DNA of 64,000 nucleotides from Arenicola marina (Eukaryota > Annelida > Polychaeta > Arenicolidae). Positions 1 to 64,000 of this stretch are shown in pieces. The position numbers and the translations under genes are program-made. Positions within the stretch are counted from its first letter, which is position 1. Every line of letters begins with the position of its first letter. The stretch covers positions 42,314,811 through 42,378,810 of the forward strand of contig OZ025255.1 of NCBI GenBank assembly GCA_964019135.1, in the 5' to 3' direction. The notes under the pieces are model-generated. The model was not told the origin of the DNA. It ran no database searches and saw only the letters and a program-made list of their open reading frames with translations.

Positions 1-151
1 GGCAAATATTCGCTAAATCTGCATTTTGGGCCTTTTCGGGTATAATGTAACATTTCTGTTTTTTTTTAAATTTCTATCTAACATAACGCTGGGCGTTAGC
101 AGGCAGCGTTTGGACGAATCATTAATCGACCACGCGAAAGGTGGTTAAATA

Positions 152-3107
152 TGCCGCATTTTGATGACGTTTAACTCACCTCATCTTCGTCCTCGGAAGG
201 CAGTGACGTTTAAACTCACCTCATCTGGGTCCTCGAAAGGCAGTGACGTTTAACTCACCTCATCTCCGTCCTCGGAAGGCAGTGACGTTTAACTCACCTC
301 ATCTCCGTCCTCGGAAGGCAGTGACGTTAACCCACCTCATCTGGGTCCTCGGAAGGCAGTGACGTTTAACTCACCTCATCCGGGTCCTCGAAAGGCAGTG
401 ACGTTTAACTCACCTCATCTGGGTCCTCGGAAGGCAGTGACGTTTAACTCACCTCATCTCCGTCCTCGGAAGGCAGTGACGTTAACCCACCTCATCTGGG
501 TCCTCGGAAGGCAGTGACGTTTAAGTCACCTCATCTGGGTCCTCGAAAGGCAGTGACGTTTAACTCACCTCATCTGGGTCCTCGGAAGGCAGTGACGTTT
601 AACTCACCTCATCTCCATCCTCGGAAGGCAGTGACGTTTAACTCACCTCATCTGGGTCCTCGGAAGGCAGTGACGTTTAACTCACCTCATCTGGGTCCTC
701 GAAAGGCAGTGACGTTTAACTCACCTCATCTGGGTCCTCGGAAGGCAGTGACGTTTAACTCACCTCATCTGGGTCCTCGGAAGGCAGTGACGTTTTTAAC
801 CCGCCTCATCTGGGTCCTCGGAAGGCAGTGACGTTAACCCACCTCATCTGGGTCCTCGGAAGGCAGTGACGTTTAACTCACCTCATCCGGGTCCTCGAAA
901 GGCAGTGACGTTTAACTCACCTCATCTGGGTCCTCGGAAGGCAGTGACGTTTAACTCACCTCATCTCCGTCCTCGGAAGGCAGTGACGTTAACCCACCTC
1001 ATCTGGGTCCTCGGAAGGCAGTGACGTTTAAGTCACCTCATCTGGGTCCTCGAAAGGCAGTGACGTTTAACTCACCTCATCTGGGTCCTCGGAGGGCAGT
1101 GACGTTTAACTCACCTCATCTCCATCCTCGGAAGGCAGTGACGTTTAACTCACCTCATCTGGGTCCTCGGAAGGCAGTGACGTTTAACTCACCTCATCTG
1201 GATCCTCGAAAGGCAGTGACGTTTAACTCACCTCATCTGGGTCCTCGGAAGGCAGTGACGTTTAACTCACCTCATCTGGGTCCTCGGAAGGCAGTGACGT
1301 TTTTAACCCGCCTCATCTGGGTCCTCGGAAGGCAGTGACGTTTAACTCACCTCATCTGGGTCCTCGAAAGGCAGTGACGTTTAACTCACCTCATCTGGGT
1401 CCTCGGAAGGCAGTGACGTTTAACTCACCTCATCTCCGTCCTCGGAAGGCAGTGACGTTAACCCACCTCATCTGGGTCCTCGGAAGGCAGTGACGTTTAA
1501 CTCACCTCATCTGGGTCCTCTGAAGGCAGTGACGTTTAACCCACCGCATCTGGGTCCTCGGAAGGCAGTGACGTTTAACTCACCTCACCTGGGTCCTCGG
1601 AAGGCAGTGACGTTTAACTCACCTCATCTGGGTCCTCGGAAGGCAGTGACGTTTTTAACCCGCCTCATCTGGGTCCTCGGAAGGCAGTGACGTTTAACTC
1701 ACCTCATCTCCATCCTCGGAAGGCAGTGACGTTTAACTCACCTCATCTGGGTCCTCGGAAGGCAGTGACGTTTAACTCACCTCATCTGGGTCCTCGAAAG
1801 GCAGTGACGTTTAACTCACCTCATCTGGGTCCTCGGAAGGCAGTGACGTTTAACTCACCTCATCTGGGTCCTCGGAAGGCAGTGACGTTTTTAACCCGCC
1901 TCATCTGGGTCCTCGGAAGGCAGTGACGTTTAACTCACCTCATCTGGGTCCTCGAAAGGCAGTGACGTTTAACTCACCTCATCTGGGTCCTCGGAAGGCA
2001 GTGACGTTTAACTCACCTCATCTCCGTCCTCGGAAGGCAGTGACGTTAACCCACCTCATCTGGGTCCTCGGAAGGCAGTGACGTTTAACTCACCTCATCT
2101 GGGTCCTCTGAAGGCAGTGACGTTTAACCCACCGCATCTGGGTCCTCGGAAGGCAGTGACGTTTAACTCACCTCACCTGGGTCCTCGGAAGGCAGTGACG
2201 TTTAACTCACCTCATCTGGGTCCTCGGAAGGCAGTGACGTTTTTAACCCGCCTCATCTGGGTCCTCGGAAGGCAGTGACGTTTAACTCACCTCATCTGGG
2301 TCCTCGGAAGGCAGTGACGTTTAACTCACCTCATCTGGGTCCTCGGAAGGCAGCGACGTTTAACTCACCTCATCTCCATCCTCGGAAGGCAGTGACGTTT
2401 AACTCACCTCATCTGGGTCCTCGGAAGGCAGTGACGTTTAACTCACCTCATCTGGGTCCTCGGAAGGCAGTGACGTTTTTAACCCGCCTCATCTGGGTCC
2501 TCGGAAGGCAGTGACGTTTAACTCACCTCATCTGGGTCCTCGGAAGGCAGTGACGTTTAACTCACCTCACCTGGGTCCTCGGAAGGCAGTGACGTTAACC
2601 CACCTCATCTGGGTCCTCGGAAGGCAGTGACGTTTAACTCACCTCATCTGGGTCCTCGAAAGGCAGTGACGTTTAACTCACCTCATCTGGGTCCTCGAAA
2701 GGCAGTGACGTTTAACTCACCTCATCTGGGTCCTCGAAAGGCAGTGACGTTTAACTCACCTCATCTGGGTCCTCGAAAGGCAGTGACGTTTAACTCACCT
2801 CATCTGGGTCCTCGGAAGGCAGTGACGTTTTTAACCCGCCTCATCTGGGTCCTCGGAAGGCAGTGACGTTTAACTCACCTCATCTGGGTCCTCGGAAGGC
2901 AGTGACGTTTAACTCACCTCATCTGGGTCCTCGGGAGGCAGTGACGTTTTTAACCCGCCTCATCTGGGTCCTCGGAAGGCAGTGACGTTTAACTCACCTC
3001 ATCTGGGTCCTCGGAAGGCAGTGACGTTTAACTCACCTCATCTGGGTCCTCGGAAGGCAGTGACGTTTAACTCACCTCATCTTCGTCCTCGGAAGGCAGT
3101 GGCGCGA
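152..3107 (-). repeat. 39-bp minisatellite copied from the MPP10 exon end and its 5' splice site
   Basis: Roughly 75 tandem copies of a 39-bp unit. Read on the minus strand, each unit is about 23 nt matching the end of the MPP10 exon (CTGCCTTCCGAGGA.. ending GATGAG) followed by gtgagttaaacgtca, so every copy holds a consensus donor GAG|gtgagt. Variants differ at a few positions (ctgggtcc, ctccgtcc or ctccatcc on the plus strand), and some units gain two extra t or lose a t. The leftmost copy (about 163-201) keeps the cttcgtcctcg variant seen in the true exon, while inner copies do not. The array occupies the intron after the exon. Bases 1-151 to its left are unique sequence with no gene seen. 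Confidence 0.95.
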
Positions 3108-3934
3108 ACACATCGACGTACTCCTCCTCCTCCTCCTCCTCATCATCATCATCATCAGAGCTGCCCTCATTCTTGTCACCAGGCCTGGAAGCTCCTCGCT
3201 TCTCCAGACGCATCCTGCGCTCCTCCTTGGCATCCTCCTGCTCCAGAAACTGCTCCAGGTCGGCCAGCCGGAAGAACTTGTCATCCACGACCGTCTTGCG
3301 TTTCTTGCTCTGCTTCGCTCTGGCACCCCGGTCCTTATCGCCGCTAGACTTGTTTTTACTCCGCTGCGATTTAGACGTGGTGTCAAAGTCAAAGTCCAGA
3401 TTATCCTCCTCTTCTTCATCCTCATCGCTGCTCTCTGCCTCAGGGTCCTTGGCATCCTCGTCATTATCCGCAGCAGTCACTTTGTCCAGGATTCGCTTCA
3501 ACTCAGCTTCATCCTCGCTCAGTTCACTGTCGTCATCGCTATCGCTGATAGTCCCTGACTGTTCCCGCAGTATATTTTTCACGCTATCGGACTCAGAGAT
3601 GGCAGATTCTCCGTCACTGTGAGCGCCTGATCCAGCACCCTGACTCTCCCTCCGCTGCTCCCTCAAGTGTTTCCTCGCTACTTGGTCCTTGCGAGATGAC
3701 TGAGAGAATGTCAATTGGTGATTGGCTACCACCTTAGATACACTTGGTAGCATACCCTGTACCACTGGATCATTTTGTAATTCAATTTCTTGCCAAACTT
3801 GTTCATCATCAAATTGTTCAATGATTAGCTCAGGCAGAGCATCGCTTTTCGTTGTAACAGCTTCTGTGCTTTTCACAAAGTCATATAATAACTTGGTGGC
3901 TTTCCTTAATTTCTCCGCAACAGATGTTTGTGTT
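3076..3934 (-). CDS. MPHOSPH10: MPP10 (U3 snoRNP / SSU processome protein), one internal exon
   Basis: One 859-nt exon of the nucleolar protein MPP10, which acts with IMP3, IMP4 and U3 snoRNA in the small-subunit processome during 18S rRNA maturation. The exon starts after the acceptor ..tttgtttgcag (A at 3934, codon position 3) and ends at GAG|gtgagt (3076, phase 0), giving 286 whole codons. Diagnostic segments in order are LLYDF near the start, the family signature FDDEQVWQEIELQN, long Asp/Glu-Ser stretches, VDDKFFRLADLEQFLEQ, and an acidic end PLPSEDEDE. These match the N-terminal half of known MPP10 proteins. Exon 1 with the start Met was not found upstream (higher coordinates), and the C-terminal exons lie beyond the array, outside the window. 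The apparent Met-initiated ORF reaching 3981 is intron read-through. The donor sits inside the first unit of the 39-bp array. Confidence 0.9.
3119..3157 (-). repeat. Coding trinucleotide run (Glu then Asp homopolymers)
   Basis: Inside the MPP10 exon, (ctc)n followed by (atc)n on the plus strand encodes a run of Asp then Glu on the minus strand. Acidic tracts are normal for this protein family, but the pure codon run makes this a coding microsatellite likely to vary in length in steps of three. Confidence 0.85.
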
Positions 3935-4023
3935 CTGCAAACAAATAAATATACATACAATGATACGCAAAAATACAACACATGTAATTAATCATGAGAG
4001 AGCTCATTTCAATGTCTGATAAA

Positions 4024-4066
4024 CATATATATCATATATAATATATATATATATATATATTTATAT
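4024..4066. repeat. AT microsatellite
   Basis: Nearly pure (AT)n with small interruptions, in the presumed intron or upstream region of the MPP10 gene. Confidence 0.9.
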
Positions 4067-4696
4067 CTGCAGCTTGATGTTTACTTTGGGGTTATATCCT
4101 ATTAATGCCAATATATAGGGTATTTCAAGATAATCTGCTTTAAGTAATATGTAGATGCATTAGTAAAAGCAGTCATGGGCAACTATCCGTTACCAATTAA
4201 AGTTAATGATACAGCATTTTCCACCTACATTACGACTTTCATTATGATTAAAATATGTTATCAAAATGTTATAAAAGTGACATCACAATGGGAGTTCCTG
4301 AGCAACTGAATGATATGGCATGTGCATGGTATATATCATCTTACCAAAGATATATGCAGTATAGTTAAATTTTAGGTAGCACCTATCCCTATTAATGAGC
4401 GTAGCGAGCTCTTTAGATAACACACATGTAAAAAGAATGACAAAAACTATATCTGCTAAGCAACCAAATGATATCCCACAAGCATGTGCTTGGTATACGT
4501 CATCCTGCCAAAGATATGCATTATGGCAGGCCAAAGTAGGATATAGTTTGAATATTAATCTAGGTATCCCTACGGAATAGCTGAATTAATAATTATACGC
4601 TCACATTTTATAGGTTGCACCTATCCATATTACTTTACTATGCTTGTGGAGATATCAATGAAGAAGAAATTGGCACAAGAAAGAATTTTCCTTATG
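4067..4696. other. Non-coding AT-rich stretch with a diverged duplication
   Basis: No gene seen. Two diverged copies of a roughly 100-170-bp segment are visible: around 4300-4395 and 4461-4635 share aatgatat, catgtgc.tggtata, tcatc.t.ccaaagatat and gcacctatcc.tatta in the same order and strand. This may be an old tandem duplication or two copies of one repeat family. Confidence 0.55.
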
Positions 4697-5087
4697 TTTT
4701 TTTTTTTATTGTATCCATAACAGTACAAAATACATGCAACGTTTCACAATACGAAGACTAACAGCAGCACTTATCCCTCAAATTATGAAAGCGATGAAAA
4801 AACAGTTCAGCGGGTCCCCATTTCTTTGCAAAGGCAGCGTGGGACATTCCAAATTTCTCTAGTTTATATATATAGCTAATTGTGTTTACAGCACCTTTGA
4901 AGCTTGGCTTGGAATTAACCTCCTTTATTTTATAAATAAACTTTTTTACTATTGTCAAGACATGATTAACTAAATCACAAAAAATGGGTAGATGAATGCC
5001 CAATAAAACCGTTTTCTCTGTTATTAATGTGTGAGCTGTGAAGCCAGTCGCTTTAGCCAGTAATCGCCCCAGTTCTATAGAATGCTA
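4697..5087 (-). pseudogene. Unrecognised 108-codon ORF fragment with poly(A)-like 3' end
   Basis: A minus-strand frame is open from 5084 to a stop at 4758-4760, with no ATG at its start and a TAG directly before it (5087-5085). The translation looks like real protein: mixed composition, hydrophobic stretches (GIHLPIFCDLVNHVLTIV), and an end rich in aromatic and basic residues (ELFFHRFHNLRDKCCC). I do not recognise the family. About 50 bp after the stop comes AATAAA running straight into an 11-base A run (4707-4697). That is the shape of a 5'-truncated retroposed copy or the 3' end of a mobile element. A terminal exon of a resident gene is also possible (TAG could be read as an acceptor AG). 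Confidence 0.4.
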
Positions 5088-6313
5088 TGCATAATGGCCG
5101 AGTCGCTCTAACCATCCCCTACCATACGTGGAGGGGGGGGTGGTGGTCGGGATTGGTCAAGCCGCGAGGGGATTAGTCAACAGCGATTGAGGGGGGGTTT
5201 GAGGGGAGAGACAGAGTGACCACGAGGCTATTGCTGAGTTTTATACAACGGTCTGGGTTGGTGTGATCGATTGTATGGAAGAATAGGCAGAGAAAGTTTA
5301 TAGAGATTTAACAACAAATTTATTTAACATAGACCAACAACTCCTTTTAAACCCAATTTATCCATGATATCCATAATTAACCAATTGGTTGCTGTACTGA
5401 AACCTTTAGGCAGGTAGACAGTGACAACCGCTAAAGACAGCTTTGGCAAAGAAGAAGCCAGGATTCAATTACATGCCAATGTGACTATGGAGTTGTTATC
5501 AGAGGGTGACCAGTTCTAGATGGCAGGGAAGTCATAACTAATTTAATAAGCTGGCAAATTTAACAAGTTGTTATCAAAGGATGTGGCATTGTGTTGTGGA
5601 TTGTTATCATGCTGTTTTCAATTGGCCATATATGCAAGTTATCCGACAGTAAATGGGTGAAAACCAGAAATTAAACGAGAATATATAATCATAAACAAAA
5701 GTGCATGAAATTTGGGCCACATGAATATCCGCAAAAATCCTAGCTCTACACCCTCATTGCCATTAAAATCCATGTTATCAATGCTTATTATGGGGCTCCC
5801 CGCGGTAAATTGGCCATGTACAAAAATCGGCCGACACATAATCGTCGAGGCGCGCAGACTAATCCGCTGGCTCGCTACACCCCCACCCCCACCCCATCCC
5901 CCTCACCCCCCTTAAATCCTTCAGCCGTTTGGCCATTCAGCCATTATGAGCCGGGATTGTTCTATAACCCGAAACAACATAGTGTTGACACAATTTCTTG
6001 ATGCCAGAAGATAGAACAAGGTATATATAATATGTAAAGACCATGATTGTACGCATACACATTATGAAAAAAGCTACAGTCAATTCCCGACTGGTGTCTA
6101 AGAACTTTGCATGGACACCGTTATGCCCCTAGAAAAGCGTGCTTGCCTGGGGGCACTTGTGATAAAATTGCAGTACATCGTTATAGCGGAACCGAGCGAA
6201 ACCGGGTGAAAAGTAGCGGAACCGGGTGCAAATTACCAGTTAGACAAGGAGTAGGAAGTTCAGTTTTGCTTACAAGTACACTTATCAATGCTTCTGTTAT
6301 ATTCGTATAATAT
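5088..6313. other. No gene seen; G/C homopolymer patches
   Basis: Unique-looking sequence with a G-rich patch near 5132-5200 and a pyrimidine-rich patch (cccccaccccc type) near 5878-5910. Short ORFs here have no recognisable domains and low-complexity ends. Confidence 0.6.
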
Positions 6314-7417
6314 TTACATAGAAATGTGAAGGTATTGTCTAGTAACAGAAGGATTTGTCTCCGAATGCTGAGCCCAGTGCCAGGCCGCCATATTGGTTGT
6401 TGTCGTAGTAAGACTCTTAGAGTCACCACTTGGCACTGCCACCAGCGTACTATTAGTCATCTGCAATAGTGGCTGCGTGCTCGAAAGTAGGTGAAACAAC
6501 TTTTTCGTTGCAAGAATTACATTAAAACCATGCAAGCGTTCAGTATATACAGAAATAGAATAGGACACCCACGCGCCGCAGTCGTCCCAGAACTGGCTGT
6601 GCTGGCCATCCGCTCTTCTTTTAATATTTCGGGCGTTCTGCACAACGAAGAACTGATCTTCCTTCACGCCTTTAGGGACGTATTCCGGAACTGAAGTGGA
6701 TGCACTTGACAGGGCCGCAACGACTTCGTTCACTTGCAGAAACCGGGACTGGCTTTGTTTTCCCAGCGGAAGGTCTTGGCCGCCGCAAGCTCGAACCGGC
6801 TCAGAGAGAACACTTATAGCGGAATCGTCAGCTCTGGAATCATTGTCTTCTTGAGCATCAACACTTTCGGGGTTGAGATTCGTCAGGAGCACTATAGGAC
6901 ATGTCTGGGCTCTTCCGCAGGGACAGCCATTCCTCTTGATCCCGGAGGTCAGAAAGCTGTTCCACTGGGGTTGATGTGTGCGGCTGTGGCAGTATGATTA
7001 CACGCCAACAGATAGGAGCGCAAAGATCATTGGCATTTCTGAATATGCCCCTGGGGTACACACGGCACGCAGCAGACTGGTGTAGGGGTCGTGGACCAAT
7101 CGATCGTCCTTGACTAGGTATGCGTATCGTGGGTCTTCTGTGTCATAGTTGTGTGGATGCTTCGCCATTTCTAAAGCTGTGAGAAGCCGGATTAGCTTGT
7201 GTTGATCTTCAGATGCATAGAGCCCGCGGGAAAGCGCTCTGTACAGGCAGTTGCCGTCCCCTGCTACGGCAAGTGGGACATGGGTTGTCAGCACGGCTGG
7301 ATGCAGCAGCTGTAAAACTCCAGTCGCGGTAACGTCCCTTGTTCCTGGTGGTGAATCAGGTGCCGTGATACTACGATTCGGCAGCGATAAAATTGGGATG
7401 CCCAGAAATCAGAATTG
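6314..7417 (-). pseudogene. Broken OTU-like cysteine protease gene (possibly transposon-derived)
   Basis: The minus-strand frame opens at about 7417 and reads HPAVLTTHVPLAVAGDGNCL, then YRALSRGLYASEDQHKLIRL. GDGNC with the downstream RALS is the catalytic Cys motif of OTU-family deubiquitinases. The frame is cut by TAA at 7000-6998 and then continues in the same frame to 6314. It carries PEYVPKGVKEDQFFVVQNAR and FWDDCGAW, a segment I associate from memory with OTU/vertnin-like proteins that are multicopy in marine invertebrate genomes. The OTU catalytic His is not evident. One in-frame stop, no clear start and no clear introns suggest a decayed copy, although a spliced gene with a donor near the TAA (gtgtaa) cannot be excluded. 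The OTU call is firm; the vertnin-like link and mobile origin are inference. Confidence 0.6.
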
Positions 7418-10368
7418 ACAAGGCAAGTCAGAATTAACATCTACAATCGTCAATGGAGCTTCTGAATCATTTAGCTTTTTTAATTGATTTCTAAAATCAC
7501 GGTGCTCTGGATGACTGGAGTCGATTAAATCTTTAAGGGTGGGAATTAAAGGCCAAAAATTAACACGTGTTGTTGTCGGATATAGGGCGATAATACAAGT
7601 ATTTAGTCCAAGACTGACTCACAGTGCTGAAGCTGCCCCGTAACATACATAATTACATGCCATAATGAGTAGCTAAGTAGTCTGGGACATATTTACCCAA
7701 GATAATTCTCTGGTGCCTTAGTAGCAGAAGTAAACACCGCTAAAACTTCTTTTAAATCACTTTGCTTCGCCATTTTGCATGTTGTTAATGATATCTAATA
7801 ACCGAAAACAGGCGAAAAGCGAAAAGACAGCATCATAACGCAAACATGTATGTAACATTGCATGTCAAAAATGACGGTAACCCATCGCCTGTCGCCTTTA
7901 CAACGTCGACAAAAACTTGTAACATCAGACATGGTTATATTTTTCATTCTTACGAGCAGTAAAGACATTAGAATACAAATCAGTCTGATCAGCAGCTTTA
8001 GCTGAGGATCTAGTGGTATTTAAGCTGTCTTTTCGCCGCAAGATACTGTGTTCTCGCTATAAAGTGAGACCCGGCCGAAAAAAAGGAAAATGTCACATTC
8101 AACATTTCTGCAGCAAGGTAATATATTTATATTATGTGCATGGGTAAATAGCCTATACAAGTCATAGTTAATTCTAACATTGTTTTAAACTTCTTTCTTT
8201 AAAAATAATATTAAAAAAATGCTGAGATGAGGTAGAATGGTTTCGATTTTTGTACACATTCCACACTTTCTGCTAATATTATGTATGCACAATTCTATAT
8301 GATTAAAAATGCCAGGGGTCTGGAAGGGGGAGTCCGGTGTCCAGTGCCGATTTAAAAAAAATGTCAGTGTGAAATGTCGATTCTTCACGACGTTCCGTGT
8401 CGTTCTTTGTCGAAGTCGGTGTTTTTTTGTGTTTTTTTTTTATAAAATGCCACTATCTGTGTCGCTTTTCCAGATACTCGGTGTCGGAATTTGGGGGTCA
8501 ATGTCGAATGTCGATTTTTCAAATAAGCCTTTAATCGGGAAATTCTAAATTTATTTGTGAGCTACCGACAGGACCGCATGCAAATTCTTTAATTTGGAGG
8601 ATAGACACTTAATTGGGTATTATATAAATCGGTAAAGCAGCCTTAGAGGCACTTTTCTCTAACAGGAAAACAGATTTCAAAATAACACGGGGTCAAAGTT
8701 CAAAGCGTTTTACGTACGCCTTTGACCTTCGATCCAACTCGAAAGCTCAAAAAGTAACATATGGCTTCTATAATTATTAAAAATCGAATGAATTCGTCCG
8801 GTACGGTACCAGTAGCACAATGGATGCTAAACAATGGTATATATATATATGTGATATCAAACTTTGAATATATTTTGGATTAATTAGACTCATTTGCAAT
8901 TATAGCGTATGAAGGATAAATCTAATGGTTAAATTGGACTTGGGAAAGAGTGATTATAGCGTGAGCGGAACGCCCTCTGCCGGAAGATAGACACTGTATA
9001 CGGATCGGCTCACATTTCGACCAGCAATGACAATAAAATATAAATAGGAATAATTACGTATTACAGTTCATACACACTGGGGGGTCCCGGCTGGTTTTAG
9101 GGTGTCCAGACAAAGTAACAACAAATACAAAACCTAATGATGGGAAGGTACGAGTGCATTGTGTGGCTTTAGATTCTTATGAATCTATATGTAACACATA
9201 CAGTATTGAGTTAATTAGGATATCGCGTTAATGAGGCAAATAAGATATATTTTAGATAAGCCTTTATATGTGCCAAGTTTCGCCGTTGCGATCTTTACAG
9301 ACAAGATTCCATGCCACGAAGGAGGAACACAGTGAGCGCATGATAACTATTCCATACCACTTACTGGGGGTTACCACTCTTCGTCTTTAAATCCACCAAA
9401 ATATTAGTTTTCTCTTTACCAATAACTCGTCCATGCAGTTGGGAGGGGCATCTCCCTCCTCTACGCGTGCCTTGCTGTCACCCCCCCCCCCCCCCCATCC
9501 GCCCTTAAATGCCTGTTAGTTTTCCCTTTTTCTGCCTCACAAGAATGACCGATAAAATGGAATTTGTCGGTTTGGAAACGCCTTCCGACTGCCTATATAT
9601 ACTCGCGCTCTAAAGATGTCCGCAGGGTAAAGATTTATGTCCTTCTTCGCAAAGAGTAGGGGGTTACCCGCGGGGACAAGGCTCCACTCTCCCTTCCTTC
9701 TCCCATTGACGCGATGGGACCAAAATGGTTAAAGCGTCCTGAATATACAACCAATCTAAAGATGTCGGAATAAAGCAGATAAAGGAACACTCTGTAGCTA
9801 TGGCGTTCCACAGGTCAGTCATCATTCGAACAAAATTGCCTTTATGTTTCGTACAAGAAACTTACATCAGATGTATATGTATGCATGGGCCTATTGATTA
9901 TAATGCACGATAGTTCTACGTTCAGGCTGCATACATATATCACTTTTCCATTCATGTGAGCCAAGAAGGTATATACGATCATTGATCTGAGAGCATGAGA
10001 AGTGTTTGTGGAAAAGGAGGGGGCGTTTCCGGTTCTCGCGGTTGGTATCCAACTCTGGGAGATATTGGGTGATGGTTATTTGTACAAATCTAGATTCAAT
10101 GCGACAGCAGTCTCCGTATTCCTCGATATCTGTGGTATCACATTTAAGTATTTGCAGTAACTGTTGATGTGCATCGGTGGAACATTGAAATATGAATTAG
10201 TCTAAAGGTATGAATATGCTGAAAACCCATCAATCAGTTAGGTTGTCGGATGAATCGAAGACACCAGCTTTCAACTTGATTTCTGAACAGGACACTAGTT
10301 GGGGTTGGTTTATGAAGGTTTATTCATAATACTTGACACGTATCCTGTAAATATTTAGCTGGAAACTC
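7418..10368. other. Long stretch with no gene seen
   Basis: No ORF with recognisable protein features on either strand. It contains a short AT microsatellite near 8835-8852, a C16 homopolymer at 9481-9496 and otherwise unique AT-rich sequence. It could hold regulatory DNA or very short exons that cannot be recognised by eye. Confidence 0.6.
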
Positions 10369-10374
10369 TTTATT
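10369..10374 (-). other. Poly(A) signal AATAAA for Ly6 gene A
   Basis: TTTATT on the plus strand reads AATAAA on the minus strand, 312 bp past the stop of the Ly6 gene. A second AATAAA lies at 10324-10319. Either fits the 3' end of that transcript. Confidence 0.4.
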
Positions 10375-10685
10375 TAGAAGTGTTTGGCACAAATCGGATA
10401 ATTGAAAGCAAAAGCATCTTTGCAAAGACCGTGGAGCAGTCATTCATATGTCGTAATAAGAACGATGAAACCATCTGTAAGTGTAATTGTCACGCCATAG
10501 CTGGCTCATGTCGCTTGTTTAGGCTACCGCTGCCCGACCCTGATCTTTCAGGTCATAAAGTGTTTAAAACCTCAGCGAAACAGTTCAACTGTAGCACTCA
10601 TGGTACTGGAGCGTCATCGTCGGCCGGTATACGGCGCCACCATAAACAACCGCCAGAAACAATCGGATTTGGCAGGTAGCGCCAC

Positions 10686-12739
10686 TCAGCGGAGGCGTGC
10701 CATGACAACCACCGCGCTGAGGACCAAGGTGAAGGTCAGCATGGCGCCATTAAACCGGAAGCTGGTGGCGCTATTGCAGCGATCCGTGTCACAGCAGTCG
10801 TATGAGGAAATGTCTTCAAGGGTCGGGGTGACACAGGCGGCGCTGGCGACCGTGCAGCCTCGCGTGTACGTCGTAAGAATTGACCCAAGACCAAATACAC
10901 TTTGCTGTAAAGGAAACAACCGGTATCAGACCCAATGCGTGTTCTTGCTGGTTTGTGACACATGCATGCATTGTGTTTCTTTATTCCACCCCTGCGTTCT
11001 ACGGTACCAAGCGATATCATCGACCTTGACAAAGACAGATTATAAATTAGCAATAGCATGTTCTCGGCATAGCTTCCTCCAGCGGTGGAATGTGTCCACT
11101 CACTGGTTTTGGTTTAGGTATTACGATACCAATGTTGAATGTCTTTAACCTTGTTGAACAGGTAAAACTTACAAAGCACTGATACGCGACGCCAGTAGTA
11201 CTTTCAGTGGTGTCTGCACCACATTCTTCCACCTCATTCTTTTCCAGATCCGTGGAGCACAGCAGACAGGAGTAGCAGGTCAAAGCGTGCGCCCCGCCTG
11301 ATAAAACAATCAAATAGAACATGGCTTTAAAGCTCATCGTGCAATTAACTCTTTAGCAAATGTTTGCGTCCTTATATGTTTTTAAAATTAAAAACAATTC
11401 TGAGCAATGTAACATATTGTATGACGTAGTACACAAGAAAACTTTACCATCTCACGCGCATTATACCAGTCTAATAACATAATGCACATAATCGGATATG
11501 TGGTATAAATTGGCGATTTTCCCAAATCACGGTTATTTAATATTAAAATTCTCAGTTCACGATCGATGAAAATCGTTGGTCACGACGGTCGGTTAATATC
11601 CCATTCATTCCCTCTTCACGAAATATTATTTTCCTCTTTCCCTGTTCACGGTGAAAGGGAAAACCCATTCCCGAGGAACGGAAATACCCTTGCCCCCCCC
11701 CCCCCCACCTCCCCCATATATACCCTTGTACTATATATATATATACGCTTTTACATGCTGCATATATACCATGGACTTGTATTTATACACTAAGACATTG
11801 AAGACAATGTTTGATGTTAGAAGTGGAAATATTACTGTATAAACACATTTAATGCACATTGTTGACAGAGCTGCCGGGGGTTCCCGATGTAGCCGAATCT
11901 GGGCTTATCGCCAGATGGGGAAATCCCACCCAAGACAAACTCATGGTCTCAATCTATTGCGTAAAACTTTGGAAGATATTGTGCATCCAAATAATTTGCT
12001 CCAGTAATTGTGCGTTAAAAACAGTTACCGGTGAGAAAATATATCTTACTCGCTAATGAATGCCGGTTTAAAATGGTGTTAACATTGCTTGAGGTGCCTG
12101 AGTCGTTCGAAGGTCAATGATTGATCCTTGACGTGTTCAATGACTGTTGTGGTTCTTTCGTCTTCCGCACCCAGGATCGAGGACTCTGGACTCAGGGACT
12201 GTCTCATGAGTATAACATTGCTCATGTTGTACATTTCTCAACTTTATTTTGCGCTCTAGCGGACCACCCCAGTTTTTCGCGGTTAGTCCAGTTTCGGCGC
12301 CGAAAGATACATACGAAACATAAATGTTATTAGATGTTGATCTCCTTTATGGGTTGTGATGGCAGAGGGGGGGCGGGGTGGTAGGGTTGGCGGTCCAGGG
12401 TCATTTGAAATGGCTATTTGACGGTGGAGTGCAGTACAAATCAAGATAAAGGTAAGATATTGGGTTACTATTGCCCTATGAGAAGCTACCTACCCGCTAT
12501 AGTCAGTGATTCAGTTACAGTCACCACTTGCATCTTAAAGCTTACATCTTAAATGCGGCCGCCGTAAACTTTTACTTTGCGACGGTTCAATGAGTTCTTA
12601 TATATACAATTTTAATATAAAATAGCATGTACAATTTCAGTCGTATTGGATAAATTCAAAGCTTTGTCAATACGTCATGTATAGTATACCACTTACCTAG
12701 CATGGCCACTAAGAGTGTCACAATGAGAATGGTGTTCAT
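10686..12739 (-). CDS. Ly6/uPAR-domain GPI-anchored protein (gene A), 3 exons
   Basis: Three coding exons assemble to 128 residues: 12739-12697 (43 nt, signal peptide start, donor G|gtaagt), 11297-11173 (donor ..TGCTTT|gtaagt) and 10904-10686 (after ..tttcctttacag). Intron phases are 1 and 0. The signal peptide starts MNTILIVTLLVAM and should be cut after GGAHA. The mature domain begins LTCYSC and has ten cysteines in three-finger order, ending with the hallmark CCDTDRCN. A hydrophobic tail (AMLTFTLVLSAVVVMARLR) follows, as expected for a GPI-anchor signal. Proteins of this family are extracellular; some (Lynx type) bind nicotinic receptors, others are adhesion or signalling factors, and the ligand here is unknown. 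The ATG at 11337 in front of exon 2 is intronic and not the start. The gene lies head-to-head with Ly6 gene B. Confidence 0.87.
11555..11713. repeat. Dispersed repeat ending in poly(C), copy 1
   Basis: In intron 1 of Ly6 gene A. It shares ordered blocks with 53155-53285: gatgaaaatc/ggaaatcttt, ggtcacgacggtcgg/gatcacgagggtcgg, attattttcctc, gttcacggtgaaa, catt(t)ccgaggaa, then a run of 14 C (11693-11706) and further C-rich sequence. Two copies in one window, in introns of different genes, suggest an interspersed family (SINE- or MITE-like). No terminal inverted repeat or coding capacity was seen. Confidence 0.6.
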
Positions 12740-15690
12740 TTTGGATGGTGCTAGCCGTGTGGAGTGAAAACTGTCGGAATCAGTGTCTTCTCTGGTCGAG
12801 GGGAGCGCGATGCACGGCCGGCAGAACACCTAAATGTCCTGAAGCCATCAGATACCTTCACTTTTATTAACTCTGTTTACAGTCGTTGCTATGTGGTCTC
12901 CAAGTTTACATATGCTTACATATCTTATTTTTTTTATAAGCCGGTCACCATTTCAATGAACGTGTTTGAATAAGACTTTGAAGAAGCAGGATGGCCACCG
13001 TTCACCATAGACAGCAACCCCCCCCCCCCCCCGCCCCGCTTCCCCAACCTAACTCCCAACCTAACTCACTAAGATATGTACCTCCATCCACTGCCGACCC
13101 CATACCCCACCTGCCCCACCCCACCCCACATCACCCCACTCCACCCAACCACACCCCTCCCCAGCCACCCCTCCCCCCCCCCACTACATCCCTCCTAAGA
13201 CGCCACTATACAGACTGTTCAAATATAAATTTGGTTTCAATAGTATGAACGTAATGTATAGATAATTACATCAGAGATTATGTAAGTTCTCTGGTTACAT
13301 TACGAAACTGATAAAAAAATCTAGCGTTGTAACGGTTTTAACGTTACGTAATGTTTGGCTGGTTGCATATCACAGCGAAAGAGGTAATCTGTCAACAAGT
13401 ATAAGATCTTTCATAATGGACTGAACAGTTAAACTACGGGGGGGTTAACTATTGCGGGTGAGAGGCGACCAGTTACCATTTGCTTAGCACAACTGGACCT
13501 TGGTTTGAACTTGGTTTAAACACATTTTATTTTAAAATATGAAAACAAGCCTTGCCTATATAAGTTCATTTTGCACATGATATAGAAACATGCATAAACA
13601 CACACTAGTAGAAACAGATTTAAGGATTTAACACTCCACAACCACGAACAACTGTAAAGTGAAATAAATTAGTATTTCGCGGTCATTTGCGTATACTGGA
13701 CAAATATAATAACTTATTACATGATTTTGCATCTTTTGTTTAAACAATGACCATAGTTTCCCATTGTTACATATCCAAAAGTGATTATCAAACTTAATCA
13801 AATCCCTCGTGCGCGATATTTAGAACAAATTTACATTTACATTTAATAAAATACAACTCCGTCGCAGATGTAGAAACTTAAAACGCGAAATATTATATTT
13901 AAAACAAATGTTTTTCTTTCCGAACTTATGGTTAGTGGTTTAGGATTGGTTATCCATGGCGCTATTGCTATCACCTGCAAAAGAAATATTTATGTGCACA
14001 AATTCTGTCTGATGATTTACGATTCTCTCCCCAGTCTGGTCAGCACCGCGGTGACAAGTTCTAACTTCGCAGTGGGCCGCGCTTCTTTAGCCCACACTCC
14101 CCCAAGTCTTGGGAGGCGGGGGGGGGGGGGGCGTATATTTGTCTGGACAACACATTATCGGTGATCCTCGTCCCCTGGTAAATACCGTAGCGACGGAGAT
14201 CTACTGTTTGGTAAATAAATACGAAGTGCCTACAATATGACCGTCCGGCGTGTCGCTGTGTCGCCCTCACTTTAAATGGGGTTGTCTGCTCAGAATATAT
14301 ACCCTTTGTGATGTGTCTCGGATCTCGGAGGTGCGTGTGTGTGTGTAGGGGTGGGGGTGGGGGGCGTATTTCCAATCCTCTTGAAAGGCCGAGACTTTCC
14401 TTAAGGACACACCCATAAGGCCCACACAACATTCAGCCCGTGTTGGTCATATGTCGGCCTATGTTTGGGGCGGATTTACCTTTCTGTGTGGACAGGCATC
14501 GCAACGGGTTACACTCATCAAATCTTAAGGGTTGGTAATGGCAAGTTTTTTTTTCATTCCTTCGGGCTGGCCTTGTTTTCCTTGGCACCGAGTGAATAGA
14601 CAGAATATTGACTCCTTTCCCTGTCGATCTCATTCTATAATACGATAGTCTATTAAATAGACGCTCTTGATGTGCTGATGCAAGCGAAATTTGCAGCTAA
14701 ATTTGTCCGTCTTGTAAGCTACAAGTAATACGCGCGACACTATTTTTACTCAATTATTAAGATGTTTAAAACCACTGCGCATTTCACGTGAACAACCTGG
14801 TGTTAACGCTAACCCTAAATTTATCCGAAAAATATCGAGTCATATGTACTCTTGATTAATTCGCATTTTGCATTCCGATGGAAGCATGAAAATAATGCAC
14901 AAATGGGTGCACAATTTTAGGTTTTTTATGTGGTATTTTTCTTTTCATTTCATTTCAATTTTTTTTTTATCAAAAACATATGCAGATGCTTATCCCACTA
15001 ATGCTAAAAACTATATTGAATATAATATCTGCAATGGGACAAATAGAATATTGGAGAATGCGGAGTATACTTTAAACGTCCTTCGGATCCCACAGGGCCA
15101 CCCCGGCCACAATGAGGAGTATACGGAGCTTAACGGAGACATGTCAACTCGATCAAAAGCTTTCTCGTGTCCGACCCGCACATACAGTTCAACAGATAGT
15201 GGAGTCGTCGAGGCGGGAATGCAACAGCCATGCTAAAAATCATTATTTCGGTAAACTAACAGTGATGTCCTTGCTAGGCAGCTTAACTTTAGCAACCACA
15301 AACTTTGTAAGATATGGACCATGACGGCATTATTTCAAGCCCTGTTGTACCTAGTATGCAGAACACTTGAAACTATTTCTCGGCCAATCCCAGGCGAGCT
15401 GATTATCATATGGTTGTCAACTCGTCTCACCCATCCATCTTGCCCGCGTGCCCAGTGTGGGCCTAGACAACTGAGATAGATGTAGCTAACACTTGAAATC
15501 AACCCTTCGTGCGAGTGCCGTATCCACTTTAGAGAAACTGCGACAATAAAATGTTGTCAAGGCGAAAACATTGGCGCCCTATAAAGTCCCATGCATTGTT
15601 CACAACACGCTGTTAGAACTGGGATACGTTCAGTCAGTACTTACTGTCAAATTATTCTTCAATCGTTGCAGTTTCAGCAGAAATAACAGA
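12740..15690. other. Shared upstream region between the two divergent Ly6 genes
   Basis: 2.95 kb between the two initiator codons of oppositely oriented paralogues, so it must hold the 5' ends and promoters of both. It contains a C15 run at 13018-13032 within a C-rich patch reaching about 13190, a G14 run at 14118-14131, and a (GT)n patch near 14334-14346. An ORF at 14868-15236 has no recognisable domain and I do not call it a gene. No clear TATA box could be assigned. Confidence 0.55.
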
Positions 15691-18600
15691 ATGAAAGTGA
15701 TTACTTTCTGTCTCTTTGCAGTGGCAATTGTCGGTACGTGAGGTTTTAAATATACTTGTATTTTCTTGTGGTAATATTGTCGCGAAATCCGTTTATCATA
15801 CATATTTGACCAGAAGTTTGTGAACACATTTTTATCTTTTATGAATTTTGTTCTTCATAAACTTTTCATTTCACGAGTAGAACATATTGTGTTCATTTAA
15901 AGTCGTACATCTTTTATATCATATCTAGTTATATCAAATACGGTGGACGGTGGCTTCCCTGCAGGCTGGATGTGAAGTTAAACGTCAGGCTTACGCTGAT
16001 CCATCGCTTCATAAGCTGGAAACTCTGCTGCAGATTAACCGGCCGTGGGATGGCGCCACCTTACCACTCGCCCAGACAACCACCTTCTTAAGTCACCACT
16101 CGCCAACACAGCCACCTTACTACTCGCCAAGACAGCCACCTTCTTAAGTCACCACTCTCCAACACAGCCACCCTCTTAACTCACCACTCTCCATTACAGC
16201 CACCTTCTTAACTCCCCACTCGCCAACATAGCCACTTTCTTAACTCACCATTCGCCAACACAGCCACCTTCTTAACTCACCACTCGCCAACATAGCCACT
16301 TTGTTAACTCACCACTCGCCAACACAACCACTTTCTTAACTCACCACTCGCCAACACAGCCACCTTCTTAACTCACCGCTCGCCAACATAGCCACTTTCT
16401 TAACTCACCACTCGCAAACCTAGCCACTTTCTTAACTCACCACTCGCCAAGACAACCACCTTCTTAACTCACCACTCGCAAACACAACCACCTTCTTAAG
16501 TCACCACTCGCCAACACAGCCACCTTTTTAACTCACCACTCGCCAACATAGCCACTTTCTTAACTCACCATTCGCCAACACAGCCACCTTCTTAACTCAC
16601 TACTCGCTAACACAACCACTTTCTTAACTCACCACTCGCCAACACAGCCACCTTCTTAACTCACCGCTCGCTAACACAACCACTTTCTTAACTCACCATT
16701 CGCCAACACAGCCACCTTCTTAACTCACCACTCGCTAACACAACCACTTTCTTAACTCACCACTCGCCAACACAGCCACCTTCTTAACTCACCGCTCGCC
16801 AACATAGCCACTTACTTAACTCACCACTCTCCAACATAGCCACCTTCTTAACTCACCACTCTCCAACATAGCCACTTTCTTAACTCACCACTTGCCAACA
16901 CAGCCATCTTCTTAACTCACCACACGCCAAGACAACCACCTTCTCAACTCACCACTCGCCAACAAAACCACCTTCTTAAGTCACCACTCGCCAACACAGC
17001 CACCTTTTTAACTCACCACTCGCCAACATAGCCACTTTCCTAACTCACCACTCGCCAACATAGCCACTTTCTTAACTCACCACTCGCCAAAACAGCCACC
17101 TTCTTAAGTCACCACTCGCCAGCACAGCCACTCTCTTAATTTGCCCACTCGCCAACACAACAACCTTCTTAACTCACCACTCGCCAACACAACAACCTTC
17201 TTAACTCACCACTCGCCAAAACAGCCACCTTCTTAACTCACCGCTCGCCAACATAGCCACTTACTTAACTCACCACACTCCAACATAGCCACTTTCTTAA
17301 CTCACCACTTGCCAACACAGCCACCTTCTTAAGTCACCACACGCCAACATAGCCACTTTCTTAACTCACCACTCGCCAAGACAACCACCTTCTCAACTCA
17401 CCACTCGCCAACACAACCACCTTCTTAAGTCACCACTCGCCAACACAGCCACCTTTTTAACTCACCACTCGCCAACATAGCCACTTTCCTAACTCACCAC
17501 TCGCCAACACAGCCACCTTTTTAACTCACCACTCGCCAACATAGCCACTTTCCTAACTCACCACTCGCCAACATAGCCACCTTCTTAAGTCACCACTCGC
17601 CAGCACAGCCACTCTCTTAATTTGCCCACTCGCCAACACAACAACCTTCCTAACTCACCATTCGCCAACACAACAACCTTCTTAACTCACCACTCGCCAA
17701 AACAGCCACCTTCTTAAGTCACCACTCGCCAGCACAGCCACCTTCTTAAGTCACCACACGCGAAAACAGCCACCTTCTTAAGTCACCACTCGCCAAAACA
17801 ACCACCTTCTTAACTCGCCAACAAAGCCATCGTCTTAACTCATCAATTAAAAACGTTTGTTTCTTGATGTCCCCAGGCTACACCACGGCTACCAAATGCT
17901 ATTCCTGCAGCGACCTGCTTAACGACTTCTGCGAGGAGACGTTCGGCACTGTCTCAGACAAGACTTTATATACCATAGAATGCAGCGGACAGTGCTCGGT
18001 AAGAACATAGAATACAGCGGGCAGTGCTCGGTAAGTCCATAGAATACAGTGGGCAGTGCTCGGTAAGCCCATAGAATACAGCGGGCAGTGCTCGGTAAGC
18101 CCATAGAATACAGTGGGCAGTGCTCGGTAAGCCCATAGAATACAGCGGGCAGTGCTCGGTAAGCCCATAGAATACAGCGGGCAGTGCTCGGTAAGCCCAT
18201 AGAATACAGTGGGCCGTGCTCGGTAAGTCCATAGAATACAGCGGGCCGTGCTCGGTAAGCCCATAGAATACAGCGGGCAGTGCTCGGTAAGCCCATAGAA
18301 TACAGCGGGCAGTGCTCGGTAAGCCCATAGAATACAGTGGGCCGTGCTCGGTAAGTCCATAGAATACAGCGGGCCGTGCTCGGTAAGTCCATAGAATACA
18401 GCGGGCAGCGCTCGGTAAGCCCATAGAATACAGCGGGCAGTGCTCGGTAAGCCCATAGAATACAGTGGGCCGTGCTCGGTAAGTCCATAGAATACAGTGG
18501 GCCGTGCTCGGTAAGAACATAGAATACAGCGGGCAGTGCTCGGTAAACCCATAGAATACAGCGGGCAGTGCTCGGTAAGCCCATAGAATACAGCGGGCAG

Positions 18601-21200
18601 TGCTCGGTAAGTCCATAGAATACAGTGGGCAGTGCTCGGTAAGTCCATAGAATACAGTGGGCAGTGCTCGGTAAGCCCATAGAATACAGTGGGCAATGCT
18701 CGGTAAGCCCATAGAATACAGTGGGCCGTGCTCGGTAAGGACATAGAATACAGCGGGCAGTGCTCGGTAAACCCATAGAATACAGCGGGCAGTGCTCGGT
18801 AAGCCCATAGAATACAGCGGGCAGTGCTCGGTAAGTCCATAGAATACAGCAGGCAGTGCTCGGTAAGCCCAAAGAATACAGTGGGCCGTGCTCGGTAAGT
18901 CCATAGAATACAGCGGGCAGTGGTCGGTTAGCCCATAGAATACAGCGGGCAGTGCTCAGTAAGTTCATAGAATACAGCGGGCAGTGGTCGGTAAGCCCAT
19001 AGAATACAGCGGGCAGTGGTCGGTAAGCCCATAGAATACAGTGGGCAGTGCTCAGTAAGTTCATAGAATACAGCGGGCAGTGGTCGGTAAGCCCATAGAA
19101 TACAGCGGGCAGTGCTCGGTAAGCCCATAGAATACAGCGGGCAGTGTAGGTAAGTCCATAGAATACAGTGGGCAATGCTCGGTAAGTCCATATAATACAG
19201 TGGGCAGTGCTCGGTAAGTCTATAGAATACAGCGGTCAGTGCTCGGTAAGCCTATAGAATACAGTGGGCAGTGCTCGGTAAGCCCATAGAATACAGTGGG
19301 CAGTGCTCGGTAAGCCTATAGAATACAGCGGGCAGTGCTCGGTAAGCCCATAGAATACAGCGGTCAGTGCTCGGTAAGCCTATAGAATACAGTGGGCAGT
19401 GCTCGGTAAGCCCATAGAATACAGTGGGCAGTGCTCGGTAAGCCTATAGAATACAGTGGGCAGTGCTCGGCAAGCCTATAGAATACAGCGGGCAGTGCTC
19501 GGTAAGCCCATAGAATACAGTGGGCAATGCTCGGCAAGTCGTCCATATAATACAGTGGGCAGTGCTCGGTAAGCCTATAGAATACAGTGGGCAGTGCTCG
19601 GTAAGCCTATAGAATACAGCGGGCAGTGCTCGGTAAGCCCATAGAATACAGTGGGCAGTGCTCGGTAAGCCTATAGAATACAGTGGGCAGTGCTCGGTAA
19701 GCCTATAGAATACAGCGGGCAGTGCTCGGTAAGCCCATAGAATACAGTGGGCAATGCTCGGCAAGTCGTCCATATAATACAGTGGGCAGTGCTCGGTAAG
19801 CCCACAGAATACAGCGGGCAGTGCTCGGTAAGCCCATAGAATACAGCGGGCAGTGCTCGGTAAGCCTATAGAATACAGTGGGCAGTCCTCGCTAAGCCCA
19901 TGGAATACAACGGGCAGTGCCCGGCAAGTCCATAGAATACAGCGGGCAGTGCTCGGTAAGTCCATAGAATACAGCAGGCAGTGCTCGGTAAGCCCAAAGA
20001 ATACAGTGGGCAATGCTCGGTAAGCCCAAAGAATACAGCGGGCAGTGCTCGGTAAGCCCAAAGAATACGGCGGGCAGTGCTCGGTAAGCCCAAAGAATAC
20101 AGTGGGTAGTGCTCGGTAAGTCCATAGAATACAGCGGGCAGTGCTCGGTAAGCCCATAGATACAGTGGGCAGTGCTCGGTAAGCCTATAGATACAGTGGG
20201 CAGTGCTCGGTAAGCCCATAGCAAACAGCGGGCAGTGCTCCGTAAGCCCATAGAATACAGTGGGCAGTGCTCGGTAAGCCTATAGAATACAGTGGGCAGT
20301 GCTCGGTAAGCCTATAGAATACAGTGGGCAGTGCTCGGTAAGCCTATAGAATACAGCGGGCAGTGCTCGGTAAGCCTATAGAATACAGTGGGCAGTGCTC
20401 GGTAAGCCTATAGAATACAGTGGGCAGTGCTCGGTAAGCCCGTAGAAAACAGCGGGCAGTGCTCGGTAAGCCTGTAGAATACAGTGGGCAGTGCTCGGTA
20501 AGCCCATGGAATACAACGGGCAGTGCTCGGTAAGCCCAAAGAATACAGCGGGCAGTGCTCGGTAAGCCCAAAGAATACAGTGGGCAGTGCTCGGTAAGCC
20601 CATAGAATAGAGCGGACAGTGCTCGGTAAGCCCATAGAATAGAGCGGGCAGTGCTCGGTAAGCCCAAAGAATACAGCGGGCAGTGCTCGGTAAGCCCAAA
20701 GAATACAGCGGGCAATGCTCGGTAAGCCCATAGAATACAGCGGGCAGTGCTCGTTAAGCACATCCAATACAGCGGGCAGCGCTCGGTAAGGCCAAAGAAT
20801 ACAGCGGGCAGTGGTCGGTAAGCCCATAGAATACAGCGGGCAGTGCTCGGTCAGCCCATAGAATACAGCGGGCAGTGCTCGGTAAGAACATAAAACTTCA
20901 TTTCCGTAACAATGCTCCGGGCACTTTTGCGGTAAAAAGTGATAAAAACATGTCATAATTTAATCAGTGATTTTATTTTCTTCTCAACAGAAAACCCGTA
21001 CTGATAGCGGTGTGTCCACTATCTGGACCAGGTCGTGCTCCCCAGCATGCAATGAGGGGGATTTCTACGTCGGGAGCGTGGGTACCGCCACCTACTGCTG
21101 CAGTGGAGATTACTGCAACGCCGCCACCAGCGTCCGCGTCGCCATGACAACCATGATCATCGGGGCAACGCTTTCGCTGTTCTTTGCGCGTCTTCGTTAA
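15691..21200 (+). CDS. Ly6/uPAR-domain GPI-anchored protein (gene B), 3 exons
   Basis: Exons 15691-15733 (43 nt, MKVITFCLFAVAIV, donor G|gtacgt), 17877-17998 (after ..gatgtccccag, donor TGCTCG|gtaaga) and 20991-21200 (after ..ttcttctcaacag) assemble to 124 residues with intron phases 1 and 0, the same as gene A. The mature domain begins around TKCYSC and has ten cysteines in three-finger order, ending CCSGDYCN. A hydrophobic C-terminus (MTTMIIGATLSLFFARLR) follows, as in GPI-anchored Ly6 proteins. Both proteins end in ARLR, and they differ strongly in the finger loops, so they are diverged paralogues. Intron 1 carries a 32-bp array unrelated to the exons. Intron 2 is almost wholly an array of exon 2's own 3' end with its donor. 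Expected location is the outer cell surface; the ligand is unknown. Confidence 0.88.
16049..17830. repeat. 32-bp minisatellite in intron 1 of Ly6 gene B
   Basis: About 55 copies of a 32-bp unit with core cgccaacacagccac then cttcttaactcaccact. It is unrelated to the flanking exons on the plus strand. On the minus strand each unit reads GTGGTGAGTTAAG, so it contains a consensus-like 5' splice site facing the opposite way. No exon matching the unit was found next to either end. Common variants are agcc/aacc, cacag/catag and ttaact/ttaagt. Confidence 0.93.
17972..20890 (+). repeat. 32-bp minisatellite copied from exon 2 end plus donor of Ly6 gene B
   Basis: About 90 copies. The unit is gtaag followed by 27 nt matching the last 27 nt of exon 2 (exon: ..CATAGAATGCAGCGGACAG.. 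then TGCTCG; array: catagaatacagcgggcag then tgctcg). Each copy thus ends in a donor TCG|gtaag. The first copy after the exon and the final copy before unique intron both read gtaagaacata, whereas internal copies read gtaagccca, gtaagtcca or gtaagccta. The period is kept over 2.9 kb with only a few short indels. ORFs through the array are by-products. Confidence 0.95.
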
Positions 21201-21402
21201 AACGGTTGCATTATGAGAGGTTGGCGTTATGAGGGGGTCTTCTTTATTATTGAAATTAGTGGAATTATCGCAAAATAATCCATGGATAAATGTCATTGTT
21301 AGTAATTATGATTAAATTGCAAACAACCAAAGCGTGGGCTGAAGCAATTCTAAAACGCTATTATGGAATATCGATGATTGCATTGTACCCAGTCATTGTC
21401 CA

Positions 21403-21408
21403 AATAAA
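21403..21408 (+). other. Poly(A) signal AATAAA for Ly6 gene B
   Basis: First AATAAA downstream of the stop at 21198-21200, about 200 bp away, followed by T/G-rich sequence (gtttggtttcc). Confidence 0.45.
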
Positions 21409-22107
21409 GTTTGGTTTCCATGTATATGTAATGTATGTTAACAATTTATGTGTAGGCTACAATCATCAGCGAGGCATTGAAGCGCTTCACCTGGTTCTCC
21501 AGATACGTATGTGTAGTATGGTAGGCTGGTTCCCCGCCCTCAGCCAACGATTCTCACAATGGCATCTGGACGAGTTTCACAGTTCGGACGCTAAATATTC
21601 CATAATCCAATTTTCCAAGAAGCCCTTTAGCCAAACTCAGTGATTATATACTGTCCTATCAAATGCTAATAAATAACTTACATGACAAGATAGGACGGCA
21701 AACTACGATGATATTCATATTTCGCTGTTTTCGCTGTTTTCGCTGCATAGGCCAACACCGCTCTCTGTCGACATGTTCAGAGTCCCCTCCACCCCCCCCC
21801 CCCCACCCACCCCACTCCCCGGTCGAAAGTTCTGAAATATCCGCTCTATAGAAGCATCTTTTTCATTATAAATGTCCGCTATATAGGGGTATCTTTTCGT
21901 GACAAATGTTCGCTCTCTGAGGCATCAAGGGGCACCCGCGGAACCCCCCAACCAGATTGGTATAGTAGTGACCCCTCCCCCTCCCTCCCCCCCCCCCCCC
22001 CTGGGACGTTAATCATAAGGGCGGTTATCACGTCTGGACCCACCGCTTACCGGAAAGCCACTATTGCGCAACTGGTTGTCATGGAAACAAACACTGAATT
22101 GAACCTG
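21409..22107. other. No gene seen; C-rich homopolymers
   Basis: 3' flank of Ly6 gene B leading into the giant 20-bp array. It contains C13 at 21792-21804 and C15 at 21987-22001. No coding signal. Confidence 0.6.
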
Positions 22108-25100
22108 CATACTGGTCGTGTACAGTGCATACTGGTCGTGAACAGTGCATACTGGTCGTGTACAGTGCATACTGGTCGTGAACAGTGCATACTGGTCGTG
22201 AACAGTGCATACTGGTCGTGTACAGTGCATAGTGGTCGTGAACAGTGCATACTGGTCGTGTACAATGCATAGTGGTCGTGTGCAGTGCATACTGGTCGTG
22301 TGCAGTACATACTGGTCGTGTACAATGCATACTGGTCGTGTACAATGCACACTGGTCGTGTACAGTGCATACTGGTCGTGTACAATGCATAGTGGTCGTG
22401 TGCAGTGCATAGTGGTCGTGTACAGTGCATACTGGTCGTGTGCAGTGCATACTGGTCGTGTACAGTGCATAGTGGTCGTGTGCAGTGCATACTGGTCGTG
22501 TACAATGCATAGTGGTCGTGTGCAGTGCATACTGGTCGTGTACAATGCATAGTGGTCGTGTGCAGTGCATACTGGTCGTGTGCAGTACATACTGGTCGTG
22601 TACAATGCATACTGGTCGTGTACAATGCACACTGGTCGTGTACAGTGCATACTGGTCGTGTGCAGTGCATACTGGTCGTGTACAATGCATAGTGGTCGTG
22701 TGCAGTGCATACTGGTCGTGTACAGTGCATACTGGTCGTGAACAGTGCATACTGGTCGTGAACAGTGCATACTGGTCGTGTGCAGTGCATACTGGTCGTG
22801 TACAGTGCATAGTGGTCGTGTGCAGTGCATACTGGTCGTGTACAATGCATAGTGGTCGTGTGCAGTGCATACTGGTCGTGTACAATGCATAGTGGTCGTG
22901 TACAGTGCATACTGGTCGTGTGCAGTACATACTGGTCGTGTACAATGCATACTGGTCGTGTACAATGCACACTGGTCGTGTACAGTGCATACTGGTCGTG
23001 TGCAGTGCATACTGGTCGTGTACACTGCATACTGGTCGTGTGCAGTACATACTGGTCGTGTACAGTGCATACTGGTCGTGTACAGTGCATAGTGGTCGTG
23101 TACAGTGCATAGTGGTCGGGTGCAGTGCATACTGGTCGTGTGCAGTACATACTGGTCGTGTACAGTGCATAGTGGTCGTGTACAGTTCATACTGGTAGTG
23201 TACAGTGTATACTGGTCGTGTACAGTGCATAGTGGTCGTGTACAGTGCATACTGGTCGTGTACAGTGCATACTGGTCGTGTACAGTGCATAGTGGTCGTG
23301 TACAGTGCATAGTGGTCGTGTACAGTGCATACTGGTCGTGTACAGTGCATACTGGTCGTGTACAGTGCATAGTGGTCGTGTACAGTGCATAGTGGTCGTG
23401 TACAGTGCATACTGGTCGTGTGCAGTACATACTGGTCGTGTGCAGTACATACTGGTCGTGTACAGTGCATACTGGTCGTGTACAGTGCATACTGGTCGTG
23501 TGCAGTCCATACTGGTCGTGTACAGTGCATAGTGGTCGTGTACAGTGCATACTGGTCGTGTGCAGTACATACTGGTCGTGTACAGTGCATACTGGTCGTG
23601 TACAGTGCATACTGGTCGTGTACAGTGCATACTGGTCGTGTACAGTGCATACTGGTCGTGTGCAGTGCATACTGGTCGTGTACAGTGCATAGTGGTCGTG
23701 TACAGTTCATACTGGTCGTGAACAGTGCATACTGGTCGTGTGCAGTACATACTGGTCGTGTACAGTGCATACTGGTCGTGTACAGTGCATAGCGGTCGTG
23801 TACAGTGCATACTGGTCGTGTACAGTGTATACTGGTCGTGTACAGTGCATACTGGTCGTGTGCAGTACATACTGGTCGTGTACAGTGCATACTGGTCGTG
23901 TACAGTGCATACTGGTCGTGTGCAGTGCATACTGGTCGTGTACAGTGCATAGTGGTCGTGTACAGTGCATACTGGTCGTGTACAGTGCATACTGGTCGTG
24001 TGCAGTACATACTGGTCGTGTACAGTGCATACTGGTCGTGTACAGTGCATACTGGTCGTGTGCAGTACATACTGGTCGTGTACAGTGCATAGCGGTCGTG
24101 TACAGTGCATACTGGTCGTGTACAGTGTATACTGGTCGTGTACAGTGCATACTGGTCGTGTGCAGTACATACTGGTCGTGTACAGTGCATACTGGTCGTG
24201 TACAGTGCATACTGGTCGTGTGCAGTACATACTGGTCGTGTACAGTGCATAGCGGTCGTGTACAGTGCATACTGGTCGTGTACAGTGCATACTGGTCGCG
24301 TGCAGTGCATACTGGTCGTGTACAGTGCATAGTGGTCGTGTACCGTGCATACTGGTCGTGTGCAGTACATACTGGTCGTGTACAGTGCATACTGGTCGTG
24401 TACAGTGCATACTGGTCGTGTGCAGTACATACTGGTCGTGTACAGTGCATAGTGGTCGTGTACAGTGCATACTGGTCGTGTACAGTGCATAGTGGTCGTG
24501 TACAGTGCATAGTGGTCGTGTACAGTGCATAGTGGTAGTGTACAGTTCATACTGGTAGTGTACAGTGTATACTGGTAGTGTACAGTGTATAGTGGTCGTG
24601 TACAGTGCATAGTGGTCGTGTACAGTGCATAGTGGTAGTGTACAGTTCATACTGGTAGTGTACAGTGTATACTGGTAGTGTACAGTGTATACTGGTCGTG
24701 TACAGTGCATAGTGGTCGTGTACAGTTCATACTGGTAGTGTACAGTGTATACTGGTAGTGTACAGTGTATACTGGTGGTGTACAGTGCATCGTGGTCGTG
24801 TACAGTTCATACTGGTAGTGTACAGTGCATACTGGTCGTGTACAGTGCATACTGGTCGTGTACAGTTCATACTGGTAGTGTACAGTGCATACTGGTCGTG
24901 TACAGTGCATAGTGGTCGTGTACAGTGCATACTGGTCGTGTACAGTGCATACTGGTCGTGTGCAGTACATACTGGTCGTGTACAGTGCATACTGGTCGTG
25001 TACAGTGCATACTGGTCGTGTGCAGTACATACTGGTCGTGTACAGTGCATAGCGGTCGTGTACAGTGCATACTGGTCGTGTACAGTGTATACTGGTCGTG

Positions 25101-28100
25101 TACAGTGCATACTGGTCGTGTGCAGTACATACTGGTCGTGTACAGTGCATACTGGTCGTGTACAGTGCATACTGGTCGTGTGCAGTACATACTGGTCGTG
25201 TACAGTGCATAGCGGTCGTGTACAGTGCATACTGGTCGTGTACAGTGCATACGGGTCGTGTGCAGTGCATACTGGTCGTGTACAGTGCATAGTGGTCGTG
25301 TACAGTGCATACTGGTCGTGTGCAGTACATACTGGTCGTGTACAGTGCATACTGGTCGTGTACAGTGCATACTGGTCGTGTGCAGTACATACTGGTCGTG
25401 TACAGTGCATAGTGGTCGTGTACAGTGCATACTGGTCGTGTACAGTGCATAGTGGTCGTGTACAGTGCATAGTGGTCGTGTACAGTGCATAGTGGTAGTG
25501 TGCAGTTCATACTGGTAGTGTACAGTGTATACTGGTAGTGTACAGTGTATACTGGTCGTGTACAGTGCATAGTGGTAGTGTGCAGTTCATACTGGTAGTG
25601 TACAGTGTATACTGGTAGTGTACAGTGTATACTGGTCGTGTACAGTGCATAGTGGTAGTGTACAGTGCATAGTGGTCGTGTACAGTTCATACTGGTAGTG
25701 TACAGTGTATACTGGTCGTGTGCAGTACATACTGGTCGTGTACAGTGCATAGTGGTAGTGTACAGTTCATACTGGTAGTGTACAGTGTATACTGGTAGTG
25801 TACAGTGTATACTGGTCGTGTACAGTGCATAGTGGTCGTGTACAGTTCATACTGGTAGTGTACAGTGTATACTGGTAGTGTACAGTGCATACTGGTGGTG
25901 TACAGTGCATCGTGGTCGTGTACAGTTCATACTGGTAGTGTACAGTGTATACTGGTCGTGTACAGTGCATAGTGGTCGTGTACAGTTCATACTGGTAGTG
26001 TACAGTTCATACTGGTCGTGTACAGTGCATAATGGTCGTGTACAGTGCATACTGGTCGTGTACAGTGCACACTGGTCGTGTACAGAGCATACTGGTCGTG
26101 TACAGTGCATAGTGGTCGTGTACAGTTCATAGTGGTCGTGTACAGTTCATACTGGTAGTGTACAGTGTATACTGGTCGTGTACAGTGCATAGTGGTAGTG
26201 TGCAGTGCATACTGGTCGTGTACAGTGCATACTTGTCGTGTACAGTGCATACTGGTCGTGTACAGTGCATAATGGTCGTGTACAGTGCATACTGGTCGTG
26301 TACAGTGCATACTGGTCGTGTGCAGTGCATACTGGTCGTGTACAGTGCATACTGGTCGTGTGCAGCACATACTGGTCGTGTACAGTGCATACTGGTCGTG
26401 TACAGTGCATAGTGGTCGTGTACAGTGCATAGTGGTCGGGTGCAGTGCATACTGGTCGTGTGCAGTACATACTGGTCGTGTACAGTGCATAGTGGTCGTG
26501 TACAGTTCATACTGGTAGTGTACAGTGTATACTGGTCGTGTACAGTGCATAGTGATCGTGTACAGTGCATACTGGTCGTGTACAGTGCATACTGGTCGTG
26601 TACAGTGCATAGTGGTCGTGTACAGTGCATAGTGGTCGTGTACAGTGCATACTGGTCGTGTACAGTGCATACTGGTCGTGTACAGTGCATAGTGGTCGTG
26701 TACAGTGCATACTGGTCGTGTACAGAGCATACTGGTCGTGTACAGTGCATAGTGGTCGTGTACAGTGCATAGTGGTAGTGTACAGTTCATACTGGTAGTG
26801 TACAGTGTATACTGGTCGTGTACAGTGCATAGTGGTCGTGTACAGTTCATACTGGTCGTGTACAGTGCATACTGGTCGTGTGCAGTACATACTGGTCGTG
26901 TACAGTGCATACTGGTCGTGTAAAGTGCATACTGGTCGTGTGCAGTGCATACTGGTCGTGTACAGTGCATAGTGGTCGTGTACAGTGCATACTGGTCGTG
27001 TGCAGTACATACTGGTCGTGTACAGTGCATACTGGTCGGGTACAGTGCATACTGGTCGTGTACAGTGCATACTGGTCGTGTGCAGTGCATACTGGTCGTG
27101 TACAGTGCATAGTGGTCGTGTACAGTTCATACTGGTCGTGAACAGTGCATACTGGTCGTGTGCAGTACATACTGGTCGTGTACAGTGCATACTGGTCGTG
27201 TACAGTGCATAGCGGTCGTGTACAGTGCATACTGGTCGTGTACAGTGTATACTGGTCGTGTACAGTGCATACTGGTCGTGTGCAGTACATACTGGTCGTG
27301 TACAGTGCATACTGGTCGTGTACAGTGCATACTGGTCGTGTGCAGTGCATACTGGTCGTGTACAGTGCATAGTGGTCGTGTACAGTGCATACTGGTCGTG
27401 TACAGTGCATACTGGTCGTGTGCAGTACATACTGGTCGTGTACAGTGCATACTGGTCGTGTACAGTGCATACTGGTCGTGTGCAGTACATACTGGTCGTG
27501 TACAGTGCATAGCGGTCGTGTACAGTGCATACTGGTCGTGTACAGTGTATACTGGTCGTGTACAGTGCATACTGGTCGTGTGCAGTGCATACTGGTCGTG
27601 CACAGTGCATACTGGTCGTGTACAGTGCATACTGGTCGTGTGCAGTACATACTGGTCGTGTACAGTGCATAGCGGTTGTGTACAGTGCATACTGGTCGTG
27701 TACAGTGCATACTGGTCGTGTGCAGTGCATACTGGTCGTGTACAGTGCATAGTGGTCGTGTACAGTGCATACTGGTCGTGTGCAGTACATACTGGTCGTG
27801 TACAGTGCATACTGGTCGTGTACAGTGCATACTGGTCGTGTGCAGTACATACTGGTCGTGTACAGTGCATAGTGGTCGTGTACAGTGCATACTGGTCGTG
27901 TACAGTGCATAGTGGTCGTGTACAGTGCATAGTGGTCGTGTACAGTGCATAGTGGTAGTGTACAGTTCATACTGGTAGTGTACAGTGTATACTGGTAGTG
28001 TACAGTGTATACTGGTCGTGTACAGTGCATAGTGGTAGTGTACAGTTCATACTGGTAGTGTACAGTGTATACTGGTAGTGTACAGTGCATACTGGTGGTG

Positions 28101-31100
28101 TACAGTGCATCGTGGTCGTGTACAGTTCATACTGGTAGTGTACAGTGTATACTGGTCGTGTACAGTGCATAGTGGTCGTGTACAGTTCATACTGGTAGTG
28201 TACAGTTCATACTGGTCGTGTACAGTGCATAATGGTCGTGTACAGTGCATACTGGTCGTGTACAGTGCACACTGGTCGTGTACAGAGCATACTGGTCGTG
28301 TACAGTGCATAGTGGTCGTGTACAGTTCATAGTGGTCGTGTACAGTTCATACTGGTAGTGTACAGTGTATACTGGTCGTGTACAGTGCATAGTGGTAGTG
28401 TGCAGTGCATACTGGTCGTGTACAGTGCATACTTGTCGTGTACAGTGCATACTGGTCGTGTACAGTGCATAATGGTCGTGTACAGTGCATACTGGTCGTG
28501 TACAGTGCATACTGGTCGTGTGCAGTGCATACTGGTCGTGTACAGTGCATACTGGTCGTGTGCAGCACATACTGGTCGTGTACAGTGCATACTGGTCGTG
28601 TACAGTGCATAGTGGTCGTGTACAGTGCATAGTGGTCGGGTGCAGTGCATACTGGTCGTGTGCAGTACATACTGGTCGTGTACAGTGCATAGTGGTCGTG
28701 TACAGTTCATACTGGTAGTGTACAGTGTATACTGGTCGTGTACAGTGCATAGTGATCGTGTACAGTGCATACTGGTCGTGTACAGTGCATACTGGTCGTG
28801 TACAGTGCATAGTGGTCGTGTACAGTGCATAGTGGTCGTGTACAGTGCATACTGGTCGTGTACAGTGCATACTGGTCGTGTACAGTGCATAGTGGTCGTG
28901 TACAGTGCATACTGGTCGTGTACAGAGCATACTGGTCGTGTACAGTGCATAGTGGTCGTGTACAGTGCATAGTGGTAGTGTACAGTTCATACTGGTAGTG
29001 TACAGTGTATACTGGTCGTGTACAGTGCATAGTGGTCGTGTACAGTTCATACTGGTCGTGTACAGTGCATACTGGTCGTGTGCAGTACATACTGGTCGTG
29101 TACAGTGCATACTGGTCGTGTAAAGTGCATACTGGTCGTGTGCAGTCCATACTGGTCGTGTACAGTGCATAGTGGTCGTGTACAGTGCATACTGGTCGTG
29201 TGCAGTACATACTGGTCGTGTACAGTGCATACTGGTCGGGTACAGTGCATACTGGTCGTGTACAGTGCATACTGGTCGTGTGCAGTGCATACTGGTCGTG
29301 TACAGTGCATAGTGGTCGTGTACAGTTCATACTGGTCGTGAACAGTGCATACTGGTCGTGTGCAGTACATACTGGTCGTGTACAGTGCATACTGGTCGTG
29401 TACAGTGCATAGCGGTCGTGTACAGTGCATACTGGTCGTGTACAGTGTATACTGGTCGTGTACAGTGCATACTGGTCGTGTGCAGTACATACTGGTCGTG
29501 TACAGTGCATACTGGTCGTGTACAGTGCATACTGGTCGTGTGCAGTGCATACTGGTCGTGTACAGTGCATAGTGGTCGTGTACAGTGCATACTGGTCGTG
29601 TACAGTGCATACTGGTCGTGTGCAGTACATACTGGTCGTGTACAGTGCATACTGGTCGTGTACAGTGCATACTGGTCGTGTGCAGTACATACTGGTCGTG
29701 TACAGTGCATAGCGGTCGTGTACAGTGCATACTGGTCGTGTAAGTGTATACTGGTCGTGTACAGTGCATACTGGTCGTGTGCAGTGCATACTGGTCGTGC
29801 ACAGTGCATACTGGTCGTGTACAGTGCATACTGGTCGTGTGCAGTACATACTGGTCGTGTACAGTGCATAGCGGTTGTGTACAGTGCATACTGGTCGTGT
29901 ACAGTGCATACTGGTCGTGTGCAGTGCATACTGGTCGTGTACAGTGCATAGTGGTCGTGTACAGTGCATACTGGTCGTGTGCAGTACATACTGGTCGTGT
30001 ACAGTGCATACTGGTCGTGTACAGTGCATACTGGTCGTGTGCAGTACATACTGGTCGTGTACAGTGCATAGTGGTCGTGTACAGTGCATACTGGTCGTGT
30101 ACAGTGCATACTGGTCGTGTGCAGTGCATACTGGTAGTGTACAGTGCATACTGGTCGTGTACAGTGCATACTGGTCGTGTGCAGTGCATACTGGTCGTGT
30201 GCAGTGCATACTGGTAGTGTACAGTACATACTGGTCGTGTACAGTGCATACTGGTCGTGTACAGTGCATACTGGTCGTGTGCAGTACATACTGGTCGTGT
30301 ACAGTGCATAGTGGTCGTGTACAGTGCATACTGGTCGTGTACAGTGCATACTGGTCGTGTACAGTGCATAGTGGTCGTGTACAGTGCATAGTGGTCGTGT
30401 ACAGTGCATACTGGTCGTGTGCAGTACATACTGGTCGTGTACAGTGCATACTGGTCGTGTACAGTGCATAGTGGTAGTGTACAGTTCATACTGGTAGTGT
30501 ACAGTGTATACTGGTAGTGTACAGTGTATACTGGTCGTGTACAGTGCATAGTGGTAGTGTACAGTTCATACTGGTAGTGTACAGTGTATACTGGTAGTGT
30601 ACAGTGTATACTGGTCGTGTACAGTGCATAGTGGTCGTGTACAGTTCATACTGGTAGTGTACAGTGTATACTGGTAGTGTACAGTGTATACTGGTGGTGT
30701 ACAGTGCATCGTGGTCGTGTACAGTTCATACTGGTAGTGTACAGTGTATACTGGTCGTGTACAGTGCATAGTGGTCGTGTACAGTTCATACTGGTAGTGT
30801 ACAGTTCATACTGGTCGTGTACAGTGCATAATGGTCGTGTACAGTGCATACTTGTCGTGTACAGTGCACACTGGTCGTGTACAGAGCATACTGGTCGTGT
30901 ACAGTGCATAGTGGTCGTGTACAGTTCATAGTGGTCGTGTACAGTTCATACTGGTAGTGTACAGTGTATACTGGTAGTGTACAGTGTATACTGGTCGTGT
31001 ACAGTGCATAGTGGTCGTGTACAGTTCATACTGGTAGTGTACAGTTCATACTGGTCGTGTACAGTGCATAATGGTCGTGTACAGTGCATACTTGTCGTGT

Positions 31101-34100
31101 ACAGTGCACACTGGTCGTGTACAGAGCATACTGGTCGTGTACAGTGCATAGTGGTCGTGTACAGTTCATAGTGGTCGTGTACAGTTCATACTGGTAGTGT
31201 ACAGTGTATACTGGTCGTGTACAGTGCATAGTGGTAGTGTGCAGTGCATACTGGTCGTGTACAGTGCATACTTGTCGTGTACAGTGCATACTGGTCGTGT
31301 ACAGTGCATAATGGTCGTGTACAGTGCATAGTGGTCGTGTACAGTTCATACTGGTAGTGTACAGTGTATACTGGTAGTGTACAGTGCATACTGGTGGTGT
31401 ACAGTGCATCGTGGTCGTGTACAGTTCATACTGGTAGTGTACAGTGTATACTGGTCGTGTACAGTGCATAGTGGTCGTGTACAGTTCATACTGGTAGTGT
31501 ACAGTTCATACTGGTCGTGTACAGTGCATAATGGTCGTGTACAGTGCATACTGGTCGTGTACAGTGCACACTGGTCGTGTACAGAGCATACTGGTCGTGT
31601 ACAGTGCATAGTGGTCGTGTACAGTTCATAGTGGTCGTGTACAGTTCATACTGGTAGTGTACAGTGTATACTGGTCGTGTACAGTGCATAGTGGTAGTGT
31701 GCAGTGCATACTGGTCGTGTACAGTGCATACTTGTCGTGTACAGTGCATACTGGTCGTGTACAGTGCATAATGGTCGTGTACAGTGCATACTGGTCGTGT
31801 ACAGTGCATACTGGTCGTGTGCAGTGCATACTGGTCGTGTACAGTGCATACTGGTCGTGTGCAGCACATACTGGTCGTGTACAGTGCATACTGGTCGTGT
31901 ACAGTGCATAGTGGTCGTGTACAGTGCATAGTGGTCGGGTGCAGTGCATACTGGTCGTGTGCAGTACATACTGGTCGTGTACAGTGCATAGTGGTCGTGT
32001 ACAGTTCATACTGGTAGTGTACAGTGTATACTGGTCGTGTACAGTGCATAGTGATCGTGTACAGTGCATACTGGTCGTGTACAGTGCATACTGGTCGTGT
32101 ACAGTGCATAGTGGTCGTGTACAGTGCATAGTGGTCGTGTACAGTGCATACTGGTCGTGTACAGTGCATACTGGTCGTGTACAGTGCATAGTGGTCGTGT
32201 ACAGTGCATACTGGTCGTGTACAGAGCATACTGGTCGTGTACAGTGCATAGTGGTCGTGTACAGTGCATAGTGGTAGTGTACAGTTCATACTGGTAGTGT
32301 ACAGTGTATACTGGTCGTGTACAGTGCATAGTGGTCGTGTACAGTTCATACTGGTCGTGTACAGTGCATACTGGTCGTGTGCAGTACATACTGGTCGTGT
32401 ACAGTGCATACTGGTCGTGTAAAGTGCATACTGGTCGTGTGCAGTGCATACTGGTCGTGTACAGTGCATAGTGGTCGTGTACAGTGCATACTGGTCGTGT
32501 GCAGTACATACTGGTCGTGTACAGTGCATACTGGTCGGGTACAGTGCATACTGGTCGTGTACAGTGCATACTGGTCGTGTGCAGTGCATACTGGTCGTGT
32601 ACAGTGCATAGTGGTCGTGTACAGTTCATACTGGTCGTGAACAGTGCATACTGGTCGTGTGCAGTACATACTGGTCGTGTACAGTGCATACTGGTCGTGT
32701 ACAGTGCATAGCGGTCGTGTACAGTGCATACTGGTCGTGTACAGTGTATACTGGTCGTGTACAGTGCATACTGGTCGTGTGCAGTACATACTGGTCGTGT
32801 ACAGTGCATACTGGTCGTGTACAGTGCATACTGGTCGTGTGCAGTGCATACTGGTCGTGTACAGTGCATAGTGGTCGTGTACAGTGCATACTGGTCGTGT
32901 ACAGTGCATACTGGTCGTGTGCAGTACATACTGGTCGTGTACAGTGCATACTGGTCGTGTACAGTGCATACTGGTCGTGTGCAGTACATACTGGTCGTGT
33001 ACAGTGCATAGCGGTCGTGTACAGTGCATACTGGTCGTGTACAGTGTATACTGGTCGTGTACAGTGCATACTGGTCGTGTGCAGTGCATACTGGTCGTGC
33101 ACAGTGCATACTGGTCGTGTACAGTGCATACTGGTCGTGTGCAGTACATACTGGTCGTGTACAGTGCATAGCGGTTGTGTACAGTGCATACTGGTCGTGT
33201 ACAGTGCATACTGGTCGTGTGCAGTGCATACTGGTCGTGTACAGTGCATAGTGGTCGTGTACAGTGCATACTGGTCGTGTGCAGTACATACTGGTCGTGT
33301 ACAGTGCATACTGGTCGTGTACAGTGCATACTGGTCGTGTGCAGTACATACTGGTCGTGTACAGTGCATAGTGGTCGTGTACAGTGCATACTGGTCGTGT
33401 ACAGTGCATAGTGGTCGTGTACAGTGCATACTGGTAGTGTACAGTTCATACTGGTAGTGTACAGTGTATACTGGTCGTGTACAGTGCATAGTGGTCGTGT
33501 ACAGTGCATAGTGGTCGTGTACAGTGCATAGTGGTCGTGTACAGTGCATACTGGTCGTGTGCAGTGCATAGTGGTAGTGTACAGTTCATACTGGTAGTGT
33601 ACAGTTCATACTGGTAGTGTACAGTGTATACTGGTCGTGTACAGTGCATAGTGGTCGTGTACAGTGCATACTGGTCGTGTACAGTGCATAGTGGTCGTGT
33701 ACAGTGCATACTGGTCGTGTACAGTGCATAGTGGTAGTGTACAGTTCATACTGGTAGTGTACAGTGCATACTGGTAGTGTACAGTGTATACTGGTCGTGT
33801 ACAGTGCATAGTGGTCGTGTACAGTTCATACTGGTAGTGTACAGTTCATACTGGTCGTGTACAGTGCATAATGGTCGTGTACAGTGCATACTGGTCGTGT
33901 ACAGTGCACACTGGTCGTGTACAGAGCATACTGGTCGTGTACAGTGCATAGTGGTCGTGTACAGTTCATAGTGGTCGTGTACAGTTCATACTGGTAGTGT
34001 ACAGTGTATACTGGTCGTGTACAGTGCATAGTGGTAGTGTGCAGTGCATACTGGTCGTGTACAGTGCATACTTGTCGTGTACAGTGCATACTGGTCGTGT

Positions 34101-37100
34101 ACAGTGCATAATGGTCGTGTACAGTGCATACTGGTCGTGTACAGTGCATACTGGTCGTGTGCAGTGCATACTGGTCGTGTACAGTGCATACTGGTCGTGT
34201 GCAGCACATACTGGTCGTGTACAGTGCATACTGGTCGTGTACAGTGCATAGTGGTCGTGTACAGTGCATAGTGGTCGGGTGCAGTGCATACTGGTCGTGT
34301 GCAGTACATACTGGTCGTGTACAGTGCATAGTGGTCGTGTACAGTTCATACTGGTAGTGTACAGTGTATACTGGTCGTGTACAGTGCATAGTGATCGTGT
34401 ACAGTGCATACTGGTCGTGTACAGTGCATACTGGTCGTGTACAGTGCATAGTGGTCGTGTACAGTGCATAGTGGTCGTGTACAGTGCATACTGGTCGTGT
34501 ACAGTGCATACTGGTCGTGTACAGTGCATAGTGGTCGTGTACAGTGCATACTGGTCGTGTACAGAGCATACTGGTCGTGTACAGTGCATAGTGGTCGTGT
34601 ACAGTGCATAGTGGTAGTGTACAGTTCATACTGGTAGTGTACAGTGTATACTGGTCGTGTACAGTGCATAGTGGTCGTGTACAGTTCATACTGGTCGTGT
34701 ACAGTGCATACTGGTCGTGTGCAGTACATACTGGTCGTGTACAGTGCATACTGGTCGTGTAAAGTGCATACTGGTCGTGTGCAGTCCATACTGGTCGTGT
34801 ACAGTGCATAGTGGTCGTGTACAGTGCATACTGGTCGTGTGCAGTACATACTGGTCGTGTACAGTGCATACTGGTCGGGTACAGTGCATACTGGTCGTGT
34901 ACAGTGCATACTGGTCGTGTGCAGTGCATACTGGTCGTGTACAGTGCATAGTGGTCGTGTACAGTTCATACTGGTCGTGAACAGTGCATACTGGTCGTGT
35001 GCAGTACATACTGGTCGTGTACAGTGCATACTGGTCGTGTACAGTGCATAGCGGTCGTGTACAGTGCATACTGGTCGTGTACAGTGTATACTGGTCGTGT
35101 ACAGTGCATACTGGTCGTGTGCAGTACATACTGGTCGTGTACAGTGCATACTGGTCGTGTACAGTGCATACTGGTCGTGTGCAGTGCATACTGGTCGTGT
35201 ACAGTGCATAGTGGTCGTGTACAGTGCATACTGGTCGTGTACAGTGCATACTGGTCGTGTGCAGTACATACTGGTCGTGTACAGTGCATACTGGTCGTGT
35301 ACAGTGCATACTGGTCGTGTGCAGTACATACTGGTCGTGTACAGTGCATAGCGGTCGTGTACAGTGCATACTGGTCGTGTAAGTGTATACTGGTCGTGTA
35401 CAGTGCATACTGGTCGTGTGCAGTGCATACTGGTCGTGCACAGTGCATACTGGTCGTGTACAGTGCATACTGGTCGTGTGCAGTACATACTGGTCGTGTA
35501 CAGTGCATAGCGGTTGTGTACAGTGCATACTGGTCGTGTACAGTGCATACTGGTCGTGTGCAGTGCATACTGGTCGTGTACAGTGCATAGTGGTCGTGTA
35601 CAGTGCATACTGGTCGTGTGCAGTACATACTGGTCGTGTACAGTGCATACTGGTCGTGTACAGTGCATACTGGTCGTGTGCAGTACATACTGGTCGTGTA
35701 CAGTGCATAGTGGTCGTGTACAGTGCATACTGGTAGTGTACAGTGCATACTGGTCGTGTACAGTGCATACTGGTCGTGTACAGTGCATAGTGGTCGTGTA
35801 CAGTGCATACTGGTCGTGTGCAGTACATACTGGTCGTGTACAGTGCATACTGGTCGTGTACAGTGCATACTGGTCGTGTGCAGTACATACTGGTCGTGTA
35901 CAGTGCATAGTGGTCGTGTACAGTGCATACTGGTCGTGTACAGTGCATACTGGTAGTGTACAGTGCATACTGGTCGTGTACAGTGCATAGTGGTCGTGTA
36001 CAGTGCATAGTGGTCGTGTACAGTGCATAGTGGTAGTGTACAGTTCATACTGGTAGTGTACAGTGTATACTGGTAGTGTACAGTGTATACTGGTCGTGTA
36101 CAGTGCATAGTGGTAGTGTACAGTTCATACTGGTAGTGTACAGTGTATACTGGTAGTGTACAGTGTATACTGGTCGTGTACAGTGCATAGTGGTCGTGTA
36201 CAGTTCATACTGGTAGTGTACAGTGTATACTGGTAGTGTACAGTGTATACTGGTGGTGTACAGTGCATCGTGGTCGTGTACAGTTCATACTGGTCGTGTA
36301 CAGTGTATACTGGTCGTGTACAGTGCATAGTGGTCGTGTACAGTTCATACTGGTAGTGTACAGTTCATACTGGTCGTGTACAGTGCATAATGGTCGTGTA
36401 CAGTGCATACTTGTCGTGTACAGTGCACACTGGTCGTGTACAGAGCATACTGGTCGTGTACAGTGCATAGTGGTCGTGTACAGTTCATAGTGGTCGTGTA
36501 CAGTTCATACTGGTAGTGTACAGTGTATACTGGTAGTGTACAGTGTATACTGGTCGTGTACAGTGCATAGTGGTCGTGTACAGTTCATACTGGTAGTGTA
36601 CAGTTCATACTGGTCGTGTACAGTGCATAATGGTCGTGTACAGTGCATACTTGTCGTGTACAGTGCACACTGGTCGTGTACAGAGCATACTGGTCGTGTA
36701 CAGTGCATAGTGGTCGTGTACAGTTCATAGTGGTCGTGTACAGTTCATACTGGTAGTGTACAGTGTATACTGGTCGTGTACAGTGCATAGTGGTAGTGTG
36801 CAGTGCATACTGGTCGTGTACAGTGCATACTTGTCGTGTACAGTGCATACTGGTCGTGTACAGTGCATAATGGTCGTGTACAGTGCATACTGGTCGTGTA
36901 CAGTGCATACTGGTCGTGTGCAGTGCATACTGGTCGTGTACAGTGCATACTGGTCGTGTGCAGTGCATACTGGTCGTGTACAGTGCATACTGGTCGTGTA
37001 CAGTGCATAGTGGTCGTGTACAGTGCATAGTGGTCGGGTGCAGTGCATACTGGTCGTGTGCAGTACATACTGGTCGTGTACAGTGCATAGTGGTCGTGTA

Positions 37101-40014
37101 CAGTTCATACTGGTAGTGTACAGTGTATACTGGTCGTGTACAGTGCATAGTGGTCGTGTACAGTGCATACTGGTCGTGTACAGTGCATACTGGTCGTGTA
37201 CAGTGCATAGTGGTCGTGTACAGTGCATAGTGGTCGTGTACAGTGCATACTGGTCGTGTACAGTGCATACTGGTCGTGTACAGTGCATAGTGGTCGTGTA
37301 CAGTGCATACTGGTCGTGTACAGAGCATACTGGTCGTGTACAGTGCATAGTGGTCGTGTACAGTGCATAGCGGTCGTGTGCAGTCCATACTGGTCGTGTA
37401 CAGTGCATAGTGGTCGTGTACAGTGCATACTGGTCGTGTGCAGTACATACTGGTCGTGTACAGTGCATACTGGTCGTGTACAGTGCATACTGGTCGTGTA
37501 CAGTGCATACTGGTCGTGTGCAGTGCATACTGGTCGTGTACAGTGCATAGTGGTCGTGTACAGTTCATACTGGTCGTGAACAGTGCATACTGGTCGTGTG
37601 CAGTACATACTGGTCGTGTACAGTGCATACTGGTCGTGTACAGTGCATAGTGGTCGTGTACAGTTCATACTGGTCGTGAACAGTGCATACTGGTCGTGTG
37701 CAGTACATACTGGTCGTGTACAGAGCATACTGGTCGTGTACAGTGCATACTGGTCGTGTAAAGTGCATACTGGTCGTGTGCAGTCCATACTGGTCGTGTA
37801 CAGTGCATAGTGGTCGTGTACAGTGCATACTGGTCGTGTGCAGTACATACTGGTCGTGTACAGTGCATACTGGTCGTGTACAGTGCATACTGGTCGTGTA
37901 CAGTGCATACTGGTCGTGTGCAGTGCATACTGGTCGTGTACAGTGCATAGTGGTCGTGTACAGTTCATACTGGTCGTGAACAGTGCATACTGGTCGTGTG
38001 CAGTACATACTGGTCGTGTACAGTGCATACTGGTCGTGTACAGTGCATAGCGGTCGTGTACAGTGCATACTGGTCGTGTACAGTGTATACTGGTCGTGTA
38101 CAGTGCATACTGGTCGTGTGCAGTACATACTGGTCGTGTACAGTGCATACTGGTCGTGTACAGTGCATACTGGTCGTGTGCAGTGCATACTGGTCGTGTA
38201 CAGTGCATAGTGGTCGTGTACAGTGCATGCTGGTCGTGTACAGTGCATACTGGTCGTGTGCAGTACATACTGGTCGTGTACAGTGCATACTGGTCGTGTA
38301 CAGTGCATACTGGTCGTGTGCAGTGCATACTGGTCGTGTACAGTGCATAGCGGTCGTGTACAGTGCATACTGGTCGTGTACAGTGTATACTGGTCGTGTA
38401 CAGTGCATACTGGTCGTGTGCAGTACATACTGGTCGTGTACAGTGCATACTGGTCGTGAACAGTGCATACTGGTCGTGTGCAGTGCATACTGGTCGTGTA
38501 CAGTGCATAGCGGTCGTGTACAGTGCATACTGGTCGTGTACAGTGCATACTGGTCGTGTGCAGTGCATACTGGTCGTGTACAGTGCATAGTGGTCGTGTA
38601 CAGTGCATACTGGTCGTGTGCAGTACATACTGGTCGTGTATAGTGCATACTGGTCGTGTACAGTGCATAGTGGTCGTGTACAGTTCATACTGGTAGTGTA
38701 CAGTGTATACTGGTAGTGTACAGTGTATACTGGTGGTGTACAGTGCATCGTGGTCGTGTACAGTTCATACTGGTAGTGTAAAGTGTATACTGGTCGTGTA
38801 CAGTGCATAGTGGTCGTGTACAGTTCATACTGGTAGTGTACAGTTCATACTGCTCGTGTACAGTGCATAATGGTCGTGTACAGTGCATACTTGTCGTGTA
38901 CAGTGCACACTGGTCGTGTACAGAGCATACTGGTCGTGTACAGTGCATAGTGGTCGTGTACAGTTCATAGTGGTCGTGTACAGTTCATACTGGTAGTGTA
39001 CAGTGTATACTGGTCGTGTACAGTGCATAGTGGTAGTGTGCAGTGCATACTGGTCGTGTACAGTGCATACTTGTCGTGTACAGTGCATACTGGTCGTGTA
39101 CAGTGCATAATGGTCGTGAACAGTGCATACTGGTCGTGTACAGTGCATAATGGTCGTGAACAGTGCATACTGGTCGTGTGCAGTGCATAGTGGTCGTAAA
39201 CAGTGCATACTGGTCGTGTACAGTGCATAGTGGTCGTAAACAGTGCATACTGGTCGTGTAGAGTGCATAGTGGTCGTAAACAGTGCATACTGGTCGTGTA
39301 CAGTGCATAGTGGTCGTAAACAGTGCATACTGGTCGTGTACAGTGCATAGTGGTCGTGAACAGTGCATACTGGTCGTGTACAGTGCACAATGGTCGTGAA
39401 CAGTGCATACTGGTCGTGTAGAGTGCATAGTGGTCGTAAACAGTGCATATTGGTCGTGTACAGTGCATTGTGGTCGTAAACAGTGCATACTGGTCGTGTA
39501 CAGTGCATACTGGTCTTGTCCAGTGCATACTGGTCGTGTATAGTGCATACTGGTCGTGTGCAGTGCATACTGGTCGTGAACAGTGCATACTGGTCGTGTG
39601 CAGTGCATAGTGGTCGTGTACAGTGCATACTGGTCGTGTACAGTGCATAGTGGTCATAAGCAGTGCATACTGGTCGTGTACAGTGCATAGTGGTCGTAAA
39701 CAGTGCATATTTGTCGTGTACAGTGCATTCTGGTCGTGTACAGTGCATACTGGTCTTGTCCAGTGCATACTGGTCGTGTACAGTGCATACTGGTCGTGTG
39801 CAGTGCATAGTGGTCGTAAACAGTGCATACTGGTCGCGTACAGTGCATACTGGTCGTGAACTGTTCATATTGGTCGTGTGCAGTGCATACTGGTCGTGTG
39901 CAGTGCATACTGGTCGTGTGCAGTGCATACTGGTCGTGAACAGTGCATACTGGTCGTTTAAAATGCATACTGGTCGTGTGCAGTGCATAGTGGTCGTGTA
40001 CAATGCATACTGGT
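22108..40014. repeat. Giant 20-bp minisatellite (about 900 copies) with higher-order repeats
   Basis: Nearly 18 kb of a 20-bp unit, actggtcgtgtacagtgcat, in an almost unbroken 20-bp register. Main variants are agtggtcgtg, actggtagtg, aatggtcgtg, actggtggtg, tgcag for tacag, gtgtat for gtgcat and gttcat for gtgcat. Blocks of the same variant order recur at large spacing: blocks starting near 25987, 28187, 31486 and 33826 are near-identical over more than 1 kb (spacings 2200, 3299 and 2340). A unit with a 1-bp deletion (gtgtaagtgtat) occurs near 29740 and again near 35380. Edge copies (22.1-22.8 kb and 39.1-40.0 kb) are more diverged and carry cgtgaacag or cgtaaacag forms. Because 20 is not a multiple of 3, three-unit (60-bp) periods give long ORFs in several frames; these are not genes. 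Confidence 0.97.
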
Positions 40015-40455
40015 CTCGGCATTAAGAGTAATGTATCCCTATTTGTCTCCGTAACATACATATAAAGTGATTGATGAACCATAACCGCGCATGGATCATG
40101 TGCATGACCTTGACCTTGACCTATTACGACCATATCCCAACCACTACCGTGGCCTTAGGTTTTGACATCCACACTTTTCGGTATTTTGTCAACACCACAC
40201 GTTCCTCGCGCTTTGTGACATTTGGCAAAAACAAAAGCCACGGACAGAATAATATCCACCGTAATAAAAAAATAACCCTGGCAATGTGTTTTACGTCTGA
40301 TGGGAAAGCGTACGTAATGAAGGGGCCGGGGGCTGGGGGACGGCTCAGCTTATTGTGTACCTACTGAAGTGTGGCCCTCCGGGGAAATTGTCACCACCAG
40401 TCCCTCCAACCCAGCCTCTGTTTTATTATGGTCATCCGATGGCAAAACTGACATC
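40015..40455. other. No gene seen between two arrays
   Basis: Unique sequence with a short tgaccttgacc motif near 40105. A 98-codon ORF here has no recognisable domain. Confidence 0.55.
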
Positions 40456-41120
40456 AGGTCAAGCAGAAACATATAGACGGGTCAACCAGGAGCGTATAGA
40501 CAGGTCAACCAGAAACATATAGACAGGTCAACCAGGAACATATAGACAGGTTAACCAGGAGTATATAGACAGGTCAATCAGGGGCATATAGATAGGTCAA
40601 CCAGGAGCATATAGACAGGTCAACCAGGAACATATATACAGGTCAACCAGGAACATATAGACAGGTCAACCTGGAACTTATAGACAGGTCAAGCAGAAAC
40701 ATATAGACAGGTCAACCAAGAACATATATACAGGTCAACCAGGAGCATATAGACAGGTCAACCAGGAACATATAGACAGGTCAACCAGGAACAGATAGAC
40801 AGGTTAACAAGGAGTATATAGACAGGTCAACCAGGAACATATAGACAGGTCAACCAGAAACATATAGACAGGTCAACCCGGAACATATAGATAGGTCAAC
40901 CAGTAGCATATAGACAGGTCAACCAGGAACATATAGACAGGTCAACCAGGAACATATAGACAGGTCAACCAGGAACATATAGACAGGTCAACCAGAAACA
41001 TATAGACAGGTCAACCCGGAACATATAGACAGGGCAACCAAGAACATATAGACATGTCAACCAAGAACATATAGACCTGTCATCCAGGAACATATAGACA
41101 GGTCAACCAGGAACATATAT
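40456..41120. repeat. 23-bp minisatellite
   Basis: About 29 copies of gtcaaccaggaacatataga followed by cag. Each unit junction reads AGACAG|gtcaac, compatible with a weak 5' splice site on the plus strand, but no coding exon was found at the left edge (unique sequence before it ends ..gacatcag|gtcaagc). It is directly followed by a diverged duplication of about 48 bp (atagctctgatat.. at 41123-41210). Confidence 0.93.
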
Positions 41121-42299
41121 AAGGATAGCTCTGATATTTTTTAATATTCCATTGAATGGGACGAGAATAGCTCTGATATCATTGAGTATTTCATTGACTG
41201 GGTTGAGGGTTATTTAGCATTGACTGAGATTGATAGGGCCCGCCGCGTGGTAAAGTGGGGTACCGTAGCCCTGGGGTGTGCTCCGCAGGGGTGGAAACAG
41301 GAAGCGATGGTCACGTGGTCCCCAGCCTGTCGGATGGGATGATGCATCATGGGAAATCATGTCAGTGTAGAGTCAACACGAGGCGCCTCAGCCCTGGAGC
41401 AGGAACAGGACCCAAGTTTTCTCGACTGACTGATCTGCCAAGCGAACAGAGCTGTCCAAATCCCATGTGTGTGAAAACAAAGCCCGATTATACGCACCAG
41501 CGCCCAGAGTCTATCTAATATCAGAGAGGGTGTGGGGTAAAGGGTGGGTGGCGGTGGGGGGGGGGGGCAATGTGATTGTGTCGATATTAGTTCAGCGATT
41601 CTTTCAATAGACGCTCCTGATCTCTGATCGGTCATCGCACACACATCGGCCATCTGCATGATGGGATTGCATTTCCGGTTACTTGGCGCTTACGCATGCG
41701 TACGTGACTCACTCTGAGCACCATGGACGCTTTCATTGTGTCAATGTTCTCGGTCGGTTTTTATTTGCTAACAGCCATCCGTTCTATAGTGTAGTAATAT
41801 CGTCCCCAGACGACATCGGGATGAATGAGGAACAGTTTTCTACTTTTCTGCCCTCGTAACTGTCACTTCGTGCAAGTTTACTTTCATAAACCTAGTCCTT
41901 CCCCTTTCGAGACGTTTAGCAGGTGATACAATTATAATAATGTGTTTAATCGGCAAATACGCATCGGCCAACGAAGTGATGGAGCAATGTGATCACAATG
42001 TCATGTAGTGTACATGCCCTAATGACGACACTCCCGCCACCCATCCACCCCGACCCCCTTCTCTCTTAGAGATCTAACTGGGCCCGTCACTGATTGGCTG
42101 AGAAGTAGGAGCAACAGATGGCGTTGTGAGCCCTGTGGCCGGGCACGCCTGTGTCTGTACACACAGAGCGTGGTTCGTGGTGTGGCCACGCCGGGCTCTG
42201 GCAGCCCGGAGTACATTGTACGTGGCTTGTTGGACAACAGCATACCATGGCCCATAACAGAACCATGAGCCAAGTGACGCTATGGGCATCAACCAAACC
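41121..42299. other. No gene seen
   Basis: Unique sequence with a G-rich tract near 41558-41568. Short ORFs lack recognisable domains. Confidence 0.55.
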
Positions 42300-45200
42300 T
42301 TGTTAGGCCATAGGTCGGGGTGGCTATGTCAAAGGTCATGTCATGGCTGTCCATATGCCATAGGTAATGGTGGCTATGTCATAGGTTAGGGTGGCTACAT
42401 CATAGGTCAGGGTGGCTATGTTCGCCCATGGGTCAGTCATGCGCAGATCAGGGTTGCCATGTCCGGCCATGGGTTAGTGTCATGCCATAGCTCAGGGTGG
42501 CGCTGTCCGGCCATGGCTTAGTGTCATGCCATGGGTCAGGGTGGCGCTGTCCGGCCATGGGTCAGTGCCATGCCATAGGTCAGGGTGGCGCTGTCCGGCC
42601 ATGGGTCAGTGTCAGGCCATCGGTCAGGGTGGCTATGTCCGGCCATTTGTAAGTGTCATGGCATAGGTCAGGGTGGCTGTCCGGCCATTTGTAAGTGTCA
42701 TGGCATAGGTCAGGGTGGCTGTCCGGCCATGGGTCAGTGTCAGGCCATAGGTCAGGGTGGCTATGTCCGGCCATTTGTAAGTGTCATGGCATAGGTCAGG
42801 GTGGCTGTCCGGCCATTTGTAAGTGTCATGGCATAGGTCAGGGTGGCTGTCCGGCCATGGCTTAGTGTCATGCCATGGGTCAGGGTGGCGCTGTCCGGCC
42901 ATGGGTCAGTGCCATGCCATAGGTCAGGGTGGCGCTGTCCGGCCATGGGTCAGTGTCAGGCCATCGGTCAGGGTGGCTATGTCCGGCCATTTGTAAGTGT
43001 CATGGCATAGGTCAGGGTGGCTGTCCGGCCATTTGTAAGTGTCATGGCATAGGTCAGGGTGGCTGTCCGGCCATGGGTTAGTGTCATGCCATTGGTCAGG
43101 GTGGCTGTCCGGCCATGGGTTAGTGTCAGGCCATAGGTCAGGGTGGCTGTCCGGCCATGGGTTAGTGTCAGGCCATAGGTCAGGGTGGCTGTCCGGCCAT
43201 GGGTTAGTGTCAGGCCATAGGTCAGGGTGGCTGTCCGGCCATGGGTTAGTGTCATGCCATAGGTCAGGGTGGCTGTCCGGCCATGGGTTAGTGTCAGGCC
43301 ATAGGTCAGGGTGGCTGTCCGGCCATGGGTTAGTGTCAGGCCATAGGTCAGGGTGGCTGTCCGGCCATGGGTTAGTGTCATGCCATAGGTCAGGGTGGCT
43401 GTCCGGCCATGGCTTAGTGTCATGCCATTGGTCAGGGTGGCTGTCCGGCCATGGGTTAGGGCCATGCCATTGGTCAGGGTGGCGGTCCGGCCATGGGTTA
43501 GGGCCATGCCATTGGTCAGGGTGGCGGTCCGGCCATGGCTTAGCGTCATGGCATAGCTCGGGGTGGCTGTCCGGCTATGGCTTAGTGTCATGGCATAGGT
43601 CAGCGTGGCTGTCCGGCTATGGCTTAGTGTCATGCCATAGGTCAGGGTGGCTGTCCGGCTATGGCTTAGTGTCATGCCATAGGTCAGGGTGGCTGTCCGG
43701 CTATGGCTTAGTGTCATGCCATAGGTCAGGGTGGCTGTCCGGCCATGGGTTAGGGCCATGCCATAGGCCAGGGTGGCTGTCCGGCCATGGCTTAGTGTCA
43801 TGCCATTGGTCAGGGTGGCTGTCCGGCTATGGGTTAGGGCCATGCCATAGGTCAGGGTGGCTGTCCGGCCATGGGTTAGGGCCATGCCATTGGTCAGGGT
43901 GGCTGTCCGGCCATGGCTTAGTGTCATGCCATTGGTCAGGGTGGCTGTCCGGCCATGGGTTAGGGCCATGCCATTGGTCAGGGTGGCGGTCCGGCCATGG
44001 GTTAGGGCCATGCCATTGGTCAGGGTGGCGGTCCGGCCATGGCTTAGCGTCATGGCATAGCTCGGGGTGGCTGTCCGGCTATGGCTTAGTGTCATGGCAT
44101 AGGTCAGCGTGGCTGTCCGGCTATGGCTTAGTGTCATGCCATAGGTCAGGGTGGCTGTCCGGCTATGGCTTAGTGTCATGCCATAGGTCAGGGTGGCTGT
44201 CCGGCTATGGCTTAGTGTCATGCCATAGGTCAGGGTGGCGGTCCGGCCATGGCTTAGCGTCATGGCATAGGTCAGGGTGGCTGTCCGGCCATGGCTTAGT
44301 GTCATGCCATAGGTCAGGGTGGCTGTCCGGCCATGGGTTAGGGCCATGCCATTGGTCAGGGTGGCGGTCCGGCCATGGCTTAGCGTCATGGCATAGGTCA
44401 GGGTGGCTGTCCGGCCATGGCTTAGTGTCATGCCATAGGTCAGGGTGGCTGTCCGGCCATGGGTTAGGGCCATGCCATTGGTCAGGGTGGCGGTCCGGCC
44501 ATGGCTTAGCGTCATGGCATAGCTCGGGGTGGCTGTCCGGCCATGGGTTAGTGGCATGCCATAGGTCAGGGTGGCGGTCCGGCCATGGCTTAGTGTCATG
44601 GCATAGGTCAGCGTGGCTGTCCGGCCATGGGTTAGTGTCATGCCATAGGTCAGGGTGGCTGTCCGGCTATGGCTTAGTGTCATGCCATAGGTCAGGGTGG
44701 CTGTCCGGCCATGGGTTAGTGTCATGCCATAGGTCAGGGTGGCTGTCCGGCCATGGGTTAGTGTCATGCCATAGGTCAGGGTGGCTGTCCGGCTATGGGT
44801 TAGGGCCATGCCATAGGTCAGGGTGGCTGTCCGGCTATGGCTTAGTGTCATGGCATAGATCAAAGTGGCTGTCCGGCCATGGGTTATGGCCATGCCATAG
44901 GTCAGGGTGGCTGTCCGGCCATGGGTTATGGCCATGCCATAGGTCAGGGTGGCTGTCCGGCCATGGGTTAGGGCCATGCGATAGGTCAGGGTGGCTGTCC
45001 GGCCATGGGTTAGGGCCATGCCATAGGTCAGGGTGGCTGTCCGGCCATGGGTTAGGGCCATGCGATAGGTCAGGGTGGCTGTCCGGCCATTTGTAAGTGT
45101 CATGGCATAGATCAGGGTGGCTGTCCGGCCATGGGTTAGGGCCATGCCATAGGTCAGGGTGGCTGTCCGGCCATGGGTTAGGGCCATGCCATAAGTCAGG

Positions 45201-46245
45201 GTGGCTGTCCGGCCATGGCTTAGCGTCATGCCATTGGTCAGGGTGGCTGTCCGGCCATGGGTTAGGGCCATGCCATAAGTCAGGGTGGCTGTCCGGCCAT
45301 GGCTTAGCGTCATGCCATTGGTCAGGGTGGCGGTCCGGCCATGGCTTAGCGTCATGCCATTGGTCAGGGTGGCTGTCCGGCCATGGGTTAGTGTCATGGC
45401 ATAGCTCAGGGTGGCTGTCCGGCCATGGGTTAGGGCCATGCCATAGGTCAGGGTGGCTGTCCGGCCATGGGTTAGTGTCATGGCATAGGTCAGGGTGGCT
45501 GTCCGGCCATGGGTTAGTGTCATGGCATAGGTCAGGGTGGCTGTCCGGCCATGGGTTAGTGTCATGGCATAGCTCGGGGTGGCTGTCCGGCCATGGGTTA
45601 GGGCCATGCCATAGGTCAGGGTGGCTGTCCGGCCATGGGTTAGTGTCATGGCATAGCTCGGGGTGGCTGTCCGGCCATGGGTTAGGGCCATGCTATAGGT
45701 CAGGGTGGCTGTCCGGCCATGGGTTAGTGTCATGGCATAGCTCGGGGTGGCTGTCCGGCCATGGGTTAGTGTCATGCCATAGGTCAGGGTGGCTGTCCGG
45801 CCATGGGTTAGGGCCATGCCATAGGTCAGGGTGGCTGTCCGGCCATGGGTTAGTGTCATGCCATAGGTCAGGGTGGCTGTCCGGCTATGGGTTAGGGCCA
45901 TGCCATAGGTCAGGGTGGCTGTCCGGCTATGGCTTAGTGTCATGGCATAGATCAGGGTGGCTGTCCGGCCATGGGTTAGGGCCATGCCATAGGTCAGGGT
46001 GGCTGTCCGGCCATGGGTTAGTGTCATGCCATAGGTCAGGGTGGCTGTCCGGCTATGGGTTAGTGTCATGCCATAGGTCAGGGTGGCTGTCCGGCCATGG
46101 GTTAGGGCCATGCCATAGGTCAGGGTGGCTGTCCGGCCATGGGTTAGTGTCATGCCATAGGTCAGGGTGGCTGTCCGGCCATGGGTTAGTGTCATGCCAT
46201 AGGTCAGGGTGGCTGTCCGGCTATGGGTCAGTGTCATATCATGGG
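42300..46245. repeat. 42-bp minisatellite
   Basis: About 90 copies of a 42-bp unit with core ggtcagggtggctgtccggc then catgggttagtgtcatgccata. Variants are ggcttag, ggcggtcc, gggccatg and ggcatagctc. The first units (42300-42480) and the last are more diverged than the middle. As 42 is a multiple of 3 and the unit has no stop in some frames, ORFs of up to 1105 codons appear on both strands. Their perfectly periodic, low-complexity content shows they are not genes. The array ends about 1 kb upstream of the nicotinic receptor start codon. Confidence 0.95.
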
Positions 46246-47275
46246 TTAGACGAGTGGTGGATCGTACGTCATAGTGGTAGCTTAAGCTCACCAAGAAGCT
46301 CTCCAGTCGTCCCCCTCAACTGGTCCAGACGCCCGAGCAATAGACGACACGACGGCGTGTCTGCAGTTAGTCTGCTTAGTGATTCAATAAGACCTAATGC
46401 TAACTACATGGAGTAATGAGCTACGGGAAGCCGTTTGGACCATTAACTGTAGTTCAGAGAAGACCACAAATGGCGGATAACCGGCGGCGAGTTGCAATGA
46501 CAATAGCGCCAGCGTCATCGGGTTTCGTAACGAGGGGATAGAGTACATCAAGGGGTCAGCGAAACATACAGCGCTCCCTGCCGGACACTCTCGGGCTGTG
46601 TCCATTCTAACGTCTGGCCATAGACGAGGAGGGTAGGGTAAGATGGTCCCGGGGAAGGGGGGTGGGGGGTGGGGGGGGGGGCAGGGATCTGATGTCCCGG
46701 AGCACGTGCCCACTATTTGCCACCCTTCCCCGCGGTAACAGGAGTCTGACACCAGAGAACGTCCACATCATTGGCTATAAATCTTTGCCGACCAACAGCC
46801 TGGCGGATTAATCTCCTAGCAAGCAATGTGTCACGGAGTGTCCGCCCCCAGCAGCCATTGCCCCCGGAAGGGTCACGTGTATACCTACGTCATCGTTTAT
46901 GTTTTTGCTTTGTTTGTTTTTGAGGGGGATGGGGAGGAATGTGGGTGGGTCTGTGTTGCTTGTCGCCGGCGAATTGGTGGTCACCATTTGCCTTTTTATC
47001 CGGAGTGCTACAGCGCGCTGCCGCGAGTTGTACGTCAGTCTACAGGACGACTGTGGTCCAAGCTGCAGGGAGCGGACGTCAACCGGGATAGACACTCCGG
47101 AAGTACAGCTCACGGAGCGGACGTCAGCCGGGATAGACACTCCGGAAGTACAGCGCCAGGGAGGGCCAAGGGTCACGTGTTACTAACTATAGGTCGCTTA
47201 TATTTGTATTGCCTGGAGAGCGGGAAATATAAACCTCTGAATACCAGCACGTGTCTTTAAAAAAATTTAACGACG
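46246..47275. other. Upstream region of the nicotinic receptor gene, with a 45-bp direct repeat
   Basis: No coding region seen. It contains a G-rich tract (about 46650-46682), two ggtcacgtgt E-box-like sites (near 46871 and 47170; also cacgtgtc at 47249), and a direct repeat of period 45 at 47069-47153 (ggagcggacgtcaaccggga / ggagcggacgtcagccggga). The promoter and 5' UTR of the receptor gene should lie here; no TATA box is placed with confidence. Confidence 0.45.
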
Positions 47276-47351
47276 ATGGCGGCGCTCGTTGCCCTGTTGC
47301 TTGTTTGGCTGCAGGGAGTATCCACGGCGGCGGAAGGTAAATCCAGCAAAG
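47276..47351 (+). CDS. nAChR exon 1: signal peptide
   Basis: Encodes MAALVALLLVWLQGVSTAAE and GKSSK, ending with one base of a split codon at AAAG|gtaagt. An alternative in-phase donor, GAAG|gtaaat, lies 15 nt upstream (after 47336), so a form five residues shorter at the mature N-terminus is possible. Confidence 0.85.
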
Positions 47352-50300
47352 GTAAGTCACGTGGTGCGGTCCAATTTACAGGTAGGAAGGGGACAAACAT
47401 GATACCATGACAACAATGATACACATGTATTTGACCAGGACTCAACTTCCGGTGTGTTTGTAAGAATTGTTTGTTTCACGAGGTTATCAACGTTGACAGA
47501 CACATGCGAATGGCCACCTCACCTAAGTTTTGAATGTAAAGGTAAAAATAACACTGCAAGTAATCTCATTGTGGCTGAACAAAAACGATATTTGTAAAGG
47601 CTGTCCAAGACCGGATGTGTGTGCAGCGTGTGGTGTCGCTATTCCGATGAGAGTGCTGCATGGGGCGACATACTGTGATCTCCCCTCCCCCTCTGGGACT
47701 ATTACTAAGCCCCGTATCATAGCACACGGTCATAACACGGTCATAATAGTTGTGGGTTGTTTTGTCCCCGTCGAATCCCCGGCCGTACGTGCCCTGACCT
47801 TTGACCTTATTTCTCTGTGACGTCACGCAGATCTACGTAATGAGCTCCAGAAGACGTTGTTTGCGGATTACGATTCCGAGCTGCTGCCTCACTGTAACGG
47901 GACAACACTTCCGGTTAAAGTGTCTCTGGATATCTCGCTCAGAGGAATTCTGGATGTGGTACGTTACTATGATAACCGGTGCTGTGGTTAGCGATTCAAA
48001 TGTCAGAATCATTTTTGTCAAAAGGAAAAACATTTCACACTTAAAAGCCCTAAATGTCCAATATTTATCTTTTTCTTCATGCGTAGTGCCTTCTTCCTTT
48101 TTCATATTCTTCACTTCTTCTGTTACTATTCTGTTTCTCTCTTCCTCTGTCTCTAGCATGTTCCTCATTTTCTCTGTTTATACCATAGGCTGGAGTGGCT
48201 CGTTCGCAACCATGTTCTCTGTTTATACCATAGGCTGGAGTGGCTCGTTCGCAACCATGTTCTCTGTTTATACCATAGGCTGGAGTGGCTCGTTCTCAAC
48301 CATGTTCTTCACTTCCTGTCTCCACACGGTTCTTCACTTCCTGTCTCCACACTGTTCTTCACTTCCTGTTTCTACACTGTTCTTTACTTCATTTACCTCG
48401 ACCTGTTCTTGCTTTCTTCTCTCTCTACCTTATTCTGTTTTTGTTTGCTCTTTCTCTCTCTCTTTTTGTTTCACCGTAACAAAGTCACACATCAAATGAA
48501 ACCATCATATCACATAAATGGGTGCCACTTAGATATAAAGGATAACATGTTTTCACCATCGCTGATGCACAGTTCTATTTTAAAATAAAACAAAATAGTG
48601 TTCTGGACCCCCTGGAGATTAGGGATTTCATTAAGCCATTTACATCTAAAAACATATCTCTTCGTAATTAAACAAATATGATTAATAAGTCGCTCATGCG
48701 ATGAGTGTTCTAACCTTAATAAACAGGATTGACGCGTTGGAGTCAGATATGTCAAGCATATGTCATTTAACCAATCAAATACCCTGAACCATAAACTTAC
48801 ATGAATACAATCAAAAAGTAAGTGCTGCATAGTTTCAGCCTCAGTCCCACAAAAAGAACATTTCTCCGAGTCTATGATTTTACACTGATGCAAAAACTGA
48901 TTTGTGACCAATGCTAAATTCAGTAACAGGAACTGAAAGCTTCTGTTTTTTCTTAAATCGTACAGTGCAGATGTACAACTGTAGCTTAAAGACTTGACAG
49001 CTTAAAGCTTAAAGACAGTAACTTATAACTATAAGTGTATGAAACGCGCCGTTCTTCTTATTAAAGTCGCCCACTCGCGAGTTAAGTTACCTAGTTTTTT
49101 ACCTCACGTCATTACTTAGTGTCTCCAGTCTCGCGGTATGCAGCGGACAAGACTATAGAAATCAACAAAGTTAATATTTGTTTGATATTTCTTTCTAAAT
49201 TCTTCCCATCCTAACAGGACGCCATGTTCATCAAGTATATCATTAATAAAGACAACTCCCTTCGTGACAATTTCGTCTCTTCTGCTATTCAGATTTGGGT
49301 TTTTCATAAAATAGGTATTCCAAATTGGATATTCTAAAACATTAATATGTTCATTTTGTGTTCCCAAGAATTTTCTCCATGCCTTAAAGACACCCCAAAA
49401 AGGGGTTTGATGTCAAAGAGAATTCATTCAGAGAAATGGCATCTAAGTCCCAACATAATATAGGTATTCCAAATTGGATATTCTAAAACATTAATATGTT
49501 CATTTTGTGTTCCCAAGAATTTTCTCCATGCCTTAAAGACACCCCAAAAAGGGGTTTGATGTCAAAGAGAATTCATTTAGAGAAATGGCATCTAAGTCCC
49601 AACATAATATTTTATCACTACAAATAATTTTACAAAACAATTGCTGCCACGCCCCATCATTTAGTACGAGTCTTCGTATCCAACTAATTTTGAGTGCGAA
49701 CATCATAGAGTCTATGCGAGGGAAGCTAATGCCCCCAAGATCGACTGATTGTACCATTTTAGACATGGCAACTCTAGGTTTATTTTTATTCCACACGAAT
49801 TCCCGAGTTAGACGATTAATTATGTTCAGATAATATTTACCAGGTATAGGCAGAACAGACAAAACGCGCATTAGTTTAGGCAGAGCGATACCCTTTACTA
49901 CAGTACTTCTACCTCTTAAGGACAAATTTCGCCTGCTACACACAACGAATACACCTTCAAATTGCGCTAGCACGCGACTCTAATTACTACCAACCATAAC
50001 TCTCACATTAACATTAAACTTCATACCGAGTAAAGTAAACTCCTCAGACCCAGTAAAATTTAGATCGGTACATAGGGTTTGGCGATCTTTAGTAATTATG
50101 CCTAAGCAGACAGCTTTAGTTTTATCAACATTTACTTACAAACGGGACATTTTTTTGAACATTTCCAGAACCCGTAATGCATTTTTAATACTCTTCGCTT
50201 CCGTCTAGCAACAAAAAAGTGTCATCTGCGTATGGTCCTATTTTAAACTCTTGGTCCAAGATTTGTATACCCTTAATTGATTTGTCATTTTTTATAAACG

Positions 50301-53300
50301 TAGCCAGTGGTTCAATAGACAAAATAAATAAATACGGTGACAGTGGATCACCCTGTCTACAGCCGCGCCCTAATGAAAAAAACTGGGAAAAAACACCGTT
50401 GTTTATAACACAACTGCAGACATCCTTATAAAGTATTCTAATCCAATTAATAAAAGATATACCAAGACCGTTCGTATCTACCACGTTATCCACATAATTC
50501 ATTACAGTGGTGCCATGTCCACCGATTTCACGAATTACCAGTGGTGCCATGTCCATCCATTAAACAACATTACAGTGGTGCCATGTCCACCGATTTCACG
50601 AATTACCAGTGGTGCCATGTCCATCCATTAAACAACATTACAGTGGTGCCATGTCCACCGATTTCACGAATTACCAGTGGTGCCATGTCCATCCATTAAA
50701 CAACATTACAGTGGTGCCATGTCCATCCATTAAACAACATTACAGTGGTGTAATGTCCACCGACTAATGCCCTGAACGTCCTGTTTTAATCCTTCTGGGG
50801 AACGGGCAGCCAGGCCTCTTGGGCACACTCAGTTATTGTTGACATAATACAGCTCTGTTGTTTTTGTTATAGGATGAGCCCCGCCAAGTGGTTACCGCAG
50901 CCGTCTGGCTCAGATGGGTAGGTCTGCTTGTGTTTGTCTCCATGTCTACATACGTCGGTCTGTCGCACTGTCATGGCAAGAGTGTCTCTGTCACCACCCA
51001 GTAGCAAACAACCATATTCCCTTAGGATGCAACAGTGGTACGATACATACCAGATACGATTGTGCCCCAGGTACGATTCGACCTCAACCAGCGAACGAAT
51101 GATGCTTGAAATCCTGTTTTTTATGCGGCAATGGAACGTGGTTTTCAACTTAAGCAAAACTCAGCCAATTATCTTGTAATTAAGAGTGAAATATAGTTTA
51201 CCTCTCGTAGGAGAACTTATCTCTGTCCTTGGCAGTTATGAAGTTTTCGAATTTTGCTAAAGGAAATTTCTTGCTCTTGTCGAAGCTATAATTCCTATTC
51301 AAGGGAAAAACATTTTCAAGGCGTTTTTGGCCTATATCCGTTTTAATATAATTCTGGAATGACTTTTTCTAACCGAAAACAGACTATGCCCCCTCCCCCC
51401 CCCCCTCCTCCTCTTTTCACCGTTTCCTTGTCATGACTGAACGTATCCTTCCGTCCTGCTCACTGTCAACCCATACTACCCTTAGTATGGCAATTGAGCG
51501 CCTGAAGTGCACTGAAAACCACTTTTGACACTCAATCTCGACTTTCGTTCAGTCATTTTATGTCCCTCAGATTTCTCCCCAAACTAGCTTCTTGATCTTC
51601 GAAGCATACGTTGCGCACACATAAAGTTGCACGTCCGTTGACATCATTTTGACATAAGCACCTAGTCGGGCCGAAAACCTCAAAACTAAGACATATTAAT
51701 ATACTAGCATATCTTTCTGGATACAGACGTGGCAGGACTGCCGCCTGACCTGGAATCCGGATAGCCACCAAGACCAGAAGACCTTGATCCTGCCATTTGA
51801 TCGCTTTTGGATCCCGGACATCACTCTCTACGACAGGTGACGTATGTCCACTTCTGGATCCCGGACATCACTCTCTACGACAGGTGAAGTATGTCCACTT
51901 CTGGATCCCGGACATCAATCTCTACGACAGGTGACGTATGTCCACTTCTGGATCCCGGACATCACTCTCTACGACAGGTGGACAGGTAACGTATGTCCAC
52001 TTCTGGATCCCGGACATCACTCTCTACGACAGGTGACGTATGTCCACTTCTGGATCCCGGACATCACTCTCTACGACAGGTGACGTATGTCCACTTCTGG
52101 ATCCCGGACATCACTCTCTACGACAGGTGACGTATGTCCACTTCTGGATCCCGGACATCACTCTCTACGACAGGTCACGCATGTCTACTTCTGGACCCCG
52201 GACATCACTCTCTACGACAGGCGACGTATGTCCACTTCTGGATCCCGGACATCACTCTCTACTACAGGTGACGTATGTCCACTTCTGGATCCCGGACATC
52301 ACTCTCTACGACAGGTGATGTATGTCCACTTCTGGATCCCGGACATCACTCTCTACTACAGGTGACGTATGTCCTCTTCTGGATTCCCGGACATCACTCT
52401 CTACGACAGGTGACGTATGTCCACTTCTGGATCCCGGACATCACTCTCTACGACAGGTGACGTATGTCCACTTCTGGATCCCGGACATCACTCTCTACGA
52501 CAGGTGACGTATGTCGACTTCTGGATCCCAGACATGACGTATGTCCACATCGGACACCCGTGATATAGTCTGTGCATTGTTGCACAAGTGGCACCTTGTC
52601 TCACCGTTGCAGATTTCTTGGCGAGCGGCTGTGTCAAGACAATGCAAGATAAATTTAAATGGTTCTCGTCACTAGAAGGCAGCCAGATACAAACAGTAAT
52701 CGAGTCAGGTGAGAACCATTTTTCGCGAATTAAACTCACGGCAGGAAGCAATCGCCTGCTCCAGGAACAGAACCGTAAACGTTATGACGGGCGTCTGGTA
52801 TGGTAAGCTAATCCAACCCCTGGCGGTAAACGTTATGACTACTAGTGCCACCATTTGTCAATATATGTGTTTGTGGCCTTAACGCTGCGTGTTCACGTAT
52901 CTCAGTCGTCCATAGCACAGTGGGTAGCGCATTGACCTGCAGAGCTGCACATCGCCTCTCTGTGCCCCCCCAGCATGTATCACCTACATATAGGGGGGGG
53001 GGGGGTCATGTTTCCAGATCACGAATCAAACAGTTCTTTAATCACAGTTCACGGTGAATTAAAAGACGAACTCCCTGCATACAATAATGATGGCGGATAT
53101 ATTATATAAAATGGCGGTTTCCATATTTCCGATTATTTAAAAATCAGTCGACAATAAATGGAAATCTTTGATCACGAGGGTCGGCTAATGCCTAATTCCC
53201 AGTTCACGAGGAATTATTTTCCTCATTCCCAGTTCACGGTGAAATTAAAAGCTCATTTCCGAGGAATCCCCCCCCCCCCTCCCCCAAAAAAAAATTACCC

Positions 53301-56300
53301 GCCGTTCCAGCCATCGCCCTGGTTAATACAATGTGAACACACATTCATTCCCCTCTCAGACATATATTCATGAAATCCCCCCTTTCAGCAGTACGGGAGG
53401 CTACTTCGAAGGAGTGGACAAGTTCCGACCGGTGCTGAATGCCTCGGGGTCGATCACCCTGATGGCACCGGTCATCCTCACCTTCACCTGCAAGATGGAC
53501 ATCACTTACTTCCCTCTGGACCTGCAGCGATGCCCCCTCAAGTTTGCCTCCTGGTCACATACCGGCGCGGACATCGACGTCGTCAACCTGCGAACATCCG
53601 GGGACCTGACCAACTACGCCGACAACGGCGAGTGGGCGCTGATAGGGCTACCGGCGCGCCGCCTGGAGGAGAAGTACCCGTGCTGCGAGGATCCATTCCC
53701 CGCGGTCATCTTTACGCTCATCTTCCGGCGTCAGAGTCTGTACTACTTCTTCAACCTGGTCATGCCCTGTATTCTCATCTCGGCCATCTCCACCCTGGTG
53801 TTCTACCTGCCGCCCGAGAGCGGGGAGAAGGTGTCCCTGGGGATCACAGTGCTGCTGTCTCTCTGTGTCTTCATGTTGATGGTGTCCGAGAGAATGCCGG
53901 CCACGTCAGACACCGTGCCTCTCATTGGTAAGTCGTCAGACACCGCGCCTCTCATTGGTAACTCGTCAGACACCGTGCCTCTCATTCGTAAGTCGTCAAA
54001 CACCGTGCCTCTCATTGGTATGTCGTCAGACACCGTGCCTCTCATTGGTAAGTCGTCAGACACCGTGCCTCTCATTGGTAAGTCGTCAGACACCGCGCCT
54101 CTCATTGGTAACTCGTCAGACACCGTGCCTCTCATTGGTAAGTCGTCAGACACCGCGCCTTTCACTGGTATGTCGTCAGACACCGTGCCTCTCATTGGTA
54201 AGTCGTCAGACACCGTGCCTCTCATTGGTAAGTCGTCAAACACCGTGCCTCTCATTGGTAAGTTGTCAGACACCAAGCCTCTCATTGGTTAGTCGCCAGA
54301 CACCGTGCCTCTCATTGGTAAGTCGTCAAACACCGTGCCTCTCATTGGTAACTCGTCAGACATCGTGTCTCTCATTGGTAAGTCGTCAGACACCGTGCCT
54401 CTCATTGGTAACTCGTCAGACACCGTGCCTCTCATTGGTAAGTCGTCTGATACCGTGCCTCTCATTGGTAAGTCGTCAGACACCGTGCCTCTCATTGGTA
54501 AGTCGTCTGATACAGTGCCTCTCATTGGTAAGTCGTCAGACACCGTGCCTCTCATTGGTAAATCGTCTGATACCGTGCCTCTCATTGGTAAGTCGTCAGA
54601 CACCGTGCCTCTCATTGGTAACTCGTCAGACACCGTGCCTCTCATTGGTAAGTCGTCAGACACCGTGCCTCTCATTGGTAAGTCGTCAAACACCGCGCCT
54701 TTCACTGGTATGTCGTCAGACACCGTGCCTCTCATTGGTAAGTCGTCAGACACCGCGCCTTTCACTGGTATGTCGTCAGACACCGTGCCTCTCATTGGTA
54801 ACTCGTCAGACATCGTGCCTCTCATTGGTAAGTCGTCAAACACCGTGCCTCTCATTGGTAACTCGTCAGACATCGTGCCTCTCATTGGTAAGTCGTCAGA
54901 CACCGTGCCTCTCATTGGTAACTCGTCAGACACCGTGCCTCCCATTGGTAAGTCGTCTGATACCGTGCCTCTCATTGGTAAGTCGTCAGACACCGTGCCT
55001 GTCATTGGTAACTCGTCAGACACCGTGCCTCTCATTGGTAAGTCGTCAGACACCGTGCCTCTCATTGGTAAGTCGTCAAACACCGCGCCTTTCACTGGTA
55101 TGTCGTCAGACACCGTGCCTCTCATTGGTAAGTCGTCAAACACCGCGCCTTTCACTGGTATGTCGTCAGACACCGTGCCTCTCATTGGTAAGTCGTCAGA
55201 CACCGTGCCTCTCATTGGTAAGTCGTCAGACACCGTGCCTCTCATTGGTAAGTCGTCAGACACCGTGCCTCTCATTGGTAAGTCGTCTGATACCGTGCCT
55301 CTCATTGGTAAGTCGTCTGATACCGTGCCTCTCATTGGTAAGTCGTCTGATACCGTGCCTCTCATTGGTAAGTCGTCTGATACCGTGCCTCTCATTGGTA
55401 AGTCGTCTGATACCGTGCCTCTCATTGGTAAGTCGTCAGATACCGTGCCTCTCATTGGTAAGTCGTCAGACACCGTGCCTCTCATTGGTAAGTCGTCAGA
55501 TACCGCGCCTCTCATTGGTAAGTCGTCAGATACCGTGCCTTTCATTGGCAACCGTTCCATAGTCATCCCTCAGTTGGGAAATTTTCTCGTAACAAATAGT
55601 TAAAATGGTAATAAGCTTACTGATTTTGATTCTCTGTTATTTTAACGCTGAAAATATATAAATAAATATAATTATTAATAAATACGTGCTAGTGAAAAAA
55701 TTATATCATTGATGTTCATCTAGAACTTGACATCTGACCTCTGACCTCTGACCTCTGACCTCTGACAGCGCAGTACTTCGCCGCCATCATTATCCTGGTG
55801 ACGTGTTCCTGCCTGCTGACGGTGGTGACGCTGCACGTGCACCACAAGGGTGCGGGGGGTCTGGAGGTGCCCGAGTGGATCAAGGTCGTGGTGCTCGACT
55901 GGCTGGGGGTGCTCACCTACCGGCACAGCCTCCGCTTCCAGGAGAGGAAACAGGTCAGCCAACGCTGAGGAGGGAGGGGGGGAGGGAGCGGGGGGTGGGG
56001 GTGCTCACCTACCGGCACAGCCTCCGCTACCAGGAGAGGAAACAGGTCAGCCAACGCTGAGGGGGGAGGGAGGGGGGGGGGTGCTCACCTACCGGCACAG
56101 CTTCCGCTACCAGAAGAGGAAACAGGTCAGCCAACGCTGAGGGGGGGGGGAGGGAACGGGGGGTGGGGGTGCTCACCTACCGGCACAGCCTCCGCTACCA
56201 GGAGAGGAAACAGGTCAGCCAACGCTGAGGGGGGGGAGGGAGCGGGGGGTGGGGGTGCTCACCTACCGGCACAGCCTCCGATACCAGAAGAGGAAACAGG

Positions 56301-58081
56301 TGAGCCAACGCTGAAAGGGGAGGGAGGGGGGGGGGGGTGCTCACCTACCGGCACAGCTTCCGCTACCAGAAGAGGAAACAGGTCAGCCAACGCTGAGGGG
56401 GGACCGGGGGGAGGGGGGGTGCTCACCTACCGGCACAGCCTCCGCTACCAGGAGAGGAAACAGGTCAGCCAAAGCTGAGAGGGGAGGGAGGGGGGGGGGG
56501 GTGTGCTTACCTACCGGCACAGCTTCCGCTACCAGAAGAGGAAACAGGTCAGCCAACGCTGAGGGGGGAGGGAGGGGGGGGGGTGCTCACCTACCGGCAC
56601 AGCCTCCGCTACTAAGAGAGGAAACGGGTCAGACAACGCTGATGGGTGGAGGGAGTGGGGTGGGTTTGGGAGGACGGGGTGCTGGTTTTACGTTTTACGT
56701 AAGCCTCCGCTACCAGGAGAGGAAACAGGTCAGCCAAAGCTGAGGGGGGACCGGGGGGAGGGGGGGGTGCTCACCTACCGGCACAGCCTCCGCTACCAGG
56801 AGAGGAAACAGGTCAGCCAACGCTGAGGGGGGGAGGGAGCGGGGGTGGGGGGTGCTCACCTACCGGCACAGCCTCCGCTACCAGGAGAGGAAACAGGTCA
56901 GCCAAAGCTGAGGGGGGACCGGGGGGAGGGGGGGTGCTCACCTACCGGCACAGCCTCCGCTACCAGGAGAGGAAACAGGTCAGCCAACGCTGAGGGCGGG
57001 AGGGAGCGGGGGTGGGGGTGCTCACCTACCGGCACAGCCTCCGCTACCAGGAGAGGAAACAGGTCAGCCAAAGCTGAGAGGGGAGGGAGGGGGGGAGGGG
57101 TGCTTACCTACCGGCACAGCTTCCGCTACCAGAAGAGGAAACAGGTCAGCCAACGCTGAGGGGGGCGGGAGGGGGGGTGGTGCTCACCTACCGGCACAGC
57201 TTCCGCTACTAAGAGAGGAAACAGGTCAGACAACGCTGATGGGTGGAGGGAGTGGGGTGGGTTTGGGAGGACGGGGTGCTGGTTTTACGTGCATCATTCA
57301 GTGATATGCTGGGTGGGTGAGATGGGGGGAGGGGGGGGGGGGCTACGTGGTGGATGTAAATGGTGAGCAGCATGTAGATGTTGGTGTAAATGATCACTTG
57401 ATTGAAGTTACTTAAGTAGAATACAAGGTACATGAAAAAAATATCCAGTAAATAAATAGATTACTTAGTCCAAACTAAGTTAACAAACTCAAACTTAATG
57501 TTAACTGAAATCAGTGAAGCATACATCTCAGTTACAGACTAATGATTGTACTTAGACGTAACCCACATGACCAACATAACGTCCGTATCCAGATTGATGA
57601 GGGCCCCCTAGACACCAACAACCACAACGCTCCGGACGTGGACACCAACAGCTGCGAGTTCCGGAGATCAGGACGCCGGTCACGTGAGTCGGCCAGCCGG
57701 AAGTCCTTTCACGGCCGAGTGTCTCGCCACAGCTCCAGACAACACCAGCGGTGGGACCCCTTCAACGGGGGATTCGGCCTTGACCTCGATCCCGAAGGCG
57801 ACTGCGACCGGACGAAAAAGGACTCGGGAAATGACGTGGACGGGAAGATAGTTCGGAGCCTGCTGGCCAAGCAGGTAGCGAGTCTGCGAGAGATTGAGGA
57901 CTGTTTTGAAGGTCAGGAGAATGACCTGAGGGTGGCGCTCGAGTGGCGCCGCGTGGCCATGGTTCTCGATCGGTTCTTCCTCGTCGTTATGTTCATCGGG
58001 AACATCGTCGCCAGCTCCGTCATCCTGCTGCAGCGCCCCCCAGCGATGGACCTGGAAATCGAAGGCTTGTCATCTAGATGA
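47276..58081 (+). CDS. Nicotinic acetylcholine receptor subunit, alpha type, 7 exons
   Basis: Complete gene for a cation channel subunit of the Cys-loop family (plasma membrane, pentameric, gated by acetylcholine). Exons are 47276-47351, 47831-47958, 50873-50917, 51727-51836, 53389-53927, 55769-55953 and 57593-58081. They sum to 1572 nt with all phases consistent, giving 523 residues. Features are a signal peptide (about 1-20), glycosylation site NGT in the first exon-2 strand, loop A WIPDITLYD (111-119), Cys-loop C154-C168 with 13 residues between, loop B Trp175, and vicinal cysteines 218-219 marking an alpha subunit. M1 is about 237-260 and M2 about 266-287. M2 has the GEK entry and so is cation selective. 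M3 is about 301-324, then a 160-residue cytoplasmic loop and M4 about 484-506. Exons 3 (45 nt) and 4 (110 nt) have the sizes typical of vertebrate subunit genes. I cannot assign the exact subtype. Introns 4, 5 and 6 each carry a minisatellite made from the preceding exon's end. Confidence 0.92.
47831..47958 (+). CDS. nAChR exon 2: start of ligand-binding domain
   Basis: After acceptor ..gtcacgcag. Encodes LRNELQKTLFADYDSELLPH, then CNGTTLPVKVSLDISLRGIL, typical of the N-terminal helix and first strand of nicotinic subunits. Ends CTGGATGTG|gtacgt, phase 0. Confidence 0.9.
48165..48390 (+). repeat. Small tandem repeats in nAChR intron 2
   Basis: Three near-identical 45-bp copies (ctctgtttataccataggct then ggagtggctcgttc..) at about 48168-48305, followed directly by about four copies of a 24-bp unit (gttcttcacttcctgtctcc then acac). 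Neither matches an adjacent exon. Confidence 0.85.
49311..49608. repeat. 149-bp tandem duplication inside the LINE
   Basis: 49311-49459 and 49460-49608 are almost identical (for example attcattcag versus attcatttag), splitting the LINE's C-terminal coding region. Low divergence shows the duplication is much younger than the LINE insertion. Confidence 0.93.
50500..50767. repeat. 68-bp tandem repeat at the truncated 5' end of the LINE
   Basis: About 3.5-4 copies of a 68-bp unit (cattacagtggtgccatgtc then caccgatttcacg..) at 50500, 50568, 50636 and 50704 (last one partial). The first copy overlaps LINE coding sequence (minus strand GGHGTTVM), so the array grew from the LINE edge. Within each unit cagtggtgccatgtcca occurs twice. 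Confidence 0.9.
50873..50917 (+). CDS. nAChR exon 3 (45 nt)
   Basis: After ..tttttgttatag. Encodes DEPRQVVTAAVWLRW, equivalent to DEKNQ...TNVWLRQ of other nicotinic subunits. Donor TGG|gtaggt. Exactly 45 nt, the usual length of this exon. Confidence 0.9.
51727..51836 (+). CDS. nAChR exon 4 (110 nt)
   Basis: After ..ctggatacag. Encodes TWQDCRLTWNPD through RFWIPDITLYD plus two bases of the next codon. It contains loop A of the acetylcholine site. Donor GACAG|gtgacg, the first of a tandem series of such donors. Confidence 0.9.
51805..52550 (+). repeat. 47-bp minisatellite copied from nAChR exon 4 end plus donor
   Basis: About 15 copies. The unit is gtgacgtatgtccac followed by ttctggatcccggacatcac then tctctacgacag, i.e. 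the last 31-32 nt of exon 4 (coding FWIPDITLYD) plus the first 15 nt of the intron. One copy has an extra 8-nt gtggacag (near 51980), and some read ctactacag for ctacgacag. ORFs repeating HFWIPDITLYDR are echoes of the exon. Confidence 0.95.
52909..52960 (+). repeat. Possible tRNA-derived SINE fragment
   Basis: TAGCACAGTGG is a perfect RNA polymerase III A-box (TRGCNNAGYGG) inside tRNA-like sequence (gtgggtagcgcattgacctg). No matching B-box is found downstream before a G13 run at 52993-53005, so this is at best a partial element. Confidence 0.35.
53155..53285. repeat. Dispersed repeat ending in poly(C), copy 2
   Basis: Matches 11555-11713 block for block and ends in C12 (53268-53279) followed by ctccccc and an A run. 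An additional ttcacggtgaa(a)ttaaaag block occurs just upstream (about 53049-53064), so the family may contain an internal duplication. Located in nAChR intron 4. Confidence 0.6.
53389..53927 (+). CDS. nAChR exon 5: Cys-loop, loop C, M1 and M2
   Basis: Large 539-nt exon after ..ccccctttcag. It encodes the Cys-loop CKMDITYFPLDLQRC, loop C KYPCCEDPF, M1 and the pore-lining M2, ending PATSDTVPLI plus one base at ATTG|gtaagt. The acceptor is cagcag, so a start 3 nt later (53392) is equally possible and would drop one Ser. Confidence 0.93.
53904..55555 (+). repeat. 30-bp minisatellite copied from nAChR exon 5 end plus donor
   Basis: About 54 copies. The unit is exactly gtaagt plus the last 24 nt of exon 5 (cgtcagacaccgtgcctctc then attg). 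It keeps reading frame and has no stop on either strand in most copies, which gives the long ORFs repeating SSDTVPLIGK (plus) and DDLPMRGTVS (minus). The exon 5 frame stays open through the array until a single TAG at 54290-54292. Donor variants are gtaact, gtatgt and gtaaat; GT is kept in almost every copy. Confidence 0.96.
55733..55768 (+). repeat. 7-bp tandem repeat forming the exon 6 acceptor
   Basis: About five copies of ctctgac lead directly into ctctgacag|CGCAG. The polypyrimidine tract and acceptor AG of intron 5 are therefore made from a short tandem repeat. Confidence 0.85.
55769..55953 (+). CDS. nAChR exon 6: M3 and start of cytoplasmic loop
   Basis: Encodes QYFAAIIILVTCSCLLTVVT (M3), then LHVHHKGAGGLEVPEWIKVV and VLDWLGVLTYRHSLRFQERK with a final Q. 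Both ends fit the phases of the neighbouring exons. Donor AAACAG|gtcagc. Confidence 0.92.
55905..57290 (+). repeat. Long-unit minisatellite from nAChR exon 6 end plus donor, G-rich
   Basis: About 16 copies of a variable 70-95-bp unit: about 46 nt of exon 6 end (gtgctcacctaccggcacag then cctccgctaccaggagag..), the donor AACAG|gtcagc, caacgctga and then a G-rich spacer (ggggggagggagcggggg type) of variable length. Exonic parts are nearly invariant (cttccgc/cctccgc, caggag/cagaag), while spacers vary. The last copies are diverged (ctactaagagag, gtcagac). Confidence 0.94.
57593..58081 (+). CDS. nAChR exon 7: cytoplasmic loop, MA helix, M4 and stop
   Basis: After acceptor ..cgtccgtatccag, chosen because it gives the required phase 0; the ATG at 57542 is not a start. 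Encodes a charged, Ser/Arg-rich loop, then an MA-type helix (GQENDLRVALEWRRVAMVLD) and M4 (RFFLVVMFIGNIVASSVILL), ending LSSR and TGA. A further small loop exon between exons 6 and 7 cannot be excluded. Confidence 0.85.
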   Translation: MDEGPLDTNNHNAPDVDTNSCEFRRSGRRSRESASRKSFHGRVSRHSSRQHQRWDPFNGGFGLDLDPEGDCDRTKKDSGNDVDGKIVRSLLAKQVASLREIEDCFEGQENDLRVALEWRRVAMVLDRFFLVVMFIGNIVASSVILLQRPPAMDLEIEGLSSR

Positions 58082-58267
58082 TCCATGTATCCATTTATGT
58101 TTTGGGTGGTTTGAGTTTGTCGATGATATATCCATGTTGTCGTTAATCCATAGATTTAGTTTCACTTTACAAAACTTTCCCTTCTCCGATTGCCATCTTT
58201 CATACGGGTGACCAGTTGACCCCAGCTGACTTGTCCTAGTAGTAATTTGCATGCCGGGAAGCTTTGA

Positions 58268-58964
58268 ACTCATAAATAAGGTCGCACGCCGGCCAGTTGC
58301 TCTCTCTCACTTCATTTGTCACGGGAAAGCGGTTTTGACCCTCTCCGGGTCCTCACGGCAGCTTCACCTGTGGTCGAGGTAGAGGGCTGGTGACGGCTTG
58401 AAACCTTGTCTTAAGGTATGTTCTTTAAATTAGTTGACTTTATATTACATTGCTTAGGTAACTGGCATGCATGTGCTGGTGTCTCATGTGGATTTGGGGC
58501 TATAAACAGTGCCATGCTGTGTTTAAAGAGGGGCGTGTCTTATCAGCAATCTGTCAGTTGGTGAGTTTGGCCCTTGAACGTGGTTAACATGAATTATCTC
58601 GATGTTATTTAATGGCATAGTAATTATAGTGAATATAGACTAATTTTAAGTTCCTTTTCTGGTTATTTTCTCTACTTTCGACCTCAAAACATTGGCCATA
58701 TGCCGGCCATCTCCGTGTAGTCTTGGTTAGTTCAATAGACTGTGTCCTGCTTCCATAGTTTTTTAATCCCTTATGTTAGTAATTACACGTCTGTCTGCTT
58801 TGTCATACTTATGTAAAATGTGTGTCTATAGTCAGTGGTTATCTGTAAGTTGTCTTTTTCCGTGATCCTTGTCTTCAGGGAAATAAATTTGCCGAGCATT
58901 CAATCCAGCACGTGGTTTGCTTTTATTTCTGACGCCCTGCCACATTTGGAGCCCGATGTGGGGC
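58268..58964 (+). mobile_element. Possible LTR end with primer-binding site
   Basis: A TATA-like cataaataag (58271-58280), an AATAAA (58882-58887) followed by T/G-rich sequence, a segment ending CCACA (58944), then after two bases TGGAGCCCGATGTGGGGC (58947-58964). That last element resembles the tRNA-Lys type primer-binding site of LTR retroelements (about 15 of 18 positions, from memory). The order TATA, AATAAA, CA end, PBS fits an LTR and its leader. The LTR 5' end and any gag/pol are not seen, so it would be a remnant. The 186 bp between the receptor stop and this segment hold nothing else recognisable. Confidence 0.35.
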
Positions 58965-58994
58965 TCCATTGTAACGGCGTGGGCCGGTTTGGTC

Positions 58995-59074
58995 CCCAGC
59001 GGGAGTCGAACTCACGATCTCTCCAGTCAACCACTCTACCTCTTCGGCTAGAGGGATCACCCCTCTAGCCGAGG
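58995..59074 (-). repeat. tRNA-derived repeat (SINE head) next to a 12-bp hairpin
   Basis: The minus strand reads TAGCCGAAGAGG (A-box-like, 59050-59039) and, about 27 nt on, GAGTTCGACTCCC with a good B-box core GTTCGACTC (59012-59002). The spacing suits a pol III internal promoter. At 59044-59072 tcggctagaggg and ccctctagccga form perfect 12-bp arms around a 5-nt loop. The 3' half of a tRNA does not fold, so this is not a functional tRNA gene. Confidence 0.5.
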
Positions 59075-59699
59075 CTAGTAGGAATGGTTTGACTCACTGC
59101 TACATATATGTGTACATAATGTGTACGTTCGGTGTACATGATTTCTGCAGCGTTCTGTCTTATAACGATACCTTGTGGCGGCCCTATAGTCGGTGGGAAT
59201 ATGACAGTTGAGAGGACAACTGGGGGAAGATGATGTGACAGGGGACGGGATGAAATGATAAGGAATTCTAACTAGGCTGAGGACCTATATATTTATCATA
59301 CGTATCTGATCCATATCAGCGACGGTGTACACGCTCTATCCCTTCAGTACACGGCGGGATACACGCTCTATCCCTTCAGTACACGGCGGTGTACACAAGT
59401 CCCGGGCCGGTAAAAATTCATCGTTTAGCTGATGACTCGTTATCATCAAAGATATTAGTTTTTATCTTTGATATCATATGAGTTCAACGGTGTGTTACTA
59501 ATGTATATACCCAAGCGGCAAGAATAAAACCTTTCACGAAGCACTGTATTTGGCGAAGCGTAGTTTGTTTAAGCGTAGGCCCACGTAGCCTGAAAACAAC
59601 ACGTTACTGTCGTAAGACTGTTGGGAAAGGGACGACAGTAATGTCTTGTTTTCGGGCTTTAAGGCGTACGCTGGCGCGTGTATTGACCTCCACAAATCC
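59075..59699. other. No gene seen; small direct repeat
   Basis: Contains two copies, 32 bp apart, of tacacgctctatcccttcag then tacacggcgg (59328-59391), and unique sequence otherwise. Confidence 0.55.
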
Positions 59700-59965
59700 A
59701 GGATTCAGGTGGGGGGTGGGGGAGCTGGAATGGAGGCAGGGGCGGATCCAGGGGGTGGTCGAGGGGGTCCGCCCCCCCCCTTCCCTTTTTGAGGAAGAAT
59801 GCCGTTTTTCCATGCAATATTTTGGCCATCTGGTGCGTTGACCCCTCCACCACCCCCCCCCCCATTTTTGAGGAAGAACGCTGTCGGAGGCGGCGTGCCC
59901 TCCGGTCGTGATTGGTGGACCCAACGGTCGCCATTTTTTGTTCATAACCCCCCCCCCCCCCCACC
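59700..59965. repeat. G/C-homopolymer-rich repeat with internal duplication
   Basis: ggcggatccagggggtggtc followed by gagggggtccgcccccccccttcc and tttttgaggaagaatgccg, repeated in diverged form as tttttgaggaagaacgctg 90 bp later, ending in C15 (59948-59962). This style of sequence (ggatccaggggg, ggtccg, C-run) resembles interspersed repeats of marine invertebrates, from general memory. Confidence 0.4.
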
Positions 59966-60598
59966 TCACCGATCGCAAGTTTCAATAGACCTCGCTCCCC
60001 TTCTCAAATTCCTGAGATGACATATCTTACCATGTACATATTTGGGCAAAAACTTGTTCTTTTCGACCACGCTCATCAATGAGAATCGTCCGCTCCTGGT
60101 TCACCGCATAGAGAATCGTGTTGCCAGAAACTCACTCCACTGACATTGTAAGCCCTTTCAATGACACGACCCACAACAGTTGAATTGGCCGCTTTATGAC
60201 GAGTCCTCAGCTAAACTAACATGATAAAATACCATTACAATATACAATTATAGACATCTATGCGGGCAGAGCCGGAATTTGACACAGCCGCCGTCAATAT
60301 CCCCATTATGTTAATAGTGCACTCTCGGCGCTCTGTACTATACACTGCGAGCGTCCTGTGGTAGAGGTAGCCGCGTGCTGTGCCGTTATATCAGACGGAA
60401 GCCGTTGAGATAATGACAGGCGATATCGCTACGGTCAGCTGTGAGTGTGTGTGTGTGGGGGGGGGGGGAGGGGGTAGATACACGTGGGACTGAAGTATTA
60501 AGTGACACCATATTGCATCAGGGCAGCACTGGGTGTGGGACCAGCCGAGGATTATACACAGTTGTTCTGTCGTCATTTTATAATAACTGCGATATAAG
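59966..60598 (+). other. Presumed 5' region and non-coding first exon of the next gene
   Basis: No ORF of note. A (GT)n-G12 tract lies at 60441-60470. A strong donor GATATAAG|gtaagc occurs at 60599, which pairs well with the acceptor at 61379-61380, so an untranslated first exon probably ends at 60598. Its start is not defined. Confidence 0.4.
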
Positions 60599-61381
60599 GT
60601 AAGCCGATGTCAGCAGTACATACATTGAATGAGCTGTAGTTGCCGATATATTGATATTGCGAATATATAAATACAGAGCTTTTATCCAAAAGTTATTTGA
60701 ACGAAGTTTAGGATAAGCTTTCTCTATTGTGAACGCCTGGTTTGGTTCATTATGTCCCTGACTACTTGTTATCAACAACATTTCGACCTTTATCGAAGCA
60801 GGTGGGCCCTATAATATGTGATACAGTTACCAGGAGCTCGTGCGCCAATGGATAGTCACTATGCGGATATTGAAACTGTGGCTTTGGGCTCAGAAGTATT
60901 GTTACCCAGGGGCCTGTGTGACCGCCTAGGTCCAACCATACTGGTGTTAGGGTCACAGCGATACTATCACCATGGAGCATGCAGCGTACAGATGATAATG
61001 GGAGGGACCAAGTATGACGTATGTTGCTATGCGGCTATGCAGCAACCGTACTTCTTTTAAATCGCGCGTTGCCATGACTACGCCATTCAAGTAGTGGTGG
61101 ACAGGCGATCGCAACCTAGCTGTCCATGGGGCGCCAAGTGTTACCCCCTTCATTTCAAATAGCAATTACATCGACGAAATAGCAAGTACGTCTACGAAAT
61201 AGCGGCTATGAGGAAAGAGGTGAGAGGTGAGAGGACGGAGAAAAATACGGGCGGGGGGGTGGTCCCGGGGGGTGGTCCAGACCTCCTGCTGATTGTTTAT
61301 ACTTTTACTTTTAGTACAAATATAATTGTAGGTGTGCTCTACATGGTAAAATGTTGACCGATTATGCTGTTCCATTTCAGG

Positions 61382-61546
61382 ATGATGAAATCACACAACC
61401 TAAGGAGGATTCTCTGGGCCGCGGCCATCTTTCTTTCGTGCCTCGTTCTGGTGACGAGCACTCCAGATGATGACGCTGAGCCGGAAGAACCAGAAAACGT
61501 GATCCGAAGTGGGCAGATCATGGGAGACAAAGAGTGCGTGGCGTGA
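61382..61546 (+). CDS. 5' coding exon of an unidentified secreted or membrane protein
   Basis: After a good acceptor (..gctgttccatttcag, ending 61380) comes g and ATGATG. The frame encodes a basic N-terminus and hydrophobic core (MKSHNLRRILWAAAIFLSCL, then VLVTS), a clear signal peptide, followed by an acidic Pro-rich stretch (TPDDDAEPEEPENV) and IRSGQIMGDKECVA before TGA at 61544-61546. The exon may instead end at a donor such as AAAGA|gtgcgt (61529-61530) with the rest of the gene beyond the 23-bp array or the window. I do not recognise the protein. If the TGA is used, it would be a 54-55-residue secreted peptide. Confidence 0.5.
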   Translation: MMKSHNLRRILWAAAIFLSCLVLVTSTPDDDAEPEEPENVIRSGQIMGDKECVA

Positions 61547-61556
61547 AGCCGTCTTA

Positions 61557-64000
61557 ATAGGCCATTGCCCGACTCCACATGTGGCATTGCCCGACCCCAA
61601 CATGTGACATTGCCCGACCCCAACATGTGGCATTGCCCGACCCCAACATGTGGCATTGCCCGACCCCAACATGTGGCATTGCCCGACCCCAACATGTCAC
61701 ATTGCCCGACCCCAACATGTCACATTGCCCGACCCCAACATGTCACATTGCCCGACCCCAACATGTGGCATTGCCCGACCCCAACATGTGGCATTGCCCG
61801 ACCCCAACATGTGGCATTGCCCGACCCCAACATGTGGCATTGCCCGACCCCAACATGTGGCATTGCCCGACCCCAACATGTGGCATTGCCCGACCCCAAC
61901 ATGTCACATTGCCCGACCCCAACATGTCACATTGCCCGACCCCAACATGTCACATTGCCCGACCCCAACATGTGGCATTGCCCGACCCCAACATGTGGCA
62001 TTGCCCGACCCCAACATGTGGCATTGCCCGACCCCAACATGTGGCATTGCCCGACCCCAACATGTCACATTGCCCGACCCCAACATGTGGCATTGCTCGA
62101 CCCCAACATGTGACATTGCCCGACCCCAACATGTCACATTGCCCGACCCCAACATGTGGCATTGCTCGACCCCAACATGTGACATTGCCCGACCCCAACA
62201 TGTGGCATTGCCCGACCCCAACATGTGGCATTACCCGACCCCAACATGTGACATTGCCCGACCCCAACATGTGACATTGCCCGACCCCAACATGTGATAT
62301 TGCCCGACCCCAACATGTGGCATTGCCCGACCCCAACATGTGGCATTGCCCGACCCCAACATGTGGCATTGCCCGACCCAAACATGTGGCATTGCCCGAC
62401 CCAAACATGTGACATTACACGACCCCAACATGTGGCATTGCCCGACCCCAACATGTGGCATTGCCCGACTCCAACATGTGGCATTGCCCGACCCCAACAT
62501 GTGGCATTACCCGACCCCAACATGTGGCATTGCCCGACCCCAACATGTGGCATTGCCCGACCCCAACATGTGGCATTACCCGACCCCAACCTGTGGCATT
62601 GCCCGACCCCAACATTTGACATTGCACGACCCCAACATGTGGCATTGCCCGACCCCAACATGTGGCATTGCCCGACCCCAACATGTGGCATTGCCCGACC
62701 CCAACATGTGGCATTACCCGACCCCAACATGTGGCATTGCCCGACCCCAACATGTGGCATTACCCGACCCCAACATGTGGCATTGCCCGACCCCAACATG
62801 TGGCATTGCCCGACCCCAACATGTGGCATTACCCGACCCCAACCTGTGGCATTGCCCGACCCCAACATTTGACATTGCACGACCCCAACATGTGGCATTG
62901 CCCGACCCCAACATGTGGCATTGCCCGACCCCAACATGTGGCATTGCCCGACCCCAACATGTGGCATTACCCGACCCCAACATGTGGCATTGCCCGACCC
63001 CAACATGTGGCATTGCCCGACCTCAACATGTGGCATTGCCCGACCCACACATTTGACATTGCACGACCCCAACATGTGGCATTGCCCGACCCCAACATGT
63101 GACATTGCCCGACCCCAACATGTGGCATTGCCCGACTTCAACATGTGACATTACACGACCCCAACATGTGGCATTGCCCGACCCCAACACATGGCATTGC
63201 CCGACCCCAACATGTGACATTGCCCGACCCCAACATGTGGCATTACTCGACCCCAACATGTGGCATTGCCCGACCCCAACATGTGGCATTACCCGACCAG
63301 AACATGTGGCATTACTCGACCCCAACATGTGGCATTGCCCGACCCCAACATGTGGCATTGCCCGACTCCAACATGTGGCATTGCCCGACCCCAACATGTG
63401 GCATTACCCGACCCCAACATGTGGCATTGCCCGACCCCAACATGTGGCATTGCCCGACCCCAACATGTGGCATTACCCGACCCCAACCTGTGGCATTGCC
63501 CGACCCCAACATTTGACATTGCACGACCCCAACATGTGGCATTGCCCGACCCCAACATGTGGCATTGCCCGACTCCAACATGTGGCATTGCCCGACCCCA
63601 ACATGTGGCATTACCCGACCCCAACATGTGGCATTGCCCGACCCCAACATGTGGCATTACCCGACCCCAACATGTGGCATTGCCCGACCCCAACATGTGG
63701 CATTGCCCGACCTCAACATGTGGCATTGCCCGACCCACACATTTGACATTGCACGACCCCAACATGTGGCATTGCCCGACCCCAACATGTGACATTGCCC
63801 GACCCCAACATGTGGCATTACCCGACCCCAACATGTGGCATTGCCCGACCCCAACATGTGGCATTACCCGACCCCAACATGTGGCATTGCCCGACCCCAA
63901 CATGTGGCATTGCCCGACCCCAACATGTGGCATTACCCGACCCCAACCTGTGGCATTGCCCGACCCCAACATTTGACATTGCACGACCCCAACATGTGGC
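61557..64000. repeat. 23-bp minisatellite running off the window end
   Basis: At least 106 copies of catgtggcattgcccgaccc then caa, with variants gtcac, gtgac, ttacccg, ttgctcg, acctgtgg and catttgac. Larger blocks recur: the variant pair cctgtgg..catttgac..tgcac appears near 62590, 62842, 63490 and 63945, showing higher-order duplication. The unit does not match the end of the exon at 61382-61546, unlike the receptor, Ly6 and MPP10 arrays. Confidence 0.96.

Follow-up and report, generated by a model that had tools for sequence, protein, structure and literature searches.

Host genes and the arrays at their exon ends

The window, i.e. the whole 64,000-nt stretch of Arenicola marina DNA analysed here, contains four modelled genes, MPP10, the paralogs Ly6A and Ly6B, and an alpha7-like nAChR gene, as well as five minisatellites, each of which starts within a coding exon and has units that carry a 5' splice site, i.e. 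all five (5/5) span an exon-intron boundary (Table 1). All gene models assume splicing at the first, exon-joined site of each array. The Ly6B protein matches Pfam family TOLIP, a three-finger protein family, above the cut-off (7e-5), and UPAR_LY6 below the cut-off. Intron positions and phases (1 and 0) are equal in Ly6A and Ly6B, and in both genes the second intron lies just after a QC motif; in Ly6A no array lies across the 5' splice site of intron 2, the counterpart of the array-bearing intron 2 of Ly6B. The seven exons of the nAChR gene form an uninterrupted ORF of 523 aa, which is matched by alpha7 chains of the PDB at 6e-93, and in the alignment with PDB alpha7 the join of exons 5 and 6 (VPLI/AQYF) is gap-free, while a one-residue gap lies just after the join of exons 4 and 5. 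The ends of the MPP10 exon and of nAChR exon 6 are based on ORF, phase and splice motif, without homology across the join. Introns 4, 5, and 6 of the nAChR gene start with arrays, introns 1-3 do not.

Table 1. Arrays, host genes and the array-free control gene, with positions in the window
Feature	Position	Strand	Description
Array 1, MPP10 intron	165..3101	-	39-nt unit, ~75 copies; unit = last 26 nt of exon + 13 nt of intron
Array 2, Ly6B intron 2	17973..20886	+	32-nt unit, ~91 copies; unit = last 25 nt of exon 2 + 7 nt of intron
Array 3, nAChR intron 4	51804..52535	+	47-nt unit, ~15 copies (TRF 15.4); unit = last 33 nt of exon 4 + 14 nt of intron
Array 4, nAChR intron 5	53904..55548	+	30-nt unit, ~55 copies (TRF 54.8); unit = last 24 nt of exon 5 + 6 nt of intron
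Array 5, nAChR intron 6	55905..57261	+	units of ~82-92 nt, ~15 copies; unit = last 48 nt of exon 6 + ~44 nt of G-rich intron
MPP10 coding exon	3076..3934	-	bounded by a 3' splice site (3934) and a 5' splice site (after 3076); Pfam Mpp10 4e-23; ORF
Ly6A gene, paralog of Ly6B	10686..12739	-	exons 12739-12697, 11297-11173, 10904-10686; used as array-free control
Ly6B gene	15691..21200	+	exons 15691-15733, 17877-17998, 20991-21200; 124-aa ORF in 3 exons
nAChR alpha7-like gene	47276..58081	+	exons 47276-47351 (or 47336), 47831-47958, 50873-50917, 51727-51836, 53389-53927, 55769-55953, 57593-58081

Among the matches listed, the best named ones for the nAChR protein come from two vestimentiferan annelids, with 43% identity over 94% of the query and 53% over 67%, and Branchiostoma is represented by one named protein (32% identity) among the 120 matches listed of 238. 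In a tree of 42 rows, composed of 41 hand-picked matches and the window protein and to be read as a gene-family tree, not a species tree, the window gene groups with Capitella (on a long branch), Lamellibrachia, and Ridgeia (support 97/94), with a mollusc group adjoining, and not with this Branchiostoma protein. The grouping speaks for an annelid or a near relative as the source, amphioxus being improbable. Searches with the other proteins did not add to this, as none of the 57 matches of MPP10 bore a species name and none of the 63 candidates for Ly6 received a score.

The preliminary description of the sequence had reported five minisatellites built from exon ends and their splice signal, and this observation is confirmed. 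TRF recovers all five, at most a few dozen bases from where they had been placed, as head-to-tail tandem units of minisatellite size with periods of 30-92 nt. When the exon end was aligned to the sequence one period downstream, the repeat was found to begin inside the exon and to cross the 5' splice site in four arrays; for array 5, to which TRF assigns a period of 82 (15.3 copies) or 166 (7.9 copies), the exon end did not align at a lag of 82, the first period being 92 instead. The alignments bear out the proposed composition of the units, with measured portions of 24-48 exon nt and 6-14 intron nt (44 in one array) as compared to the 23-46 and 5-16 nt given before. No sequence common to the five units was noticed beyond the splice motif in a reading by eye, as distinct from a formal comparison.

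For these arrays a parallel had been drawn to the mirages of amphioxus, a name reportedly given by Canestro 2002. The parallel is correct: according to the cited passages, lancelet mirages, described in Adh3, globins, troponin C, and PGBD5, are likewise composed of tandem minisatellite units across an exon/intron boundary, occur at both boundaries, arise by an unclear mechanism, and do not interfere with regular splicing (PMC3087553, PMC3902484). By structure, the five arrays fit the definition of mirages.

The window holds further features. The end of nAChR exon 1 offers a pair of 5' splice sites that lie in the same frame at a distance of 15 nt, 47336 (AAG/gtaaat) and 47351 (AAG/gtaagt), and this twin donor is possibly a two-copy relic. 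In nAChR intron 2, remnants of a LINE-like element with RVT_1 and zf-RVT matches lie on the minus strand (48513-50559), with a 149-nt duplication inside them (49305-49610) and a 34/68-nt array at their edge (50500-50761). Upstream of the nAChR gene, a 42-nt array (42401-46237) contains long open frames on both strands, which probably result from its period being a multiple of 3. The longest array of the window according to TRF, 17.9 kb with a 20-nt unit, lies between Ly6B and the nAChR gene (22106-40015), and an ORF on the minus strand (7001-7408) has a match to OTU protease that narrowly misses the Pfam cut-off (E 2e-4; 22.2 vs 23.3 bits). Intron 1 of Ly6B harbours a 32-nt array (16063-17841) that ends ~36 nt before exon 2; on the plus strand its unit contains a branch-point-like CTTAAC and an acceptor-like end, ACACAG, and on the minus strand a donor-like GTG/gtgagt, whose score on an approximate splice-site matrix is equalled by shuffled units in 16/500 cases.

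Distribution of arrays relative to splice sites

The position of arrays was analysed for those 12 arrays that TRF scores at 300 or higher and for 11 5' and 11 3' splice sites of the four genes, to which MPP10 contributes one site of each kind, from two different introns. Arrays span 5/11 supported 5' splice sites and 0/11 3' splice sites (Fisher one-sided 0.018). When every array is reduced to a single unit and these units are placed randomly in the collapsed sequence of 27,826 nt, only 0.19 of the 12 arrays would be expected to span a supported 5' splice site, as compared to the five observed (P of at least five = 4e-7), and if placement is restricted to the 7,358 nt of non-array intron the expectation is 0.55 (P 4e-5); all these figures describe one window that was chosen for looking striking, and are not a genome estimate.

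Thus, the window shows an enrichment of arrays at 5' splice sites relative to 3' splice sites and other intron positions, and of the interpretation offered in the preliminary description, position as the common factor stands, as does the mirage parallel. Its suggestion of R-loops or G-richness as the shared cause does not, because the GC skew of the units on the coding strand takes both signs (+0.05, +0.11, -0.20, -0.12, and +0.26). Part of the pattern may reflect tolerance, as in all five cases no fewer than the first 6 bases of the intron have remained intact. Incipient duplications were looked for at the six remaining 5' splice sites, and none is evident: self-similarity downstream of these array-free sites amounts to 10-12/20 and lies within the random range (median 10; 17.6% of random cases reach 12), in a test that looked downstream only and had the twin donor 47336/47351 outside its reach.

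Probable seeding, growth and splicing of the arrays

At the five seed junctions the exon at the start of the repeat and the flank at its end share 2 (CA), 4 (CATA), 1 (C), 3 (CGT), and 8 (GGGGTGCT) nt of microhomology, with boundaries set by eye. The sum of 18 was reached by 31/20000 random draws, and the sum of 10 that results without the 8-nt case by 189/20000. The break points hug the splice site, i.e. in 4/5 arrays the unit comprises 24-33 exon nt and 6-14 intron nt, and the geometry of the units is lopsided, the intron part being small but never shorter than 6 nt (P 0.0075 in a post hoc test).

The distribution of variants among units suggests that the arrays grew from inside and that the end units retained older states, since in both MPP10 and Ly6B variants are shared by end units. 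Within the MPP10 array, the variant GACGAAGATGAG of the exon is restricted to the first and last units, and the first intron bases of Ly6B intron 2, gtaagaacata, occur in the first unit, the last unit, and one other. This would resemble the lancelet globin mirage BflGb6, where the ends of the cluster escape homogenisation as stated in the cited part of the report (PMC3087553). A variant of a Cys codon in Ly6B and a TTC variant of nAChR exon 6 are confined to the exon-joined copy, and the last unit in nAChR intron 4 lacks an internal segment; units at the array ends may have been lost or rearranged.

Conservation of the 9-nt splice motif was computed for three arrays, those of MPP10, Ly6B, and nAChR intron 5. 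Its variability is similar to that of the remaining unit, with 26/39, 13/32, and 18/30 windows, respectively, being equally or more conserved, and the conservation rank of the GT dinucleotide is 31/39, 16/32, and 3/30, respectively, GT being kept in 67/76, 85/92, and 54/56 unit rows. As the motif thus varies about as much as the remaining unit, selection on the repeated splice sites is not clearly seen, nAChR intron 5 being the weakest case, and judged from their sequence the copies of the three arrays analysed appear to be passengers. A search against Rfam gave no match at the gathering score.

With an approximate splice-site matrix, the five arrays contain 245 later GT sites that reach a score of 4 or more, 193 of which equal or exceed the first site in strength. 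On the same scale, later sites are stronger than the first in Ly6B (16 sites), nAChR intron 4 (3), and intron 6 (1), i.e. site strength does not explain the assumed choice of the first site. Predicted accessibility favours the first site in four arrays, but not in nAChR intron 5 (16-34 later sites scored per array). If a later copy were spliced, the reading frame would run into a stop in four of the five arrays, those of MPP10, Ly6B, and nAChR introns 4 and 6, whereas nAChR intron 5 stays open for 120 codons and each further copy included there would lengthen the M2-M3 loop by 10 aa. As later copies bring stops, we infer that splicing, if the proteins are made, should follow the order of the sites rather than their strength.

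Origin of the arrays and relation to lancelet mirages

We consider it somewhat more likely than not that the arrays are mirage-type minisatellites that arose from microhomology-mediated tandem duplications across 5' splice sites, expanded internally later on, and are spliced at the first copy. Tolerance alone, to which we grant a minor but real chance, would do without any special process: duplications would be equally frequent everywhere, those across a 5' splice site would survive as the first copy still splices, and those in exons or at 3' splice sites would be harmful. The intron portion of every unit does amount to 6 nt or more, which a surviving first site would require, and none of the 11 3' splice sites is spanned. 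However, intron interiors are tolerant, too, and constitute a far larger target, but hold only 3/8 of the intron-touching arrays with a score of at least 300 (those at 16063, 49305, and 50500) as compared to five at 5' splice sites, where 0.55 would be expected, a count from one window. That the arrays are functional, with repeated 5' splice sites that recruit U1, regulate splicing, or give in-frame isoforms, is improbable; the retention of GT in most copies and the stop-free frame of nAChR intron 5 would fit such a role, but conservation of the splice motif does not clearly exceed that of the remaining unit, later copies introduce stops in the other four cases, and the paralog Ly6A lacks an array.

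Misassembled arrays or wrongly assigned exon ends are very unlikely to account for the findings, for although long arrays are hard to assemble, the four gene models agree with protein homology, and the units differ by many point changes, unlike a copied error. Hardly any weight falls on the idea that the introns themselves were born from duplications of exon sequence containing AG/GT, i.e. intron gain by tandem duplication, a model proposed for lancelet mirages in the cited part of the report (PMC3087553). Ly6B intron 2, the one of the five introns tested for being new at the position of its array, has its position and phase in common with the intron of array-free Ly6A, i.e. no new intron was found there, and the units include intron sequence. 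Moreover, nAChR exons 3 and 4 measure 45 and 110 nt, the same as in vertebrate nAChR genes, so that nAChR intron 4 is probably old.

For the favoured origin by duplication across 5' splice sites, the following scheme may be envisaged. A tandem duplication between short matches, located in the last 24-48 nt of the exon and 6-44 nt into the intron, would double the exon end together with its 5' splice site. Slippage or unequal exchange would then enlarge and homogenise the array internally, with older features being retained in the end units, as the unit patterns of MPP10 and Ly6B support. With the first, exon-joined copy being spliced, the mRNA would remain unchanged and the array would be carried as intron, its later copies representing neutral passengers and potential decoys. 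In the least certain step, the excess at 5' splice sites would result from duplications being seeded there more often than elsewhere in introns, aided by the tolerance of duplications that spare the first 6 intron bases.

Relative to lancelet mirages, the density, the 5' polarity, the number of up to ~91 copies, and the taxon are new. According to the cited passages, amphioxus mirages include 3' boundaries, whereas here 5/5 arrays lie at 5' splice sites (PMC3087553, PMC3902484), and the globin mirage has 3-6 copies of 150-160 nt as compared to ~15-91 copies here (PMC3087553). Unlike in amphioxus, three neighbouring introns of one gene are affected, and this gene groups with those of annelids. 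Excerpts of further amphioxus studies mention exon copies with splice sites inside introns of VCBP genes (PMC2632668) and, without placing them at splice sites, tandem repeats in huntingtin (PMC2206037). Variable internal tandem repeats of human genes in segmental duplications are similar in being minisatellites with a mean unit of 30 nt, some at exon-intron boundaries, but, as the cited part of the source has it, average ~4 copies, occur in recent paralogs, and are linked to novel introns and alternative transcripts (PMC2812944). Intron gain by tandem genomic duplication in potato RdRp also involves a tandem duplication in a coding gene, but the cited excerpt describes a duplication that creates an intron, whereas here it appears to enlarge an existing one (PMC4974935). 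The minisatellites in intron 1 of earthworm metallothionein are both annelid and intronic, but are not described as spanning splice sites in the cited excerpt (PMC12783039). In the literature searched, which mostly excludes subscription journals, no report of splice-site-spanning minisatellites in an annelid was noticed.

The presence of such arrays in an annelid would mean that mirages are not confined to lancelets. Tentatively, and as a possibility rather than an expectation, we speculate that 5' splice sites may be recurrent hot spots for microhomology-mediated tandem duplication in animals outside lancelets, that the closeness of the break points to the splice site would reflect an imprint that transcription or splicing complexes leave on the repair or replication of DNA, and that an intron with ~80 nearly equivalent sites may have its first one picked. 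If 5' splice sites seed tandem duplications, the birthplaces of minisatellites would be steered by gene structure itself. Moreover, arrays of dozens of approximately equal 5' splice sites would constitute a natural experiment on spliceosomal choice between identical sites, in which the first site should be taken, as any later one would lead to stop codons in four of the five cases.
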